In this document: piece after piece, positions 1 through 64,000 of the stretch
Layout of the letters: each line of letters opens with the position of its first letter
Position numbering within the stretch: position 1 is the stretch's first letter
Assembly (NCBI GenBank): GCA_945833885.1
Contig: CAMAFY010000001.1
Coordinates: forward strand, 62,001-126,000
Reading direction: 5' to 3'
Length of the DNA stretch: 64,000 nt
Source: an uncultured Bacteroidales bacterium
Lineage (GTDB): Bacteria; Bacteroidota; Bacteroidia; Bacteroidales; Bacteroidaceae
Made by a program: the position numbers and the translations under genes
The notes under the pieces: model-generated
Database searches by the model: none
What the model was told of the DNA's origin: nothing
Seen by the model: only the letters and a program-made list of their open reading frames with translations

Positions 1-717
1 CGTTGGGCGATGTCCCAGGGTGGCGATTGGTTCCTCCTTCTCAATCAGGACGCCTATTTGCAGCCCGATGCTTTGGAACTTCTGTTGCCCCATGCCGATG
101 GTAACAGCCTGCTTTCGCCGCTCCATCTCAACGGCGACGGGACGGGCCTCGATGCCATGTTCCGTCAGGGAACCATGGTCAATACGTGTCGTCGCGATGC
201 CGATGCCGCCATTGCCGGCCTGCCGGTACGCCCTTTGATAGATGCCTTGCTGCTTGACGACGACCGGCCGTGCTATGATGTGACTGAGGTTTGCGCCGCT
301 TGTTGGCTTATGCCACGGGCACTCCTTGAACAGGTTGGCGGTTTCAACCCCCTCTTTTTCCATTATTCCGAGGACAACAACTACTATCATCGCCTCGTTT
401 TCCACCACGTCCGTGTGCTGCTTGTGCCCAAGGCGCATGTGTGGCACGACCGTCTGATACACGGCAACATCAATGTTTATAATGCCCGAAAACTCTATCG
501 CGACCTGCTGTTGACGGCTTGCGACATCAATCGGGGCGCGCTTTCCATTGCCATGCGCTGGCTCCGGCGTCTGTATCTCTGCTACCGCCGCGACCTGCCG
601 CAGGGTTCCTACCATCCGGGTGGCTTCCTCTTGTCCTCCGTTAAAGTGTTGTTCCTGTGGCGGAGACTGAAACATTCGCGTAGGGTGGAGCGGCAAGTTG
701 GCCCCAGTTGGTTGTAG
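1..717 (+). CDS. Glycosyltransferase family 2-like protein, C-terminal part (5' end outside window)
   Basis: The frame is open to the window edge (the codons before the first ATG at 10 read R-W-A), so this is the C-terminal part of a longer protein. It starts with a hydrophobic beta strand ending in LLLNQDAYL, the place where GT-A enzymes carry the metal and nucleotide-sugar binding DxD-like motif. Later it has CWLMPRALLEQVGGFNPLFF followed by SEDNNYYHRL, the usual acceptor-side ED motif of rhamnosyl- and related transferases. The C-terminus is basic (R, K, Y) and has no membrane helix. It probably transfers a sugar to a cell-surface glycan at the inner face of the membrane. The acceptor cannot be told from sequence. 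Family assignment is firm; substrate is unknown. Confidence 0.8.
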   Translation, partial: RWAMSQGGDWFLLLNQDAYLQPDALELLLPHADGNSLLSPLHLNGDGTGLDAMFRQGTMVNTCRRDADAAIAGLPVRPLIDALLLDDDRPCYDVTEVCAACWLMPRALLEQVGGFNPLFFHYSEDNNYYHRLVFHHVRVLLVPKAHVWHDRLIHGNINVYNARKLYRDLLLTACDINRGALSIAMRWLRRLYLCYRRDLPQGSYHPGGFLLSSVKVLFLWRRLKHSRRVERQVGPSWL

Positions 718-808
718 AAAAAAGCCGTAATACAGCACTTTTTGATACTGAAAACGGATAAGATACCGCTAAAATAGAGTGTTTAACCGAATTTTATCCG
801 TAAAAAGT

Positions 809-839
809 TTTGGAAAGTGCGGTAAAAGTCATAATTTTG
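809..839 (+). promoter_or_regulatory. Bacteroidota-type promoter of the tmRNA gene
   Basis: TTTG at 809-812 and TAATTTTG at 832-839 are separated by 19 bases. This matches the -33 TTTG / -7 TAnnTTTG promoter of Bacteroidales. The mature tmRNA begins 14 bases after the -7 box. This is the best-spaced promoter in the window and supports the Bacteroidota assignment. Confidence 0.75.
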
Positions 840-853
840 CACTCCGTTTCAAA

Positions 854-1253
854 GGGCCTGACTGGATTTGACAGCGGGACGAGATGGTATGTAAGCATGC
901 GGTGAGCCTGCAGGTGGTCACCTTAATCACGGCCTGTGACAATTTATCTGGCGAAAATTCTTACGCTCTCGCTGCCTAATCGAAGTACAGTAGATTGGCT
1001 TTATTCCAGCGCAAGGCGCAGGAACGAGACATCACCCAAGAGCCGTTTTCCCCGAGGCTTCTTGACCAGTGTGGTGCAGCATATCGGAGATAGTCGGCGG
1101 TAGCCTCGTACCGTGGATGAAGTTTTAGAGGATACGGCATCGTTTAAGGCTGTTCCCGCCCCACACCTTGCCCGACAATCCAATTGGGAAATAAGCATGT
1201 AGAAAGCATATGATTTCCCCGTTTGGACGAGGGTTCAATCCCCTCCAGGTCCA
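854..1253 (+). ncRNA. ssrA: tmRNA (transfer-messenger RNA)
   Basis: Rescues ribosomes stalled on broken mRNAs and tags the unfinished protein for proteolysis. The 5' end GGGCCTG (854-860) pairs with CAGGTCC (1246-1252) to form the seven-pair acceptor stem, including one G-U pair, followed by the discriminator A at 1253. The CCA end is not encoded. The T arm has the GGTTCAATCCC loop region at 1232-1242. The resume frame at 950-979 reads GENSYALAA then TAA. The total of about 400 nt is normal for a one-piece bacterial tmRNA. A canonical promoter precedes it and a strong hairpin terminator follows. Confidence 0.95.
950..979 (+). other. tmRNA tag-peptide reading frame
   Basis: Codons GGC GAA AAT TCT TAC GCT CTC GCT GCC TAA encode GENSYALAA. 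The terminal ALAA is the typical protease-recognition end of tmRNA tags. The GEN-x-YALAA pattern is typical of Bacteroidota. Confidence 0.9.
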
Positions 1254-1261
1254 CAAACATT

Positions 1262-1314
1262 GCGGAAGGATAAGCCGTTGACTCATTGTCGCAGGCCTAT
1301 CCTTCCGCTTTTTC
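1262..1314 (+). terminator. Rho-independent terminator of ssrA
   Basis: GCGGAAGGATA (1262-1272) pairs perfectly with TATCCTTCCGC (1298-1308), followed by TTTTTC. Confidence 0.9.
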
Positions 1315-1607
1315 TTTCGCAAAAGTCCGTCTTGCTTTGCGCTTAAACCTGAGGGCGCTTTTCGGGCATTCCGCCTTTTCAGTCCGTGGCTGTTGTTTTC
1401 GCAGGTGGGGCTGTCCCTGGTTTGTTACCGGAGCCTATGTTGCCCGTGGTGCAATTCTTGTTCTCTTCTTTTCTTGTTTTCTTGACCTTTGTCCCGAACG
1501 CTTTGATGTCATTGCCGGGAAAAGGTTGCTGATTGTCGGAGGGAGGGCTTTGCCTTGTTTCGGATTCTTTTATAAGTCCGGAAACGGCATTCACACTTCG
1601 CTTCGGA

Positions 1608-1695
1608 AACATCCGCACTTTCCATAGGAAAGTTCCGCATTTCCATGTCAAAACATCCGCACTTTCCTGTTAAAACATCCGTGCTTTTTTGTGGT
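1608..1695. repeat. 22-bp tandem array R1 (4 units), shared core AAAnnnCSGnnnTTT
   Basis: Four consecutive 22-bp units start at 1608, 1630, 1652 and 1674 with no indel. Each has the core AACATCCGCACTTT or a close variant and a variable spacer. The array lies in a 518-base gene-free stretch (1315-1832) between the tmRNA terminator and the end of folC, which converge. I see nothing else in that stretch. Seven other arrays in the window share this core (R3, R6, R7, R8, R10, R12, R15). Confidence 0.85.
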
Positions 1696-1832
1696 TTTCC
1701 CGATGCTTTGATTGAGAAGTGGAAAAAATTGATAATCAATCGGTTATTATGTTTTACCTGAATTTCTGCAAAAGGTTTGTTCCGTTGCGTTTCCTACCCT
1801 GTGTTTTGTCGGAACTTCCAGTTTCTGAATGC

Positions 1833-3161
1833 CTATAAATCCGTGTCGGAAAGCAGGTCGGCAACAACAAAACTGCTGCCGCCGATGTAGACGATGTCGT
1901 TGGCTTGCGCTTCTTTGTGTACGGTGTCGTATGCCTCTTTCACGCTGCCGCAGACCACACCGTGCAGACCATGCTCACGGGCAATGGCGGCAAGTTCCCC
2001 GGCAGGTAGGGCACGTCTGACGCTGGCATTGCAGAAATAGTATCGGGCATTGCGTGGCATCAGGTCCATAACTCCGCTGACGTCCTTGTCGTTCACCATA
2101 CCAAAGACGATGCGCAGACAAGGTTCCGCCCAACCGTTCTCCATGGCGTCGTGGTGTTTCTGCTGCACCAGTCGCTCCAGTTGTTGTACAATGTACTGCA
2201 GTCCTCCGACGTTGTGCCCCGTATCGCAGACCATGTACGGGCGGAGGCTCAGCACTTCCCACCGGCCGCGCAGCCCCGTCAGGCGGCAAACCGCCATGAA
2301 ACCGTCGCGGACATCGTCGTCGGTGAAGCGCAATCCCTCTTCTCTCAGGCATTTCAGCGCGGCAAGAATGGTGCGTGCGTTGTGTTCCTGGCAGTATCCG
2401 CCGAGTTCTCCGTGGATGAGTCCGTATGTTTTCGTCATGTAGTTGAAGCCGCCCGCCGCGTCAGGTTCGGCACTTTCAATCTCGTTCTCCGCCTCTGCCC
2501 ATACGATGGGTGCGGCGGTTTCCGCTGCGGCCTGTGCAAACACTGGACGTGTTTCCTCCGTGGTCTCACCGACAACAACCGGAACATTCGCCTTGATGAT
2601 GCCCGCCTTTTCGCTGGCGATGGCAGCAAGGGTGTGACCGAGGAATTGCTGATGGTCGAACGATATGTTGGTGATGACGCTTACGAGGGGCGTGATGATG
2701 TTCGTGCAGTCCAGACGTCCGCCCAGTCCGACCTCGATGACGGCGATGTCAACATGCTCGTCGGCGAAGTATTTAAACGCCATTGCCGTGGTGATTTCAA
2801 AGAAAGAAGGGTGGAGGGGTTCGAAGAAACCGCGCTCCTCGCGAACGAACTTCACGACATATTCCTCGGAAATCATACGGCCGTTCACGCGTATGCGCTC
2901 GCGGAAATCTACAAGATGCGGTGATGTGAAGAGCCCGACCTTATAACCGGCATGCTGCAAAACCGCGGCGATGGTGTGGGAACAGGAGCCTTTGCCGTTT
3001 GTGCCTGCTATATGGACGGTTTGGAAACGGCGGTGGGGATGTCCGAAATGCTCGTCCAGGATGCGGGTTGTCCCGAGGCCTTCCTTGTATGCTCCGGCAC
3101 CATTTTGCTGGAACAATGGTGTCGAATTGAAAAGATATTCTACTGTTTCTTGATAGTTCAT
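1833..3161 (-). CDS. folC: Bifunctional dihydrofolate synthase / folylpolyglutamate synthase
   Basis: Cytosolic Mur-ligase-family enzyme of 442 residues, usual for FolC. It makes dihydrofolate from dihydropteroate and glutamate and adds further glutamates to folates, using ATP. The P-loop GTNGKGS is at residues 53-59. The FTSPHL motif and the R-E-R-I-R-V-N-G segment follow, as in FolC. DTGHNVGG near residue 315 is the C-terminal ligase-domain motif. The start is supported by TAATTTTG on the minus strand at 3188-3195, about 27 bases upstream. The gene is transcribed alone, divergent from nagB. It serves the same folate pool used by thyA further along the window. Confidence 0.95.
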   Translation of the reverse strand: MNYQETVEYLFNSTPLFQQNGAGAYKEGLGTTRILDEHFGHPHRRFQTVHIAGTNGKGSCSHTIAAVLQHAGYKVGLFTSPHLVDFRERIRVNGRMISEEYVVKFVREERGFFEPLHPSFFEITTAMAFKYFADEHVDIAVIEVGLGGRLDCTNIITPLVSVITNISFDHQQFLGHTLAAIASEKAGIIKANVPVVVGETTEETRPVFAQAAAETAAPIVWAEAENEIESAEPDAAGGFNYMTKTYGLIHGELGGYCQEHNARTILAALKCLREEGLRFTDDDVRDGFMAVCRLTGLRGRWEVLSLRPYMVCDTGHNVGGLQYIVQQLERLVQQKHHDAMENGWAEPCLRIVFGMVNDKDVSGVMDLMPRNARYYFCNASVRRALPAGELAAIAREHGLHGVVCGSVKEAYDTVHKEAQANDIVYIGGSSFVVADLLSDTDL

Positions 3162-3187
3162 GGTTGAAAGTCTTGCATTATGCGGTG

Positions 3188-3195
3188 CAAAATTA
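3188..3195 (-). promoter_or_regulatory. -7 box (TAATTTTG) upstream of folC
   Basis: Minus-strand TAATTTTG about 27 bases before the folC ATG, fitting a short 5' leader. No clear TTTG at the expected -33 position. The remaining folC-nagB gap (3196-3477) shows no other feature. Confidence 0.5.
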
Positions 3196-3477
3196 CAACA
3201 AAAGGGGAGAATGTCGCGTGTAAGTTCGATGAAAAAGGGAAGTTCCCATACTTTTTTCTTTCCATATTTCCCCGCTGGAATAAGGTGTGGCAGCGGAGCG
3301 GGAACAGGAAATCCCGCACTTGGGGATGGTGGTCGCAGCGCTTCCTTTCGGCCTTATATTTACGGTTTCTCGCTGATGATGGTCAGTAAAGCGCCATAAA
3401 AAAGGTAGAAAGTAGATAAGCGGGGATGAAATTCTTGAAAAAACCGAGAAAATATGAAGTATGTACGAAAAAAGTTG

Positions 3478-3485
3478 TAACTTTG
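3478..3485 (+). promoter_or_regulatory. -7 box (TAACTTTG) upstream of nagB
   Basis: TAACTTTG fits TAnnTTTG. It would give a leader of about 115 bases before nagB. No convincing -33 TTTG. Confidence 0.45.
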
Positions 3486-3606
3486 TAGCGTGAAATTGTC
3501 TGCGGAAACCGGGAGTGCGTTTCGCATCCGTCCTCATGGCGTCCCGACGTCTTGTCCGCATCCTTTGAAAATCGAATAAACAATCACCATAAATCTATTA
3601 AAAACC

Positions 3607-4398
3607 ATGCGCGTAATTATCCAGCCTGACTACACCGCTCTTTCAAATTGGGCGGCAGAGTACGTCGCCAGTCGCATCAATGCGGCTAACCCGACTCCCG
3701 AGAAACCCTTCGTGTTGGGTTGTCCTACCGGTAGCAGTCCTCTCGGACTTTACAAGCACCTCATCGAACTTTATGAGGCAGGCAAGGTAAGTTTCGAGAA
3801 TGTTGTCACCTTCAATATGGACGAATATGTGGGACTTCCCGAGGATCATCCCGAGAGTTATCACAGTTTCATGTGGACCAATTTCTTCAGCCACATCAAT
3901 ATCAAGAAGGAAAACGTACACATCCTCAACGGAAATGCCGAGGATCTCGTTGCAGAGTGCGCTGCTTATGAGGCTGCCATCAAGGCTGCCGGTGGCATTG
4001 ACCTGTTCATGGGCGGTATCGGTCCCGATGGTCACATTGCCTTCAACGAACCTTTCTCCAGCCTTTCCAGCCGTACACGTCAGAAAAGCCTGACCACCGA
4101 CACTATTATTGCCAACAGCCGCTTCTTCGACAACGATGTCAACAAGGTGCCCAAGACGGCTCTTACCGTCGGTGTCGGCACGGTTCTCGACGCAAAGGAG
4201 GTAGTTATCGTATGCAATGGCCACAATAAGGCCCGCGCACTCCAGGCTGCCATCGAAGGACCTGTGACTCAGGTATGGACCATCTCCGCACTTCAGCAGC
4301 ACAATGGCGCCATCATCGTATGCGATGAGGCCGCTTGCGCTGAAATCAAGGTGGGAACTTACAAGTATTTCAAGGATATCGAGAAGGATAATCTCTGA
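3607..4398 (+). CDS. nagB: Glucosamine-6-phosphate deaminase
   Basis: Converts glucosamine 6-phosphate to fructose 6-phosphate and ammonia, feeding amino sugars into glycolysis; cytosolic. The 263 residues match the family length. The proton-relay aspartate is D72 in NMDEYVG. The catalytic loop [11 protein letters not shown] lies near residues 138-148 and supplies the second Asp, His and Glu. The phosphate-binding segment [10 protein letters not shown] follows the first strand, as in NagB. Translation starts at an ATG in an AT-rich context without a Shine-Dalgarno sequence, normal for this phylum. It is monocistronic, between its own promoter box and a terminator. No nagA or transporter is adjacent. 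Confidence 0.96.
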
Positions 4399-4413
4399 TT
4401 TTCCCTTTTAACC

Positions 4414-4463
4414 GCCACACAGAAGGCATAGCCGACATCCGGTGTTCCTGTCTTCTGTGTGGC
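4414..4463 (+). terminator. Terminator-like hairpin after nagB
   Basis: GCCACACAGAAG (4414-4425) pairs exactly with CTTCTGTGTGGC (4452-4463) around a 26-base loop. The following T run is short (GTCTTTCTC). Position 16 bases after the nagB stop supports a terminator. Confidence 0.65.
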
Positions 4464-4751
4464 GTCTTTCTCACCCCACTTCGCCCTTTCTTCCTGCTGC
4501 AGTCCCGATCTTCTTTCGCCAGGGTTTGGAACTGCCGGTTATTTATGTCCCTCCGCCCCTCATCCGTTATCGGGGGGCTTTCAACTACGGTTCCGGCAAA
4601 TCGTTGTCGGACCTTCACCAAAATTTAACGCGACGGGCGTAAAAGGCCCCTCATTTTTCTATTATAGATCCTGCAGAACCCGAAAGAATGATGAAAAAAC
4701 AATAGACATTGATGTATGGATTTCTGCGGACGGTAAGCGGAATGTTTGGAT

Positions 4752-4927
4752 TTTCCAACATGATGTTTACCGCTATTTATCATGGTATTCTGCATATATT
4801 GCAACAATATTCTGTTCATGTTACAACAGTATTTTGCATATATTGCAACAATATTCTGTTCATGTTACAACAGTATTTTGCATATATTGCAACAGCATTC
4901 TGCTCGTATGTCTGTAGCATTATGCAC
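4752..4927. repeat. 22-bp tandem array R2 (8 units), core ATATTGCAACAATAT
   Basis: Eight units in exact 22-base register, the first two degenerate. Two unit types alternate, so 4796-4839 and 4840-4883 are identical 44-bp copies. One type contains the perfect dyad ATATTG-CAA-CAATAT (15 bp) plus a 7-bp spacer, the same geometry as other arrays in the window but with different bases. The array lies after the nagB terminator and ends 45 bases before the start of the 1317-residue gene, so it is in or next to that gene's leader. The rest of 4464-4751 shows nothing I can name. Confidence 0.9.
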
Positions 4928-4972
4928 TTTAAAAGAAAACATTTTGTAAAACCACCATAAACATCCATCAAC

Positions 4973-7900
4973 ATGAAGCCTAAACAACTTGAAGAAAATA
5001 AACTTTCTGAGGAAATTATAGAACTTTTAGTGGTCGGTATAGACGATAAGAAGCAAAATTTCATTGTCATGTACGAGGGTGGCCGGTATACTTTGCCCAG
5101 AGAATCGGTGCAGCCTACCGACATATTACCTAAAAATTTAAGTTGTATTGTCTCAAAATACGTCAATGGTGATATAAGGATACAGCAAAATCTGGAACCA
5201 TTGATAGAACATTACCTGCCAAAGGGCAGTACGGCGGATTTTTTTGTCAAAAGCGGTTACGGGCTTGACGGCAGTGCTTCCTTTGAATTGCAGGATTGCC
5301 GGTATGGTTTCCACGCCTATCTCAAAAACGACAGGAACTATCAGTTCTTCAAAGGTCAGAAATTAAAGTGCCGTATAGAGGACATTACACGCAGGAGGCC
5401 CATTATCCGACTGTTGGAAGTGCAGAGTTCTGTGGCGAACAATGCGTTCTCCATCTCCGAAGACCACTTTCTTGAACTCATTGGAACCCACAATTGGGAC
5501 TGCCAAAGTCTGGCACATCTGATACTGACCAACGAGATTGATTCCGATTTCACCGATGATAGCCTCAATTGGCTTTTGGATGTGCTCAAGCGAACACCGC
5601 TCAACGAAGGTCAGAATCCCCTTGATATCCTTGCCGACATCCGCAGTTGCTGCCTGTTCCTTCTTGAGGATACCGACCTTCTGACCCGTATCGGACTACA
5701 GGAACAGCAGGTTCTCGATGAACGTTTCACCATACTTGTCGAACTCATCGACAATGTCCGTGAGGCCTGCAATTTGGGTTCTGAGAAGAAACGTAACGAA
5801 TTCGTCAACAACATCCTCTGCAAACTCCGTAAGTCAGGACACCTGTATCACCCCAAAAACGACTTCGGAATCCTGCGCGTTATCTTTGCCCTTAAGCCTG
5901 AAAGCATGACGGAACGCATGACGGACATCTTTGCTGTCCTGTGTTCACGTGAGATGATTTATTGGAAACAGGACACATTCCGCCGAGAGTTTGTCCGACT
6001 TCTCGAAACCTATATTCGGCACATCGACTCGAATATTAGCCAACTTACCAGTGCCGACCGCCGCATTGACTATGTCTTCAAAGCGCTTGCTTTGCAACTG
6101 ATTCTCCTTGATCGTGAGCGCGATACCGACCTTGTTGACATCAGACTTAACCATGCAATGTTCTATCGATACGCGTCGTATCGTAATCATTCCAGCGATC
6201 TTATATCCGCAGGATTCAAGAATATCTGCGGGCATCTGCAGGAACTTAATTTCAATCATGCCAGTGGCATCAACGACAATCTCCTACCTTTCCACATCAT
6301 CACGCTGAACGACTTCAACGATGTCGATGATGATATGGTCTATATCTACGAGACCCGCAACCAGCGGCTTCAGGCAAAGAACGGCAACATCAGCGTCAGC
6401 CTGAACACCGATGACGACACCCGTGATGTGCTTCCTGCGTCACTTCTTCCCTGGAACAACCTGCAAGTCCGACTTGAAAAGAAGCCTAAGACGGCCATTC
6501 AGGCGCAAAATTCCACCAGCATACGGCCCTATGCCACCATGTGGAGCGAAATCTTCAACACATTGTTCCCCACTGTTCCCGTGAAAAAGCCGGTAAAGGA
6601 GGTGAAACGTAAGCGTGAGGTGAGCGAAGGCAACGATGTTTTCATCATCGTCAAGGGCAGAACTGCACAGGATTCTTCGGTCTTTGAATTTGTCATTGAC
6701 GATCCCATCTTCGAGACTGCGGAAGGATGGATGCACATCAAGGAGGATGTTTCGGGATACTACGTCAATGCCACACCCGATACCTTCTGCGATTCCTTTG
6801 GAAAACCTTATCATCTGCTGGCGAAGGTCGACAGTATCGACATCGAAACCGGGCGTTGCCACTTCCGGATAATCGATATCCTCAAGAATTTTAACGAATG
6901 GTATAATTTCGATTCCGAGACAACTTTGTTCTGTTACGTGGGTGATATAAACAATCAAGGCTGTTTTGCCGTATCGGAGGACGGTATTCCCGTATTCGTT
7001 TCGCGGAAGGCGCCGGGCTTTGAGATGCTTAAAAAAGGCGACATCATCGAGGTTTCGGAACTCTATACTGAGGGATTCCCCCGTCTGCATGCCGCAAGTT
7101 TCCGTGTCACATCCCTGAATCACGACTTCAGTCTCCTTGATGCTTACCAACGCCTTATCGTACAGTATGCCGAGGGAAATTCCGATATTTACGAGGACGA
7201 CAAGGAGAGCCTTGAGGCGCAGGATGCCGATGATGGTGAGGTGAACATCATGATGGAGGCATCGCATGTACGCGAAATCATGCTCCTGATTGACCGCATT
7301 GCCACCATCTCCGATGACCATATCAAGGCCTACAACTACCTTGCAATGGCACGCGTCTTTGCGAAGATGTTGCAGAAAACCGAGCAGGAACGCTACTACT
7401 ACGGTCAGATGAAAATGATTGAATTCCTCAATGAATTTGAGGTGAACGACCGTAACAACGACGAGGAACTCAGCCGTTTCCACAACGATCACAGCGAGTT
7501 CTTCTCCAATTATCCCAGCCTTTACACAGGATTCCGCCAACTTGAATTCCTCAGTTATCTGGGACAACCCCAGAATAATGCCATTCTATGGGGAGCGCAG
7601 AACACAGAAACGAGTGAACTTCTGCGGAAGATTGCCAAACTGGTGTTGTCCTACAACTTCCTGATGGCTGAGGGATTGGAGAAGGAGGCCGAGGAAGCCC
7701 AGCAGCGTGTAAAGGCATTGCTGAACCTGAAGAACCGACATAGCAACCTCAAAGAGTACGGCAGGGAGGGACAAACCAAGGAGTTCAAGACCTCAATCCT
7801 CTTTCCTCCGTCGTCCGAAAACCCGCGTCCGCAGATGGAAACCATCCTGCGCGTCATCAATTCCTTCCTGAATTCGCACGAAGGTGGCGAACTTTACGTC

Positions 7901-8926
7901 GGAGTGAACGACCAGGGCATGGGCATTGGTGTGGAAAATGACCTCAAAGATCCGCGTTTCTTCGGTGATAAGGACAAGTATGAGCGCTATCTTCTCGACA
8001 ATGTCCGCCGGCATCTCGGACCTTACGCCGACCGTTGTTGCCATGTTGAATGGGAATGTCATAACGAGCGTGACATAATGATTGTGCATATCGAGCACAG
8101 CGACTATCTGATCAAGTTCAATGGTCAGGTCTTTGAACGCAACAATTCAAGAACGCTGCCCGTAGACTCCGCACAACTGGCAAAATTCATGGAACGGCAG
8201 GGGCTGGAGTTCAGTCCCGAGGGCAACAATTCCGAGAGTCGGAAGACGGTAGCGCGGCACAACGATGCCGACTATGCCACGGAAGAAACCCGTTCGGCCT
8301 ATGAAGTCGCCGCCACGGCTTCGGTAAGCGATAAGATTGCCACGGCGCGTTCAGCGTATTCATGCCGTGTTCCCGATGTCATCGGCGATGAATTTCCCCG
8401 CTATCTCATGTTCTGTGAGGGTGGACTTCAGTATCTGATAGCACCAAGTTACCCTGGTGAGGAAAATCTCTGTTTGGGTTTCGATGACAATGATGCCGCT
8501 TCGTTCCTTGTAGTTGTCTGGGAAAACGGCAGTGTCTCCCGCATTCCGCTGCGCAATTTCTTCGAGGTTGAGGAATGGCAGGCGGTGGATATCAAGAATC
8601 CTCTTGGCATTTCCTTCGCTGCCATCGCTAAAGAGACCGATTTGCTGCTGTTCTATTACAAGTCGGGACTTCACAATTATCTGAGAATTGACAGCGTTTC
8701 GAATATCTGCCGTGAGAACTCTTTTGCGCAAAGTGGAAAGAAATTGACCGAAACCCGCTTTGAAAGTCTCATTGCCTGCGAGATTCTTCCGCAAGAGGTT
8801 ACGTCAAAAATAAAGAGTGTCGTCGATGTCAAAGCCGACAATCCCGGGATGGATGTCAAGGCTCGTTCAAGCCTGCTTTATGCCGTTGAGGGAGCCATCG
8901 GATATGAATTGCCGGTACTCGGATAA
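4973..8926 (+). CDS. Very large protein with C-terminal AlbA_2 / Schlafen-type putative nucleic-acid-binding domain
   Basis: A 1317-residue protein with no signal peptide or membrane helix, so cytosolic. From about residue 926 to 1070 it carries an AlbA_2 (Schlafen AAA-4-like) domain: EFKTS, then a helix ending in NSFLNSHEGGELYVGVNDQG, MGIG, and a later VFERNNSRTLP strand. The N-terminal 130 residues and about 540-720 are beta-rich and look like OB or S1-type folds (for example DVFIIVKGRTAQ and TLFCYVGDINNQGCFAVSEDG), but this is inference. The regions at about 190-460 and 760-900 are helical. The final 150 residues are another beta-rich domain. AlbA_2 proteins are often annotated as transcriptional regulators or putative ATP-binding proteins; true function is unknown. 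A 22-bp repeat array sits just upstream and another (R3) just downstream. Confidence 0.85.
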   Translation: MKPKQLEENKLSEEIIELLVVGIDDKKQNFIVMYEGGRYTLPRESVQPTDILPKNLSCIVSKYVNGDIRIQQNLEPLIEHYLPKGSTADFFVKSGYGLDGSASFELQDCRYGFHAYLKNDRNYQFFKGQKLKCRIEDITRRRPIIRLLEVQSSVANNAFSISEDHFLELIGTHNWDCQSLAHLILTNEIDSDFTDDSLNWLLDVLKRTPLNEGQNPLDILADIRSCCLFLLEDTDLLTRIGLQEQQVLDERFTILVELIDNVREACNLGSEKKRNEFVNNILCKLRKSGHLYHPKNDFGILRVIFALKPESMTERMTDIFAVLCSREMIYWKQDTFRREFVRLLETYIRHIDSNISQLTSADRRIDYVFKALALQLILLDRERDTDLVDIRLNHAMFYRYASYRNHSSDLISAGFKNICGHLQELNFNHASGINDNLLPFHIITLNDFNDVDDDMVYIYETRNQRLQAKNGNISVSLNTDDDTRDVLPASLLPWNNLQVRLEKKPKTAIQAQNSTSIRPYATMWSEIFNTLFPTVPVKKPVKEVKRKREVSEGNDVFIIVKGRTAQDSSVFEFVIDDPIFETAEGWMHIKEDVSGYYVNATPDTFCDSFGKPYHLLAKVDSIDIETGRCHFRIIDILKNFNEWYNFDSETTLFCYVGDINNQGCFAVSEDGIPVFVSRKAPGFEMLKKGDIIEVSELYTEGFPRLHAASFRVTSLNHDFSLLDAYQRLIVQYAEGNSDIYEDDKESLEAQDADDGEVNIMMEASHVREIMLLIDRIATISDDHIKAYNYLAMARVFAKMLQKTEQERYYYGQMKMIEFLNEFEVNDRNNDEELSRFHNDHSEFFSNYPSLYTGFRQLEFLSYLGQPQNNAILWGAQNTETSELLRKIAKLVLSYNFLMAEGLEKEAEEAQQRVKALLNLKNRHSNLKEYGREGQTKEFKTSILFPPSSENPRPQMETILRVINSFLNSHEGGELYVGVNDQGMGIGVENDLKDPRFFGDKDKYERYLLDNVRRHLGPYADRCCHVEWECHNERDIMIVHIEHSDYLIKFNGQVFERNNSRTLPVDSAQLAKFMERQGLEFSPEGNNSESRKTVARHNDADYATEETRSAYEVAATASVSDKIATARSAYSCRVPDVIGDEFPRYLMFCEGGLQYLIAPSYPGEENLCLGFDDNDAASFLVVVWENGSVSRIPLRNFFEVEEWQAVDIKNPLGISFAAIAKETDLLLFYYKSGLHNYLRIDSVSNICRENSFAQSGKKLTETRFESLIACEILPQEVTSKIKSVVDVKADNPGMDVKARSSLLYAVEGAIGYELPVLG

Positions 8927-8993
8927 AGTCAGTCTGCGGTCTTGCAATCAAATGACAGATTTTCTGTAACAAGCCACGAAGCATCGCATAAAA

Positions 8994-9081
8994 AACCTCG
9001 GTACATTCCTTCATAAACCTCGGTACATTCCTTCATAAACCTCGGAACTTTCTTTCGCAAACTTCCGATGTATTTCCGAGA
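8994..9081. repeat. 22-bp tandem array R3 (4 units), degenerate AAAnnnCSGnnnTTT core
   Basis: Units start at 8994, 9016, 9038 and 9060. The first two are identical (AACCTCGGTACATTCC plus spacer); the third reads AACCTCGGAACTTTC and the fourth AACTTCCGATG. It begins 68 bases after the stop of the 1317-residue gene and before a terminator at 9151, so it would be in that gene's 3' untranslated region. Confidence 0.85.
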
Positions 9082-9150
9082 GGGCTTCAGGCATCGAGCG
9101 GGAAGTCTCTTTGGTGTGTGACACCAGTAACGAGCCTTGCAATAAAAAAC

Positions 9151-9188
9151 GCCCCCAACGTTTACCGGAATTCCGGAGCGTTGGGGCC
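9151..9188. terminator. Bidirectional terminator between convergent genes
   Basis: GCCCCCAACG (9151-9160) pairs with CGTTGGGGCC (9179-9188), nine of ten pairs. A-rich sequence precedes and T-rich sequence follows, so it can serve both the 1317-residue gene (+) and the DciA-like gene (-). The rest of 9189-9395 holds nothing I recognise. Confidence 0.75.
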
Positions 9189-9395
9189 TTTGTTGTCTTA
9201 TGATTTTTAGAGAAAAAGCGGATAATCTTCGGATGAACCAAAGTTGTGCTGATGTAAATCTGTGGGAAAGGGTGGTGGAATCTCTTCAAAAGTTTGCTGT
9301 AAGGGAGGGAATTTGGCTACGCGTCCTTGCGCTTTGAGGGCGCCAAAACATGACGTTGCTGCTTGCCGTCTCCCGTTTTTTCCCAATGCCTTTCC

Positions 9396-9707
9396 CTAAC
9401 TTTTCGTTTCAAGTGACGGCACGAACTTGATGTCGCTGATGATAAATCCCTCTACTTCGTGGTTGAGGCTTGCCACAAGAACGGAGCGGTGCATCGAGAG
9501 ATGGGCGCAAAGCGATGGGGAGTCGGCGGCAACGAGGAGAGTTTGATTGCGGATTTCCAGTGCTTTCGTGCGTTGCGCATACGTTTCACCCACAATTTTT
9601 GGCCACGCCTGCAACAACCGGTGCTGCAAAAGCGGAGTCTCCAACCCCATTTCGCGGAGGAAATGAAGTGTGACGTCGGTGACGGATTGTGCTTTTTTGC
9701 GTTCCAT
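9396..9707 (-). CDS. DUF721 / DciA-like protein
   Basis: A 103-residue cytosolic protein of the DUF721 family. Known members include DciA, which helps load the replicative helicase in bacteria lacking DnaC. Family features seen are an N-terminal helix, the hydrophobic segment LLQAWPKIVGETYAQRTKAL, and a second half LLVAADSPSLCAHLSMHRSVLVASLN, the usual KH-like fold. It lies 105 bases downstream of recF on the same strand, a replication/repair pairing often seen for this family. The helicase-loading role is inferred from the family only. Confidence 0.8.
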   Translation of the reverse strand: MERKKAQSVTDVTLHFLREMGLETPLLQHRLLQAWPKIVGETYAQRTKALEIRNQTLLVAADSPSLCAHLSMHRSVLVASLNHEVEGFIISDIKFVPSLETKS

Positions 9708-9812
9708 ATACCTTTCTGTGCTTTTTGTTCTGGTTGGTTGTGGTGGATTTTATCTTTATCGTTTCGGCCTCTTAAAGATAAAAGATGGCATAACCGGCTT
9801 TGTTCCTGCGTG

Positions 9813-10934
9813 TTATGACCGTGATTCGTGCGGTATTTCCGTCACGCACCCGTGTGAAACGCTGAACAAACGATAGTCGCGCTGCGTCTGGTCAAGGATA
9901 CTGTCGAGATGTTCACGGTTGGTATCAGTAATGAAGATTTGGCCGAAGTCGTCGCCACTGACGTAGTCAACGATGCGCGCCACGCGTCCGGCATCGAGTT
10001 TGTCGAAGATGTCGTCGAGGAGAAGTATTGGAGTTTGGCATCGACCGCACGATTTCAGATATAGGAATTGTGCGAGTTTCATGGCTATGAAATAGGTCTT
10101 CGTCTGTCCTTGACTCCCTTCTTTTCGGATGCTGTATCCGTTGAGCGTCAGGTCAAGGTTGTCCTTGTGTGGGCCGTGGAGCGTATATCCGACGATGCGT
10201 TCGCGCTCGCGCCACGATTGAAGTATGGGCAAAAGATTGCCACGTTCGCCATGACTTTCAAGACGCAGCGAGACTTCCTCGTGTGTGTTGTTGCAGAGTT
10301 TGCTGTAAAGTTCCTGGAAAATGGGGCAGTAGTCCTCCACCATTTTCCGCCGGGTCTCATAGATGATGTCCGCATCTGCCGCCATCATCATCTCCAACAC
10401 CTCGCAAAGCCCCCAGTCGGGTTCGTCTTCCTGCTTCAATAGAGCGTTGCGTTGTTGCAGGCTTTTCCCATAACGGATGAGTGCTTCCAGATAAACGGGG
10501 TTCGTCTGGCTGATGACAATGTCGAGGAAACGCCGTCTCTCCTCACTCCCTCCCGTGATAAGCGAGGAGTCGGAAGGGGAAATCATGACGAGCGGAATCA
10601 GCCCCATATGCTCCGAAAGGCGCTTATATTCCTTGTCATTACGCTTGAAATGCTTCCGTTGCCCCCGCTTCAACCCACAGGTTATCACCTCTTTCTCGTC
10701 GACAAGTCCCGTGTAATGACCTTGTATCATCATGACGTCCGAGTCGTGTTTCATGGTCATATTGTCGGGCTGCATCGTGGTGCTTTTGCAGAACGACAGG
10801 TAGTAAATGGCATCCAAAACGTTGGTCTTTCCCATTCCATTGTCGCCAATCAGGCAGTTGACATTCGGTGAAAATGTAAGGGTTGCTTCGGCGATGTTCT
10901 TATAATTTAATATGGAGAGTTGTTCGAGAGTCAT
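9813..10934 (-). CDS. recF: DNA replication and repair protein RecF
   Basis: SMC-like ABC ATPase that binds gapped DNA and helps load RecA in recombinational repair. The start is MTLEQLSILNYKN at 10934, which gives 373 residues, the normal RecF length; a longer upstream frame has no family similarity. Walker A GDNGMGKTN lies near residue 30. The RecF-specific segment MISPSDSSLITGGSEERRRF follows. Near the C-terminus are the signature EGSQGQTKTYFIAMKLAQ and Walker B ILLLDDIFDKLD. It is probably transcribed with the DciA-like gene downstream. No dnaN or gyrB is adjacent. Confidence 0.95.
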   Translation of the reverse strand: MTLEQLSILNYKNIAEATLTFSPNVNCLIGDNGMGKTNVLDAIYYLSFCKSTTMQPDNMTMKHDSDVMMIQGHYTGLVDEKEVITCGLKRGQRKHFKRNDKEYKRLSEHMGLIPLVMISPSDSSLITGGSEERRRFLDIVISQTNPVYLEALIRYGKSLQQRNALLKQEDEPDWGLCEVLEMMMAADADIIYETRRKMVEDYCPIFQELYSKLCNNTHEEVSLRLESHGERGNLLPILQSWRERERIVGYTLHGPHKDNLDLTLNGYSIRKEGSQGQTKTYFIAMKLAQFLYLKSCGRCQTPILLLDDIFDKLDAGRVARIVDYVSGDDFGQIFITDTNREHLDSILDQTQRDYRLFSVSHGCVTEIPHESRS

Positions 10935-11243
10935 AGAAAATTGATGAAAAAATCGGTGATTTTCAGCATCTTTGTCGCAGAGCCCTGATGTTGAAAGCCG
11001 ACAAAACTTACCGCAAAAGTAATATCTAACCGTCACACTTCAAGCATTTAACGTGAAAATTTCGCGTGAAAATGAAAAAAAATGGAGAAACAATTCATTG
11101 TTCGAACAATTTTCTGTAACTTTGCCACCGATTTATGCACCATATTCTTCGGATTCCTCTCATCGGAACCGCCGGATATCGCGTATAAAATACCGCCTTT
11201 GGCAGTGAATGAAAACCAATGTAAATCAGAAATAAAACATAAA
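10935..11243. other. Divergent intergenic region, recF / TPR gene
   Basis: Gene-free 309 bases between divergent genes. It holds TAACTTTG at 11117-11124, a -7 box on the plus strand about 120 bases before the TPR gene, with ATTG at 11097-11100 as a possible upstream element. I see no repeat array here. Confidence 0.5.
11117..11124 (+). promoter_or_regulatory. -7 box (TAACTTTG) upstream of the TPR membrane protein
   Basis: Matches TAnnTTTG, with ATTG 16 bases upstream, a shorter gap than at ssrA. Confidence 0.45.
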
Positions 11244-11960
11244 ATGTCTACAAACAATTCTGCACAACCCCTCGACATCGAGGTAGCACTCACCAAATCA
11301 GAGAAGTTCATCAACACCTACAAGAAGCCACTTCTTATCGGTTTCGTCGCCATCATTGTCATCGTTCTCGCATGGTTCGGAGGAAATCGTTGGATGACCA
11401 ACCGCGAGGATGCCGCACAGGCTCAGATCGCACTCGGAGAAAAGTATTTCGCAGCCGGACAGTTTGACCTCGCCCTCAAGGGTGATACCGCCAATACCGG
11501 CAAGGATGCTTTCAAGGGTTATGTGGCAATTGCCAAGGAATATTCCTTTACTGACGCTGCAAATGCCGCACATCTCTATGCAGGTATCTGCTATTATCGT
11601 CAGGGTGATGTGAAGAAGGCTATCGAACATCTTGAGGCTTTCTCTCCTAAGGATGACACTACCATCTCCGCCAACGGCATTGCCGCTCTCGCAAGTTGCT
11701 ATGCTACCGACGGACAGTTGGATAAAGCGGTCGATACATTCAAGAAGGCGGCCAAACATGCCGACAATGCTGCCCTCAGCCCCATCTTCCTCATTCAGGC
11801 TGCCCAGATCCTTGAAAGCCAAAACAAGAAGGAAGACGCTCACAACATCTATACTGACATCAAGAAGAACTATCCTACCAGTCAGTATTGCAACGTTAAT
11901 GACAACAATGGTGTGGTCATCGGTGCAGAAATTGACAAATATATCGAGCGCACAAAGTAA
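11244..11960 (+). CDS. TPR-containing membrane-anchored protein (YfgM-like layout)
   Basis: A 238-residue protein starting at MSTNNSAQPLDIEVALTKSE; upstream in-frame sequence is untranslated leader. One membrane helix spans about residues 31-48 (LLIGFVAIIVIVLAWFGG). The rest is helical with tetratricopeptide-like pairs, for example YFAAGQFDLAL, AAHLYAGICYYRQGDVKKAIEHLEAF, and SCYATDGQLDKAVDTFKKAAKHA. One N-terminal transmembrane segment followed by TPRs is the layout of YfgM/BamD-type periplasmic scaffolds. The partner is unknown. It precedes ribH by 252 bases on the same strand and may be co-transcribed with it, a neighbourhood I recall from other Bacteroidales. Confidence 0.85.
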   Translation: MSTNNSAQPLDIEVALTKSEKFINTYKKPLLIGFVAIIVIVLAWFGGNRWMTNREDAAQAQIALGEKYFAAGQFDLALKGDTANTGKDAFKGYVAIAKEYSFTDAANAAHLYAGICYYRQGDVKKAIEHLEAFSPKDDTTISANGIAALASCYATDGQLDKAVDTFKKAAKHADNAALSPIFLIQAAQILESQNKKEDAHNIYTDIKKNYPTSQYCNVNDNNGVVIGAEIDKYIERTK

Positions 11961-12212
11961 GACTTTTTCTAAAAAAGGTTGGATGCTTTTCCGGCAAAGA
12001 CCAAAAGGATGATGTGTTCATGGTGATTCCTTCTGTCCGCATCTTCCGAAGTCTTCGCATCGTAAAGCAAAGGCATCCATCTTTAAGGTAAGTTGATGGT
12101 TTTGAGAACTTGCCTGATTCTATCAACCAACCATTTAGAAGTTATACCAAAACATAAAAGTTTGTTTCTGCAGAATTCCGGTGGAAGCAAACTTTTTTTC
12201 GTTTTTTTCATC

Positions 12213-12689
12213 ATGTCAGACTACTCTTTATTGCAAAATCCTGGCGAACTTCCCGATGCCAGTAACATGCGTTTCGGTATCATTGTTACGGAATGGAACC
12301 GTCACATCACCGACGCTCTTCTTGAAGGAGCCTTGGATGCCTTGAAATCATGTGGCGTAAGCGATGCCAGCATCAGTGTGCGTCGTGTGCCCGGAAGTTT
12401 TGAACTTGTCTATGGATGTTCCCGTATGGCACAGCATGGATATATCGATGCCATCATCGCACTTGGCTGTGTTATTCGTGGCGATACTCCGCACTTTGAC
12501 TACATTTGCTCTGGAACCACAGAAGGACTTGTCCATCTTAACCTCGACGGAAAGATACCAGTTATCAACGGAGTCCTCACGGTTAATAACGAAGGACAGG
12601 CGTTGGAGCGTGCCCATCGTTTGAACAAAGGAGCGGAATTTGCCCTTACCGCTGTGAAAATGGTGGCTTATGCCCACTCTTTTGACTAA
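12213..12689 (+). CDS. ribH: 6,7-dimethyl-8-ribityllumazine synthase
   Basis: Penultimate step of riboflavin synthesis: condenses the ribityl-aminopyrimidine with dihydroxybutanone phosphate. The start is MSDYSLLQNPGELPDASNMR at 12213, giving 158 residues, typical for RibH. Motifs seen are FGIIVTEWNRHITDALLEGA (substrate-binding N-terminus), VPGSFELVYG, ALGCVIRGDTPHFDYIC with the catalytic His, and GVLTVNNEGQALERA, a variant of the usual GVLTTDTxEQA. No other rib gene is adjacent. The last codons TTT GAC TAA also form the first unit of repeat array R4. Confidence 0.95.
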   Translation: MSDYSLLQNPGELPDASNMRFGIIVTEWNRHITDALLEGALDALKSCGVSDASISVRRVPGSFELVYGCSRMAQHGYIDAIIALGCVIRGDTPHFDYICSGTTEGLVHLNLDGKIPVINGVLTVNNEGQALERAHRLNKGAEFALTAVKMVAYAHSFD

Positions 12690-12930
12690 GAAATCCATGT
12701 CATTTGGCCAAATGTTTTTCTCTTTTGACGAATGATTGTTCGTCTTTTAGCAAAGGTTTCTCTGTCTTTAGACCAATATATTCCAGTCTATTCGCAACGC
12801 CTTCTTTGTCTTTAGACAAATATATTTCAGTCTATTCGCAACTCCTTCTTTGTCTTTAGACAAATATATCTCCGCTTTTTGACAAAACCATTTTGCCTTA
12901 TGACCAAGAAATCTTATTCATCTGCCAAAT
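12679..12930. repeat. 22-bp tandem array R4 (about 11-12 units), core TTTnGnCAAA
   Basis: Units start at 12679, 12701, 12723, 12745 (this one 20 bp), 12765, 12787, 12809, 12831, 12853, 12875, 12897 and a partial at 12919. Typical cores are TTTGGCCAAA, TTTTGACGAA, TTTAGACAAA and TTTTTGACAAA. Two unit types alternate to give near-identical 44-bp copies at 12765-12808, 12809-12852. The first unit overlaps the ribH stop codon, and the array fills the gap to the next gene at 12959. Confidence 0.9.
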
Positions 12931-12958
12931 AATTCAATAAGAAGCCTCAAGAAGAATC

Positions 12959-13252
12959 ATGGAAAAGGATTATTTTCAGGAAATGTTTGAGCAGGCTATT
13001 TCGTTTGAAAAGAGCGGACAATTCGACCTCGCACAGAACATTTACAATGTCGCTTTGCAACTTTTGCCGGAAACAGAACGGAGTTTTCGTGCGCAATTAT
13101 TGTTGCGTCGGGGCGCCATTGCCTATAAATTAAAGAATCTTCGCGGCGCTTTTGATGATTTTTCTGCTGCGATGAGTACTGATCCTGCCCTTGCCCGACG
13201 CTTCAATGGCGACTTTTCGAAGTTCTATGAAGAGGGTTGTCATTGCAAATAA
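12959..13252 (+). CDS. Small TPR-like protein
   Basis: A 97-residue soluble protein without signal peptide. It has two to three tetratricopeptide-like helix pairs: FEQAISFEKSGQFDLAQNIYNVALQLLP, then AQLLLRRGAIAYKLKNLRGAFDDFSAAMSTDPAL (quoted in parts: the RRGAIAYKLKNLRGAFDDF portion is the clearest TPR). It ends in GCHCK. Residue pattern A/G/Y/A at TPR positions is good. Such proteins act as protein-binding scaffolds; the partner is unknown. It is followed 34 bases later by a small membrane protein on the same strand, probably in one transcript. Confidence 0.75.
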   Translation: MEKDYFQEMFEQAISFEKSGQFDLAQNIYNVALQLLPETERSFRAQLLLRRGAIAYKLKNLRGAFDDFSAAMSTDPALARRFNGDFSKFYEEGCHCK

Positions 13253-13286
13253 TCCGTAGTGTTCCATCTGAAACAGCGTATTTTCT

Positions 13287-13580
13287 ATGAGCCAGTACCC
13301 CAAATGGTTTCTCGCCATCAACTTTCCAAGCATCATCATTGCCATGGTTTTGATGATATTCTTCATGTTCGGCGGCATCCATCCTTTTGGTGATGTCGAC
13401 TCCATGTTTTGGAGTTTCATCATCTATCTCTTTACCCAGTTGCTTTGGATTGTGCCCATTGTCCTCTTTTTCATCAGCGTTTTCGCTTGGGGATGGGCGC
13501 GCGAACGTCTTGCAATAGGCTGTTGCGTGGCCGGATGGTTGGTAAACATCATCGCATTCCTCTTTGTATATAATGCCTGA
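13287..13580 (+). CDS. Small integral membrane protein, unknown function
   Basis: A 97-residue very hydrophobic protein. Three membrane helices are visible at about residues 10-28 (INFPSIIIAMVLMIFFMFG), 40-66 (FWSFIIYLFTQLLWIVPIV onward through FFISVFAWGW) and 75-94 (IGCCVAGWLVNIIAFLFVY). There is no catalytic motif. It begins MSQYPKWFLAINFP and follows a small TPR protein on the same strand. Array R5 starts 58 bases after its stop. I do not recognise the family. Confidence 0.65.
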   Translation: MSQYPKWFLAINFPSIIIAMVLMIFFMFGGIHPFGDVDSMFWSFIIYLFTQLLWIVPIVLFFISVFAWGWARERLAIGCCVAGWLVNIIAFLFVYNA

Positions 13581-13637
13581 GACTTGAAAAAGCCGGACAA
13601 AATCCTTGACGTTGTATTTATCATTCAGGGCTTCTGA

Positions 13638-13849
13638 CAGTAACAAACGCTGTAAAAATCATCAGCAAACGCTATATAAAGCAGTAATAAATACTGTAAA
13701 AATCATCAGCAAGCGCTGTAAAAATCATCAGCAAACGCTATATAAAGCAGTAATAAATACTGTAAAAATCATCAGCAAGCGCTGTAAAAATCATCAGCAA
13801 CGCTATATAAAGCAGCAATAAATACTGTATAAAGCAGTAACAATAAGGG
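13638..13849. repeat. 22-bp tandem array R5 (about 10 units), core CAGTAATAAATACTG
   Basis: Units start at 13638, 13660, 13682, 13704, 13726, 13748, 13770, 13792 (21 bp), 13813 and 13835 (partial). One unit type has the dyad CAGTA-n-TACTG in a 15-bp core, with spacer TAAAAAT. Three unit types repeat in order, so 13660-13725 and 13726-13791 are identical 66-bp copies. The array ends eight bases before the thyA ATG, so it must be inside or overlap the thyA promoter or leader. Confidence 0.92.
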
Positions 13850-13857
13850 AAATTACC

Positions 13858-14655
13858 ATGAAACAATACCTCGATCTTCTCGATCATATCCTACGCGACG
13901 GTGTGGAAAAGACCGACCGTACAGGCACAGGAACCCGTAGTATTTTCGGAAATCAGATGCGTTTCGACCTTGCAGACGGCTTTCCTCTGCTGACAACTAA
14001 GAAACTTCACCTGAAAAGTATCATACATGAATTGCTCTGGTTCCTTGCCGGCGATACGAATGTGCGGTATTTACAGGAACACGGAGTGAGCATTTGGGAT
14101 GAATGGGCTGACCCTCTGACCGGTGATCTCGGGCCTGTCTATGGTCATCAGTGGCGTTCCTGGCCTGCAAAGGACGGCAAAACCATTGACCAGATAGCGC
14201 AAGTTGTCGACCTGATTCGCAACCATCCTGATAGCCGACGCATGATGGTGACGGCATGGAATCCCGCAGAAGTCGATGAAATGGCCTTGCCTCCTTGCCA
14301 TTGTCTCTTCCAGTTCTATGTTGCCGATGGCCGTCTTTCTCTCCAACTTTACCAACGTTCTGCCGACACTTTCCTGGGTGTACCCTTCAATATTGCGTCC
14401 TATGCGCTTCTTTTGATGATGATGGCGCAGGTATGTGGGCTGAAACCAGGGGAATTTATCCATACAACTGGTGATACTCACCTCTATCTCAACCACTTGG
14501 AACAGGCACGTTTACAACTGACTCGAACGCCAAGAGCATTGCCGAAAATGGTCATTAACCCAGAAGTAAAGGATATTTTCAGTTTCAAATTCGAGGACTT
14601 TACCCTTGAGGACTACAATCCTTATCCCCATATCAAGGCCGCAGTATCGGTCTGA
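13858..14655 (+). CDS. thyA: Thymidylate synthase
   Basis: Methylates dUMP to dTMP using methylene-tetrahydrofolate; cytosolic homodimer. The 265 residues match the E. coli-type enzyme. Motifs: [16 protein letters not shown] (phosphate-binding Arg loop), [20 protein letters not shown], the catalytic cysteine in [32 protein letters not shown] and HLYLNHLEQ. The C-terminus ends IKAAVSV, close to the usual IKAPVAV. The ATG follows directly on repeat array R5 with no Shine-Dalgarno sequence. folA, the common partner gene, is not next to it. Confidence 0.97.
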
Positions 14656-14835
14656 TAGCCGCTCCCTATGCCGTTTTTTCCGCAGCAAGCGTGCTGCATC
14701 CTTTGGAAGTCGGTACTTCTGATGCCGTCCTTCCCCTCCTAAATCCCAAACATTTCCGGTGGGTGCTATAGACAATTTTACAGAGAATACCCTGCAGACT
14801 GGTTTATAGCCCCCACTTTTTTCATTGAAAAACAC

Positions 14836-16053
14836 ATGAAAACCGGTTTCCCTTTCTCGCGTCCAATGTACGTTATGCTGAAGCCTGCCGGCTCGCTGTG
14901 CAATCTTCGGTGCAAATACTGCTATTATTTGGAGAAGGAAAAACTGTATTCCGATGTCCGGCAGCACGTGATTTCAGATGAATTGTTGGAGAAATTCATC
15001 AAAGAATACATAGAATCCCAAACCACTCCCAATGTTCTTTTTACCTGGCACGGTGGTGAGACGCTGATGCGTCCCATCTCTTTCTATCGTCGTGCCCTTG
15101 AACTGCAGCGGAAATACGCTGGAGGCCGTCAGATAGACAATTCTATCCAGACGAATGCTACGTTGTTGACCGATGAATGGTGCGTGTTTTTCCGTCAAAA
15201 CAACTTTCTTGTAGGTGTATCCATCGATGGTCCGCAGGAATTTCACGATGAATACAGGCGCACCGCTGCGGGAAAGCCCACCTTTCACAAGGTGATGCAT
15301 GGCATAAATCTCCTCAATCGTCATGGCGTTGAATGGAATGCTTTGGCTGTGGTCAACGATTTCAATGCTGATTACCCCCTTGATTTCTATCATTTTTTCA
15401 AGGAAATCGGATGTCATTATATCCAGTTCTCACCTATTGTGGAGCGCGTTGTCAACAGAAATGACGGACTTATGCTGGCGCCGGGTATGCAAGGTGATGA
15501 GGCCGGACTTGCTGATTTTTCCGTCACGCCTGAGCAATGGGGTACTTTCCTTTGCACCATCTTCGACGAATGGGTGCGTCATGATGTCGGAAACTACTTC
15601 GTTCAGGTCTTCGATGCCACACTTGCCAACTGGGTAGGCCAGTCTCCGGGTGTCTGCAACTTGTCGAAGGAGTGTGGGCATGCCGGCGTGATGGAGTTCA
15701 ACGGCGATGTCTACTCCTGCGACCACTTCGTTTATCCCGAGCATCGTTTGGGAAATCTCCGTCAGAAGACGATGGCTGAGATGATGTATTCCGAGCAGCA
15801 GAATGCTTTTTCGCGGATGAAACTGCAGATGCTGCCGCAGCAGTGTAAGGAATGCCGCTATCTTTTTGCCTGTCATGGCGAATGTCCGAAGAACCGTTTC
15901 CTCACTGACAAGTACGGAAACTACGGACTCAACTATCTCTGCAAGGGCTATCGCATGTTTTTTGAACACGCAGCACCTTATATGGATTTCATGAAAAACG
16001 AACTTGAAAACCAACGCCCGCCAGCGAATGTAATGGACAAGTTCCACTCATAA
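14836..16053 (+). CDS. Anaerobic sulfatase-maturase-type radical SAM/SPASM enzyme
   Basis: A 405-residue radical SAM protein. The S-adenosylmethionine iron-sulfur motif is CNLRCKYC (C22, C26, C29) followed by YYLEKEK, as in anSME. The SPASM cysteines are seen in CNLSKECGHAGVMEFNGDVYSC and CKECRYLFACHGECPKNRF (each at most 20 residues in the stretch named: key Cys in CNLSKEC, YSCDHFV, CKECRY, CHGEC). anSME enzymes oxidise a Cys or Ser of a sulfatase to formylglycine under anoxic conditions in the cytosol. No sulfatase gene lies in this window, so the target is elsewhere or is another peptide. Transcribed alone, 180 bases after thyA; that gap holds only a small GCAGCA/TGCTGC hairpin. Confidence 0.85.
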   Translation: MKTGFPFSRPMYVMLKPAGSLCNLRCKYCYYLEKEKLYSDVRQHVISDELLEKFIKEYIESQTTPNVLFTWHGGETLMRPISFYRRALELQRKYAGGRQIDNSIQTNATLLTDEWCVFFRQNNFLVGVSIDGPQEFHDEYRRTAAGKPTFHKVMHGINLLNRHGVEWNALAVVNDFNADYPLDFYHFFKEIGCHYIQFSPIVERVVNRNDGLMLAPGMQGDEAGLADFSVTPEQWGTFLCTIFDEWVRHDVGNYFVQVFDATLANWVGQSPGVCNLSKECGHAGVMEFNGDVYSCDHFVYPEHRLGNLRQKTMAEMMYSEQQNAFSRMKLQMLPQQCKECRYLFACHGECPKNRFLTDKYGNYGLNYLCKGYRMFFEHAAPYMDFMKNELENQRPPANVMDKFHS

Positions 16054-16171
16054 TGCCGCATTGACGTCGGGATTCTCGCATGTTGCGGTTTTTTCCGCGT
16101 ATAATCCATCGTAAAACTGCGTAAAATCAAGTATGACATATCCGTAAATCATTCTCGTAAATACGGAAAAA

Positions 16172-16197
16172 GGGAGCATTTCCGCTCCCTTTTTTTT
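16172..16197. terminator. Terminator between convergent radical SAM and exonuclease genes
   Basis: GGGAGC (16172-16177) and GCTCCC (16184-16189) are flanked by AAAAA and an eight-T run. This makes a compact bidirectional terminator. Upstream, 16098-16160 has CGTA repeated at irregular 10-23 base spacing, too weak to call an array. Confidence 0.85.
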
Positions 16198-16265
16198 ATG
16201 TACGTTCCCCTGTTTTCAATCTGTACGTACGGCATTTGTTCTGTATTTTCCAGTTCTTCCGATTC

Positions 16266-17003
16266 CTAATCTTCCCTGTTTTTGTTAGTAGTTTCCGCTG
16301 TTTCCGTCAAATTATCACGTACTGCGGCATAATATCCCCGCTTAGGCGAATACACTTTTCCGTCTTTTTTGAGTTGCTTTAAGGCATTGTCAATGGCTTT
16401 CCGTTCCATCTTCATCACTTCTGCCAGCGTATCAGCCTTAAGGGCTTCGCCGTTTTCCTGCAATTTGCGGAATACGAATTCCGAAGTTTCCCAAAACCAT
16501 GGGTCGTCCTCCGTGTTGAAGAGTTTGATGGCAATGGCTGCACACGCTTCGGCATCCGCTAAGGCATGGTGATGTTGCCGCAAATCGTAACCGCAACGTT
16601 CGGCAATGATGTCAAGATTGTGGTGACCGTAGGGCCAGACCCGCCGCGATTTCTGTAGCGTACAATGGAATTCGTAGTCGGGATAGTCCATACGGTAGCA
16701 GCGGAATACGCTTCTCAGGCAATGTTCGTCGAAACTCTTGTTATGTGCCACCAGTGGTAGCCCCTCGATTTTCGGTGCTATCTGTGCCCAGACTTCGGGA
16801 AAGACCGGAGCATCGCACGTGTCTTCTTCTGTCAGACCATGCACTCTCGTACACCAATAATTGTGGTATTCCGGCACGGGACGGATAAGTGAATAGAAAG
16901 AATCCGTAATCTCACAATTCTTTACCACAACAATTCCCACGGCGCACACGCTTGTGGGTTCGGCGTTGGCGGTCTCAAAGTCAATGGCTGCAAAGTCTTT
17001 CAT
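16266..17003 (-). CDS. DnaQ-like 3'-5' exonuclease with C-terminal winged-helix-like tail
   Basis: A 245-residue protein. The DEDDh exonuclease domain covers about residues 1-165: IDFETAN (Asp, Glu), HNKSFDEHCL (Asp) and HHALADAEACA (His, Asp), all metal-binding residues intact. DnaQ-type domains remove 3' nucleotides from DNA or RNA. The tail, about 175-232, reads LAEVMKMERKAIDNALKQL then KDGKVYSPKRGYYAAV, which looks like a small winged helix and could guide nucleic-acid binding (inference). It ends one base before the downstream limit of the HD-domain gene upstream of it, so the two form an operon. A proofreading role is not implied; polymerase-associated epsilon subunits are usually annotated separately. 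Confidence 0.88.
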   Translation of the reverse strand: MKDFAAIDFETANAEPTSVCAVGIVVVKNCEITDSFYSLIRPVPEYHNYWCTRVHGLTEEDTCDAPVFPEVWAQIAPKIEGLPLVAHNKSFDEHCLRSVFRCYRMDYPDYEFHCTLQKSRRVWPYGHHNLDIIAERCGYDLRQHHHALADAEACAAIAIKLFNTEDDPWFWETSEFVFRKLQENGEALKADTLAEVMKMERKAIDNALKQLKKDGKVYSPKRGYYAAVRDNLTETAETTNKNRED

Positions 17004-17004
17004 T

Positions 17005-17682
17005 TCAATCTGTCGTTTTCGTTGCCGTGGACTGCGTCAGGTTCTCTCCTTCCGTTGCTGTTTCCATGTCGAAAATCTCCGCCACGATGCGTCTGATTTC
17101 CGCTCTGTTCCTGATGATTTCCTGCAGTTCACGCAAGCGTTCCGCGTTTGAAGATTCCGGAATCCATAGTTTCAGATATCCCCCTTCCGCATACTTTTCG
17201 TCGAGATGCTCCAATGCCCGTGCGATGTGCTCCTCGCGTTTGAGATGCGGATAGTGGCACAATCCGTACTGCACGGTCCGCCGGATGATGGTTGCGGGTT
17301 CGATGATTCTGTCAGCCTCTGCGACAATCTTGCCGTAGATGCTTCGAGGTTTGTGGTCCGACGATGCGCGATGGTCCTCCACAGCCTCTGCAATTATTGC
17401 TATTTCCTCGGTGGTGAACCATTGTTTTAGGCGCTTGTCGCTCCTGACCATACGCCCTGAAACGAGGTGGTGTGTTGCCCTCTCCTCACACATCCCGAGG
17501 TCGTGGTATGCCGCAATGGCGTACACCATATCGATGTTTACGGGGTAGAGAGGCGCCAATTTCAAACTTCCTGCAATGACGCTGCGTACATGCTCCTCGC
17601 GATGTGCGGAGTCAAAATGTGCGTATTGCGGAATGATGTCGGTTTCGATAAAGTCTATCAGACTTGGGGTGATGGTGTTCAT
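17005..17682 (-). CDS. HD-domain phosphohydrolase
   Basis: A 225-residue cytosolic protein starting MNTITPSLIDFIETDIIPQY at 17682. HD-superfamily metal ligands are visible: H in AHREEHVRSV, HD in AAYHDLGM, HH in ATHHLVSG and the later EDHRASS and EADRI. The arrangement is that of small HD hydrolases acting on nucleotides or phosphate esters; the substrate is unknown. The final codons touch the exonuclease gene, so they share a transcript. A minus-strand TAATTTTG at 17740-17747 is the likely promoter, leaving a leader of about 55 bases. Confidence 0.85.
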   Translation of the reverse strand: MNTITPSLIDFIETDIIPQYAHFDSAHREEHVRSVIAGSLKLAPLYPVNIDMVYAIAAYHDLGMCEERATHHLVSGRMVRSDKRLKQWFTTEEIAIIAEAVEDHRASSDHKPRSIYGKIVAEADRIIEPATIIRRTVQYGLCHYPHLKREEHIARALEHLDEKYAEGGYLKLWIPESSNAERLRELQEIIRNRAEIRRIVAEIFDMETATEGENLTQSTATKTTD

Positions 17683-17739
17683 GGGGAAGTTATGCCGTTT
17701 TTTCAATGGCCCCGTATGAGGGCGGGGGCAGGAATGGTG

Positions 17740-17747
17740 CAAAATTA
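17740..17747 (-). promoter_or_regulatory. -7 box (TAATTTTG) of the HD/exonuclease operon
   Basis: Minus-strand TAATTTTG about 58 bases upstream of the HD-gene ATG. Confidence 0.5.
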
Positions 17748-17994
17748 CGAATTATTTTTCAAATAGAACTACCTCAATCGTTTTATGCGGTTGCTCGCGC
17801 TTGCCCGTCCTTCCTCGCATTTATCTGGAACATCTGTTGTCTTCAGTCCAAGTTTGTGTTATAGAATCGTTGTTGTAAGTTCTTGATAGTCAGGCATAAA
17901 TCCGCTAATTCCTCCATGCTGTTTCAGGCGATGTCATGTGTTTTTCCTCCCGTGTGCGGTTGTGTTGAATCCCCGTATCGGCAATCTCTTTTAG

Positions 17995-18082
17995 AAAGTG
18001 CGGAACTTTATGGCATAAAGTGCGGAACTTTCCGATGAAAAATGCCGATGTTTTTCATTAAAAGTGCCGTACTTTTTTTTAC
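17995..18082. repeat. 22-bp tandem array R6 (4 units), core AAAGTGCGGAACTTT
   Basis: Units start at 17995, 18017, 18039 and 18061. Two carry AAAGTGCGGAACTTT, in which AAAGT and ACTTT are exact complements; the third is AAAATGCCGATGTTT and the fourth AAAGTGCCGTACTTT. It lies in the 968-base gap between the divergent HD operon and panD. Apart from two promoter boxes and this array I see nothing in that gap. Confidence 0.88.
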
Positions 18083-18452
18083 AAGAACCTGCAACGGTAA
18101 GAACGCGTGTCAGTACATCGAAATCGAATGTTACAATTTACTTCCAAATATCCCCGACAAAACGTTCATGCGTTTCAGAATTGAGGAATGCAGTCCGTTG
18201 TTTTCTCGACATATAATGGCGTATATGTTCGTTTTGAGGAACAGAAGACATTCGCTTCCCAATCGGTTTCCGTTGTCCTTATCATCGTTCTGCTGTATCT
18301 GGGAATCCGGCTTCCTGGAAATCATAAATCAGCGTTTCCGTAGCACATTTTCGGACGGTTTTACCCTTATCGTTTGAAATTCTAATGCGGCAAAGGTCTG
18401 TTTTATATTGAGAATTCAAATGAAATTCTAAAATTTTTCCAAATTTATGTAT

Positions 18453-18480
18453 TTTGCCCAAGAAAAAACATCTAAATTTG
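18453..18480 (+). promoter_or_regulatory. Promoter of panD
   Basis: TTTG at 18453-18456 and TAAATTTG at 18473-18480, 16 bases apart, about 170 bases before the panD start. Confidence 0.5.
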
Positions 18481-18650
18481 CACGTTGAAAATTGCGACAT
18501 CCTGCAATGGAACGGTGGTTGAAGAACTTTCTTCTGCTTGAAAGCCATTGGTTTTTACACCTTACATCAGTAAAGTTCCGGCAAACGATGTCGGGGCATT
18601 TGCAAATGCATGTCTTGCTTTTTCCGCCCTTACACACATACATTCAAATC

Positions 18651-18995
18651 ATGACCCTCAGCATACTGAAATCGAAAATTCACTGCGCTACCATTACCGA
18701 AGCCAATCTTCATTATATGGGTAGCATCACCATTGATGAAGACCTTATGGATGCCGCAGGCATTCTGCCGCATGAACATGTGCATATTGTGAACAATATG
18801 AATGGCGAACGCATTGAAACCTATGTCATCCGCGGTCCTCGTGGCACCGGATGCGTGTGTTTGAACGGCGCTGCTGCGCGGAAATGTCAGGTCGGTGACG
18901 AGGTTATCATCATGGCATACGCAGACATGACGCCCGAAGAGGCACGGAATTGGGAACCGACAGTGGTATTCCCCGATGAGACGAACCACCTTTAA
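18651..18995 (+). CDS. panD: Aspartate 1-decarboxylase (pyruvoyl-dependent)
   Basis: Makes beta-alanine from aspartate for pantothenate and CoA synthesis. The start is [20 protein letters not shown] at 18651, giving 114 residues, usual for PanD. The self-cleavage site is Gly-Ser in YMGSITID at residues 24-25; Ser25 becomes the pyruvoyl cofactor. Other family marks are [18 protein letters not shown] and [21 protein letters not shown] longer upstream frame has no family similarity and would remove the short N-terminus, so it was rejected. No panB or panC is adjacent. Confidence 0.96.
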
Positions 18996-19146
18996 TGGTC
19001 GTTTCCGCATGTTTCTTCTTCATGTTTTCAGAAGACGATAAGTCAAGCATGAAAGAAACATGGTAAATGTATCGGAGGCATCCGATATGTTTTTTTGTCT
19101 TTGTCTCGAAAGACTTCTGTATATATCCAATGGTTTATACGTGCGA

Positions 19147-19188
19147 CAGCGGCACATCTCTCCTTTGTTTTGGCGAGATGTGCCGCTG
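19147..19188. terminator. Bidirectional terminator between panD and glycerate kinase fusion
   Basis: CAGCGGCACATCTC (19147-19160) pairs perfectly with GAGATGTGCCGCTG (19175-19188). A T run follows at 19195 on the plus side. Confidence 0.88.
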
Positions 19189-19239
19189 TTCTTCATTTTT
19201 TTTGTAGATGACAGGAAGAGGTTCCCTTGTTTCTCCGCC

Positions 19240-20874
19240 TTACGTCTGCTGCTCTGTCCGTGCTGAAAACTGATATGCCAAGCGTTCATCGCCCGACCAA
19301 CAATGGATGACGCCGCAGTATTTGAAGCCTTCCTTTTCGATGGCGTTACGCATGACTACGTTGTCGCGGTGGGTGTCGATGCGGATGTTTCGATATGAAT
19401 GTAGTGCGAATTGCATGGCAAGGTGCAGTATTCCCTTTTGTTTTCCGCTGCTGGCTATGCGGTGGATGGTAGCATAAGGAGCATCATTGGGCCATGCTCC
19501 GCCGTAGATGAAGTTGTATGTCGGGTCGTTTCCTCCGCGCAAGACGAAAGTGGCAACAATGGATTTGCCACCATCCTTTGCGTCATCCGGCATTGTTTCT
19601 CCGGTCATGAAAGCGGCATCATCCCCTTCCTGGCAGTCTTTCAGCACGACGTAACTGTCGCCGCTTGCGATGTCTTGCCTCAGAAGTTCCGCACTTGGAT
19701 AGTCAGCGTTCCATTGGTTGGGATTGCCGCTTCCGGCCATGAATTGGCGGGCGATAGCGAAAATTTCGAGCAGACGCGGAATATCCTCCACGGTGGTTTG
19801 ACGAATGACTGGTAACCCCCGGAGATTGGTTTTGAGAAGACAGTCCTTTATGGTTGTTTCAAGGTTCTTTTGGGCAACATCGCGGCGCATCAGGACGGAA
19901 AGTGGCCGATGATCGTGTCGGTTGATGGAGTCAATGAGGTTGAAAATCCGTTTGAGCGAGCCGTCATTGTCCGCAATGCTGCCTGAAATCAGCCATACAG
20001 GAACCCCGGCTTTTCGGGCACGCTTCAGCACACCGTGCGGCACTTTCCCCATCAAGGTCTGGCGGTCGGACCGGCCCTCACCGGTAATGACGAGGTCGGT
20101 GTTTTGGAGAATCCGGTCAAAGTCTGCGAGATTGAGGACAATATCGATGCCGGAGTGCAGTTCAGCCTTCAGATAAGCGAGTAGGGCATATCCGAGACCA
20201 CCTGCCGCACCTGTGCCGGGAAAAGCGGCAAGTTCGGGAGTAGCGATGCCGGCGCGCTCGGTTTCGAGGGCAAATTCACGGAGGCGTCGGTCCAAAATCT
20301 CCACTTGTTCGGGCGATGCTCCCTTCTGTGGTCCGTAGACGTATGCGGCACCTTCCGGTCCGTAAAGCGGGTTTGTGACATCGCATGCCACAATGATCTT
20401 GCATTTACGCTTCGGACAAAGGTCATCCAAAGCCTTGAGCATTCCCTTTCCGGCATCGCAGGTAGCGCTGCCGCCAATGCCCATTATGATGGTCGAACAT
20501 CCGCGTCTTATGGCATCGGCCATCATCTCTCCAACGCCATACGTTGTGGTTTTGAGAGGATTCCGCTGTTCTTCGGGTACAAGTGTAAGGCCACTTGCCG
20601 CCGCCATCTCCATGTATGCCGTTCGGCCGTCGGGAGATAGGGCATAGGAGGCTTCGCGCATTTCCATCAGCGGTCCGTGAACCTGAAGGCTGATATGGCG
20701 TGTGGGCAACATCTTCCGTACGCAGTTCACCAATCCTTCACCGCCATCGCTGAGTGGAATCATCGTGATTTCGGCATAGGGTAGGGCGGAATGAATGCCC
20801 GAAACTGCCGCCTGACAGGCATCGGAAGCGCTCATACAGCCTTTGAAAGAGTCGAATGCTAGTACGATTTTCAT
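19240..20874 (-). CDS. Glycerate kinase fused to a GNAT-family acetyltransferase
   Basis: A 544-residue two-domain protein. Residues 1-348 are a GlxK/GarK-type glycerate kinase, which phosphorylates glycerate towards glycolysis: DSFKGCMSA, PLSDGGEGLV, GIGGSATCDAG, ACDVTNPLYGPEGAAYVYG and LVITGEGRSDRQTLMGK are family motifs. Residues about 354-544 are a GNAT acetyltransferase: PVIRQTTVEDIPRLLEIF at the start, the acetyl-CoA loop region RIASSGKQKGI, then NIRIDTHRDNVVMRNAIEKE and GFKYCG. The kinase alone is about 370-380 residues in most bacteria, so the second domain is a true C-terminal addition with no stop or frameshift between. The acetyl acceptor is unknown. It appears monocistronic. Confidence 0.9.
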   Translation of the reverse strand: MKIVLAFDSFKGCMSASDACQAAVSGIHSALPYAEITMIPLSDGGEGLVNCVRKMLPTRHISLQVHGPLMEMREASYALSPDGRTAYMEMAAASGLTLVPEEQRNPLKTTTYGVGEMMADAIRRGCSTIIMGIGGSATCDAGKGMLKALDDLCPKRKCKIIVACDVTNPLYGPEGAAYVYGPQKGASPEQVEILDRRLREFALETERAGIATPELAAFPGTGAAGGLGYALLAYLKAELHSGIDIVLNLADFDRILQNTDLVITGEGRSDRQTLMGKVPHGVLKRARKAGVPVWLISGSIADNDGSLKRIFNLIDSINRHDHRPLSVLMRRDVAQKNLETTIKDCLLKTNLRGLPVIRQTTVEDIPRLLEIFAIARQFMAGSGNPNQWNADYPSAELLRQDIASGDSYVVLKDCQEGDDAAFMTGETMPDDAKDGGKSIVATFVLRGGNDPTYNFIYGGAWPNDAPYATIHRIASSGKQKGILHLAMQFALHSYRNIRIDTHRDNVVMRNAIEKEGFKYCGVIHCWSGDERLAYQFSARTEQQT

Positions 20875-21016
20875 TGTGCTTGGGGTGTTGAAAAGGAGAT
20901 GTTTCCCAGTGTTTTGTTTTGTTTCGCTGAAGTTTTATGCCCGTTTGTCAGAAGGCGGTATGGGACAATGATAGGAAAGGAATGCCAAATAATGGTGGGT
21001 TTTAGGGCAGAAGATG

Positions 21017-21481
21017 TCAGATACTGATGCTCTCAATCTTCAGTTTTACCTTTCCTGCGGGGACTTCCACCTCCACTTCTTCACCGGCTTTCTTGCCCAC
21101 GAGGGCCTTGGCGATGGGCGATTTGATGGAAATCTTCCCCTCTTTAAGGTTCGCCTCATGGGGATTGACGATGGTATATTCCATTTTGGAGCCGTTGACC
21201 ACGTTCGAAATCACCACTTTCCGGAAGAGTCCTACCACGTCATCACCGAGGTTTGAGGTATCCATTACGCGGGCGAACTGGAGCACACGCTGCTTGAAAC
21301 GTATCTTTCCGAGGAGTTTTGCCTGTTCGCGTTTTGCGGCATGGTACTCAAAATTCTCGCTAAGGTCGCCTTTATCACGGGCCTCGGCAATTTCGTTTTT
21401 CACTTTCGGTAACTCAACATTCACCAGTTCGTTCAGTTCTGCTACGAGTTTTTCGTAACATTCCTTTGAGAGATATTCCAT
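21017..21481 (-). CDS. greA: Transcription elongation factor GreA
   Basis: Binds the secondary channel of RNA polymerase and triggers cleavage of backtracked RNA. The 154 residues match the family. The N-terminal coiled coil holds the acidic tip in EARDKGDLSENFEYHAAKRE, which supplies the catalytic Asp and Glu. The C-terminal FKBP-like part contains ISIKSPIAKALVGKKAGEEV, typical of GreA. A minus-strand TAAATTTG at 21558-21565 is the likely -7 box. It is monocistronic. Confidence 0.96.
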   Translation of the reverse strand: MEYLSKECYEKLVAELNELVNVELPKVKNEIAEARDKGDLSENFEYHAAKREQAKLLGKIRFKQRVLQFARVMDTSNLGDDVVGLFRKVVISNVVNGSKMEYTIVNPHEANLKEGKISIKSPIAKALVGKKAGEEVEVEVPAGKVKLKIESISI

Positions 21482-21557
21482 TGTTGCTTGTGTTCTCTTT
21501 GTTGAAAATCGGTTTCCCTTTTTGTGATTACAATGAATACATCGTTGAAATCCTGTG

Positions 21558-21565
21558 CAAATTTA
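21558..21565 (-). promoter_or_regulatory. -7 box (TAAATTTG) upstream of greA
   Basis: Minus-strand TAnnTTTG about 77 bases before the greA start. The gap 21482-21820 otherwise holds only the terminator at 21748. Confidence 0.5.
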
Positions 21566-21741
21566 CGGAAAAACGGAAAGAGGTGGTCTGAAAAACGGCA
21601 ATAAAATATCGAATAAGGGCTAAAAAGCCTTCATGACTTCTTGTAATGTGATGAGATAAGGCTTGTTGTCCACGTTTTTATTACGGAGGATTCTCGGACT
21701 TTAATCCTGAGTTTCCGTATCATTCCGGTGCTCTTTTACAT

Positions 21742-21782
21742 AAAAAAAGCGGAGAGAAAATCTGTCAGACTCTCTCTCCGCT
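21742..21782 (-). terminator. Terminator of the 1101-residue secreted-protein gene
   Basis: AGCGGAGAGA (21748-21757) pairs with TCTCTCCGCT (21773-21782). On the minus strand it is followed by seven Ts. Confidence 0.88.
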
Positions 21783-21820
21783 AATATGAACTTCAGACCT
21801 TTTTAGGGTCTTTCACGGTG

Positions 21821-24800
21821 TTAGCGAATGATTTTCTTGCCATTTTCAATGACAATGCCTTGCTGCTTATCATCAGCATGACGGCCATCGATGGTGAAGA
21901 TTACCTGCTTGCCGTTGACGGTAATGTCGCTGATGCCGCTATCACTTCCCGCGATTGTCCATTGGAAGGTCGCAGCGGGGAGTTCGTCACCCATGCCTCC
22001 GAGGAAGAATCCTTCGGGAACTTCCATGGTGTAAATGCCGGATTCCGTGTATTCTTTTGACGTGGTTACGATGAGTTCGTTCATATCATTGCCCCATGTG
22101 CTGTCGCTGATTTTTTCGAGTTCTACGCCATCGCGCTTGAGAATGATCTTACCACTGCCACAAGCCATCTCGGATACTGTGTTGCTCCATACGTGTATAA
22201 TGTGGAGAGAATTCACGGTGCTGTTGTTCGCGGGGTCGGTAGTGTAGTCGGTAGTTACGGAAGATTGACCGACTGTGTACGTAAGTGTGAATGCGGGATG
22301 CGCGCTTCCGATGGCATTAAGGAAGTATCCTTCGGGTACTTCGAACGTATAAACACCATCTTCTGTCGCAGTATAATAGATGTGATAATCGCGAACGTTA
22401 TCCCAATCATCGTCCATGCTGGCATCGATGCGCGCCACTTGCTCACCATCTTTCTTGACGGTAATCAAGCCATTTCCAATACCGGTGTCTTCGTTGAACG
22501 TAATCTTGATGTGGCTGAGTGCGTCAACGTTACTGTTGTTGGCGGGATCTACGGTGAAGAAGTCGGCATCTCCACTACCGGATTTTGCGATGGTATAGTA
22601 GAGATTGATGCTGCTGTTGGTCTTACCGGTCATATATTCGCTCTCCAACCATTGCTGGTCGCCGACGCTGGCTTCCTTGATTGTGATGGTATAGGAGCCT
22701 TCTTCGGTGATGGAACCGTCGGCAAACGTGATGGTTGCCACGGAGCGATTTTTGGGATTTACGGTAAGAACAGCGTCATAGGTCACGTATGTCGACTTGT
22801 TAAGTACGCTTACTGCGCACTGATCAGCGTAAACCCACTCAGAGAATACAAGGTTTATTTCCTCAAGTGACTCAACAGTTGACTCGGAAGAGGGGTCAAC
22901 CGCCGTAACGGTGATGGTCTTTTCAGGAGCCTTCAGCACGTTGTAGGGGATGCGGACTTCGCTATCATTGGTTTCGACATTGTAGCCCTCACCCATATTG
23001 TATATGGAATCCTGAAGCACAACATAGTACTTTCCGGTTTCAACAACGGGAGTTTCGAGGTTGATTGAGAAGCCTTCGACGATGTCGTCCTTGACGGTGC
23101 ATTCGGAAACCTTGGTACCAGTCTCGTCTTCTACCCATACAAAGCGGTCGTCACGACGTGTGGGGCTGATGAGATCTGTTGTCAAATTGGCGCCAGCCTT
23201 GGTGAAAATGGCGATTTTCTCCAGTTTGCTGACCGTAGCACCGGGAAGAGGAGTGGCGGTAAAGTCGAAGTTTCCGTACAGAGCATTGAGCGTTACCTTG
23301 AAAATGTCGCCAACATAGTAGCGGCCGTACTTACCATTGGTCTCAACATATTCGTTGTTTACAATGACACTGTAGTTCACCAGGAACTCATACTCGTGGC
23401 AATCCTTAAGTGTTTCTTCGGGAGTGATGACCACAACCTTGGTGTTCTCGGTGTCGACAGCAATGCTTGCAGCCACCTGCTTCTGAGTTGTGAGGTCGGT
23501 AACGTAGATGGGAAGGACGCCGTTGCTGGCAATGTTCACATCTTCATCAAAGGTAAGGCGGATGTCGGTCAGAGAAGTCAGTACGTCACCATCGCTGACG
23601 GTGCGGGAAACGGGGGAAAGATCATCTACCAGTTCCGGCCCCGGGTTGTAGACAACATCGAAGTCATGGTTTAAACCATCAGAAGAGATTACGTTCATGA
23701 ACTTAACTCTGATGTTCTTTCCTTCGAAAACCTCATCAGGAACAGGGATGGTGTATTCGATACCATTGTCACCTTCCTCAACGAATGTGATACCTTCGGT
23801 GACTTCTATCATACGTTTCTCATCCTCCATGGTCTGGAAATAGAGTTCAACACCGTCAAATTTGAAGGCGTTCTTCTCAGAAAAGTAGACCTTGAACTGC
23901 TTTTCGGTAAGTTTGGAACCGCTAAGAGGAGTGAATTCTGTGGCGATGTCGCTCTTGATTTCAACAAATTCGCGTGAGAATGACGCAGATCCGTAGTTAC
24001 CGCTGTTCTCATTAAAAGAGGAAGTTCCGTCTTCCATGAGGATATTGTACACCTTCACGTCTATGGATCCCCACTTCATTTTCAGGCCAAGGTCGTCATA
24101 CGTGCGGCGAACACCGGTAAAATCGATATAAAGTTTCTCGCCATCAACAGTGACTTTGTCGCTGTCGAGATAGCCTTCATACGCATCTCCCATCTCGGCA
24201 TTTCCGATTCGCATCAGTGCGCTTGCGGTCTGTCCGTTCTCCTTTGTCATAAGAGGATAATCGAAAGTAAGGGTAACGATGCCATCTTTATCCCCAGGTG
24301 CCCAGTAAGACTTGAAAGGATCGGCTCCCTCGACGGAGAGAAGGTAGTGAGGCTTTCCAGGAACAAGCCATTCAAGTACCAATGTTCCATCGGTGCCATA
24401 CTTGATGTTGTTGTCGGTTTTTGAGCAGAGTCCTGTGATGGTGAGCGTCATTTTGTCACCAACAGTATAATAGTCCTTCTGCATCCAACTGTAGAGAGTG
24501 TCCTTAAGTTCGAATAACAGTTTGCCACTGTTCACGTCAACGCGGGTCTCAATCCCGTTTGTTTCGTGACCATTGATTTGAAGTGTTGCCCAATCATCTG
24601 CGGTGGCAGGGAGGTTAAACTCCAATTCAAGTTGTCCGTCACGCTCGTCTGTGATGTTGAACATCTCGCCAACCGGTTGGTTGCAACTGACGATTTTCAG
24701 TTCATTCACGCCAGCCTGCATGGAAAGAAGGAACTTCATGTCCTTGCTGAAGCCCTTTCCTCCGGTAATATAAACGGTCTTTCCTGCTTCAACATTCGAT

Positions 24801-25126
24801 GTTGTACGTTTGCTGAAGGTGGTTCCTTCCCAAGTGTTGGAAGCATAACCGAAACTGGAAATTTGGCTTTCGTAGTCTATATCAGTGCCTTCATCATTGA
24901 GTTTTGTGTAAACATGCATTACGGCGTCTTGTGACCATATAGTCAGAACACCGCTTTCTGTAGGTGTAAACGTGAAGTCTGTCTGATTGTTCCAGATGTT
25001 TGGCTCTTCATAGAGTTGGTCCAGTTCCAACGGAGTCCATTCTGCATAGGCAGAGAGCCCCATGAAGGCCATCAGCACAAGCAATGCTTTCCGTATGGCC
25101 TTAAAGGAAAAAATGTTAGATTTCAT
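21821..25126 (-). CDS. Large secreted protein with Ig-like (Big_5/SbsA-type) repeats
   Basis: An 1101-residue exported protein. The start MKSNIFSFKAIRKALLVLMA gives a clean signal peptide cleaved after LSAYA near residue 28. The body is beta-rich. Several Big_5/SbsA-type Ig modules are recognisable by the phrase DP-x-x-x-S/N-x-V followed by IxLxF: DPSSESTVESLEEINLVF, DPANNSNVDALSHIKITF and DPANNSTVNSLHIIHVW. Each repeats with ITVKKDG/IILKRDG and a closing YTFEVPEGYFLN or YTMEVPEGFFLG. The C-terminus VIFTIDGRHADDKQQGIVIE then NGKKIIR resembles the short C-terminal tail of Bacteroidales surface proteins related to type IX secretion signals (inference). No enzyme domain was found. It is followed by a strong terminator. 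Confidence 0.82.
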   Translation of the reverse strand: MKSNIFSFKAIRKALLVLMAFMGLSAYAEWTPLELDQLYEEPNIWNNQTDFTFTPTESGVLTIWSQDAVMHVYTKLNDEGTDIDYESQISSFGYASNTWEGTTFSKRTTSNVEAGKTVYITGGKGFSKDMKFLLSMQAGVNELKIVSCNQPVGEMFNITDERDGQLELEFNLPATADDWATLQINGHETNGIETRVDVNSGKLLFELKDTLYSWMQKDYYTVGDKMTLTITGLCSKTDNNIKYGTDGTLVLEWLVPGKPHYLLSVEGADPFKSYWAPGDKDGIVTLTFDYPLMTKENGQTASALMRIGNAEMGDAYEGYLDSDKVTVDGEKLYIDFTGVRRTYDDLGLKMKWGSIDVKVYNILMEDGTSSFNENSGNYGSASFSREFVEIKSDIATEFTPLSGSKLTEKQFKVYFSEKNAFKFDGVELYFQTMEDEKRMIEVTEGITFVEEGDNGIEYTIPVPDEVFEGKNIRVKFMNVISSDGLNHDFDVVYNPGPELVDDLSPVSRTVSDGDVLTSLTDIRLTFDEDVNIASNGVLPIYVTDLTTQKQVAASIAVDTENTKVVVITPEETLKDCHEYEFLVNYSVIVNNEYVETNGKYGRYYVGDIFKVTLNALYGNFDFTATPLPGATVSKLEKIAIFTKAGANLTTDLISPTRRDDRFVWVEDETGTKVSECTVKDDIVEGFSINLETPVVETGKYYVVLQDSIYNMGEGYNVETNDSEVRIPYNVLKAPEKTITVTAVDPSSESTVESLEEINLVFSEWVYADQCAVSVLNKSTYVTYDAVLTVNPKNRSVATITFADGSITEEGSYTITIKEASVGDQQWLESEYMTGKTNSSINLYYTIAKSGSGDADFFTVDPANNSNVDALSHIKITFNEDTGIGNGLITVKKDGEQVARIDASMDDDWDNVRDYHIYYTATEDGVYTFEVPEGYFLNAIGSAHPAFTLTYTVGQSSVTTDYTTDPANNSTVNSLHIIHVWSNTVSEMACGSGKIILKRDGVELEKISDSTWGNDMNELIVTTSKEYTESGIYTMEVPEGFFLGGMGDELPAATFQWTIAGSDSGISDITVNGKQVIFTIDGRHADDKQQGIVIENGKKIIR

Positions 25127-25316
25127 AAATGATGTAATATGTAAGTAATAACAATTGTTGCGTGTTTGTCCGCGCGCCTTCAAGTCATCTTCTGTGGTTT
25201 TTCCGTAGAATCTCCGTAGTTTTCGATGCTTTTAGCGTAGTCGTGGACCATTACAGTGGACCTTGTGTATATGGTATTCGCACATTATAAGTGTAAATAG
25301 TTGAAAGCAACTTCAA

Positions 25317-25404
25317 AAACTACGGAGATTTACGAAAGAAACCTCCGATGTTTGTGGTCGAAACCTCCGATGTTTGTGGTCGAAAGTTCCGATGTTTCCG
25401 ATAC
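25317..25404. repeat. 22-bp tandem array R7 (4 units), core AAACCTCCGATGTTT
   Basis: Units start at 25317, 25339, 25361 and 25383. Units two and three are identical. In AAACCTCCGATGTTT the arms are AAAC and GTTT, a compensated version of AAAGT/ACTTT in arrays R6, R8 and R15. The array lies between the stop of the 1264-residue gene and the start of the 1101-residue gene. Upstream at about 25204-25236 CCGTAG/GCGTAG recurs at 11 and 21 bases, possibly a decayed extension. Confidence 0.88.
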
Positions 25405-25442
25405 CTGCATCCATGATGTCCGGTGCGAACATCCATGCGACA

Positions 25443-28400
25443 TCAGAAGGCAATCTTCTTGCTTACAGATGTCTTGTCGGTGAACGCCTTGGCAACCACA
25501 ATTCCCTTGTATCCGTTAAGCGCAAGGCTGGCCTTGGCATTGGCGGAGGTGGTGGCAAGAAGTTGGCCTCCGGCGCTGTAAAGGCTCAGTGTGACCATGC
25601 CGTCAGCACGGGCTTCAACGTTTCCGTTCTGGGCATTCAGCACAATCTTTTCCGATTCATCGGCGGTAAGATTTCCGACAGAGGTGTTGCTGGTGAAGGG
25701 AACCGTGATGGCATTGAGGAAGATTCCTTCGTTGCCTTCCATGAACATCAGAACGATTTTGCCGTTGTTGCGCTCGCTGATGTTTGAAGGATAGGTCAGG
25801 GAAAGTTCCTGTTGGTAGGTCTTTCCGGCCTCAAGTGTTTGCGGGAAACCGATGGAACTGCCGGTAATCTCGCCCCAATAGGTGCGGGCAACATCGTTGT
25901 GTACGATGCCGACATTGACAGATTTGCTGTAAGTTCCGCCTTTTCCCCACTCACCAAAGATGGTTTCCTCGGAATTGTACAGGTTGTTCATCTGGATATT
26001 TACGAGACCATCCTCCAAAGCAACGGGGAAAACGTTGATATATTGGTTCTTCATGTTCAGGGCACTCTGAATTTCCACAGTCATGTTTATGGAGTTGCTC
26101 TGCTCATCGATGTTAATGTCGGGTACATTCACGGCAATATAGGTGGGAACGTCCATCTCCATGCTCACGATGTCCTGCCAAAGGTCGCTGCCGTTGCTGA
26201 AGATGCTCTTGCCAAGTTCGTCCTCTCCGATGGGAGAACTGATGTATCCGTTACGTTGTATCATGGCTGTAGGTGCGCCAACGAGGCCCATTGTGCGGCA
26301 ATAGTCCTCAAGCAGACCGTTGGAATACGGGTCGCCCGTGTAGCAATGATAGGAGATGGGGATGAAACGGTCGCCGAATATCTTCTCAAGGTTCTCGATG
26401 GCAAGGATGCCGCGCGGACAGTTCGGACAGGTTGTTCCGGTCATTTCCTCCAATACCACGCGCTTTTCGGGTTCGAAGGTCAGATTCTGCACGTAATTCT
26501 TCTTTACATCGGTGTAGTCATCCAACTGTACGGTGATGGAATATTCGTTGACGCTACCCACTTCAAGCGGCAGTTTCTCGTCGAAAGTGAAGTTTACGAC
26601 GTCGTTCTTCTTGAATTCTCCCTGCTGGCTGTATGTGGAAATGGCATTTCCTTCGGAGTCGTTGAGGGTAAGGGTCAGATTGTTGAAGGTCAGAAGTTCG
26701 TCGTTGAAGGTGAGTTTGCCGCTGATGGCGATGTCTTTCTGGTTGACGACAATCTCTTTGTTTGAGAAAGACATGAGATACTTCAGGTTTCTCATTACGA
26801 GAATGTTATCAACGAACACCATACTTTGGTCCTCGTTGTTGTTCCAGAAGGCGATGTAAACCTTTTTTCCTGCATATTCTGCCAGATTGACAGCATAATG
26901 GGTCCATTCGCCCGAGAGTCCGTCTTCGGTTTCTCCGCAGTCGAGGTCGTATTCACTGATTTTTCCCTCTTCCTTCATACGGTCGATGATGCTCTTGCTG
27001 AGAACATTGATGTTCTCATTGCAGGGCCATACCACCACTTTCAGCCGGTCATTCTTGTCCGATTTGTACTTTTGTGCATCGAAAGAAAGCGTGCAGAAGG
27101 CGTCGGGGATGAGGATTTGCGGGGTCACCATCCAGTCGTCGCTCTGCGCGGCAGGGGAGTACATGGAGTGCGAACCTGCACAAATGTCGGTGCTTTCCAA
27201 TGTTTCGCGTATGGAAAGGTTCCAGGGCTGGTTGTCGGCATCGAACTCCATGGCCTTCATATTCTCAATCGGTGTGTGATGGTCCCCCTCATAGCGCATC
27301 GTATTGGCGAGCGCCATGGAGATGTTGTTGAAGTCTTCTTCGTAAACAACGGCATTATCGGTGCTTACGGAGCGTTCGTAACTACCGGAATATTGGATGG
27401 TAAAGACCTCATTGCCCGTCTTAGCATTGCCCATCACGTCAGTTACAGAACCGGCTTCGAGGATAACTTTGTAGTCAGCACCCAAATAAAGGTACTGTGT
27501 GGTACGGGGAAGGAGTCCCACACTCTTGCTGTCGCTGCTGTGAGCAAGGACATACAGTTCAGAAATCAGCGTTTCCGTACCGTCTTCCGCCACCTCAATG
27601 AGTGACGATTTGGCGTCGTCGCTCACGAGAACATCGGTGTCGAAGGTCAGGACGGGGAATATGCTGGTATTGTCGATGCGGGAAAGTTCGGCGCCATCCT
27701 CGGGGAAAACCTTCGAAACCTTCACGGGAACGTTGTCGCGTCCGGTGTAGTTGAGCGTGATTTCCTTGTTCACCTTGCTGGCGTTTGTCGCCAAAGCGAG
27801 GGTGCCGGCAGGGATGACCACCTGGTATTTCTCGCCGTTGGTGAGGGTTGTGGCGCGGAAAGTGACAATGAGAGAGTTGCCGTCGGTTGCGACTTCCTTG
27901 AATCCTATGGAGTTGCGGACGGTGTTTCCTTTGCTGTCTTTCAGCATGGCGCTTGTGCTTCCTCCGAGAACCTGGATGGGTTGGCTGAAACGGAGGGTGA
28001 CTTTCTCCATGGAATTGAAGGCGGAGTTCTGTGCCGGACTTACGGTATAGTCCTGAAGAAGGTCGATACCCTGGCAGATGTCGGTCATTTTTTCCGGCAT
28101 CCGCACAATATAACTGTCGCCTTGCGGACTGACCATAGGGCCAAGTACGGTACCATCTGCGGAACCTGCCCACATAGTTCCCGTGTTTTCAAAGCCGGTA
28201 GCCTTGGTAAAATCAATGTTATAGCGTTGCTTGAGTATCAGCGAGAAGGGATACCAGATGTTATCGTTCATGACTTTCCACTCGCGCAACGGCGTTCCGG
28301 TGGGCGAAGAGGCATAGATGTTGCCATCGTTGTCGATGTGTCCGGCAAACATGTCCTGTTCTTCAAGGGTGCTGAAACTGTGGTATGTCTGCGTTTCTAT

Positions 28401-29237
28401 GTCATAACGGATGGTATAGACCTCATCATTGACGTTACGAATGGAGCAGGCGAGAAATTTACCGTTGCCACTGATGACGGGGCACATCTCAATTTGCAGG
28501 AAGTCCGCGGGGGCGTTGTTGCCGTTGACGCCCACCTTTACCGATGTCTTGTTCTGCACATCGTAAAGGAATGCCGTAGGACGGATACTCTGATTGCCGT
28601 AGATGATGATATAACGTCCGTCGGCGCTGATGCCACTATAGGTTTCTTGCTTGGCATTATAGTCCACTGGCATTTGGGGAAGTCCGTCAAGTTCGACGAT
28701 TTCACCGCTCTCCACATCCCAAAGCAGGCCTTTTGAATTGGAATTCATCACGTCTGCAGCGTTCTCTTCGCAGAATCCTACCGCCCATTTTCCATCGGGG
28801 GTGATGCTGTTGGCGTAGCCGGAGGTGTAACCTTGCGGCAGATTGAACTTTTTCCAGGTCTTGTTTTCCATGTCAAATACGCCTGGCTGACCGTTCATGT
28901 ACGAACCGTCGTCGGTAAAGATTCCGCTATAGCCACCTACCACGAAGCGACCATCATCGGTGATGTCGTTGGCAACGTATTTGCCTTTACCGTCAGTGTC
29001 GCTGGTGGTCTTCAGTATTGTCACCTCTTTTGTTTCGGTGTTGATGATGCGTATCACACCGGATTTGCGGTGTTCAGTTGTTGCACCTTTCACAATAGCC
29101 CATTTGCCGTTGTCCGAAACCTGGTTCACGATGGAAAGGTCGTCGTACTGCTGCAACTGGAAGGTGGGGACATTCTGTGCCGACAGTCTGATGCAGGCGG
29201 CAAGCAGAAGCATCCATAGAGCAATGATTTTTTTCAT
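25443..29237 (-). CDS. Very large exported protein with cleaved-adhesin and Omp28-like thioredoxin-fold domains
   Basis: A 1264-residue exported protein starting MKKIIALWMLLLAACIRLSA at 29237. The leader contains LAAC, which fits a lipobox at Cys15, but LSA-Q would suit signal peptidase I, so lipoprotein status is uncertain. Residues about 30-400 look like a beta-propeller (repeated GKWAIVKG, GKWAVGFC, GRYIIIYG, GKFLACSI). Then Ig-like modules follow. About 630-810 is a cleaved-adhesin (jelly-roll) domain (EEDFNNIS, SDDWMVTPQI, KVYIAFWNNNEDQ). Near 930-1050 is an Omp28-type domain with VLEEMTGTTCPNCPRG, a CxxC redox pair. The last 75 residues form a type-IX-sorting-like tail ending KAFTDKTSVSKKIAF. 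Binding partner unknown. Confidence 0.85.
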   Translation of the reverse strand: MKKIIALWMLLLAACIRLSAQNVPTFQLQQYDDLSIVNQVSDNGKWAIVKGATTEHRKSGVIRIINTETKEVTILKTTSDTDGKGKYVANDITDDGRFVVGGYSGIFTDDGSYMNGQPGVFDMENKTWKKFNLPQGYTSGYANSITPDGKWAVGFCEENAADVMNSNSKGLLWDVESGEIVELDGLPQMPVDYNAKQETYSGISADGRYIIIYGNQSIRPTAFLYDVQNKTSVKVGVNGNNAPADFLQIEMCPVISGNGKFLACSIRNVNDEVYTIRYDIETQTYHSFSTLEEQDMFAGHIDNDGNIYASSPTGTPLREWKVMNDNIWYPFSLILKQRYNIDFTKATGFENTGTMWAGSADGTVLGPMVSPQGDSYIVRMPEKMTDICQGIDLLQDYTVSPAQNSAFNSMEKVTLRFSQPIQVLGGSTSAMLKDSKGNTVRNSIGFKEVATDGNSLIVTFRATTLTNGEKYQVVIPAGTLALATNASKVNKEITLNYTGRDNVPVKVSKVFPEDGAELSRIDNTSIFPVLTFDTDVLVSDDAKSSLIEVAEDGTETLISELYVLAHSSDSKSVGLLPRTTQYLYLGADYKVILEAGSVTDVMGNAKTGNEVFTIQYSGSYERSVSTDNAVVYEEDFNNISMALANTMRYEGDHHTPIENMKAMEFDADNQPWNLSIRETLESTDICAGSHSMYSPAAQSDDWMVTPQILIPDAFCTLSFDAQKYKSDKNDRLKVVVWPCNENINVLSKSIIDRMKEEGKISEYDLDCGETEDGLSGEWTHYAVNLAEYAGKKVYIAFWNNNEDQSMVFVDNILVMRNLKYLMSFSNKEIVVNQKDIAISGKLTFNDELLTFNNLTLTLNDSEGNAISTYSQQGEFKKNDVVNFTFDEKLPLEVGSVNEYSITVQLDDYTDVKKNYVQNLTFEPEKRVVLEEMTGTTCPNCPRGILAIENLEKIFGDRFIPISYHCYTGDPYSNGLLEDYCRTMGLVGAPTAMIQRNGYISSPIGEDELGKSIFSNGSDLWQDIVSMEMDVPTYIAVNVPDINIDEQSNSINMTVEIQSALNMKNQYINVFPVALEDGLVNIQMNNLYNSEETIFGEWGKGGTYSKSVNVGIVHNDVARTYWGEITGSSIGFPQTLEAGKTYQQELSLTYPSNISERNNGKIVLMFMEGNEGIFLNAITVPFTSNTSVGNLTADESEKIVLNAQNGNVEARADGMVTLSLYSAGGQLLATTSANAKASLALNGYKGIVVAKAFTDKTSVSKKIAF

Positions 29238-29423
29238 CTTGTTTCTTAAATGTTGGTTTACGTGTGTATGATTGTAAATGTTTTTTGCTGGCAAAAGGCG
29301 CATTGGCAACATTCCCGCGCGGCTTTTCGCTCCGCGTGTTGCCGGCATGTTTTTAACGTGAGGTGGTTGTGATAACGTTCACTCCCTGTCTGTAACAGCG
29401 TAAAATTTTGTCGATATACGGTG

Positions 29424-29431
29424 CAAATTTA
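29424..29431 (-). promoter_or_regulatory. -7 box (TAAATTTG) of the 1264-residue gene
   Basis: Minus-strand TAAATTTG about 190 bases before the ATG. It lies in a 935-base gene-free region (29238-30172) that also holds array R8 and a terminator; I see nothing else there. Confidence 0.4.
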
Positions 29432-29639
29432 GAAAATAATACGCTTTTTTACTGAAGTATCAGTAAAGAATACGCATGTTTATTGGGATTTGTATGCTTT
29501 TATTTCATTTTCAGGTACAAAATGTGGTTTGTTTGCGTAGATGATGTCCGCGCAATGTTTTGCTGGTCCTGCATCATTTTTCTGTGTGATTAGATGTTTC
29601 CCCACATTCCCTCACTCCCGTCTTAAAAAGATTTGGTAG

Positions 29640-29749
29640 GAAGCATCCGTATTCCCTCTTGGAAAGTACGGCACTTTCCAGGATAAACCACGACACTTTC
29701 TATGATAATTCACGGCACTTTCTGCTGTAAAGTACGGCACTTTCCCCTA
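29640..29749. repeat. 22-bp tandem array R8 (5 units), core AAAGTACGGCACTTT
   Basis: Units start at 29640, 29662, 29684, 29706 and 29728 without indels. Two have AAAGTACGGCACTTT, with arms AAAGT/ACTTT complementary. It sits between the terminator of the periplasmic TPR gene and the promoter of the 1264-residue gene. Confidence 0.88.
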
Positions 29750-30083
29750 TATTCTTTTGGACTTTATAAGGGAGGATTTTGAAACTCTACAAAAGATTCA
29801 AGAAAATATGCGTATTGAATTGAGAAACAAACTTTTACGAAAATATAATCATCATCTTCTTTCAAACAACATTAGTAAGGTGTGAAAACCGTTTTTTCTT
29901 GTCTGAACACTTCTTTATTTACGTGTAACATCAATACACCTTAACAACATGTTCGGATGTGTTCATCACCTGTTGCTGAATGGTGTTTCATAAATGCGTG
30001 GTTTTCTCTCAGGGAAGGTATGGTCTTATAAGTTCTATTACCAAGCAAGTTTGCGTTGAACGTGCTTGAATGGGAAAAAAAGA

Positions 30084-30119
30084 AGCACCTTGCTCAATAA
30101 ATGTATTGGGCAAGGTGCT
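30084..30119 (-). terminator. Terminator of the periplasmic TPR gene
   Basis: AGCACCTTGCTCAATA and TATTGGGCAAGGTGCT form a 16-pair stem with one G-T pair around AATG. On the minus strand a T-rich run follows. Confidence 0.9.
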
Positions 30120-30172
30120 ATGATGTGTCATGCCGTCATGCAAGAAGCATTGATGTCGGGCATGAAATCCGT

Positions 30173-31666
30173 TTAGTTGAGGACGGAGTTAACTTGGTTT
30201 GCAAGTTTGTCTGCAGGGTCAATGGCAAGGATTTGCTCAACAAAAGTCTTGCAAGTAGCGTCGTCATTGGTCTTGAGATAATAGATCATGAGGTAGGTAA
30301 GTGCAGTCTTCTTGTAGTTGAGTGCCTTTTCTGCCTCATCTGCAGGCAGGGCATTGATGAGTTCAAGTGTCTTTTCGTACCACATCTTGGGCTCATCTTC
30401 TGCAGCCTGATTGTCGCGGATCCAGAGTTTAGCACGGTAGAACGGACCCTGATATTTGTCGGGAAGTTCGTTCATATATTCCTCGAAATAGGGGTCAGCC
30501 TTCTGGATAATTGCAAGACGGGCTTCGGTGTCAACGGTACCATCCTCCTTGTTGGGGATAGCGTCCTTCACGTTGGTGAGGTAAACACCCAGACCAAGTT
30601 TGTCGGCTTCGTCGGCCTTTTCGCCAAGAAGTTCGATGTACTTCTCATAGTATGCAACACCTTCGGCGGGATTCTTCAGACGACGATAGAGATTAGCAAC
30701 CTCCTTGTAACCTGTAGCCTTGGTGGGGTCGATGGCAAGTCCCTTCTTGTAGAACTCGACAGCCTGCTCAAGATTCTCCTCAACCTCGGAAGCATAGTTT
30801 GCAGCATACACATAATCGAGGTAAAGATAGAGGGTGTCGTTGTACTCTTGGTTGGTGATGTATGCGATATCTTCCTTAGCGGCGGCATAGTCATAGGTGT
30901 CCATGTCGGCGAAGAACTTCATACGGCGAACCACCATGTCCTTAGGATCGATGGGGAGAAGTTTGATGGCCATTTCCTTCATGGTGTAGGCATCCTGCTG
31001 GTTCATGAGGGAAAGGAGGTAGTTTTCTCCAGAACGGAGGTCGTCAATGGTGGGATTAGGTGTGCCGTCGAAGTATGTTTTGAAGGCAGCGCACGCATCT
31101 TTGTATTCTTCAAGTTGGTATGCGATGTCACCAAGTTGCTTATAAGCATCGAGATAGGTAGGATCCTTGGCGATGATTTGTCCGAGGATGTCCTTTGCGG
31201 CATAGGGGTTCACATATTTGTAAACGCGTGCGCTAAGACGGAGAGCCTCGATGTTGTCGGGATCGTTGGCAAGAATCTCGTCAAGTTTTGCACCAGCCTC
31301 ACCATAGTTGCGGCGCATAAGGTTTACTCCAACACTGAGCATGAGTCCAGGAACATAGGTGTGGTCTACGGTGTACGCAATGTTTGCACACTGCTTGGCG
31401 CAGGGATAGATGTTCTTATCAAGGAAGAACTTACCGACGGCAACAGCCTGTTCCTTGTCCTTCTTCACCTTGCCAAGAAGTTTTTTGAAGGTCTTGTTGG
31501 CTGCTTCAGGGTCAGATGTCTGCTGCTGAATCACAGAATTGGCCAGTTCGGCGTACTCAGGATTCATCTCTTCAGCGGTGAAGTTTACTGCAATCTGTGC
31601 CTTTGCGCTACCACTTCCAAAGAAGGCTGCGGTGGCAACGAGGATAGAAAGGAAGATTTTCTTCAT
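30173..31666 (-). CDS. Periplasmic tetratricopeptide-repeat protein
   Basis: A 497-residue exported protein. The signal peptide MKKIFLSILVATAAFFGSGS ends at AKA before QIAV. The mature part is almost wholly helical, with roughly eight to ten TPR units. Clear ones are AGAKLDEILANDPDNIEALR, KDILGQIIAKDPTYLDAYKQ, LGDIAYQLEEYKDACAAF, AVEFYKKGLAIDPTKATGYK and VANLYRRLKNPAEGVAYYEK. There are few cysteines and no enzyme motif. It probably acts as a periplasmic scaffold. A minus-strand TACTTTTG lies 48 bases upstream, and a strong terminator follows, so it is a single-gene unit. Confidence 0.88.
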   Translation of the reverse strand: MKKIFLSILVATAAFFGSGSAKAQIAVNFTAEEMNPEYAELANSVIQQQTSDPEAANKTFKKLLGKVKKDKEQAVAVGKFFLDKNIYPCAKQCANIAYTVDHTYVPGLMLSVGVNLMRRNYGEAGAKLDEILANDPDNIEALRLSARVYKYVNPYAAKDILGQIIAKDPTYLDAYKQLGDIAYQLEEYKDACAAFKTYFDGTPNPTIDDLRSGENYLLSLMNQQDAYTMKEMAIKLLPIDPKDMVVRRMKFFADMDTYDYAAAKEDIAYITNQEYNDTLYLYLDYVYAANYASEVEENLEQAVEFYKKGLAIDPTKATGYKEVANLYRRLKNPAEGVAYYEKYIELLGEKADEADKLGLGVYLTNVKDAIPNKEDGTVDTEARLAIIQKADPYFEEYMNELPDKYQGPFYRAKLWIRDNQAAEDEPKMWYEKTLELINALPADEAEKALNYKKTALTYLMIYYLKTNDDATCKTFVEQILAIDPADKLANQVNSVLN

Positions 31667-31713
31667 GTGTATGAAAGGATATTTTAGTGATTTGTATTGT
31701 CGAATACCAAGTG

Positions 31714-31721
31714 CAAAAGTA
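31714..31721 (-). promoter_or_regulatory. -7 box (TACTTTTG) of the periplasmic TPR gene
   Basis: Minus-strand TAnnTTTG about 48 bases before the ATG at 31666. Confidence 0.5.
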
Positions 31722-31837
31722 TAAAAAACTTTACAATTCTCCTATTATTCCGCAGAAAATGTGGAAATTTCAGTTTTTTTTTCCTTTTGCTTGGCCTTTC
31801 ATGGTACAAATGTGTATTATCTTTCAACAAAAAGTTT

Positions 31838-31845
31838 TAATTTTG
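31838..31845 (+). promoter_or_regulatory. -7 box (TAATTTTG), possible promoter of the thioredoxin lipoprotein gene
   Basis: Plus-strand TAATTTTG. If used, the leader would be about 290 bases long and would contain array R9 and a GGGGTTA/TAACCCC inverted repeat (32079-32085, 32119-32125). Confidence 0.35.
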
Positions 31846-31874
31846 CCGAAAAATAGCGCGTTGCCTTTTTGGAC

Positions 31875-31962
31875 GTTGTTCGGAGGATTGCGTGTGCTTG
31901 CGCCGATAAAATCCGGATGTTGTTCGGAGGATTGCGTATGCTTTCGCCGATAAAATTACGTA
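31875..31962. repeat. 22-bp tandem array R9 (4 units as two 44-bp copies)
   Basis: Units start at 31875, 31897, 31919 and 31941. Units one and three (GTTGTTCGGAGGATTGCG plus four bases) differ at one base. Units two and four share CGCCGATAAAAT. It lies in the gap between the divergent TPR gene and thioredoxin lipoprotein gene. Confidence 0.85.
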
Positions 31963-32143
31963 AAACGTGCTTAATTGTGCGGCAATTTTTTGTTGCTTGC
32001 CATTAAAACTTCCTGATTCTTCATTGTCCTGTCTTGTCGATGACGAGAGTCAAAACGCCATGTGTCCCATTCTTCAGCGGGGTTATAATTACAAGGGTTT
32101 TGACAGGACAGGCGATTTTAACCCCATAAATTATAGAGTAAGT

Positions 32144-32704
32144 ATGAAAAAGTTGATGTTCCTAATGGTAGCGTTGTCCATAAGTATATATACTGGATGT
32201 GCAAAGTCCGGCACAACGCCGCAAACAGTTGAGAATGTTCAGCAGGAAAACACAAAGAGTGTTGTCAAGATTGTTGATCCCGCGCTCAGCGGTGTTGAGG
32301 CTTTTCAGGTAATCCGCAGCGCTTATGCCGGAAAGGTCGTACTTATCGACTTCTGGGCAACGTGGTGTGGCCCCTGTCGTATGGCCATGACGCAGATTGA
32401 TGCCATCAAACCTGCCCTGATGGACAAGGGTGCGGTATTCGTTTACATTACCGGCGAGTCCTCTCCTCTTGAGCCTTGGAGCCAGATGATCAAGGGAATT
32501 GATGGCGATCACTATCGTCTGACCGGCGAACAGTGGAACAATCTTTGTCAAACACTTGGCATTCCCGGCATTCCTTCCTACGTATTATATAATGCAGACG
32601 GAACAGAAGCCTTCTCCAACTTGCAGCAGGGTGGTTATCCTGGCAATGAAATCGTGCAAAATGCCATTGAAGTGGCGTTAAGTCTGCAGGCTTCAAAGAA
32701 ATAA
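32144..32704 (+). CDS. Thioredoxin-fold lipoprotein (TlpA/ResA-like)
   Basis: A 186-residue protein beginning MKKLMFLMVALSISIYTGCA; Cys19 after YTG is a likely lipobox, giving a periplasmic lipoprotein. From about residue 55 it is a thioredoxin fold: VVLIDFWATWCGPCRM with catalytic Cys75 and Cys78, then FVYITGESSPLEPW and the cis-proline loop GIPGIPSYVLYNADG. Such proteins pass electrons to periplasmic thiols, for example in cytochrome or protein disulfide handling; the target is unknown. It is the only gene between divergent and downstream hairpins and has a long leader with array R9. Confidence 0.88.
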   Translation: MKKLMFLMVALSISIYTGCAKSGTTPQTVENVQQENTKSVVKIVDPALSGVEAFQVIRSAYAGKVVLIDFWATWCGPCRMAMTQIDAIKPALMDKGAVFVYITGESSPLEPWSQMIKGIDGDHYRLTGEQWNNLCQTLGIPGIPSYVLYNADGTEAFSNLQQGGYPGNEIVQNAIEVALSLQASKK

Positions 32705-32769
32705 AGTTCAAGTCTTTCGGATTTGTTTGTCAGGCCTTTTCTCTGCATAAAGCGAACTTGTATATCCCG

Positions 32770-32815
32770 TCTGTAGAAAGTCTCCCGCCAATCTGCGGAC
32801 CGTGCTTTCTACAGA
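32770..32815 (+). terminator. Hairpin after the thioredoxin gene
   Basis: TCTGTAGAAAG (32770-32780) pairs perfectly with CTTTCTACAGA (32805-32815). The T run after it is poor, so it may be a processing or weak termination site. The rest of 32705-33087 holds nothing I recognise. Confidence 0.5.
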
Positions 32816-33087
32816 TGGGGTAAATTAAAAATGAAGGCCTCATGTTTGAGGAAATTATTTGCCAGATTTGAAGGCGGAAACTTCCCCTTATTTCGAGGCT
32901 TTAACAAAAAAACGAACAGGCGTCTTCCGCTTCTTTATTGATGTTTTGTGGTGAATGTAAGCGGTTTTTCCGTGATTTCCATGCGAAGCAGCGTTTTACC
33001 ACTAAAAAACTTTCACCCTCATCAGGAATTCGTCCATCAAATCGTTTTCATAGAATCTGTCCAAACCTCATATAAAAACAAAACAAC

Positions 33088-33834
33088 GTGCTCTTCTCCT
33101 CCTACCTTCATGCCCTCGGCCGCTATCTTATGCTGATGGGACGCGTCTTTTCCGTGCCGGAGAAGTTTGTCATGTATTGGAAACAATACGTGAAAGAGAT
33201 GATAAAACTTGGCGTGGATTCCATAGTCATTGTGCTAATCGTTAGTTTTTTCATTGGAGCAGTCATCTGTATTCAAATAAAAATGAACATTGAATCAGCG
33301 TGGATGCCCCATTGGGTAAGCGGTTACGTGACCCGCGAAATCATGCTTCTCGAGTTCTCTTCCAGCATCATGTGCTTGATACTTTCCGGTAAAGTCGGTA
33401 GTAATATCGCCACCGAAATCGGCACAATGCGTGTCACACAACAGATTGACGCCCTTGAAATTATGGGTGTCAACAGTGCATCGTATCTGATACTTCCCAA
33501 AATAGCCGGAATGGTTACCATGATGCCGCTGCTCGTTATCCTGTCTACGTGTAGCGGAATCCTGGGTGCTTATGCTGCGGCCTACATAGGTCACATCCTG
33601 ACTCCCGCACATCTTACCGAAGGACTTCAATATGATTTCCGTCCATGGTTCTTCTGGATGGGTGTAGTCAAGAGTCTTTTCTTCGCATTCATCATCACAA
33701 GCGTTCCGGCTTACTATGGTTATCGCGTAGAAGGCGGAAGTGTTGAGGTCGGTAAGGCGTCGACTGATGCTGTGGTTGCAAGCAGTATGATTGTACTTTT
33801 CTCAGATATCTTCCTAACACGACTGTTATCATGA
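33088..33834 (+). CDS. MlaE-type ABC transporter permease
   Basis: A 248-residue membrane protein of the MlaE/TTG2B family, the permease that works with MlaF in moving phospholipids between the inner and outer membranes. Family marks: LGVDSIVIVLIVSFFIGAVI, the GKVGSNIATEIGTMRVTQQI coupling-helix region followed by DALEIMGV, and SVPAYYGYRVEGGSVEVGKA near the C-terminus. Five or so membrane helices are visible. The start is a GTG at 33088; the next ATG (33127) would remove the conserved N-terminal helix. It overlaps the ATPase gene by four bases. No MCE-domain (MlaD) gene is adjacent in this window. Confidence 0.92.
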   Translation: MLFSSYLHALGRYLMLMGRVFSVPEKFVMYWKQYVKEMIKLGVDSIVIVLIVSFFIGAVICIQIKMNIESAWMPHWVSGYVTREIMLLEFSSSIMCLILSGKVGSNIATEIGTMRVTQQIDALEIMGVNSASYLILPKIAGMVTMMPLLVILSTCSGILGAYAAAYIGHILTPAHLTEGLQYDFRPWFFWMGVVKSLFFAFIITSVPAYYGYRVEGGSVEVGKASTDAVVASSMIVLFSDIFLTRLLS

Positions 33835-34589
33835 TAGAATTAGTAGATGTCCGTAAGACTTTCGACGATGAGAAGGTGGTGCTGAAAGGCATATCCACAG
33901 TCTTCGAATCGGGAAAGACGAACCTGATTATCGGACAGTCAGGTTCGGGAAAGACGGTTTTGATGAAGTGCATCGTCGGGCTTTTCGAGCCTACGGGCGG
34001 TAAAATCCTTTATCATGACCGCGATTTTGTGTCGATGACCAAAAGCGAACGCATGTTGCTACGCCGTGAAATGGGAATGATTTTCCAAAGTGCCGCACTC
34101 TTCGATTCGCTTTCCGTACTCGAAAACGTGATGTTCCCCCTTGATATGTTCTCGGGTGAGAACTATAAGGAGCGTCGTCGCAGAGCGCAGTTCTGCCTTG
34201 ACCGTGTCAATCTGTCGGATAGTGGTGCTAAATTTCCAGGAGAAATTTCCGGAGGTATGCAAAAACGCGTCGCCATTGCCCGTGCCATCGCCCTCAACCC
34301 CAAATACCTCTTCTGCGATGAGCCGAATTCCGGACTCGATCCTAAGACCTCGCTCGTCATTGATGAGTTGATTCATTCCATAACCCGCGAATTCGGTACC
34401 ACCACTATCATCAACACTCATGATATGAATTCCGTGATGGGAATCGGTGAACACATTATATATATATATGAGGGTCGGAAGGAATGGGAAGGAACAAAGG
34501 ACCAGGTGATGGATTCTGACAATGAAAAACTTAACAGTTTCATCTTTGCCTCCGATCTTTTCCGGAAGGTGAAGGCTGCAAACAGTTAA
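33831..34589 (+). CDS. MlaF-type ABC transporter ATP-binding protein
   Basis: A 252-residue ATPase. Walker A GQSGSGKTV is near residue 38, the Q-loop MIFQSAALFDSLSVLENV, the signature ISGGMQKRVAIARAIAL, Walker B LFCDEPNSGLDPKT and the H-loop INTHDMNSVMG follow in order. The SGGMQKR signature is characteristic of MlaF/Ttg2A. It powers the permease encoded immediately upstream (4-base overlap), so the two form one complex in lipid trafficking. The C-terminal helix is short. Confidence 0.93.
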   Translation: MIELVDVRKTFDDEKVVLKGISTVFESGKTNLIIGQSGSGKTVLMKCIVGLFEPTGGKILYHDRDFVSMTKSERMLLRREMGMIFQSAALFDSLSVLENVMFPLDMFSGENYKERRRRAQFCLDRVNLSDSGAKFPGEISGGMQKRVAIARAIALNPKYLFCDEPNSGLDPKTSLVIDELIHSITREFGTTTIINTHDMNSVMGIGEHIIYIYEGRKEWEGTKDQVMDSDNEKLNSFIFASDLFRKVKAANS

Positions 34590-34608
34590 AAACACGTCCG
34601 AAACAACC

Positions 34609-34932
34609 ATGGATAAATTCCTGATCACGTTCTTTACCCTGGCGCCTCTCACGGTCATCCCCATGCTCGATACCAATTCCCGTATGGATATGATTGACCT
34701 TATGGATGCCGGAATGCCGGCAATCGTAGGCAATCGCTACGGTGGTGAGAGCACATTGATTGAATCTTCTGACAGTCTGCTTGGCATAGAACTGACGGAT
34801 GTCAGTTATTTGGAGTTGACTTTGTTGCCCGATTCTACGTTCTGCCTGGAACATCATGTGACAACAAGTGACAGCGTCGTACATTCTACGCGGAAGTATT
34901 ACACGGCCGACTATAAAGAAATCAAGAAATAG
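34609..34932 (+). CDS. Small DUF3256-like protein
   Basis: A 107-residue protein 19 bases after mlaF, so probably in the same operon. The N-terminus MDKFLITFFTLAPLTVIPML is hydrophobic. The segment MDMIDLMDAGMPAIVGNRYG and GGEST, then LTDVSYLELTLLP and a YTADYKEIKK end, resemble my recollection of the Bacteroidales DUF3256 family, known only as a putative periplasmic protein. It is shorter than that family, and lacks a clear cleaved signal peptide, so it could be a truncated or simplified member. Function unknown. Confidence 0.5.
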   Translation: MDKFLITFFTLAPLTVIPMLDTNSRMDMIDLMDAGMPAIVGNRYGGESTLIESSDSLLGIELTDVSYLELTLLPDSTFCLEHHVTTSDSVVHSTRKYYTADYKEIKK

Positions 34933-35160
34933 TCTTCTACATGACAACTGGTGCTGCCATCATGCGTGATGGCTTCCGCCGCGTTCCGAAGGTGTTTTTC
35001 CGGATGTCGGTTCGAAAGAATCCGTAGTTGGGCTTTGGAGTTCGGTATGGATTCAAAGAATCATCAGTAAAATCCTTTCGCACACCGAACCAACCCCTTG
35101 GTTGGCACATCAGAAAGTACATTATAATTCAATACAAATACATAAAAAGAACAACCCACC

Positions 35161-35613
35161 ATGTCAGAATGGTTTGAATGTAAAGTAAAATTTGACCGCA
35201 CCATGCAGGACGGCGGTTTGAAGAAAGTCACCGAACCCTATCTCGTCGAGGCCCTCAATTTCACGGAGGCTGAACGCAGAATCATCGACGAACTCAAGCC
35301 TTACATCAGCGGAGAGTTTGAGGTGACCAACATTACGCGTGCGAGATATGCGGAAATCTTTGAGACAATCGAGGACAGTGCCGACAAATGGTACAAAGGA
35401 AAGTTGGTGTTTATTGAACTCGATGAGAAGTCCGGTAAGGAGAAAAAGACCAGCAGGAACATGCTTATTCAAGCGGCAGACTTCCATGATGCCCTCAAAC
35501 GTCTTGACGAAGGCATGAAGGGAACCATGGCCGACTATGTCATTTCCGCCATCAACGAGACTTCGATTTTCGACGTTTTCCATCATAAACTCGATGCTCT
35601 CGATAAGGCTTGA
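35161..35613 (+). CDS. DUF4494 family protein
   Basis: A 150-residue cytosolic protein with the DUF4494 opening MSEWFECKVKFDRTMQDG and the central AEYISGEFEV-like strand (here YISGEFEVTNITRARYAEIF). Two near-repeated halves are visible: a strand WFECKVKF/WYKGKLVFI followed by a helix ALNFTEAE/AADFHDALKRL, suggesting an internal duplication. Members are common in Bacteroidales and have no known function. It begins 228 bases after the previous gene, a gap that holds no clear feature, and ends in a strong terminator. Confidence 0.8.
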   Translation: MSEWFECKVKFDRTMQDGGLKKVTEPYLVEALNFTEAERRIIDELKPYISGEFEVTNITRARYAEIFETIEDSADKWYKGKLVFIELDEKSGKEKKTSRNMLIQAADFHDALKRLDEGMKGTMADYVISAINETSIFDVFHHKLDALDKA

Positions 35614-35651
35614 CGGTAAATTTCAGAGATTTCTTTGAGAAAACCATAAAA

Positions 35652-35701
35652 ACAGCATGGCATAAAGTCATCAAATGACGATGATCTTTATGCCATGCTG
35701 T
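35652..35701 (+). terminator. Terminator of the DUF4494 gene (twin of the one at 36133)
   Basis: ACAGCATGGCATAAAGTCATC (key arms 35652-35660 and 35693-35701, with GCATAAAG/CTTTATGC inside) pairs with its complement ending at 35701 and is followed by TGTTGTTTTT. The stem core CATGGCATAAAG is the same as in the terminator at 36133-36180. Confidence 0.85.
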
Positions 35702-35803
35702 TGTTGTTTTTACTCGCTTGTCCGCTTCTCAGAGCCGATTTTTGCGAGGCATGACGTGAACGAATGCGAGGGCGTTGTCTGAAGGTGTGTGATTTCTTCT
35801 CAC

Positions 35804-35979
35804 AAACCTCCGGACTTTCTCAAGGAAACCTCCGGACTTTCTCATGGAAACATCCGGACTTTCTTATGAAAACCTCCGGACTTCCTTATGAAAACCTCCG
35901 GACTTTCTCGTGGAAACATTTGAACTTTATCTCACAATCATCAGATGTTTTTTATGTAAACCTCCGCACCTTTTATCAT
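35804..35979. repeat. 22-bp tandem array R10 (8 units), core AAACCTCCGGACTTT
   Basis: Units start at 35804, 35826, 35848, 35870, 35892, 35914, 35936 and 35958: 176 bases in perfect 22-base register. Units one to five are nearly identical; six to eight are decayed. The array lies between the DUF4494 terminator and the terminator of the dehydrogenase gene on the other strand, so it appears to be outside both transcripts. Confidence 0.93.
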
Positions 35980-36132
35980 ACAGTGCTGTTGCTGTGTCTT
36001 TGTATGCAGAAACATATCCTTTCAGGTGCAGAAAGTCGAAGATTGATGGCGGATAATTTGTGCTTGATTTTGTTGCGGGTAACAGATGGATTACAGCAAA
36101 ACAGGATAAGTTTCGTTGCGATTAGAACAAAA

Positions 36133-36180
36133 AAACATGGCATAAAGTCATCGGTAAATGATGTCCTTTATGCCATGTTT
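36133..36180 (-). terminator. Terminator of the steroid-cluster operon (twin of the one at 35652)
   Basis: AAACATGGCATAAAG (from 36133) pairs with CTTTATGCCATGTTT (ending 36180). On the minus strand it directly follows the stop of the last dehydrogenase gene and is followed by a T run. Confidence 0.85.
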
Positions 36181-36183
36181 CCT

Positions 36184-37002
36184 TTATGAGCGGGGAACAA
36201 GTGCGACAACTTCTTTTTTTCGTTTCTCCCATTCGCCGCGTAATGTCAAAGGATAGCCCTTCTTTCCTGCGTGGAGTCTGCACGTCTGGTTGTCCTTCAA
36301 GGCGCGAAGCATCGGTTGTGCACCTTGAATGGGCGTACTGATGAAAGGTCGGAAAAAGATGTCTGCCAGGAAATCAAACCAGCGGTGCATGGTAATCATT
36401 CCTGTATTCACAACGCCAGGGTCGGCACAAGCCACCCGGATGTCCATATCCCTGAGTTCGGATGCAAGATGGTGGGCGAAAATGGTCAGGGCCAATTTGC
36501 TGCGACCATAGGTTCCGAGTTGCGAAAAATGCTCGTGAAGAGGGAAGGAAAGCGGCAGGCTCCATATTTTTCGCGTGATGCTTGTAGTGAAAACGATGTG
36601 TCCGCCTTTCACAATCATCGGTGCGACGAGGCGTGAGAGCAGGGCTGTGCTCAGGCAATTCACCTGATAGTCGAGTTCAATGCCGGACTTGTCAGGTGTG
36701 CTTCGCCGTGTCATGGCACCGGCAACGTTGAGCAGTGCGGCGACGGGACGCTGCGTCTGCTGCAAATTTCCGACAAACTGACGCACGCCATCGAAACTGC
36801 TGAGGTCGAGGTGCAGGGCTTGGATGTCGCTGTTTCGGGTCTCCGCCTTAATTTTTTCAGCCAGTTTCTCCGCAGCCACCTGGTTTCGACATGCCAATAT
36901 CAGCGCTTTCCCCTCGCGTGCCAGCGTTTCGGCCACAGCACCGCCGATGCCTCCGGTTGCTCCTGTGACGATGTACAATGGTTTTGTGGTGGAATCCGTC
37001 AT
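36184..37002 (-). CDS. Short-chain dehydrogenase/reductase (retinol-dehydrogenase-like)
   Basis: A 272-residue NAD(P)-dependent oxidoreductase. The Rossmann motif is IVTGATGGIGGAVA near residue 11, the N-A-G-type motif is LLNVAGAM, and the catalytic pair is YGRSK (Tyr, Lys), with Ser in FTTSITRK. The ACRN motif after strand two suggests NADP(H) preference, as in retinol dehydrogenases (inference). Its ATG overlaps the stop of the upstream dehydrogenase gene by four bases, so translation is coupled. Last gene of a cluster with an old-yellow enzyme and a steroid 5-alpha-reductase-like protein; a hydroxysteroid dehydrogenase role is possible but unproven. Confidence 0.88.
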   Translation of the reverse strand: MTDSTTKPLYIVTGATGGIGGAVAETLAREGKALILACRNQVAAEKLAEKIKAETRNSDIQALHLDLSSFDGVRQFVGNLQQTQRPVAALLNVAGAMTRRSTPDKSGIELDYQVNCLSTALLSRLVAPMIVKGGHIVFTTSITRKIWSLPLSFPLHEHFSQLGTYGRSKLALTIFAHHLASELRDMDIRVACADPGVVNTGMITMHRWFDFLADIFFRPFISTPIQGAQPMLRALKDNQTCRLHAGKKGYPLTLRGEWEKRKKEVVALVPRS

Positions 37003-37802
37003 TTTTTGTCGAGCATTTTGTGTTTAATAATCATTGCCACACAGTCGGGAAGCCTTGGTACGAAGAACACAGCAAGGTGGTTGATGAAACCGTTGACGTA
37101 CTGTTTCTTGCGTTTGAACATCCTTTTGAGGGCTCCCTTTACGAACTTCTGTGGTGTCGCAAGCGCTTGAAGGCGTACACCAAGTCGCTGAAGGTTGCGC
37201 GGAAGTCCGAAAAGGTCGGTGGCAATTCCTCCGGGACAAGCCACGGTGACGCTCACTCCCTCCTCTTTTAATTCGAGGGCAAGGGCGCGGGAAAGGACAC
37301 GGATGTAGGATTTTGTGGCTGAATACATGGCGATTCCCGGCATCGGCATCCAACATGACATGGACGACATGTTCAGAATGTAGCCCTTATGGCGCTTTGC
37401 CATGGCATGTCCGAATCTGTAGCACAACTGTGTTACGGCCCGCATGTGGAGGTCGATGTAGAGATTGAGGTAGGAAGGCGAGGTATCAAGGACCTTTTTG
37501 AAGGAAAAGATTCCGGCATTGTTCACCAGAATGTCGATTTCAAGCCCCTCCTTCTCGCAGTATTCATAGAGAACATCTGCAGCATCCGCTATCGTGAGGT
37601 CGATGAAATAGGAGTGGAAATGCTGTCCGGGATATCTTTCTTCCAGTTCTTTGCGTGTCTGTTGCAACGCTTCCTCTTGGTTACTGACGAGCAACAGGTG
37701 GTGTCCCATGGCTGCCAGTTGTCGGGAAAACTCCAGTCCGATACCACTTGACGCACCCGTTACGAGGGCAGTCATGGGTTCTTTTGTATGGGATGACAAC
37801 AT
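36999..37802 (-). CDS. Short-chain dehydrogenase/reductase (hydroxysteroid-dehydrogenase-like)
   Basis: A 267-residue NAD(P)-dependent dehydrogenase. TALVTGASSGIGLEFSRQL is the cofactor loop, LVNNAGIF the NNAG motif, NMSSMSCW the catalytic serine and YSATKSYI the Tyr-Lys pair. The chosen start is MLSSHTKEPM at 37802, one base after the previous stop; an earlier ATG at 37832 would overlap the oxidoreductase gene. The C-terminus is hydrophobic and basic (INHLAVFFVPRLPDC), suggesting membrane contact as in the 17-beta-HSD type 3/12 group. It is coupled to the following dehydrogenase and is part of the reductase cluster. Confidence 0.88.
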   Translation of the reverse strand: MLSSHTKEPMTALVTGASSGIGLEFSRQLAAMGHHLLLVSNQEEALQQTRKELEERYPGQHFHSYFIDLTIADAADVLYEYCEKEGLEIDILVNNAGIFSFKKVLDTSPSYLNLYIDLHMRAVTQLCYRFGHAMAKRHKGYILNMSSMSCWMPMPGIAMYSATKSYIRVLSRALALELKEEGVSVTVACPGGIATDLFGLPRNLQRLGVRLQALATPQKFVKGALKRMFKRKKQYVNGFINHLAVFFVPRLPDCVAMIIKHKMLDKK

Positions 37803-37803
37803 T

Positions 37804-39048
37804 TCAGTTCTTTTTTTCTCTCTTTTCAGCACGGCGTTTGATGTCTTCTATCTCGCGTTGTATGCGCGGCGGAAGGTCAGTGCAGTGCTTGTGGCATTTC
37901 ATATCAATGGAATACATGCGGGCGATGCAGTAATTGACGTGGTCGCATCCGCAACGTTCCTCACCTTCTGCCATACGGTTGACGAAATCCGGCTCATTTA
38001 CAAGTGCGCGGGCCATTTGTACGGCGCAGAAACCATTGTGAAGTACGTGTTCGATGCCTGACCTTGAGACACAACCTCCGACATAAATCAGAGGAAGTTT
38101 CACGGATTTCCTAACCTCCAGAGCGTCTTCAAGGAAGTAAAGGTCGTGGTACGGTTCATTTTTTATCATCATTTGTCCGCCACCGTATCGTACTCCGTAC
38201 TTCAACCACCAGCAGTCCATGTAGTGAGTCATGGTCTGAATGGGCATCTCGCCGCGCATGACGTACATGGGAGCACGGCTTACGAAGCCACCGGTCAGCA
38301 CAAGTCCGTCGACACCGAGCGTCTCCAGTTCCTGTGCGATACGGATTCCTTCGGGAAGATCGTTGCCGCCGCGGAAGCCGTCGCGCATGTTTGTCTTGAC
38401 AACTACGGCAATTTCTCCGTTTGCCGCGCGTAAAACCTCCTCAATGCACAGGCGCATGAAGTCCATTCGCCGCTCAAGCGGTCCGCCCCACCGGTCTTTG
38501 CGGTGATTTGTGTAGGGCGAGAGGAACTGACTGATGAGATATCCGTGGCCGGCATGGATTTCTACGCAATCAAATCCGGAGTCTTTTGCCAGACGTACGG
38601 CATTTCCGAACTCAATAGCCATTTGTCGGATCTCCTCATCCCGCATTCCGCGTACGAGGGTGGGGGAGTAAATGTTGAAACCCGTTGAGGCTGATATGGG
38701 AATCTGCCCTGCTGTGCTCGGATGTGACATGTTTCCGCAGTGGCCAAGTTGGATGGATGCCTTGGCACCTGTGGAATGTATCTCGTCAGTGAGCGCGCGG
38801 AGTTCTCCGACAATCTCAGGTCGGAGCCATAATTGTTTGTCAAACGAGAGGCCGCTACGGGTAACCGCTGCGTAGGCAATGGTGGTCATACCCACGCCTC
38901 CCCGGCAAACGGACATGTGATAGTTGCGCAGTTGCTCGGAAGGACGGTTGTCAGGGCACATGTCCTCAAAGGCTGCGGAACGGATGGTACGGTTACGCAG
39001 GGTTACAGGACCAATAGTGACAGGAGTAAAAAGAAGACTTTCTGACAT
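37804..39048 (-). CDS. NADH:flavin oxidoreductase, old-yellow-enzyme family
   Basis: A 414-residue FMN-dependent ene-reductase beginning MSESLLFTPVTIGPVTLRNR. Family features: substrate-binding KASIQLGHCGN, EIHAGHGYLISQFLSPYTN, RKDRWGGPLERRMDF, and the FMN-phosphate segment PLIYVGGCVS with NGFCAVQMARALVNEP. The C-terminus has CGCDHVNYC plus a later KCHKHC, a cysteine cluster like the iron-sulfur site of the dienoyl-CoA reductase/BaiCD group but without its long C-terminal flavoprotein domain. Such enzymes reduce activated C=C bonds, including steroid delta-4 bonds in known bile-acid pathways. It sits between a 5-alpha-reductase-like gene and two dehydrogenases. Confidence 0.9.
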   Translation of the reverse strand: MSESLLFTPVTIGPVTLRNRTIRSAAFEDMCPDNRPSEQLRNYHMSVCRGGVGMTTIAYAAVTRSGLSFDKQLWLRPEIVGELRALTDEIHSTGAKASIQLGHCGNMSHPSTAGQIPISASTGFNIYSPTLVRGMRDEEIRQMAIEFGNAVRLAKDSGFDCVEIHAGHGYLISQFLSPYTNHRKDRWGGPLERRMDFMRLCIEEVLRAANGEIAVVVKTNMRDGFRGGNDLPEGIRIAQELETLGVDGLVLTGGFVSRAPMYVMRGEMPIQTMTHYMDCWWLKYGVRYGGGQMMIKNEPYHDLYFLEDALEVRKSVKLPLIYVGGCVSRSGIEHVLHNGFCAVQMARALVNEPDFVNRMAEGEERCGCDHVNYCIARMYSIDMKCHKHCTDLPPRIQREIEDIKRRAEKREKKN

Positions 39049-39234
39049 GTTATACAAAGGGTTTTGGCTGAAAATCCCGTAAAAATGTTTAGGGGGGGCA
39101 GTCCGGGGTTGTAAGTCCATAGGGGCAATCTCCCCTAATATGCGGCATGATGCGCAGGCGGATAGGGCAGGATGATGGCTGTAACCCGGAGTCCTTTTAT
39201 GGAAAATGCGGAATTTCTGCCAAGTTTTAGGGAA
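39049..39234. other. Gap inside the reductase cluster
   Basis: These 186 bases contain a seven-G run at 39092-39098 and a small AGGGG/CCCCT hairpin near 39120-39135. No clear terminator or promoter, so it is uncertain whether the 5-alpha-reductase-like gene and the flavoprotein gene share a transcript. Confidence 0.4.
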
Positions 39235-40017
39235 TCAGTATATAAAAGGAATCATACGTTTCAGTCGAAGATTTTTGAATTCCTCGCCGAATTCTTCTGT
39301 ATAACGCTTATGGATTTTCGCTGCCCGGGGTGCCAGATTGGCGAATGTCCAGATGGCGAATACGGCACCTGCCGCCGACCATGTGAGAATGGCAAAACCC
39401 ACCCATTCGAGGAACTCACCGAGATAGTTTGCAGAAGATACAAAACGGTACATGCCTCCGCGGGGGATATAGTGGCGGGTATCGCCGGGAGCACGCAGGT
39501 TGCGGATGACATTGTCGCTATGAAGGTTGATGAAAAATCCGATAATGAAGACCAGAAGTCCTGCCCAGAAACAGGGTTTTGTAAACCATTCGGTGGTATA
39601 AAGGCTGTCGGGAGCGATATAGAATATCCAGCCTCCTTGCATGTAAGCGTTGGAAATGTTGAACATCCATCCGAAGATGATGATAAGCAATGGCATACGA
39701 TTGGTGCCTCGCATCAGCATCGGAAAGATGAAAGTGCGCTGAAAATAATGGATTTCAAAGATAAGGAAGAATACCAATGGAGCCACTTCGAAGCGGCGTG
39801 CCGAGTAAAACCAAAGCACAAGCATAACCATAAAGGACGGAAACTCCATAAGAATCCATCCCAAACGGTTGTTGACGCTGAGTCCCCAGCGCTTGGAATA
39901 CATCATGCCATACCCGGCATTGATGAAGTAAAGTGCGACAAAAACAATGACGGCTATTCCGCTCATTGTCAACAAAAACTGATTGAACCCTTCAATTGTT
40001 GGGAAAAACTGTTCCAT
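39235..40017 (-). CDS. Steroid 5-alpha-reductase-like membrane protein (DUF1295 superfamily)
   Basis: A 260-residue protein starting MEQFFPTIEGFNQFLLTMSG with six to seven membrane helices. The C-terminal third carries the family's NADPH-binding signature: NLHSDNVIRNLRAPGDTRHY, IPRGGMYRFVSSANYLGEFL, EWVGFAILTWS, and LAPRAAKIHKRYTEEF ending KRMIPFIY. This is the closest match to eukaryotic SRD5A enzymes, which reduce the delta-4 bond of 3-oxo steroids using NADPH. Most bacterial DUF1295 proteins are poorly known, so substrate is inferred. It starts 23 bases after the ettA terminator and leads the cluster of flavoprotein plus two dehydrogenases. Confidence 0.9.
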   Translation of the reverse strand: MEQFFPTIEGFNQFLLTMSGIAVIVFVALYFINAGYGMMYSKRWGLSVNNRLGWILMEFPSFMVMLVLWFYSARRFEVAPLVFFLIFEIHYFQRTFIFPMLMRGTNRMPLLIIIFGWMFNISNAYMQGGWIFYIAPDSLYTTEWFTKPCFWAGLLVFIIGFFINLHSDNVIRNLRAPGDTRHYIPRGGMYRFVSSANYLGEFLEWVGFAILTWSAAGAVFAIWTFANLAPRAAKIHKRYTEEFGEEFKNLRLKRMIPFIY

Positions 40018-40039
40018 AATTTCAGAAAAAGCACAAAAA

Positions 40040-40077
40040 GGTGAATGCAATAGAATTCAAATTCTACCGCATTCACC
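40040..40077 (-). terminator. Terminator of ettA
   Basis: GGTGAATGC (40040-40048) and GCATTCACC (40069-40077) plus TAGAAT/ATTCTA inside; TTTTT follows on the minus strand. It separates ettA from the reductase cluster. Confidence 0.88.
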
Positions 40078-40088
40078 ATTATCATTTA

Positions 40089-41783
40089 TTACGACAATGC
40101 ACGATATTTGATGCGTCGGGGTTCCTCAATACCCAGACGACGGGCCTTATGGGCCTCATATTCTGTATAAGAACCTTCGAAGAAATAGACGTTCCCTTCG
40201 CCTTCGAAGGCAAGGATATGCGTACAGATGCGGTCGAGGAACCAACGGTCGTGGCTGATGACGACGGCACATCCCGCAAAGGCCTCAAGACCTTCTTCCA
40301 AGGCACGGAGGGTATTGACGTCGATATCATTGGTCGGCTCGTCGAGAAGCAGGACATTCCCTTCCTGTTTCAAAGCGAGGGCAAGGTGCAGACGGTTGCG
40401 TTCGCCACCACTGAGTACGCCGCATTTCTTTTCCTGGTCGGCACCTGAGAAGTTGAACCGGCTCAAATAGGCACGCGCATTGATGTCATGCTGGCCAAGT
40501 CTGAGGGTCTCGTTACCCTGAGACACAACTTCGTAGACCGTCTTTGCCGGATCAATGTCGCGGTGTTGTTGGTCAACGTAGGCGAGACGTACGGTTTCAC
40601 CAACCTCGAAAGTACCGGCATCAGCGCTTTCAAGTCCCATAATCATGCGGAAAAGTGTTGTTTTTCCGGCACCATTAGGTCCGATGACACCAATGATACC
40701 ATTGGGGGGAAGGGTGAAATTCAGGTCGCTGAAGAGTTGGCCTCTACCGGGGAAAGCCTTGCAGACGTGCTGTGCTTCTATAACCTTGTTTCCAAGTCTT
40801 GGACCATTAGGTATGAATATTTCGAGGCGTGCTTCGCGTTCGCGCTCTTCTTCTCCAAGCATCTTTTCGTAGGAGTTCAGACGTGCCTTACCCTTTGCTT
40901 GGCGTGCCTTGGGCGCCATACGCACCCATTCAAGTTCGCGTTCCAAGGATTTGCGGCGCTTTGATGCCACCTTTTCCTCCTGGGCCATGCGTGTTGCCTT
41001 CTGTTCGAGCCATCCGGAGTAGTTGCCCTTCCAAGGAATTCCCTCACCGCGGTCAAGTTCGAGGATCCATCCTGCCACATCATCGAGGAAGTAACGGTCG
41101 TGAGTGACGCAGATAACAGTGCCCTCATATTGCTGCAGATGTTGCTCAAGCCAGTCGATACTCTCGGCATCGAGGTGGTTGGTAGGCTCATCGAGGAGGA
41201 GGACATCCGGCTTTTGGAGGAGCAGACGGCAGAGCGCTACGCGACGGCGTTCGCCACCTGAAAGGTGTTCACATGTGGTTTCGGGGTCAGGACATCGGAG
41301 TGCGGCCATGGAACGTTCCAGACGATTGTCAAGGTTCCATGCGTCGGTAGCGTCAATAATGTCCTGAAGTTCTGCCAGTCTGTCAAAACATGCCTGCATT
41401 TTGTCCGGGTCTTCATAGTATTCGGGCAGGGCAAGTTTTTCGTTGATGGCATTATATTCGGCCAGAGCATCTACGATGTTCTGCACGCCTTCCTCCACAA
41501 CTTGACGAACGGTTTTCGTGTTGTCGAGGTAAGGTTCCTGCGGAAGATAGCCTACACTGTAGCCGGGACTCCACACTACATTGCCTTGATAATCGTTATC
41601 AAGTCCGGCAATGATTTTCATAAGTGTGGACTTTCCGGCTCCGTTCAGACCGACAATGCCGATCTTAGCTCCGTAAAAAAAACTGAGATAGATGTTCTTT
41701 AGAATGGTTTTATTGGTCTGCTTGATGGTTTTTGTCAGACCAACCATTGAAAAAATGATTTTCTTGTCGTCGATTGTTGCCAT
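40089..41783 (-). CDS. ettA: ABC-F translation factor, energy-dependent translational throttle EttA
   Basis: A 564-residue cytosolic ABC-F ATPase with two cassettes and no membrane part. It binds the ribosomal E site and gates the first steps of elongation in response to the ATP/ADP ratio. First cassette: GLNGAGKST, LSGGERRRVALCRLLLQ, LLLDEPTNHLDA. The linker (about 245-325) is rich in Arg/Lys. Second cassette: GPNGAGKTT, LSGGERNRLHLALAL, LLLDEPTNDIDV. The length, the SGGERRRV signature and the end IEEPRRIKYRALS fit EttA rather than Uup or antibiotic-resistance ABC-F types. Confidence 0.94.
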   Translation of the reverse strand: MATIDDKKIIFSMVGLTKTIKQTNKTILKNIYLSFFYGAKIGIVGLNGAGKSTLMKIIAGLDNDYQGNVVWSPGYSVGYLPQEPYLDNTKTVRQVVEEGVQNIVDALAEYNAINEKLALPEYYEDPDKMQACFDRLAELQDIIDATDAWNLDNRLERSMAALRCPDPETTCEHLSGGERRRVALCRLLLQKPDVLLLDEPTNHLDAESIDWLEQHLQQYEGTVICVTHDRYFLDDVAGWILELDRGEGIPWKGNYSGWLEQKATRMAQEEKVASKRRKSLERELEWVRMAPKARQAKGKARLNSYEKMLGEEEREREARLEIFIPNGPRLGNKVIEAQHVCKAFPGRGQLFSDLNFTLPPNGIIGVIGPNGAGKTTLFRMIMGLESADAGTFEVGETVRLAYVDQQHRDIDPAKTVYEVVSQGNETLRLGQHDINARAYLSRFNFSGADQEKKCGVLSGGERNRLHLALALKQEGNVLLLDEPTNDIDVNTLRALEEGLEAFAGCAVVISHDRWFLDRICTHILAFEGEGNVYFFEGSYTEYEAHKARRLGIEEPRRIKYRALS

Positions 41784-41855
41784 GCTTTATGGATGGTGTT
41801 TTTGTAGTGATTATCTTGAAAAGCGATATGATAATATGGTATATCAGCAGAAACC

Positions 41856-44705
41856 TTACATCAGGAACTGTATTGCAGCCTTCATGACCGCCTGTCGCAC
41901 CTTCATATCACTGATACAGTCGATAGGAAATCCGATGGTAATGCCTCGTCCTGGGGAAGTCCAGGCCACGCCTGCCGCAAAACCATTGGGAGAATAGGCG
42001 AATGCGGCAAAGGCAGTGTCGCCGACGGGCTCGAGAATGTCGGAACGCTGACAAGGATAATGCGTTTCGCCCGGTCTGTTGTACACAGGAATGTCGATTC
42101 CCATGCCGAAGAAAGTTCCGGAATGGTTGTGGTCTACTTCGGCTTGGTACGAAGCATGGAGCGTTTCTGCAAGGAATTGACCGTCAATCACTTGTTGCAG
42201 ACTGTCGGAATGCGCTCCCGGACATCCAAGATGCGCACCACTGACAAGGAGAGGACCGCCCTTCTGGCTGTAAGCACGGAGCAATGCCTTGGTCTTTTCC
42301 GTAAAGACTTTATAATTCTTCAAATTATGGGGCATATCAGCCTGAAGTCCTCCGATATAATCTATCAGCGAAAAGGCTTGCAGGTCGTTGGAAGACAACT
42401 CATCGAATGCCGCACGTGTGAGTGATACAACGTTGACATTTGGGAATGATGCCACGATGTCATTGGTGTGAAGTTCAATACCGTCGAAGCGGTTTCCTGC
42501 CAGTTTCATGCCGGTATATTCCGCTCCGCAGTATCCTAATGCGCGGGTTCCTTCCGTTCCCATCTGCTGTACGGAGAAATTTTGTTGAGCCCCAGAGATG
42601 GAAATGTTGTCAAAATAACTGACGCCGACGTCAGCGTCAAGGTCGAAGCCCAAACGATTACAGTCCTCAATACGCGCAGGTCCTGACAAACGGTCGAAAC
42701 CATTAACAACAAGTATTGTGGGAATTTTTTCCCGATTTCCGTGTTCCGCGAGATAAATGCTGACAGGTTCGGAGGGAAAACTCTCACCACCGTCATTCAA
42801 AGCCGTGACCTTAAACTGATAATGTACGCCAGGTTGTATGGGAATTTCCATACTTGTCCGTCCGTTTGTCAGCACACCATTATCCCAGTCGTCCTGTCCT
42901 TTCCGTGTGTAAAGTACGAAGTTGTCAGGCCATGCCGTGGGTTCCAGACTGTCGCGTACCGCAGTCCACCGTATTAAAGCCTTGCCCCCGCGGAGGTGTA
43001 CTCCCATACCTTCTACCGGCAGGGGTTGGATAATGGGGTCTCCGGCTTGGTGTGACGAATAGATTTCACGCAAGATTGTCTTATAAATGGCGCGTGCGGC
43101 AGTGAACTTAAAATTGGGGTCGTGGGCATAAACCATGTCGCGGAAGTTCTGGTGCGACAGAAGTTCGAGGATGACAGACGGGACCTGAGGGCTTCGAGTT
43201 TCGGAATAATTCTTGATTCTGACCTCTCGTTGTGGCCAATTTACATTGAAAGTCCGCGATAAATCCTGTGCGACATGGGAAAGCATGTTTGTAGCATATC
43301 GTTCGGATGCCTTGCGGTCCAGGCCGCTTCTGTATGCCTTTTTGCCATAATCATCGTAGGGTGTTGCAATGGAAAGCGAACCATATATGGAACCGTTGCG
43401 ATGAAAACCGGCATCTGTATGCAGTGCAAACTGCATTTCGATTGGAACATGGCGCCCTAATGTGTCGGGGACATAGGTTGATCCTCCGGCGAGCACGTTG
43501 AGTAGATACGAGCGTGACCGTAAGTCATCATTGTAGTCTCCAAGTCCATGTTCGCGTGAAACGAGGGTATCTGGCAGGCCCGCCCATTGGGCATAGTAGC
43601 GTGCTCCTTCAAGATGTCTGGGCAATCCTGACGTCGTTCCTTTATCATAGAGGTAATGGGCAAGGGTGTCGGTCACCATTGTTTCCCGGAGTTCAATGCG
43701 GTATTCCGGAATACTGTCGGGTAAAACGCCTTTGGCCAGCATGTCGGCACGGACAATGGAGTCGGTAACTATGGTATCAAAGGTTTGGATGACACGTTGT
43801 GAATAGGTATAAGATACTGATGGGTTGGAGCGTTCTACAAGTCCTCGACCGCCTCCGAAACGTACAGCGTCGGCTGTAACGATGGTGTTTCTAGGAGCGT
43901 CGGCGGCAATCAGTTCTACGATGTTCCGTTCATTTTGACCGGCTTCAAAGCGGAATGTTCCGAGATATACCCATGTTTTTTCTCCCATTTGCTGGTTTAC
44001 GGAGAAATGTGTCGATTGTCCGGAGTGATGAACCACGTAGTGTGCTGCAGAAGTGCTGCCCGGCAGGGTGGAATAACTGACATATACGGCATAATCTCCG
44101 GTTTCCGGAATCTGGGGCTGCCATATAACGCGTGCATCTGTGCCGCCTTGGGTCATCCGGGACGTGCCGGTTTGAAAAGGAAACACCGTATCATTCAATG
44201 TCTGGAAATCGAGTCCGAACCCACGGCCTTCAACGGTTTCCCATTCTCCTTTCTCGTAGTATGAGCCGTAAAGGTCGCGTGTGTCGTTATCAACTATGGC
44301 CTCCTGTTCCTGAGTATCACGTTCACGAGGGGTGAAAACCACAGCCCCTGCACGTTCAAGCATGGGAATCAGATATGGGTATACAAAACTTTGGCTCAAA
44401 AGGTCTTCCGTAGTGCAGAAAAGATACGGACGTTGCCATCTCCAACTCTTTTTATTGTTGTCGAAATAACGGCCATGGCTGGCCCAAACACTGAGGTGTC
44501 TGCCATCTAATCCGCGTTTTGTGCGGTAAGGTTTTGATGTGTTCCTTGACCATGCTTCACCTTGATATCCAAAACCTTGAGGATAGTATTCAAAAGTGTT
44601 GCTGCAGGTGTCGGTAGTGTTGGTGTTTATAGCGCAACATTGCCCTTGCACGGTTTGTACAAGGGCAAATATGAAGAGAATGATTAGATTTTTTACTTGG
44701 TTCAT
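41856..44705 (-). CDS. Large exported amidase-like protein with golvesin and fibronectin-III domains
   Basis: A 949-residue exported protein with signal peptide MNQVKNLIILFIFALVQTVQ. Residues about 60-130 (GLDGRHLSVWASHGRY, RAGAVVFTPRERD) and about 420-530 (FALHTDAGFHRNGS, PSVILELLSHQNFRD) look like two halves of an N-acetylmuramoyl-L-alanine amidase fold (amidase_3), with the metal-binding His and Glu. Between them, about 160-285, lies a golvesin C-terminal-like domain (DARVIWQPQIPETGDYAVYV). A fibronectin-III domain follows at about 561-660. The last 280 residues resemble a peptidase-like or Rossmann-type domain (VVNGFDRLSGP, PLLVSGAHLGC) of unknown role. Its start codon overlaps the acyltransferase stop (TGATG). 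Confidence 0.82.
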   Translation of the reverse strand: MNQVKNLIILFIFALVQTVQGQCCAINTNTTDTCSNTFEYYPQGFGYQGEAWSRNTSKPYRTKRGLDGRHLSVWASHGRYFDNNKKSWRWQRPYLFCTTEDLLSQSFVYPYLIPMLERAGAVVFTPRERDTQEQEAIVDNDTRDLYGSYYEKGEWETVEGRGFGLDFQTLNDTVFPFQTGTSRMTQGGTDARVIWQPQIPETGDYAVYVSYSTLPGSTSAAHYVVHHSGQSTHFSVNQQMGEKTWVYLGTFRFEAGQNERNIVELIAADAPRNTIVTADAVRFGGGRGLVERSNPSVSYTYSQRVIQTFDTIVTDSIVRADMLAKGVLPDSIPEYRIELRETMVTDTLAHYLYDKGTTSGLPRHLEGARYYAQWAGLPDTLVSREHGLGDYNDDLRSRSYLLNVLAGGSTYVPDTLGRHVPIEMQFALHTDAGFHRNGSIYGSLSIATPYDDYGKKAYRSGLDRKASERYATNMLSHVAQDLSRTFNVNWPQREVRIKNYSETRSPQVPSVILELLSHQNFRDMVYAHDPNFKFTAARAIYKTILREIYSSHQAGDPIIQPLPVEGMGVHLRGGKALIRWTAVRDSLEPTAWPDNFVLYTRKGQDDWDNGVLTNGRTSMEIPIQPGVHYQFKVTALNDGGESFPSEPVSIYLAEHGNREKIPTILVVNGFDRLSGPARIEDCNRLGFDLDADVGVSYFDNISISGAQQNFSVQQMGTEGTRALGYCGAEYTGMKLAGNRFDGIELHTNDIVASFPNVNVVSLTRAAFDELSSNDLQAFSLIDYIGGLQADMPHNLKNYKVFTEKTKALLRAYSQKGGPLLVSGAHLGCPGAHSDSLQQVIDGQFLAETLHASYQAEVDHNHSGTFFGMGIDIPVYNRPGETHYPCQRSDILEPVGDTAFAAFAYSPNGFAAGVAWTSPGRGITIGFPIDCISDMKVRQAVMKAAIQFLM

Positions 44706-45268
44706 CAAATGATTTCCTCCACTTGAGATTGGCCGGGGCGGAAGCCACGCGTGATGTATGGACGGTAATACTCCATGATTTCCCTCATGTCCTTCTCAAT
44801 ATCTCCTGTTGGGCAGAAGGTTTTATGGCAGATAATGCGGCGTTCTTGTGCGTCAATGGCAAAAAGCATGATAGGAATATTCGCTTTTTGTGCAATGTAA
44901 TAGAAGCCTCGTTTCCATGTTTTTACCAGACTTCTTGTTCCTTCAGGCGTGATGGCCAGACGGAATTCCTCCGCTTCTATGGCATTCTGTGCAAGGATAT
45001 CGGTGAGTGAGGAGTTCTTCTTTCGGTAGACAGGTATGCCACCTAATTTACGGAATATCGGACCAAGAGGCCAGAAAAACCATTCTTTTTTCATCAGAAA
45101 TCCTGCTGAAAAGCCTTCAGACTGCGCGTAAAGTTGCCCGATTATAAAGTCGCGGTTCGAGGTATGTGGCGCGATGCACATGATGCATTTCTTGGGAATG
45201 CTCTCTGTGACATCGGAGTTCCATCCGAGCAACTTTGTGAAAATATATTTGAAAGTGCTTTTATACAT
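44705..45268 (-). CDS. PlsC-like 1-acyl-glycerol-3-phosphate acyltransferase family protein
   Basis: A 187-residue protein starting MYKSTFKYIFTKLLGW at 45268. It carries the acyltransferase motif HTSNRD (HX4D) near residue 35, the GFLMKKEWFFWPLGPIFRKL segment, GGIPVYRK and TPEGTRS, the glycerol-phosphate-binding motif. Family members move fatty acids to lysophospholipids or lipid A-like acceptors at the inner membrane; the short form without an N-terminal membrane helix is common in Bacteroidales. Translation of the following amidase-like gene is coupled (TGATG). Array R11 lies upstream. Confidence 0.88.
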   Translation of the reverse strand: MYKSTFKYIFTKLLGWNSDVTESIPKKCIMCIAPHTSNRDFIIGQLYAQSEGFSAGFLMKKEWFFWPLGPIFRKLGGIPVYRKKNSSLTDILAQNAIEAEEFRLAITPEGTRSLVKTWKRGFYYIAQKANIPIMLFAIDAQERRIICHKTFCPTGDIEKDMREIMEYYRPYITRGFRPGQSQVEEII

Positions 45269-45356
45269 ATCCGATTCTCTGAAAAATGTCATGTAAATGG
45301 CAATAAATCATTGGGATTACATCCTGTTCAGGTGTCTTTTTCTCCAATGTTTTTTT

Positions 45357-45489
45357 GCCGATTCCTTATTGTCGTTTTTGCCGATTCCTTATTGTCGTTT
45401 TGCCGATTCCTTATTGTCGTTTTGCCGATTCCCTATTGCCGTTTTGTTGATCCCTTATTGTCGTTTTGTTGATCCCCTATTATTTTTTT
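45357..45489. repeat. 22-bp tandem array R11 (6 units), GCCGATTCCTTATTGTCG type
   Basis: Units start at 45357 (23 bp), 45380, 45402, 45424, 45446 and 45468. Units one to three are identical apart from one extra T in the first; later ones drift to GTTGATCCCTTATTG. It lies between the stop of korC and the start of the acyltransferase gene, both on the minus strand. Confidence 0.92.
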
Positions 45490-45550
45490 CTTGGAATACT
45501 GGGATGAATCTTAAAATGCAGGGATTTTTCCTAATGATAATTTTGACTCT

Positions 45551-46087
45551 TTACTTGATAAGTTGGGCACCTTGGCGGATGGCATCTTCATTCATCGGGA
45601 GCAGATGGTGATGTCGTTCGGGCAAAGTCTTGCGCAATGCCTTCATTACACTCTCGATGCTAACAATAGGATGCGCTTTCAGGAAACTTCCGAGCACAAT
45701 CATGTTGAAGCATTTTGCCAGTTTTTGTTCCGAAGCCAGCCGCATTGCTTGTACACAATGTATGTTGATGTCAGTACGAGTGGGGGGCTCTATGATGCCA
45801 AAGTCGTCATAAATGAGCGTTCCTCCGGGTTTTACCATGCGCTCGAACTTGTCAAGAGAGGGCTGGTTGAGGATGATTGCCGTGTCATATTCCGAGAGAA
45901 CGGGCGAGGATACGGGTTCATCGCTCACGATGACCGTCACATTGGCTGTTCCGCCTCGTTGTTCAGGACCGTAGGCCGGCATCCATGATACCTCTTTGCC
46001 TTCCATCAAACCGGCATAGGCAAGGATTTTACCCATTGAGAGCACACCTTGTCCGCCAAATCCTGCTATAATGATTTCTTGTGTCAT
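45551..46087 (-). CDS. korC: 2-oxoacid:ferredoxin oxidoreductase, gamma subunit
   Basis: A 178-residue subunit of a 2-oxoglutarate-type ferredoxin oxidoreductase. Opening EIIIAGFGGQGVLSMGKILA is the classic gamma-subunit motif, followed by VSWMPAYGPEQRGGTANVTV. With alpha (KorA) and beta (KorB) it oxidises a 2-oxoacid plus CoA to acyl-CoA, CO2 and reduced ferredoxin under anoxia. It is the last gene of an operon that also holds korB, korA and a ferredoxin. Spacing to korB is 56 bases. Confidence 0.93.
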   Translation of the reverse strand: MTQEIIIAGFGGQGVLSMGKILAYAGLMEGKEVSWMPAYGPEQRGGTANVTVIVSDEPVSSPVLSEYDTAIILNQPSLDKFERMVKPGGTLIYDDFGIIEPPTRTDINIHCVQAMRLASEQKLAKCFNMIVLGSFLKAHPIVSIESVMKALRKTLPERHHHLLPMNEDAIRQGAQLIK

Positions 46088-46143
46088 TGTATCACAGTTT
46101 ATTTGCTGTTGATAAAGATGGTCAGAACGATTGTGGTTTTCTC

Positions 46144-46905
46144 TTATTCGTCCTTCAAATCACCTATTTTGTAGTATGGGAACATATTCTCTTCCATCCA
46201 TTTGTTGGCTTTTTCGGGCGGAAGTTTCCATCCGGAAGAACATGTAGATACAATCTCTACGAAGCACGAACCCTTACCTTGCATGCTGACTTCGAAGGCA
46301 TGACGCAGGGCACGTTTGGCCTTACGTATGGCTGCTACATTGTGAACACTTTGACGTGTGACATAACTTGTTCCCTCAAGTTGTGCCACCATCTCCGTAA
46401 GTTTCAGCGGAAATCCGTTAAGTTGCGCCTCGCGTCCGTAAGGACAGGTTGCAGTCTTCTGCCCCAACAGCGTTGTAGGCGCCATTTGTCCGCCCGTCAT
46501 GCCGTAGATGGCGTTGTTGATGTAGATGATTGTAATGTTTTCTCCTCGGTTCAGACTGTGGATGGTCTCGTTTGTGCCGATTCCTGCGCAGTCTCCGTCG
46601 CCTTGATAGGTGAAAACCAGTCGGTCGGGGAGCAGACGTTTGATGGCTGTTGCCAATGCTGGGGCACGGCCATGTGCGGCTTCCTGCCAGTCGATGTCAA
46701 TATATTTATAGATAAAGACCCCACAACCTACGGGACTAATGCCGATGGCTTTATCCTCCATGCCCATCTCCTCGATGATTTCTGCGATAAGTTTGTGCAC
46801 GACACCGTGACTACAGCCTGGGCAGTAGTGCATTGGTGTGTCGTTCATCAGCGTTGGCTTCTGGTAGACGAGGGTACCTTTATTGATGATTTCTGATTTT
46901 TCCAT
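46144..46905 (-). CDS. korB: 2-oxoacid:ferredoxin oxidoreductase, beta subunit
   Basis: A 253-residue thiamine-diphosphate-binding subunit. HYCPGCSHGVVHKLIAEI supplies the conserved Cys pair, and GDGDCAGIGTNETIHSLNRG the metal/thiamine diphosphate site, continuing to INNAIYGMTGGQMAPTT. VFIYKYIDIDWQEAAHGRAP precedes it, as in 2-oxoglutarate-specific KorB; 2-oxoglutarate is therefore more likely than pyruvate, but this is inference. The second gene from the 3' end of the operon. Confidence 0.93.
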   Translation of the reverse strand: MEKSEIINKGTLVYQKPTLMNDTPMHYCPGCSHGVVHKLIAEIIEEMGMEDKAIGISPVGCGVFIYKYIDIDWQEAAHGRAPALATAIKRLLPDRLVFTYQGDGDCAGIGTNETIHSLNRGENITIIYINNAIYGMTGGQMAPTTLLGQKTATCPYGREAQLNGFPLKLTEMVAQLEGTSYVTRQSVHNVAAIRKAKRALRHAFEVSMQGKGSCFVEIVSTCSSGWKLPPEKANKWMEENMFPYYKIGDLKDE

Positions 46906-47027
46906 ATTTTCGCCAATGTTTTTTGTATCTTTCGTTTCCGTTATTTAGTTGCAATGTCAGTTGTTTTGTTTGCTGACAGTCTTTGACGGAAGCGGAAAGT
47001 ACGGGGAAATTCCTTTGGTAGAGCGTA

Positions 47028-47300
47028 TCAGTGGCTCTTGAATCCTGGCATACGGAAGAGGGCTTCTACCATTTTTATAATAATGGCAAGCACAGCAATG
47101 CCGTAGGAAATGTAGAGACCGCGTTCTCCGCCTTTGAAAATGAGGACACCAACAATGGCAACAAGGGCAAGGACAATGAAGATGCCGTTCAGCCAATTAC
47201 GGATAACCTGCATCCTACGTTCCTTTCGTATTGCTTCCATTTGGGCTTTTATTTCCTTTTCGCTCAAGGGATTACCATGATTATCTTCGAGTGTTATCAT
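47028..47300 (-). CDS. Small membrane protein embedded in the kor operon
   Basis: A 90-residue protein with an acidic and basic N-terminus (LSEKEIKAQMEAIRKERRMQ) and two membrane helices at about 37-55 (LNGIFIVLALVAIVGVLIF) and 62-81 (LYISYGIAVLAIIIKMVEAL). It lies between korA and korB on the same strand (30 and 122 bases away), so it should be co-transcribed. No family recognised. It may tether or accompany the oxidoreductase at the membrane, but that is only suggested by position. Confidence 0.7.
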   Translation of the reverse strand: MITLEDNHGNPLSEKEIKAQMEAIRKERRMQVIRNWLNGIFIVLALVAIVGVLIFKGGERGLYISYGIAVLAIIIKMVEALFRMPGFKSH

Positions 47301-47330
47301 AGATTGTACGTTTGTTTCGGTATGAATACC

Positions 47331-48407
47331 TCAGAGCATGGTTTTTATCTTGTCAAGAATTTCCTGAGGAGTAGGGATGATTCCTCCAAAACGTCCGTAG
47401 TGCTCTACCGGAATGTGTCCTTCTACGGCATGCTGGACATCGTAAAACATCTGTCCGGCATTGTTTTCCACCACGAGCATGCTCTTCACTTTTGTGGACA
47501 GTTCGCGGATGGCATCCTTGGGGAACGGCCATAATGTGATGGGGCGTAGCAGTACAATTTCAATGCCTTCTTCAGCGGCGATTTGCACCACTTTCTTGGA
47601 GATTCGTGAAGAACATCCGAAAGCAATGATGGCAACATCGGGATTTTCGCTTCCGATGAGTTCGTATCGCACCTCATTTTCTTCGATACTGCGATATTTC
47701 TTTTGGAGCATGATGTTACGCTCCTCCATTTTTTCCGGTTGCAGTTCGAGCGATGTGATGACGTTTATGTCGCGTTCTTTGCTTCTTCCGAGGCTTGCCC
47801 AGGGACATTCCTTGGCAATTTCCTCATTGGTCCTGCGGGGTTGCTGGGGCTGAAGAACGACCTTTTCCATCATCTGACCGATGACTCCGTCGGCAAGCAT
47901 GATGACAGGTGTGCGGTATTTGAACGCGAGATCGAATCCAAGTCCTACGAAGTCCGCCATCTCTTGTACGCTGTTCGGAGCCAGGACAATCAGGTTATAG
48001 TCACCGTTTCCTCCGCCACGTGTGGCCTGAAGATAGTCGGCCTGACTGGGCTGGATGGTGCCTAATCCAGGGCCTCCACGCTGAACATTGACGATAAGAC
48101 ACGGCACTTCCGCGCCTGCCATGTAGGAGATTCCCTCCTGCATGAGGGCAATACCTACAGACGAGGACGATGTCATAACCTTCTTACCACAGCCTCCACC
48201 GCCATAAAGCATGTTGACGCTTGCCACTTCGCTCTCGCTCTGCACCACTACCATTCCCGTTGTTTCCCATGGGCGTAATGCCGCCAATGTTTCCAGAACT
48301 TCGCTTTGTGGGGTGATAGGGTAGCCGAAATAACCGTCGCAACCGCACAGAATGGCTGCATAGGCTACGGCTTCGTTACCTTTTAGAAGAAGAGGTTCTT
48401 GTTCCAT
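47331..48407 (-). CDS. korA: 2-oxoacid:ferredoxin oxidoreductase, alpha subunit
   Basis: A 358-residue subunit. The start is MEQEPLLLKGNEAVAYAAIL at 48407; a longer upstream frame overlaps the ferredoxin gene and was rejected. CGYFGYPITPQSEV-type motif (here GYFGYPITPQSEVLE) and ESEVASVNMLYGGGGCGKKV identify the alpha chain, which with KorB forms the catalytic core. VVENNAGQMFYDVQHAVEG near the C-terminus is the KorA C-terminal domain. It is 11 bases downstream of the ferredoxin gene. Confidence 0.94.
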   Translation of the reverse strand: MEQEPLLLKGNEAVAYAAILCGCDGYFGYPITPQSEVLETLAALRPWETTGMVVVQSESEVASVNMLYGGGGCGKKVMTSSSSVGIALMQEGISYMAGAEVPCLIVNVQRGGPGLGTIQPSQADYLQATRGGGNGDYNLIVLAPNSVQEMADFVGLGFDLAFKYRTPVIMLADGVIGQMMEKVVLQPQQPRRTNEEIAKECPWASLGRSKERDINVITSLELQPEKMEERNIMLQKKYRSIEENEVRYELIGSENPDVAIIAFGCSSRISKKVVQIAAEEGIEIVLLRPITLWPFPKDAIRELSTKVKSMLVVENNAGQMFYDVQHAVEGHIPVEHYGRFGGIIPTPQEILDKIKTML

Positions 48408-48418
48408 GACAATGTTTT

Positions 48419-48646
48419 TTATTCTTTCAGTTTGTAGACTGTGATACATCCGTCGGGACATACCAGCGCACAACTGGCACACCCGATACATTTTTCTGCG
48501 TCGATGTCGCAGCAATAGGCGTAGCCTTTGTGGTTAACTTCCGTTTCCGACAGTTTCAGTGTGCCTGTTGGACATGCCACTACACAGAGGTTGCAGCCCT
48601 TGCAACGCTCAGTATTGATAACGACGGCACCTTTGATTTTTCCCAT
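48419..48646 (-). CDS. korD: 2x[4Fe-4S] ferredoxin, KorD-like
   Basis: A 75-residue ferredoxin with two cysteine clusters: CKGCNLCVVACPTG near residue 14 and CIGCASCALVCPDG near residue 52. Both are full CxxCxxCxxxCP motifs. It probably accepts or relays electrons from KorABC. Position directly before korA on the same strand, as in other four-subunit 2-oxoacid oxidoreductases, supports the KorD assignment. Confidence 0.92.
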   Translation of the reverse strand: MGKIKGAVVINTERCKGCNLCVVACPTGTLKLSETEVNHKGYAYCCDIDAEKCIGCASCALVCPDGCITVYKLKE

Positions 48647-48839
48647 ATTATCGGAGGGTTTGTATTTGTTGTATGATGGTGGCTGACTAAAAGTTCCACC
48701 TTGAATGTAGCGTTTTTTCGTTACCGGAGCAATTTTTCACGTCGGTTCGAGGGTAGAACGTCAGATGTCCTTCTGAGCATCTTCCGCGTTTACATCGTCT
48801 TATTCCGGTAGTTGATGTCGATTGTGCGTGTCAGGTCCG

Positions 48840-49031
48840 CTAAGGATTGAAGTTCTCCTTATAGTAATAGGCCTGAATGTCTTCTATCATGGTCAGATAT
48901 TCTGCTGCCGGACTTTTGGGGTCGATGGCTAAAGCCTGCTTGAAGCAGGTTGCGGCACGCCCCCATTCTGCACGTTTTGCGTGGGATAGTCCTTGTTGAT
49001 AGAAGTCATTTGCGGTAAATGAATGCTTCAT
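48840..49031 (-). CDS. Small TPR protein at the head of the kor operon
   Basis: A 63-residue protein built of one and a half tetratricopeptide units (FYQQGLSHAKRAEWGRAATC, FKQALAIDPKSPAAEYL) and an aromatic C-terminal tail (AYYYKENFNP). It is first in the kor transcript, 193 bases ahead of the ferredoxin, a gap with no clear feature. A minus-strand TAATTTTG lies 20 bases upstream of the start. A role in assembling the oxidoreductase is possible but not shown. Confidence 0.75.
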   Translation of the reverse strand: MKHSFTANDFYQQGLSHAKRAEWGRAATCFKQALAIDPKSPAAEYLTMIEDIQAYYYKENFNP

Positions 49032-49051
49032 ATTTATTCATCTTATCGCGG

Positions 49052-49059
49052 CAAAATTA
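49052..49059 (-). promoter_or_regulatory. -7 box (TAATTTTG) of the kor operon
   Basis: Minus-strand TAATTTTG just upstream of the small TPR gene. The 308-base gap to yggS (49032-49339) shows nothing else. Confidence 0.5.
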
Positions 49060-49339
49060 CAATTTTATTCCGAATAATACGCCAATTTTATGGAAAATAA
49101 GCGCAGTTTATGCGGTGCTTTATGCTACTTCCTTTCATTTTTTTGTTGATTCCATACAAATCGAATGTGATGTTTAGTCGTTTTTCCTGCCGTTCGTGTT
49201 TGTGTGGAATGTTTGGAATGTCTGGTAATTTATCGGATATGCGCGGCGGCATTTCCCTTGCTGTCGGGCTGCATGAGGGCGGAATGCTCGCTAATAATGG
49301 GCTGGAGAAGTTTTGTTGACGGAGTCCGTCCGCAGCGTT

Positions 49340-50038
49340 TCAGTATTCCCTTTCCCCGAAAATACCGCTACCTATCCGCACAATAGTGCTACCACATTGC
49401 ATGGCAATGTCGTAATCTTCAGTCATTCCCCATGAACATTCGCAAAAATTCGGGTCATTGCTGAAGAATTTTGCCTGGATGTTGTCGAAACATTCTTTGG
49501 CGATGAGGAATTCACGATGTATTTCCTCCGTGTCTTCCGTGTTCGTTGCCATACACATCAGTCCGGCAATCTCCAGGTTTTTGCATGTTCTCCACGTACC
49601 ATCCTCGAGCATTTGCGTCAGTTCTTCGGGCGTGAAGCCGAATTTCGTGGCTTCCTGTGCGACATGCAGTTGTAGCAACACCTTCACTTTTTCCGGCAGG
49701 CCGGCGTTCAATCTGAGGTCTTTCAGGCGTGATGCCTGTTTGTCTATCTCCATCAGAAGGTGCAGAGAATCGACGGAGTGGATCATTGTCACCACGGGAA
49801 CTACCATTTTCACCTTGTTTTGTTGCAGGTGTCCTATGAAGTGCCACTCCGTATCGGCGGGCATTTGGGGCACTTTTTCCTGAAGTTCCTGTGCCCTGCT
49901 TTCGCCAAAACAACGTTGTCCGCAGGCATAGGCTTCGCGAAGTTTCGTGATGGGATGGAATTTCGACACGGCAACGAGCCGTACACCATTGCGAAGTCTG
50001 CTGCGAATATCTGAAATTTGCTTTTGAAGTTCTGTCAT
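49340..50038 (-). CDS. YggS/PROSC-family pyridoxal-phosphate homeostasis protein
   Basis: A 232-residue TIM-barrel protein that binds pyridoxal phosphate and keeps its free level in check; it has no known enzyme activity. RLVAVSKFHPITKLREAY contains the PLP-binding lysine. GESRAQELQEK, EWHFIGHLQQNKVK, HSVDSLHLLMEI, LMCMAT and CSWGMTEDYDIAMQCGSTIVR-type motifs (the GMTEDYDIA portion is the best) are in the right order. The C-terminus ends IGSGIFGERE, normal for the family. It is monocistronic and divergent from tdh. Confidence 0.93.
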   Translation of the reverse strand: MTELQKQISDIRSRLRNGVRLVAVSKFHPITKLREAYACGQRCFGESRAQELQEKVPQMPADTEWHFIGHLQQNKVKMVVPVVTMIHSVDSLHLLMEIDKQASRLKDLRLNAGLPEKVKVLLQLHVAQEATKFGFTPEELTQMLEDGTWRTCKNLEIAGLMCMATNTEDTEEIHREFLIAKECFDNIQAKFFSNDPNFCECSWGMTEDYDIAMQCGSTIVRIGSGIFGEREY

Positions 50039-50349
50039 TTTACCGTAATTTGTGGAATTTTACGACAAATGCAAAAGTACCTATTAATAAAGAATAGCGC
50101 AAGACATTCATTAAAAAAGTCACAATTCGGCGTCCTTTTCTCGTGTTTACACCCCCTTTTTGCTATGAACGTTCATGATGATGTGCTGAAAATGTCAAAA
50201 AAAATCCGTTCCCTCTTTTCACATCACCATAAATTTGTAATTTTGCCAGCGGTATTACCACCATTTTTTACGAACTGCGGTCATGGCAGTATCTGTAGAT
50301 GCCTGTTGTCACCGCCACCTCTTAGTTAACTCTATAAGCAATAAAAAGC
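50039..50349. other. Divergent promoter region yggS / tdh
   Basis: Gene-free 311 bases. TACTTTTG on the minus strand (50072-50079) probably serves yggS. TAATTTTG on the plus strand (50238-50245) probably serves tdh. No repeat array or hairpin seen. Confidence 0.5.
50238..50245 (+). promoter_or_regulatory. -7 box (TAATTTTG) of tdh
   Basis: Plus-strand TAnnTTTG about 105 bases before the tdh ATG. Confidence 0.45.
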
Positions 50350-51375
50350 ATGAAAGCACTGGTAAAGAAAGAAGCCGCAAAGGGAATATGGATGGCAGAT
50401 GTCCCCGTTCCTGAAGTTGGCGTCAATGATGTACTCATCAAGATCCGTAAGACTGCTATCTGTGGTACCGACCTCCATATCTACAAATGGGATGAATGGA
50501 GCCAGAAGACAATAAAGACTCCGATGACAATCGGCCATGAATATGTCGGTGTTGTCGAAAAAGTCGGTATGGGGGTACGCAATGTTAAGGTCGGAGATCG
50601 CGTTACTGGCGAGGGACACATCGCGTGTGGTCACTGCCGTAACTGCCGTCGTGGTCTTCAACACATCTGTGAGAACAGTATCGGTGTAGGCGTAAACCGT
50701 GACGGAGCCTTTGCTGAATACCTCTGCATTCCCGAGAGTAATGTCGTGAAACTCGATGACCGTATCAGCGATGATATGGCTGCCATTATGGATCCCTTTG
50801 GCAATGCCACGCACACGGCCCTCAGTTTCCCCCTCCTTGGTGAGGATGTCCTCATTACCGGTGCGGGATTGATCGGTACGATGGCCACCGCCATTGCTAA
50901 ATTTGCCGGTGCAAAGAACATTGTTGTGACCGACCTTAGTGAGTACCGTCTTGACATTGCCCGCAAGATGGGCGCAACGCTGACCGTCAATGCCACGAAG
51001 GGCGAGACCGTTGCTGGCGCAATGGAGCAACTCGGCATCCGCGGTTTTGACGTCGGTCTTGAGATGTCGGGTGCCCCCGTGGCGTTCCGCGATATGGTTT
51101 CCCACATGTATAACGGCTCAAAGATCGCACAACTTGGTATACTTCCTCCAACCACTACCGTCGATTGGAGCGAAATCATCTTCAAGGCGCTCACCATTAA
51201 GGGTATTTATGGTCGTGAGATGTGGGAGACTTGGTACAAGATGGAGCAGATGCTTCTCTCAGGTCTCGACCTCACTCCTGTGATTACCCACAAGTTCCCC
51301 ATTGATGAATTCCAAAAGGGATTCGACATCATGGAGTCCGGACAGTGCGGAAAAGTCATCCTTGAATGGGACTGA
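50350..51375 (+). CDS. tdh: L-threonine 3-dehydrogenase
   Basis: Zinc-dependent medium-chain dehydrogenase, 341 residues as in E. coli Tdh. It oxidises threonine to 2-amino-3-ketobutyrate with NAD. Catalytic zinc ligands: Cys in [17 protein letters not shown] and His/Glu in [11 protein letters not shown]. The structural zinc site is [15 protein letters not shown]. The NAD loop is [20 protein letters not shown]. The kbl partner (2-amino-3-ketobutyrate CoA ligase) is not next to it in this window. The start lacks a Shine-Dalgarno sequence. Confidence 0.95.
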
Positions 51376-51757
51376 TCAACTGTTCATAGCAACATTTTTT
51401 TCAGGAATCCTCGGTCGTTGCTGATTTTATCTACTGTCTGAACGGCCGGAATGCTCCTTATTATTTGATTTGGCATCTTTGAGAATCCAACGTGTTTTTC
51501 AAGGATGCCATTTTTCTTTTCCCTGTTTTGATGTTGATGAAAAAGGAAAAAAAGAAGAAAGAGGTCGGGCAACCCCTTTCTTCATTTATTGTTTACTATG
51601 TTCTTATGTGCTATCCTTTCAAGCGCTTTTGCAAAGTCTTCCGGCTGGTTTTTCCGACGTTTCCAACCCTCCCCTGAGGAGTGCGGGTAGGGAGTGGGCG
51701 TTTGTTTCATGACCGCCTCCAACCCCTTCCGCTCGCTATACCGGAAAGGGTAGCGGA

Positions 51758-51845
51758 AAAGTGCGGAGGTTTGAGGCGGAAACTTCGGAACTTTCTAATG
51801 CGAAGTGCGGAGGTTTTATGGTGAAAGTGCGGAACTTTTCAAGGC
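51758..51845. repeat. 22-bp tandem array R12 (4 units), core AAAGTGCGGAGGTTT
   Basis: Units start at 51758, 51780, 51802 and 51824. Cores alternate between AAAGTGCGGAGGTTT and AAACTTCGGAACTTT types. It lies in a 628-base gap between convergent tdh and yaaA. I see no clear terminator in that gap. Confidence 0.88.
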
Positions 51846-52003
51846 ATTCTTCAAACGGATTTTGATTATGTCTCAAAGTGTTGATATACAACGAATTGTG
51901 TTGCTCGTTGAAATATCCTTTTATATGTGAAAAGGTGTGCCCCGATATCCTTCGTGCTGTCGGTCCTCCTTGTTGAAGATGTTGGAAATCGTAGGTGGAA
52001 GGT

Positions 52004-52762
52004 TCAGTATTCCCGGATGAAACATGGAAAGGCCGCTTCGCCGATGGTCGGGGAAAAGTGGAAGCCTTCGTAGGAAAAGGCGGCGAGGTCATCGGGATTT
52101 GTGATTCCCTCTTTCACGATGAACCGTAACATAGCACCGCGACAAGTCTTTGCCCATACCGCCTGAATTTTCAGACTTCCATCGGGTTTCTGGGTGTAGA
52201 ACATCGGTTGTACGACGTTGATTTCGCGCTTAATGCGTTGCCAATCAAAAAGTTGTTCGTATTCCGATGTCGAAAGATGTAGCAGGAAACCGTCGTCTGC
52301 CTTAACGCTTTCTATGAGGACATCTGTGAGTTTGTCGCGCCAGAAACGGTTCAACGGCCGGTCATCACACGCTTCCAGACGCACGTTATGTTCCATTCTG
52401 TAGGGAGCAATGCCGTCCATCGGCCGTAACAATCCATAGAGGAAGCAGGTAATCCACAGGTGATTTTGGACAAATTGCAGTTCTTCTCCGGTGAAATCCT
52501 CCGCTTTCAAGTGCTTGTAGGCCTGTCCGATGTAGGAAATGATGGCGGGAGTCTTGGGTGCAACGGCAAATTCCCGGTAGTATTGACTTGTTTCTACGGC
52601 TATCGAATGGCTGCAGTTCAGGATTTCTTTAAGGTCTTCGGTGTTCATACGTGCCATTTCTGCGGCAAGTGTGTCCGCGACATCTGAGAATTTTGGTCTC
52701 GTCCACGGATATTGTCCCTCCATCTTCCGCATGGTTTTGGCATTGGCCAGAAGAATTTGCAT
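52004..52762 (-). CDS. yaaA: YaaA-family peroxide-stress protein (DUF328)
   Basis: A 252-residue cytosolic protein of the YaaA/UPF0246 family; in E. coli YaaA limits free iron during hydrogen peroxide stress. Family motifs are MQILLANAKTM, FCLYGLLRPMDGI-type (here CFLYGLLRPMDGIAPYRMEH) and the acid-rich FLLHLSTSEYEQLFDW; AKTCRGAMLRFIVKEGI and LAAFSYEGFHF close the fold. The iron-binding mechanism is not defined in the family. Gene ends just before array R12's side of the gap and follows the flavodoxin-fold gene by 27 bases. Confidence 0.9.
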   Translation of the reverse strand: MQILLANAKTMRKMEGQYPWTRPKFSDVADTLAAEMARMNTEDLKEILNCSHSIAVETSQYYREFAVAPKTPAIISYIGQAYKHLKAEDFTGEELQFVQNHLWITCFLYGLLRPMDGIAPYRMEHNVRLEACDDRPLNRFWRDKLTDVLIESVKADDGFLLHLSTSEYEQLFDWQRIKREINVVQPMFYTQKPDGSLKIQAVWAKTCRGAMLRFIVKEGITNPDDLAAFSYEGFHFSPTIGEAAFPCFIREY

Positions 52763-52789
52763 GATGCTTTTCCTTGAAAGTGTGGCTGA

Positions 52790-53413
52790 TTATCGGATAA
52801 AATTCATTGCATTCCAGGCTTCGCGTTGAGGCTGCTGTGGTGCTTCGATGCCATGAATCTTCTTTAACAGCCACGACATGTTGGTGGCCAGTGTGCGCAT
52901 GGTCTGCATTCCTTCCACGTCTTGCGCGGCCTCGCCTTCATTGCGTCCGTAGGCAAGATTCCAATATTGCGATGTGACGATGGGCATGTTCATCATTTGG
53001 AAAGGCATCAACAGGGTTTGGTAGGTTGCGGTTGCGCCACCACGGCGGCAAACCGTCACGGCTGCGGCAGGTTTTCCTACGAAGTTCGCACCGCCTGCAA
53101 AAAGCATTCGTTGCTGCAGACACAACAGTTGGCCCGAGGGCTGACCGTAGTATACCGGTGAGGCGACGATAACAGCGTCGCAGTTTTCCATCTTTTCAAT
53201 GACGGTATTCGTGATATCGTCGTTAAAAACGCAACGGCTGTTGCCGTTAGCCTTGCATTTTCCGCAGGCAATGCAGCCCCTGACGGGCTTTTGTCCAATC
53301 CAAAGGATTTCGCTTTCAATGTTTTCGGTGGTCAGTTGTTGCGAGATTTCTTCAAGAGCGGTGTGGGTGTTGCCGTTTTTGCGCGGACTTCCGTTGATAA
53401 GTAAAACCTTCAT
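52790..53413 (-). CDS. NADPH-dependent FMN reductase / flavodoxin-fold protein
   Basis: A 207-residue flavodoxin-like protein starting MKVLLINGSPRKNGNTHTAL at 53413. GSPRKNGNTHT is the FMN-phosphate loop, VRGCIACGKCKANGNSRC carries a CxxCxxC-like set seen in iron-sulfur-flavoprotein-like reductases, and VIVASPVYYGQPSGQLLCL is the flavin-binding loop. Such enzymes reduce flavins, quinones or nitro compounds with NAD(P)H. Substrate unknown. It lies on the same strand as yaaA downstream (27 bases), so both may belong to one stress transcript. Confidence 0.88.
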   Translation of the reverse strand: MKVLLINGSPRKNGNTHTALEEISQQLTTENIESEILWIGQKPVRGCIACGKCKANGNSRCVFNDDITNTVIEKMENCDAVIVASPVYYGQPSGQLLCLQQRMLFAGGANFVGKPAAAVTVCRRGGATATYQTLLMPFQMMNMPIVTSQYWNLAYGRNEGEAAQDVEGMQTMRTLATNMSWLLKKIHGIEAPQQPQREAWNAMNFIR

Positions 53414-53509
53414 AGGTGTCTTTGTTTGGTGTGTTGGCACGACGTTGTGGGAGATGGTCGGCATGGAGCCCCGACCTTTCACCCTGCCGTATTGGTGTTG
53501 TGGTGTTTG

Positions 53510-53908
53510 TCAGGCAATGCCTAAGAGTTCGATTTCAAAAATCAATGTGGAACCGCCCGGTATTCCGGGTTGCGAAAACTTGCCGTATCCGCATTCGGCA
53601 GGGATGTATACTTCCCATTTGTCGCCGATACACATGTTCCGCAGGGCAATTCCCCAGCCTTCAATCAGGTCGGAGAGACGGCAGGCCAAAGGTACTCCAC
53701 CGCGACTGCTGTCGAATTTCTTGCCGTTGATGGTCTTTCCTGTATAATGTGCGGTGATGATGCTTCGCGGATGGGGATGAATGCCGTCGTTACGCCCTTT
53801 CTTCAGGACTTTGTAGCAGACACCTTTGAACAGATGTGTCACGCCTTCTTCGTTTTGTTTCGCAGCAAGCCAGTCCTTGTTGGCCTGTGTATATGCTTGT
53901 TTGTTCAT
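53510..53908 (-). CDS. FKBP-type peptidyl-prolyl isomerase
   Basis: A 132-residue FKBP protein. FKBP motifs: ITAHYTGKTINGKKFDSS, LIEGWGIALRNMCIGDKWEV (W at the active site), IPAECGYGKFSQPGIPGGST and LIFEIELLGI. It speeds proline isomerisation during folding. The start MNKQAYTQANKDWLA at 53908 is preferred, since a TAATTTTG box at 53987-53994 lies just before an earlier ATG at 53983, placing that ATG at or before the likely transcription start. No signal peptide, so cytosolic. Confidence 0.9.
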   Translation of the reverse strand: MNKQAYTQANKDWLAAKQNEEGVTHLFKGVCYKVLKKGRNDGIHPHPRSIITAHYTGKTINGKKFDSSRGGVPLACRLSDLIEGWGIALRNMCIGDKWEVYIPAECGYGKFSQPGIPGGSTLIFEIELLGIA

Positions 53909-53986
53909 GGGTGCGGATATGTTTTGTTGAACGATGATGTTTTTGTTTTGGATGTCTTGATACGCGGAATCCGTATCCTCCATTTG

Positions 53987-54018
53987 CAAAATTACGGAAA
54001 AACATCGGAGTCGGCAAG
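53987..54018 (-). promoter_or_regulatory. Promoter of the FKBP gene
   Basis: Minus-strand TAATTTTG at 53987-53994 with CTTG at 54015-54018, 20 bases upstream. It decides the downstream FKBP start. Confidence 0.55.
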
Positions 54019-54104
54019 CATACGCCCTGACGATGTCGCATAAACAGCGTGGAGAATGTCGCAAATGAGGATTCGTTGTGCCGTATTTCCGGAATCGGAT
54101 GTCA

Positions 54105-54140
54105 AAAAATCCCCATTATCGCTGCAATAGGATAATGGGG
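54105..54140 (-). terminator. Terminator of sdaA
   Basis: CCCCATTATC (54111-54120) pairs perfectly with GATAATGGGG (54131-54140). On the minus strand six Ts follow. Array R13 lies between the sdaA stop and this terminator, so it would be inside the sdaA 3' untranslated region. Confidence 0.9.
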
Positions 54141-54267
54141 AGAATGTGGATAAACCGTAGGGTAGTGTATGGATGAAGGCCTTGCGGTTATGCTTGTTTC
54201 TTGTGGATTTTTCTGTATGATAATGCGTACGCTTTGTAAATCCCGTCAATACGCTTTGTGGTTTGCT

Positions 54268-54398
54268 GATGCCTGACAGATTATTTGCCGATTTCTGACG
54301 GATTATTTACCGATGCCTGACGGCGCATTTACTGATGCTTGGCGGTTATTTACCGATTTTTGACAGCGCATTTACTGATGCTTGGCGGACATTCACTT
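54268..54398. repeat. 22-bp tandem array R13 (6 units), GATGCCTGACGGC type
   Basis: Units start at 54268, 54290, 54312, 54334 (21 bp), 54355 and 54377. Cores vary around GATnnCTGACGG. The last unit overlaps the sdaA stop codon at 54393-54395. The array is upstream of the sdaA terminator on the transcribed strand, so it should be transcribed. Confidence 0.9.
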
Positions 54399-55598
54399 GC
54401 GTTCTTTGCCGAGCATGGCGAGACCACCTTCTGATGTTTCGCGGTAGAGAGAGGGCAGGTCGCGTCCGGTTTTTCCCATCACGGTTACCGCTTTGTCGTA
54501 GGGTATGCGGTGACTTCCTTCGGCAAAGGTGGCGTAAATGTTGGCGTCGAGGGCACGACCTGCCGCATGGGCATTGCGCTCGATGCAGGGAATCTGTACC
54601 AATCCGCAGATGGGGTCGCACGTCATTCCCAAGTGATGCTCCAGACCCATCTCGGCTGCGTACTCTGTAGCACGGACTCCACCACCGAAACTGTAGTTCG
54701 CTGCGGCGGCAGCCATGGCACATGCTACGCCAACTTCCGCTTGGCATCCTGCCTCTGCCCCGGAAATGCTGGCAAGAGTCTTGGCAACGTTACCCACAAT
54801 TCCCGCTGTGGCGAGCGCATGCAGGGTACGTTGGCGCGGAACGTTGCGACTTTTTGAGATATGATACAGCACTCCGGGTACGACACCACAACTTCCGCAA
54901 GTGGGAGCCGTGACGATTTTGCCTCCCGATGCGTTCTCTTCGCTTACGGCAAGCGCGTAAGAGAATACAAGACCACGGCTTTGGAGGTTGGAACCATAGC
55001 CGAGTGCCTTGATATAGTATCGGGGCGCCTTGCGTTGAAGATTGAGGCCTCCGGGTAGAACACCCTCGGTTTCAAGACCGCGTTCCACGGATGCTTTCAT
55101 CACATTCCAAACTTCATCAAGGTAATCCCAAATCTCCGGCCCTTCGCAGACGTCAACGTAGTTCCAATAGTGCATGCCTCGTTCCTCGCACCATTTCATG
55201 ATGTCGGTGAGATGCTCCAATTCATATACGTCGGGAGTGTCCTGTTCCGTCGTGCCTTCTTCGGCAAGTGCGCCTCCACCAACGGAGTAAACGGTCCAGG
55301 GGGCGGCAGGATTTCCGTCGGAATCCAACACTTCGAATTTCATACCGTTGGGATGAAAGGGCAGAATGATTTCGGGATGCCACACGACTTCCGTACGTTC
55401 TGCACCGAGAACTTCAAGAATGGCGGCGTCGGTAAGGTGTCCTTTTCCTGTGGATGCAAGACTTCCGTAAAGTGTGACACGGAAACGTGGGGCGTCGGAA
55501 TGGAGTTCGAGATAGCGGTTTGCCGCGGTTCGGGGTCCCATGGTGTGCGAACTGCTCGGACCGTATCCGATGCGGAAGAGTTCTTTAAGGGATTTCAT
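54393..55598 (-). CDS. sdaA: L-serine ammonia-lyase, single-chain iron-sulfur type
   Basis: Splits serine to pyruvate and ammonia using a [4Fe-4S] cluster; 401 residues, the single-chain fused beta-alpha form. The N-terminal beta domain has IGYGPSSSHTMGPRTAANRY, VTLYGSLASTGKGHLTDAA and FHPNGMKFEVLD. The alpha domain has the cluster-binding Cys in VTAPTCGSCGVVPGVLYH, and AGCQAEVGVACAMAAAA and TCDPICGLVQIPCIERNAHA follow. It is monocistronic with its own terminator after array R13. Confidence 0.95.
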   Translation of the reverse strand: MKSLKELFRIGYGPSSSHTMGPRTAANRYLELHSDAPRFRVTLYGSLASTGKGHLTDAAILEVLGAERTEVVWHPEIILPFHPNGMKFEVLDSDGNPAAPWTVYSVGGGALAEEGTTEQDTPDVYELEHLTDIMKWCEERGMHYWNYVDVCEGPEIWDYLDEVWNVMKASVERGLETEGVLPGGLNLQRKAPRYYIKALGYGSNLQSRGLVFSYALAVSEENASGGKIVTAPTCGSCGVVPGVLYHISKSRNVPRQRTLHALATAGIVGNVAKTLASISGAEAGCQAEVGVACAMAAAAANYSFGGGVRATEYAAEMGLEHHLGMTCDPICGLVQIPCIERNAHAAGRALDANIYATFAEGSHRIPYDKAVTVMGKTGRDLPSLYRETSEGGLAMLGKERK

Positions 55599-55681
55599 AG
55601 GGTGTTCCTTGGTGTATTTTTATTAGAAAAAGGTGTGGACGGCCTTTTATTGTCCGTAGTATTGGATGGTGTATGTTGCGT

Positions 55682-57688
55682 TCAATGCTCCTTGATGTAG
55701 CCTTTTCGATATGCGGTCAGCAGACGGTTGAGGTCCTCTATCTGCAGTTTCATTTCCGCTCCGCGGTCAGTTTCCGCCACAAGTATGCGGTGGTCACTGC
55801 GTGTGATGATTTGTTTTGTGGAGATAATGTCCGTACCTCGGGCCACAGCATCCGCTCTTGAGGTGAAAGGTTCGTGGGCAGCGAGGTAGAAACCTTTGGA
55901 ATGATAGACAAGCGAATAGCCTGCAATGCCGGTGGTATGGTGGTATGCTTCGGCAAAACCTCCGTCAATCACGAGCAAACGTCCGTCAGCCTTCTGCGGA
56001 TTCTCGCCTCTTGACGCATGAACAGGCACGTGTCCGTTGATGATATACCGTTGTGGGCCGTTCACTTCGAAGTGGTCGAGGATGCCATCTACGACCGTTG
56101 CATTGTCGCGGAGCAGGTAATAGTGGCCTTTAGGTTCCTCGTGCGTCTTCTTGTCTTCAATGAAATAGCGTTCAAAGGTCGCCATTTTTCCTTTGTCGAA
56201 CAAAGGACTGTCGGGACCACTCCAAAGATAGGTGAAGAAATCTCGGGCTATATGACGTTCATCTGCGGTCGCCGCCTCGTCGTATGCCGTACGTACAATC
56301 TGTTCTACTCGGTCCATTAGGCTTCTTCCGCAGAGTTGCTCGCCAAAAATGCTGACCTTCTTCAGACTGCCATCGGCATTCAGGGGAATGGATGCGTGGA
56401 AAAGGAGGTTGCCGTTTGTGATTTTGTACATCGAACCATGGGAGAGTATGAATTCGATATGCCGTTGCAGACGCTCGCTCATGCGGAAACTCCGGCAGAG
56501 ACTTTCCATCAACGTGGCCTCTTCTTCGGTCAAACGGCACGGATCTGCGGGATTTATGGTCGGAAAGTTCGTGTCGAGGAGCGGATAATCGGTATCTCCG
56601 ATGCGAATAGTTCCGTTTTCAAAATTACAACATCCGAGCAAATCGCGGTCACTCATGTTCCATTCAGGGTATTTCTTCACGAGTTGTCCGAGCAACTTGA
56701 ACTCTATGATGGCGATTGCTTTGTGCATTTTTGCGTCAAGCAGGCGTTGTTTCTTCGCAGGTTTCCCTTCTGGACGCAGATAGTGCGGATGAAAGACGGT
56801 ACAATCATCGTTTGCGTAGGTTTCAAGTGCAAAGGTTGCCAATGGAACAAGGTTGATACCGTAGCCATCTTCCAGCACGGGTGAGTTGCCATAACGCAAA
56901 GAAAGGCGTAGGACAGTGGCGATACAACTGATGTTTCCTGCGGTAGCACCCATCCAAAGAATGTCGTGGTTTCCCCATTGGATATCGATATGATGGTGGT
57001 TGCAAAGTTGGTCCATTATGATGTGGGCACCGGGACCACGGTCAAAGATATCTCCGAGGATGTGAAGTCGTTCTATGGCAAGACGCTGGATGACATTGCA
57101 GATGGCGACGATGAAATGGTCGGCACGTCGGGTCTCGATGATCGCCTGAATGATTGCCTCGTAATAGGCATGCTTGTTCGTATCCTCCGTACTTTCGTGC
57201 ATAAGTTCCTCAATTATGTACGCATACTCCTCAGGAAGGCTCTTACGAACTTTGGATCGCGTATATTTTAATGAGAAGTTTCGGCAGATAAGTACAAGGT
57301 TATAGAGCGTCCGATGGTAGAAACTATCATCAAGTTCGCACTGTCTGTGAAGAAGTTCGAGTTTCTGTTCGGGGTAATATATAAGTGAACAGAACTCATG
57401 TTGCTGACTTTCGCTCAAAGGCTCCACGCCTTTTGGGCGCAAAGGTCCGTCAACGGAAAAGATATCGGTGACTCTTCTCTTGATGCGTCCGGAAGCATTT
57501 CGCAAAACGTGCAGGAAAGCCTCATGCTCACCGTGGAGGTCTGCAACAAAATGTTCCGTAGGTTTCGGTAGATTGAGAATGGCCTTCAGGTTGATGATTT
57601 CCGTGGTGACAGCGGGTATGTTGGGAAATTCGCGTGCCAACAGTTGAAGGTAGCGAAGATCATCCTTGACGGTTTCAGTACGTTTCAT
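55682..57688 (-). CDS. fbp: Fructose-1,6-bisphosphatase class III
   Basis: Gluconeogenic phosphatase of the firmicute/Bacteroidota class III, 668 residues as expected. It is a metallophosphoesterase: HFVADLHGEHEAFLHVLRN (first Asp, His), ILGDIFDRGPGAHIIMDQL (Asp, Asp), IQWGNHDILWMGA (Asn, His), and INGHVPVHASRGENPQKADG with VIDGGFAEAYH close the site. Cytosolic. Array R14 lies just upstream of its start. It is followed 83 bases later by the next gene on the same strand (sdaA), but distance suggests separate transcription. Confidence 0.95.
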   Translation of the reverse strand: MKRTETVKDDLRYLQLLAREFPNIPAVTTEIINLKAILNLPKPTEHFVADLHGEHEAFLHVLRNASGRIKRRVTDIFSVDGPLRPKGVEPLSESQQHEFCSLIYYPEQKLELLHRQCELDDSFYHRTLYNLVLICRNFSLKYTRSKVRKSLPEEYAYIIEELMHESTEDTNKHAYYEAIIQAIIETRRADHFIVAICNVIQRLAIERLHILGDIFDRGPGAHIIMDQLCNHHHIDIQWGNHDILWMGATAGNISCIATVLRLSLRYGNSPVLEDGYGINLVPLATFALETYANDDCTVFHPHYLRPEGKPAKKQRLLDAKMHKAIAIIEFKLLGQLVKKYPEWNMSDRDLLGCCNFENGTIRIGDTDYPLLDTNFPTINPADPCRLTEEEATLMESLCRSFRMSERLQRHIEFILSHGSMYKITNGNLLFHASIPLNADGSLKKVSIFGEQLCGRSLMDRVEQIVRTAYDEAATADERHIARDFFTYLWSGPDSPLFDKGKMATFERYFIEDKKTHEEPKGHYYLLRDNATVVDGILDHFEVNGPQRYIINGHVPVHASRGENPQKADGRLLVIDGGFAEAYHHTTGIAGYSLVYHSKGFYLAAHEPFTSRADAVARGTDIISTKQIITRSDHRILVAETDRGAEMKLQIEDLNRLLTAYRKGYIKEH

Positions 57689-57766
57689 GTTAAGATTGAT
57701 GATAGTTGGAGGCTAAATGTTGCGGTAACATTTAGTGAAAAGGAAGGAAGGGTTTGGGATTGTGTT

Positions 57767-57898
57767 ATCCGTTTTACGGAAATTGACTTCCGTTTTCGGG
57801 TAGTTGATTTTCGTTTTCCGGATATTTGTCATCTTTTTCCGAGATATTTGTTATCCGCTTTCCGGATATTTGTCATCCGTTTCCCGGTAATTGACGTC
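57767..57898. repeat. 22-bp tandem array R14 (6 units), core ATCCGNTTNCCGGAT
   Basis: Units start at 57767, 57789, 57811, 57833, 57855 and 57877. The fifth spans a perfect 5+5+5 dyad, ATCCG-CTTTC-CGGAT, with a 7-bp spacer; the first has ATCCGT-TTT-ACGGAA. It lies between the start of fbp and the stop of trxB on the minus strand. Confidence 0.9.
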
Positions 57899-58004
57899 GG
57901 TAAAGTCAGCAAAGTGAAAGTGACTTTCGGACTTTTCCCGTTTCCTTCATGGAAGTCCTGTCGGTATGACTGCGCATACTCAGCAGGACTTTTTGTACAA
58001 GGGG

Positions 58005-58943
58005 TTAAAGACCTTCGGCCTGCAGATAGCGTTCGGCCTCCATTGCGGCCTTGCATCCCGATGCTGCCGCTACGATGGCCTGGCGATAGTGGGGGTCGGC
58101 AACGTCGCCGGCTGCATAGACACCGGGGATATTCGTGCGGGGCGTCGGACCATCGGTGATGATATAGCCGGTTTCGTCGAGGTCAAGTTGGCCACGGAAC
58201 AGTTCAGAGTTCGGACGATGACCGATGGCCAGGAAGAATCCGTCGATGGCAATGTCAAACTTTTCTTCATCAGCCTCGCCCTTACGGCGTACGAGATGTG
58301 CGCCTTCTACACCGTCTTCACCAAAGAGTCCCAGCGTATTGCACTCAAAAAGGACTTCGATCTTCTCGTTATTGAACACTCTATCCTGCATGGCTTTTGA
58401 TGCTCGCAGGTAGTTTTTGCGGACAATCAGGTACACTTTTTTTGCCAAACCTGCGAGGTATGTGGCCTCTTCGCAGGCAGTGTCGCCTCCACCTACAACG
58501 GCTACGGTACGTTTACGGTAGAAAAATCCGTCACAAGTGGCGCATGCGCTCACGCCTTGTCCGCGATATTTCTCCTCATCTGCAAGACCCAGATACTTGG
58601 CGCTCGCACCAGTGGCAATGATAAGTGTGTGTGTCTGTACGGTAGTATCGTCATCGAAGGTGAGGACAAACGGATGTTTCGACAGGTCGGCTTTGACACA
58701 TACGGCGCCACGTACTTCTGTTCCAAAGCGTTCTGCCTGACGTTTGAGGTCATCCATCATTTCATTGGCATCCACACCTTCGGGATATCCGGGGAAATTT
58801 TCAATTTCTGTCGTCTGGGTAAGTTGGCCTCCGGGCTGAAGTCCTTCGTAAACAACTGGGTTAAGACCGGCGCGTCCGGCGTAGATTGCCGCAGTATAGC
58901 CTGCAGGACCGCTGCCAAGAATGAGGGTTCGGAGTGTTTCCAT
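58005..58943 (-). CDS. trxB: Thioredoxin reductase
   Basis: A 312-residue FAD/NADPH enzyme that reduces thioredoxin. FAD loop GSGPAGYTAAIYAGRAGLNP at the N-terminus, GGQLTQTTEIENFPGYPEGV, the redox-active CATC pair in VSACATCDGFFYRKR near residue 135, the NADPH loop VAVVGGGDTACEEATYLAGL and the C-terminal GVYAAGDVADPHYRQAIVAA are all in place. Cytosolic. The LolA-like gene upstream lies 53 bases away on the same strand, so they may be one operon. Confidence 0.96.
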   Translation of the reverse strand: METLRTLILGSGPAGYTAAIYAGRAGLNPVVYEGLQPGGQLTQTTEIENFPGYPEGVDANEMMDDLKRQAERFGTEVRGAVCVKADLSKHPFVLTFDDDTTVQTHTLIIATGASAKYLGLADEEKYRGQGVSACATCDGFFYRKRTVAVVGGGDTACEEATYLAGLAKKVYLIVRKNYLRASKAMQDRVFNNEKIEVLFECNTLGLFGEDGVEGAHLVRRKGEADEEKFDIAIDGFFLAIGHRPNSELFRGQLDLDETGYIITDGPTPRTNIPGVYAAGDVADPHYRQAIVAAASGCKAAMEAERYLQAEGL

Positions 58944-58996
58944 ATTGTGGAATGATTGCTTTTATTTTGATAGGTTATAATAATCTATGATGTGTT

Positions 58997-59593
58997 TTAC
59001 CGCATGTCAATGATGTTGACACCGGGATAATCTTTTGGATTGAAGGCGAAAGATAAGGGATTCTTTTGGCCTAACTGTGTGAAAGAACGGACTGTAATGT
59101 TGGTCCACGCCTTTCCTGAACGAAATTTTATAGTCTTTGGCTTTGATGTCTTCGGATTGATGTAGATGTACATCTCCTGAATACTCTGTTTTTTTGACGT
59201 TGCAATGAGATGGATTTCCTGATTTCCATTAACTGTCTTCATGGACATCTTGTAGCCTTTCTTGTAGAGATTGATGAAGTTCATCGGGTTCATCTCCGCA
59301 ATTTCCTTGGCGGTGGGAGTGATGACATTGACCTCGCCTGAGCCATTCACCATACTCCATTCTGTTTTACCGTCAAACCAGATGTTGGCTTCCGGACTTT
59401 TGAGTGTAAAACGGTTGTTCTGGGTGATGAGTGTTCCCGATGAAGTGCCTTCTTTGCTCTTGGCCGTGAATTCTATTTTTACGGCACCTTTGCTGCATAG
59501 TGCCGCAGTCTTGTCTAAAACGCTCTTCGCTGTCTGCGCGGAAAGCAGGATGCACGATATCGAAGTGAGGAAGAGCAGAATAAGTCTTTTCAT
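58997..59593 (-). CDS. LolA-like outer-membrane lipoprotein carrier protein
   Basis: A 198-residue exported protein starting MKRLILLFLTSISCILLSAQ at 59593 with a signal peptide. The mature part has the LolA-like fold features VLDKTAALCSKGAVKIEFTA, SGTLITQNNRFTLKSPEANI and WFDGKTEWSMVNGSGEVNVI, with NPMNFINLYKKGYKMSM in place of the last strands. LolA carries lipoproteins across the periplasm; in Bacteroidota many LolA-like proteins have unproven roles. It precedes trxB by 53 bases. Confidence 0.88.
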   Translation of the reverse strand: MKRLILLFLTSISCILLSAQTAKSVLDKTAALCSKGAVKIEFTAKSKEGTSSGTLITQNNRFTLKSPEANIWFDGKTEWSMVNGSGEVNVITPTAKEIAEMNPMNFINLYKKGYKMSMKTVNGNQEIHLIATSKKQSIQEMYIYINPKTSKPKTIKFRSGKAWTNITVRSFTQLGQKNPLSFAFNPKDYPGVNIIDMR

Positions 59594-59693
59594 TGTATTA
59601 TCTGTTTTTGACGGATGCTGGAACGCCGCCTTACCGGTATGTTGGTAGGATGCTGTTGGACGTGGCATTTTTAATGCTTGGACATCGGCGGAA

Positions 59694-59781
59694 AAAGTGC
59701 GGCAGTTCGTGATAAAAAGTACGGAACTTTATCATTAAAAGTGCGGAACTTCCGGGTGAAAATTGCGGCAGTTTTCCAGAC
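59694..59781. repeat. 22-bp tandem array R15 (4 units), core AAAGTGCGGAACTTT
   Basis: Units start at 59694, 59716, 59738 and 59760. Cores: AAAGTGCGGCAGTTC, AAAGTACGGAACTTT, AAAGTGCGGAACTTC and AAATTGCGGCAGTTT. It lies in the 575-base gap between lolA-like start and ftsK stop (both minus). The rest of that gap shows no gene I can support. Confidence 0.88.
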
Positions 59782-60168
59782 TTACCTTTGATGTCTTTCT
59801 TTTGATGCACAAGTGATTGATTCCGAGATGTTTACCGGATTTTTGTGATTTACGGAAATCGTCCTGACCACTTCTCGTATTTGTTGTTATTGCAGTTTGC
59901 AGGTGAAAGCGGAACTTAGGAGTTTGAGCAAAAGAGGGTTTGACAAAACAATTCTCGTGATTGAAACTTTGTATTGAGTGTCCTCCCGTTCATATAAAAT
60001 GTATTTGAAGGATTCATGGCGTTTGCCAAGCATGTATGACGGGCGATTGGGAGACAAGTGGTAAAAGGAGCAGTAGGCCAAAGTTTTTTTTACGATTTTT
60101 TCCAAAGTCTTTGGGCATTCTTCTTCTGCTATACCACGATGCTCCAACCTCCGGTCTTTTGCATGTTG

Positions 60169-62772
60169 TCAATCAAACTTACGTCCGGCTTCACGAAGAG
60201 CCTGCAGGATTTTCAGCAGTTCAATCTCGCTCTGCACAAGCACCTCGCGAGGTTTTGAGCCGTTTTGCGGACCTACGATGCCGGCTTCCTCGAGTTGGTC
60301 CATCAAACGTCCTGCACGATTGAATCCAACACTGAAGGTTCGTTGGATTTTCGATGTACTTCCGGTCTGGGTGTTGACGACGAAGCGTGCGACCTGCTCA
60401 AAAGTGCTGGTGCCGTTTGTCGATGTAATGCCTTCAAGTCCTTCGCTGTTGTCTTCTGCAACTAACGGCAGTTCAAAGGGAGCAGGGTAGGCTTGTTGCT
60501 CCGAAATGTACTTGGTGATGGCCTCAATTTCCGGAGTGTCGATGAAGGCACACTGAACTCGCGTAATCTCACCACCGGCCTGGAAGAGCATATCGCCGCG
60601 CCCGATAAGGTTGTTTGCGCCGGAACGGTCGAGAATGGTCTGACTTTCCACCCTCTGAGCAACCTTGAATGCGATGCGTCCGGGGAAGTTTGCCTTGATT
60701 TTTCCCGTGATAATGGTGGCGCGAGGGCTTTGTGTGGCAATGATCATGTGGATACCTACGGCACGAGCCAACTGTGCTATGCGTGCAATGGGCAACTCTA
60801 CTTCCTTACCAGCCGTCATGATCAGGTCGCCAAACTCGTCGATAATGACGACGATGTACGGCATATAGTGGTGGCCGTTGTTGGGGTTGAGATGCCGATG
60901 ACAGAACTTTTCATTGTATTCCTTGATGTTTCGACAGTGGGCGACCTTCAACAAGTCGTAGCGGTCGTCCATCTCCTGACAGAGCGATTTCAGCGTTGTC
61001 ACCACTTTTTTCACGTCTGTGATGACTGGTTCTTCGCTTTCCGGAACCATGGCAAGGAAGTGATTGATGAGCGGAGTGTACATGGAGAACTCCACTTTCT
61101 TGGGGTCTATCATCACAAGTTTCAACTCTGAGGGGTGCTTTTTATAGAGCAACGAGGTGATGATGGCGTTGAGTCCGACACTTTTTCCCTGACCTGTCGC
61201 ACCGGCAACAAGGAGGTGTGGCATCTTGGCAAGGTCAACCATGAAGATTTCATTCGTGATAGTCTTGCCGAGAGCAATGGGAAGTTCGTACTTGGTATCG
61301 CGGAATTTCTGCGTGTTGATGACGCTTTCCATGGAAACAATCTTTGCCTTCTTGTTCGGAACCTCAATACCAATGGTGCCTTTTCCCGGAATGGGTGCTA
61401 TGATACGTATGCCAAGAGCACTCAGGGAAAGCGCGATATCGTCTTCAAGATTGCGGATTCGGGCGATGCGGACACCCTGTGCGGGCTTGATCTCATACAG
61501 CGTAACGGTAGGACCAATTGTGGCTTGTATGCTCTCGATCTCAACAGAAAAGTTGCGGAGAACATTGATAATGCGTTCCTTGTTCTCGTTCTGTTCGAGC
61601 ATATCTATCTCACTTCCCGGCGTTTCATGCCGCTTGAGGAGTTCGAGGGTCGGATATTTATAGCGGCTGAGATCGAGTTTCGGATTGAAAAGACTGTCAC
61701 TAACCTGTTTTCCTTCAAGGGTTCGGGTACCGGCGGTCGCCTCCTCCTCGGTCGATTGAATGTCCATTACAATCTCCCCATCCGTGTTCTCCTCCTTGGA
61801 TTCGGGTGTTTCATCCTCTTCCATGGGGGCATCGGGCTTGCCATTGAGCTCATTGGTTGGCTCATCTTCCTCGAATTCCTCATTCAACTGCTCATCAATG
61901 AGATCGTTTTCTCCTTCGTTCTCTTCGCTTTCATTTGCAGGCTTGTCGGTAAGGTCGATGGTTATGCTGCCTTCCTCCTCGGTTCCGGTTAGATCATCAT
62001 CGGTGTTTTCATTGGAATCCTGGGAGGAATCATCCACAACATCCTCTTCTTCGATGTAAATATCCTGTACTTCCTCATCATTCGAGCCGAAGATAAGTCG
62101 TCCAAGACGGTGGAATCCCTTGAAAATCCAAATGAAAATCTGTGTGAACCAATAACCAAGATATAGGATTGTTAGGCATCCGAGTATAACGGTTGCAATG
62201 GTTGCACCTACGTAAGTGTTGAGGATTCCCACAATTTCCTCGCCACTCATACCCCCAAGACGGAAACTGAAATTGTCCGATATTGCGGCAGGGAGCCAGT
62301 CGGAGATACAAGCCATGTCGAGGGTTATGATGATGATGATGGCTGTGCAGTGCGAAGTTAGTGCCCAGAACTGCAGTTGTCGTGCCGCTTGTCCGAGGAT
62401 AAGTTTCATTGCAATGCAGATAAGGTATAATGGAACGATGATGGCAGAGATGCCGAAGAGCCGGTCCATGAAGAAGTGGGAACAGTATGCTCCAAGCATA
62501 CCCGCCTTGTTTGACGCACGAAAACTCTCGTGTGCGAGTACGGATGCTTGGTCTTCTGGTCCTGTAAATATATTGCTGATGAAGGCGATTCCCAAGAAAA
62601 GACCAAGTATCAGCAGAACGCTTGCCACAACGATGCGGATAATGTCACGACGGGCATCAATACCAGCCACACTCTTCAGTTCGGCTTTCAACTCGGATTG
62701 TTTGTTTTTTGCGGGTTTCCTGGTCTTCTTTTTGTTGGAAGAATCTGCGGTTTCCGTTTTCTTTTTTGTCAT
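60169..62772 (-). CDS. ftsK: DNA translocase FtsK
   Basis: An 867-residue FtsK/SpoIIIE protein that pumps chromosome ends apart at the septum. The N-terminus has a basic start (KKKTRKPAKNK) and four membrane helices to about residue 230. A long acidic linker follows (about 240-370, rich in Glu and Asp). The motor has LLVAGATGQGKSVGLNAIIT (Walker A) and YIVVIIDEFGDLIMTAGKEV (Walker B). The C-terminal gamma winged helix ends FNRAGRLMDQLEEAGIVGPQ and GSKPREVLV. All parts of a full FtsK are present. Cytosolic motor, membrane-anchored at the division site. Confidence 0.96.
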   Translation of the reverse strand: MTKKKTETADSSNKKKTRKPAKNKQSELKAELKSVAGIDARRDIIRIVVASVLLILGLFLGIAFISNIFTGPEDQASVLAHESFRASNKAGMLGAYCSHFFMDRLFGISAIIVPLYLICIAMKLILGQAARQLQFWALTSHCTAIIIIITLDMACISDWLPAAISDNFSFRLGGMSGEEIVGILNTYVGATIATVILGCLTILYLGYWFTQIFIWIFKGFHRLGRLIFGSNDEEVQDIYIEEEDVVDDSSQDSNENTDDDLTGTEEEGSITIDLTDKPANESEENEGENDLIDEQLNEEFEEDEPTNELNGKPDAPMEEDETPESKEENTDGEIVMDIQSTEEEATAGTRTLEGKQVSDSLFNPKLDLSRYKYPTLELLKRHETPGSEIDMLEQNENKERIINVLRNFSVEIESIQATIGPTVTLYEIKPAQGVRIARIRNLEDDIALSLSALGIRIIAPIPGKGTIGIEVPNKKAKIVSMESVINTQKFRDTKYELPIALGKTITNEIFMVDLAKMPHLLVAGATGQGKSVGLNAIITSLLYKKHPSELKLVMIDPKKVEFSMYTPLINHFLAMVPESEEPVITDVKKVVTTLKSLCQEMDDRYDLLKVAHCRNIKEYNEKFCHRHLNPNNGHHYMPYIVVIIDEFGDLIMTAGKEVELPIARIAQLARAVGIHMIIATQSPRATIITGKIKANFPGRIAFKVAQRVESQTILDRSGANNLIGRGDMLFQAGGEITRVQCAFIDTPEIEAITKYISEQQAYPAPFELPLVAEDNSEGLEGITSTNGTSTFEQVARFVVNTQTGSTSKIQRTFSVGFNRAGRLMDQLEEAGIVGPQNGSKPREVLVQSEIELLKILQALREAGRKFD

Positions 62773-62923
62773 TTCTTATTCTTTTGTGGTCTGTGTCGGC
62801 GGATTCTATTCGGTTTGTTTCCTTGCAGACATTTTAGGTTTCTGGTGTTTGTCTCAGATGTTCCCTATGCCTTCCGCCTGTATTCCGCTGCAAATCGTCC
62901 GTACATCAAGCACGGAAAAAAAG

Positions 62924-64000
62924 TTATTCTAATGGTTTCAGATGGTGTTCGATGACACGTTCGATGGCTCTTTCGCAAACGGAGCAGAAACTTTCAGTGT
63001 CGTTTGTCTTCATTCTGCAATTCATGAATGCCCGGAAAACACCCTTTGACTGGTAGCCTCCGCCTTCATAAACACCGATATGTTCCATGTCGTTTGCGTC
63101 AAGTCCGTCCGCAGAAGTCGGAACTGGGGTTCCCTCAGGAAGCATGTCTTGCCATTTATCTTCGAATGCTGTCAGCGTGGTAATGTTCTGTTCCCAGGGT
63201 TCAATTCCTGGGAAATAGAACTGCTCATATTGGTCATCGTAGTAATATTCGTCGGCAAGTCCTCCGAAACTGTGGCCGAATTCGTGGACGGTTACGGGAA
63301 GGCAGAGCGGATGGTGCGCTGCTGACAGGGTGTAACTGTTGTAGATTCCGCCTCCGCCATAGTTGTCGGTATTGGCAAGAATGATGATATGTTCGTAGGG
63401 GATTCCCGCCAATGCGTCGTGCAAGGTCTTAAGTCTGAGTGTCGTAAGGTAACGTTGGCTATAGAAAGTGTCGAACGATGCCGCCAACGCCGTCTCTTTC
63501 CACAGGTTGTCGTGCGGAATGCTTACCCCGCTTTCTCGGCTTTCAAGAGCAACGGCTGTGAAGTTGAAGTCGTTTTTATGGGCGGAAAATGGTGCGTATT
63601 TCAGAATTTCGCGGCATGCTTTTTCGGCATCTTCATAAAATACTGCCTGCTCCTCTGCTGTGTATCCCTCGGCAACGATGGCTATATCAATGCATTTTTT
63701 GCTGTCGCCGCCCTGATGCAGGATGCGATTTGCGGCAGGATGGGTGGAAGGTATCGGACGAATGAGAATGTCGTTGGGCTTTACAAGATGTTTATAACTG
63801 CTTGAAACGTTGTTATGTGTGTCAAAAAGTATCACTTCTACCCAAGCATTCTTACGGGGCATCGGCAGTTGGAAGATGTTTTCAAAGGACTTCCAGTTGC
63901 TGACAGCCTCTTCTGTTGTCTGCCATTCCTGGAACAGGGTGCTGAAAGATGTGCAGTATATGACTTCTCCCGTGGATTCATCGGTCATCTTTATCGTACC
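62924..64000 (-). CDS. Peptidase M64 (IgA-peptidase family), 3' part; start outside window
   Basis: The frame is open to the window edge (codons upstream of the ATG at 63988 read G-T-I-K), so the N-terminus is missing. About 358 residues are present. The metalloprotease site is LPVTVHEFGHSFGGLADEYY: HExxH with a downstream aspartate, as in the M64 family. VCDIAIVAEGYTAEEQAVFY-type (here CIDIAIVAEGYTAEEQ) and HIIILANTDNYGGGGIYNSY are further M64 marks. The first residues (MTDESTGEVIYCTSFSTLFQ) belong to the N-terminal beta-sandwich. Probably secreted. Confidence 0.9.
   Translation of the reverse strand, partial: GTIKMTDESTGEVIYCTSFSTLFQEWQTTEEAVSNWKSFENIFQLPMPRKNAWVEVILFDTHNNVSSSYKHLVKPNDILIRPIPSTHPAANRILHQGGDSKKCIDIAIVAEGYTAEEQAVFYEDAEKACREILKYAPFSAHKNDFNFTAVALESRESGVSIPHDNLWKETALAASFDTFYSQRYLTTLRLKTLHDALAGIPYEHIIILANTDNYGGGGIYNSYTLSAAHHPLCLPVTVHEFGHSFGGLADEYYYDDQYEQFYFPGIEPWEQNITTLTAFEDKWQDMLPEGTPVPTSADGLDANDMEHIGVYEGGGYQSKGVFRAFMNCRMKTNDTESFCSVCERAIERVIEHHLKPLE

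Follow-up and report, generated by a model that had tools for sequence, protein, structure and literature searches.

A constant period in intergenic DNA

The window analyzed here, a 64-kb (64,000-nucleotide) stretch from the genome of an uncultured Bacteroidales bacterium, holds fifteen tandem arrays (R1–R15), and the question that it raises is why these arrays should share a period of 22 bp. A sequence-only reading had described them as intergenic, constant in period and strongly different in unit sequence between loci. TRF reports rows of period 22, 44, 66, 43 or 65 at 13 of the 15 array places (R14 also has one row of 21), and its rows elsewhere in the window have periods of 8, 12 and 13 only; R6 (17995) and R12 (51758) have no TRF row and are both plain by inspection and in the lag scan, so that the fifteen arrays and their shared period are confirmed. 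In a 464-kb sample (the window plus 400 kb more from the same host genome, G000), intergenic self-identity at lag 22 is 0.317 compared with 0.264 in dinucleotide shuffles, and lag 22 and its multiples give the strongest intergenic self-match signal. Local repeats in the intergenic DNA of this sample number 40 at lag 22, 34 at lag 44, 14 at lag 66 and 9 at lag 88, and at most six at each of the remaining lags from 6 to 90 (six at lag 21, four at lag 23); at lag 22 none occurs in the coding DNA of the sample, and shuffled sequence gives 0 against the 40 real ones. The excess over shuffled intergenic sequence, on which the shared period had beforehand been made to depend, is therefore present in the 464 kb, with no rival period as frequent.

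The arrays also lie almost wholly outside genes, as had been claimed: with array ends set by eye and rough gene calls, 13 of the 15 are free of any gene overlap, and the remaining two reach into gene calls by 11 and 7 bases. The claim of strongly different units holds for seven locus-specific arrays and fails for the other eight (R1, R3, R6, R7, R8, R10, R12 and R15), which form one family. The arrays thus fall into two kinds, mostly four-unit elements (class A) and variable, locus-specific arrays (class B), as listed in Table 1.

Table 1. Positions of the fifteen arrays in the window.
Array	Class	Positions	Strand	Description
R1	A	1607..1687	-	tetrad, four 15-bp dyads at 22 bp
R2	B	4785..4905	none	22/44-bp units, 67 bp before gene start at 4973
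R3	A	8993..9073	-	tetrad
R4	B	12742..12872	none	44-bp higher-order units with TTTGTCTTTAGACAAA, 86 bp before gene call
R5	B	13638..13843	none	66-bp higher-order units, 14 bp before gene start at 13858
R6	A	17995..18075	+	tetrad, site orientation ++--
R7	A	25317..25397	-	tetrad
R8	A	29663..29743	+	tetrad
R9	B	31871..31956	none	two 44-bp units
R10	A	35804..35972	-	five good units (to 35906), then degenerate ones
R11	B	45353..45493	none	about six 22-bp units
R12	A	51758..51838	+	tetrad
R13	B	54262..54388	none	
R14	B	57767..57895	none	
R15	A	59694..59774	+	tetrad, inside a 575-bp intergenic region

Conserved dyads, free spacers and a mode of four units

The class A unit consists of a 15-bp near-palindrome, AAA(GT/CA/CC)nCGGn(AC/TG/GG)TTT, and seven free bases. 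With at most one mismatch the core pattern matches 718 times genome-wide (counted strand-wise, so that a near-palindromic site may score on both strands) compared with 16 times for the reversed pattern, and a matrix gives 449 hits in all DNA compared with 129 in reversed sequence. Neighboring sites less than 150 bp apart are spaced by exactly 22 bp in 129 of 150 pairs. Twenty-four four-unit elements align without gaps across 81 columns, with identities of 90% at contact positions (partly ascertained, since class A cores were located by matrix), 29% in spacers and 27% in flanks, where 26% is expected by chance. Adjacent units of the same orientation (94 pairs) agree at 0.83–0.99 in the AAA, CGG and TTT positions and at 0.36–0.46 in the spacer; the similarity over the whole unit that is expected of a slippage minisatellite is not found in these pairs. 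A dyad test on consensus units gives a weak result, significant for only 4 of 41 host arrays and 20 of 92 arrays overall, compared with 4 of 33 arrays of other periods. Around 25 host clusters, flank information shows a weak excess (0.148 vs 0.101 bits); with this weak excess and identity at chance, a larger conserved element around the tetrads was rejected.

Exactly four units are found in 29 of the 44 phased host clusters at an extension score of 4 or 6 and in 27 at a score of 5 (clusters less than 600 bp apart being merged, from 45 to 44), which leaves 15–17 that depart from four. Sites inside four-unit runs have a median score of 18.7–19.7 at threshold 5, and positions one phase step outside these runs score -9 and -12; the outside values are below 5 by construction, and those observed are far lower. 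Runs longer than four (n = 11) hold near-duplicate neighbors (median best identity 0.86 vs 0.68) and look as if they had expanded recently; R10, which exceeds four units, likewise has near-identical neighboring units. Class A is no open-ended satellite, and its mode is four units.

Even placement along the chromosome

Host clusters in the sample lie a median of 9.4 kb apart with a CV of 0.39, compared with 0.80–0.91 in four nulls (0 of 5000 draws each). On host contigs outside the sample, for which the genome-wide site lists cover 150 of 3058 profile-search candidates, none of at least 59 gaps among the matches listed is below 3 kb (null 23%); the CV among these matches is 0.85 vs 0.98 (P 0.10), non-significant because the site lists miss sites. 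With single-site clusters left out of the gap counts, none of 41 gaps is below 6.4 kb in the relative G015 (22% below 5 kb would be expected if gaps were exponential), the minimum of 41 gaps in G073 is 6.6 kb (P 0.005), and none of 14 gaps across three families in the sampled windows of G073 is below 3.7 kb. Placement along the chromosome is non-random, as an architecture site requires.

Different palindromes in the same layout

Some congeners carry different palindromes in the same layout, with a period of 21 or 22. The clearest figures come from G073 family a (GTTTG-N7-CAAAC), which has exactly four units in 11 of 12 clusters, a spacing of exactly 21 in 34 of 35 cases, and, for the full four-core pattern, 90 matches on each strand vs 0 in the control; 4 of 44 listed elements of G073 overlap as more than four units. 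The family ATTCG-N8-CGAAT (G047) occurs in clusters of four in 3 of 3 cases. G015 has three clear cores in 15 of 19 clusters and four in 2, the fourth core being degenerate; four units are found in 2 of 4 clusters of G017 and, on a matrix basis, in 6 of 18 of G073 family b and 1 of 13 of G013, and the arrays of G065 have 3 to 6 units. A pattern scan of genome contigs gave one further organism among the matches listed, in which two loci hold four units apiece. Lag detection shows no 20–23-bp array in 6 of 17 sampled genomes (host included), although G065, one of these six, does have some; some lag-21 arrays of congeners may be coding repeats overlooked by the gene finder, and G006 (14.7 kb, one contig all N) was left out. 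A small sample from elsewhere in the order (five genomes of other families, 87 kb) showed no four-unit array, and for orthologous tetrads in G065 no neighboring gene pair matched the host sample. The palindrome sequence is lineage-specific, and the layout is constant.

Probable phased dimers and a possible architectural role

Three sources of a length constraint had been offered: binding to one DNA face every two helical turns, an RNA element in repeated form, and a copying mechanism that measures length. The kept cores and spacings (129 of 150 at 22 bp, 34 of 35 at 21 bp) beside a free seven-base spacer support the first, and for the main class the length-measuring copier finds no support, since spacers from different loci match each other at chance level. 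Our preferred reading, to which we give an even chance, is that class A elements are putative composite binding sites, distributed chromosome-wide and with an architectural role. Each element, typically of four dyad-symmetric sites with centers 22 bp (host) or 21 bp (some relatives' families) apart, that is, two helix turns, would bind one putative dimeric protein per dyad; the four dimers would then lie on one face of ~81 bp of DNA, and could stack, bend or wrap this DNA or link it to a second element. Each host copy is probably under selection, since spacers and flanks are at chance and dyads are not. The elements may serve as anchors or boundaries of chromosomal loops or supercoil domains, a proposal based on their ~10-kb recurrence and their scarcity around gene starts; the architectural role taken separately falls slightly short of an even chance. 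A mild excess of sites between convergent genes (51 vs 36) counts against the preferred reading. A fuller version is more tentative: a genome might have several paralogous dimeric proteins, one for each palindrome dialect, that stack as four dimers on each tetrad, with the tetrads dividing the chromosome into loops of ~7–15 kb, the dialects sharing one spacing rule and being replaced from species to species with the geometry kept.

Lrp/AsnC (feast/famine) octamers sit on phased palindromes, and the present layout is what four dimers would produce on short dyads spaced by about two turns. However, resident Lrp gene numbers do not follow the arrays (1–3 copies in 16 of 17 genomes, with arrays present or absent), and Lrp/AsnC was rejected as the binder; in translations from about half of the loci the Lrp recognition helix looks conserved, and no Lrp paralogue varying with site sequence was found among them. 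ParB (single in 10 of 10 genomes) and HU-HIG, whose counts likewise do not track the arrays, were also rejected. The elements resemble matS/MatP, Noc sites and parS as dispersed chromosomal dyads bound by architecture proteins, but those are known as single sites of conserved sequence, whereas here the sequence changes between congeners and the layout stays. Plasmid iterons are tandem protein sites of ~22 bp as well; the present elements are chromosomal and dispersed. BIME/REP elements come with a linked RAYT (Y1) transposase and REP-type hairpins.

BIMEs of E. coli are similar as hundreds of intergenic palindromic elements proposed to be supercoil-diffusion barriers (PMC6907758); the passages covered describe no phased four-dyad layout or even spacing, a distinction by description and not by unit sequence. 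According to the same passages, it has yet to be established what the supercoil-domain barriers of E. coli are, and these seem to be randomly placed (PMC6907758). No description of an element like the present one was found among the titles and abstract openings listed from the open-access literature, and the system looks like an undescribed chromosome-organizing system. If so, a sequence-defined element evenly spaced every 10 kb would be a directly testable barrier or anchor, domain maps could be read from sequence in uncultured species, and the families would be a case of fast turnover of recognition sequence at fixed geometry.

Alternative explanations

The main rival, unlikely but the best of the alternatives, sees each tetrad as the core of a small non-autonomous mobile element, with insertions every ~10 kb, with even spacing resulting from target immunity and near-saturation and with the dyads as sites for transposition proteins. 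The families are indeed lineage-specific, and the elements lie within extra intergenic DNA missing from relatives: four orthologous comparisons, each involving four or more sites, give intergenic lengths of 435–1120 bp in the host vs 11–263 bp between protein matches in congeners (for R15, 575 bp vs 11–152 bp in eight congeners). In G015 the dyads are enclosed by a ~345-bp non-coding element with 15 aligned copies in 480 kb (a coding role was rejected, as 84 of 90 copy-frames contain a stop). BrickBuilt of Porphyromonas gingivalis, a MITE with 23-nt repeats, is likewise an intergenic Bacteroidales element with a tandem repeat of about two turns and a conserved and a variable half (PMC4596501). 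BrickBuilt differs, however, in its period of 23, its 1 to 22.8 units (19 copies in one strain) and its leader and tail with IS5-like terminal repeats; it is reported in P. gingivalis and P. gulae, and the text covered gives no fixed four and no even spacing, and notes tandem repeats of 22 nt in strain W83, giving no locations for them (PMC4596501). In the present elements the unit is 22 or 21 bp and the mode four (host, G073 family a) or three plus one weak (G015), not a 23-nt unit in variable number. Terminal inverted repeats of the BrickBuilt type are not found flanking the host arrays, where identity is at chance 15–100 bp away and no strong column occurs beyond ~30 bp, and none was seen by eye at the element ends in the G015 alignment. 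Insertion of mobile elements also accords poorly with host spacers and flanks at chance beside kept dyads, with extra DNA that varies from 304 to 857 bp, and with the fact that the G073 families keep apart from each other (eight between-family gaps, none below 3.77 kb), which family-specific immunity does not predict; IMG/VR viral contigs gave 0 exact matches for three patterns, with no exact tandem pair for the three cores.

A less probable alternative is that the arrays are operators of one or several transcription regulators, by which clustered sites control neighboring genes. Cooperative regulators typically use phased dimer sites, and the class B arrays R2, R4 and R5 sit 67, 86 and 14 bp before gene starts. 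Class A, by contrast, is depleted there (25 sites within 100 bp upstream of gene starts vs about 46 expected), occurs in all gene orientations roughly in proportion to intergenic length, is evenly spaced, and comprises ~300 clusters genome-wide as extrapolated from 44 in 464 kb.

A structured RNA or single-stranded hairpin element, already disfavored, is very improbable. The units are palindromic, and in the G015 element short tracts have been flipped repeatedly (4577 complement substitutions vs 1948 other transversions and 4184 transitions). RNAalifold, however, finds 0 consensus pairs in the 24 aligned host elements, and half-sites show no covariation in 98 distinct units (chi-square p 0.16–1); RNA structure was rejected, and the repeated RNA element offered earlier is not supported. 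The compensatory base pairs of a structured RNA are not supported in G073 and G015 either: pair 6–12 is complementary in 0.29 of 28 distinct G073 cores vs 0.51 expected, and the structure predicted for G015 has an unfavorable covariation term, with any two-sided change in 4 of 50 predicted pairs. Rfam gives no match in the window except tmRNA. Independent variation of half-sites fits double-stranded recognition and not hairpins, and a double-stranded multi-dimer site is very probable. Ordinary minisatellites from replication slippage, equally improbable and already disfavored for class A, would explain the near-identical units, sometimes of 44- or 66-bp higher order, of class B and over-long class A arrays, but predict neither a mode of four, nor chance-level spacers beside kept cores, nor even spacing.

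Class B arrays

The remaining seven arrays, which vary in length, each consist of repeats specific to their locus, and in several of them the units are alike over their full length, as a slippage minisatellite requires. One of the seven, R11, lies where neighboring class A elements in the window are 16 kb apart, the only gap of that size.

The 22-bp period in the window and the source genome

The fifteen intergenic arrays (R1–R15) had been listed in the sequence-only reading as sharing a constant 22-bp period. At 13 of these 15 places Tandem Repeats Finder, run on the window, reported a period of 22 or a multiple of it, and the R6 and R12 arrays are evident by direct reading of the sequence. 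The window corresponds to C1:62001-126000 of the source genome (G000; 3.11 Mb in 89 contigs), and self-match of intergenic DNA was measured at lags 6–90 in a sample comprising the window and 400 kb more of G000, with genes called by a simple hexamer gene finder. In this 464-kb sample the constant period is borne out: intergenic self-match at lag 22 is 0.317 compared to 0.264 in shuffles, and in the scan against shuffled controls lag 22 and its multiples dominate. Local intergenic repeats number 40 at lag 22, 34 at 44, 14 at 66 and 9 at 88, compared to at most 6 at every other lag from 6 to 90, and the coding DNA of the sample has none at lag 22. A damped self-match ripple of ~11 bp is present in all intergenic DNA of the sample, suggesting helically phased tracts.

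Two classes of array

Eight of the 15 arrays (R1, R3, R6, R7, R8, R10, R12 and R15) have in common a core, termed class A, whose unit is a 15-bp AAA(GT, CA or CC)nC(G/C)Gn(AC, TG or GG)TTT followed by 7 bases without consensus; at up to one mismatch this pattern has 718 strand-wise matches in G000, compared to 16 for the reversed control. The remaining seven arrays (class B) have more units, which are locus-specific and often form 44- or 66-bp higher-order repeats. The earlier claim that unit sequences differ between loci thus stands for the seven class B arrays and fails for the eight that share the class A core. Some class B arrays lie directly before gene starts (R2 by 67 bp, R4 by 86 bp), and the end of R5 is close to the expected ribosome-binding region of its downstream gene. 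Class B looks like local sequence amplified by slippage, although we make no strong claim for this. Some 350 bp upstream of R1 is a tmRNA that was found by Rfam (112 bits) and missed by ARAGORN.

Coordinates of individual features (window positions for R5 and the tmRNA; L-numbers are fetched loci)
Feature	Position	Description
R5 (class B)	13638-13843	~three 66-bp higher-order units; ends 14 bp before start codon of gene at 13858
tmRNA	854-1256	
Dispersed G015 element	L120:6250-6620	with 14 other copies in alignment A2
Array near Lrp/AsnC gene	L138:929-1004	
Array near Lrp/AsnC gene	L141:2249-2303	
Array near Lrp/AsnC gene	L132:673-745	
23-bp satellite of G073	L163:7018-7366	~15 near-identical units

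Anatomy of the class A element

A weight matrix locates 449 class A sites in the sample (129 in reversed sequence), 265 of them intergenic, though intergenic DNA makes up 20% of bases. Neighbouring intergenic sites less than 150 bp apart are separated by exactly 22 bp in 129 of 150 pairs, 35 of these 129 being in opposite orientation. Clusters hold exactly four sites in 25 of 45 cases at the first threshold, and in 29 (extension at score 4 or 6) or 27 (score 5) of 44 strictly phased clusters; the 11 clusters with more than four contain near-identical neighbouring units. When 24 elements picked from clusters with exactly four sites are aligned, no gap is needed over 81 columns. Compared pairwise between loci, the nine contact positions of each core are 0.90 identical and whole cores 0.73, values that are partly ascertained because cores were located by the matrix. 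The spacers are at chance level (0.29, with 0.26 expected) beside a strict 22-bp phase, a comparison free of matrix ascertainment, and flank identity is 0.32 in the first 14 bases and 0.27 at 15–100 bp (0.26 expected). Four dyads and their phase are kept at each place, and little else.

Relatives and dialects

Class A sequence is nearly restricted to G000, which has 176 exact single cores; none of 40 relatives has more than one. The sister species (G065) has a few arrays, of 3 to 6 units, with a related core richer in AAACCT. Two four-unit loci occur in one other MAG, Bacteroidales Md513_bin63; for FtsK, this MAG matches at 60% in the C-terminal part, no better than other families of the order do.

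Other congeners have different dyads in the same layout. In G073, GTTTG-N7-CAAAC plus 4 bases recurs with period 21, exactly four in 11 of 12 clusters; the four-core pattern has 90 matches per strand (control, 0), and 4 of 44 listed elements exceed four units. The same genome has interleaved TCACGA/TCGTGA arrays of period 22, with 6 of 18 clusters scored as four by a 12-bp matrix. G047 has ATTCG-N8-CGAAT with period 22 (three of three clusters are fours), G013 further palindromes that are mostly not fours (1 of 13 clusters by matrix), and G012 a pair of two-unit loci. TCCAT-N3-ATGGA, with period 21, is found in G015 and G017; in G015 it has 161 strand-wise matches at up to one mismatch, and 15 of 19 clusters show three clear cores and one weak. 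The G015 dyads sit inside a non-coding element of ~345 bp, of which 15 aligned copies have a mean column identity of 69%, few indels and one 21-bp insertion. Pairwise counts for this element give 4577 complement substitutions (A-T, C-G) compared to 1948 other transversions, as would arise if short tracts repeatedly switched strand.

Across 17 genomes including G000, intergenic arrays of period 20–23 number 92, compared to 33 of the remaining periods between 10 and 40. Arrays of period 20–23 were detected in the sampled DNA of 11 genomes and in that of the other six none was; it is thus common for them to be missing or to have decayed below detection. Congener loci L056, L044 and L072 carry intergenic satellites of 8, 14, 16 and 24 bp that are not of the four-unit kind.

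Even spacing along the chromosome

The 44 merged clusters of the G000 sample (466 kb of mapped coordinates, 464 kb read) leave 42 gaps of 3.0–18.8 kb, with a median of 9.4 kb and a CV of 0.39. The null CV is 0.86 for random intergenic regions weighted by length, and 0.91, 0.84 and 0.80 when regions no shorter than 200, 300 and 400 bp, respectively, are drawn uniformly; under every null, all 5000 draws were less even than the observed clusters. The sample's other 28 arrays lack such evenness (CV 1.9). On G000 contigs outside the sample, none of the 59 gaps among the matches listed is below 3 kb (null 23%) and 3% are below 5 kb (null 36%); their CV is 0.85 compared to 0.98 (P 0.10), near the null because sites missing from incomplete lists create long gaps.

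In G073 the smallest gap among 44 listed elements is 6.6 kb (P 0.005), and when three families are pooled in sampled 20-kb windows none of 14 gaps is below 3.7 kb (P 0.008 for the minimum). None of 41 gaps between exact G015 cores, among the matches listed, is below 6.4 kb. Contigs C1, C5, C10 and C12 of G015 have no exact TCCATCCCATGGA among the matches listed, although on neighbouring contigs it recurs at intervals of about 15 kb; either region-specific dialects or a mixed bin may be responsible. C1 carries other arrays and differs slightly in its tetranucleotide profile.

Placement, gained DNA and proposed role

Class A sites are found in all gene orientations, roughly in proportion to intergenic length; they are mildly overrepresented between convergent genes (51 compared to 36 expected) and underrepresented in the 100 bp before gene starts (25 compared to 46). 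Cluster-carrying intergenic regions have a median length of 777 bp, compared to 204 bp. Four comparisons of orthologous regions involve four or more G000 sites; in these the region spans 435–1120 bp in G000 and 11–263 bp in congeners, where length is the distance between protein matches; a fifth, with two G000 sites, spans 914 compared to 743 bp, and site-free orthologous regions are likewise often somewhat longer in G000. The greater lengths indicate that the elements either arrived together with extra DNA gained in this lineage or reside in it.

Four putative same-face dimers, recurrence about every 10 kb and scarcity near gene starts together point to chromosome architecture as the most likely role of the class A tetrads. 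The dimers would occupy one helix face over ~81 bp, and the elements, maintained at many places with this spacing, may serve as loop anchors or as barriers to supercoil diffusion. According to PMC6907758, topological domains range from 10 to 400 kb, placing the tetrad spacing at the lower end, and BIMEs are named as candidate supercoil barriers. The main rival, a mobile element with spacing immunity, accounts for the DNA gained in the G000 lineage, but it leaves two things unexplained: everything other than the dyads has decayed, and unrelated families keep apart from one another.

Recognition of each dyad as double-stranded DNA by a symmetric protein dimer reading each half alone would explain the half-sites: left and right draw on the same vocabulary (AAAGT, AAACAT, AAACCT and others) and combine independently in class A (98 distinct units), RNAalifold predicts zero pairs for the 24 aligned elements, and in another family (28 distinct cores) the innermost variable pair is complementary in 0.29 compared to 0.51 under independence. 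A hairpin fails to account for these three results. No binder emerged from the three protein families compared across genomes, since none of Lrp/AsnC, HU-HIG and ParB varies in step with the arrays. HU-HIG (PF18291) has 30 matches in the whole G073 genome, compared to 3–12 in nine other genomes of the genus. In three congeners a phased array is no more than about 600 bp from the Lrp/AsnC gene, a proximity that could be due to chance.

No description of four-dyad, evenly spaced elements was found in the open-access literature, mostly judged from titles and abstract openings, and we rate the tetrad as categorically new in form while inferring its function. The nearest described element found in Bacteroidales is BrickBuilt, from which, as far as the accessible description goes (PMC4596501), class A tetrads differ in period, unit number, terminal repeats and dispersal. 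The 23-bp satellite of G073, whose units carry CCTTATAGGA, has the period of BrickBuilt and a motif in common with a 22-bp family of G073.
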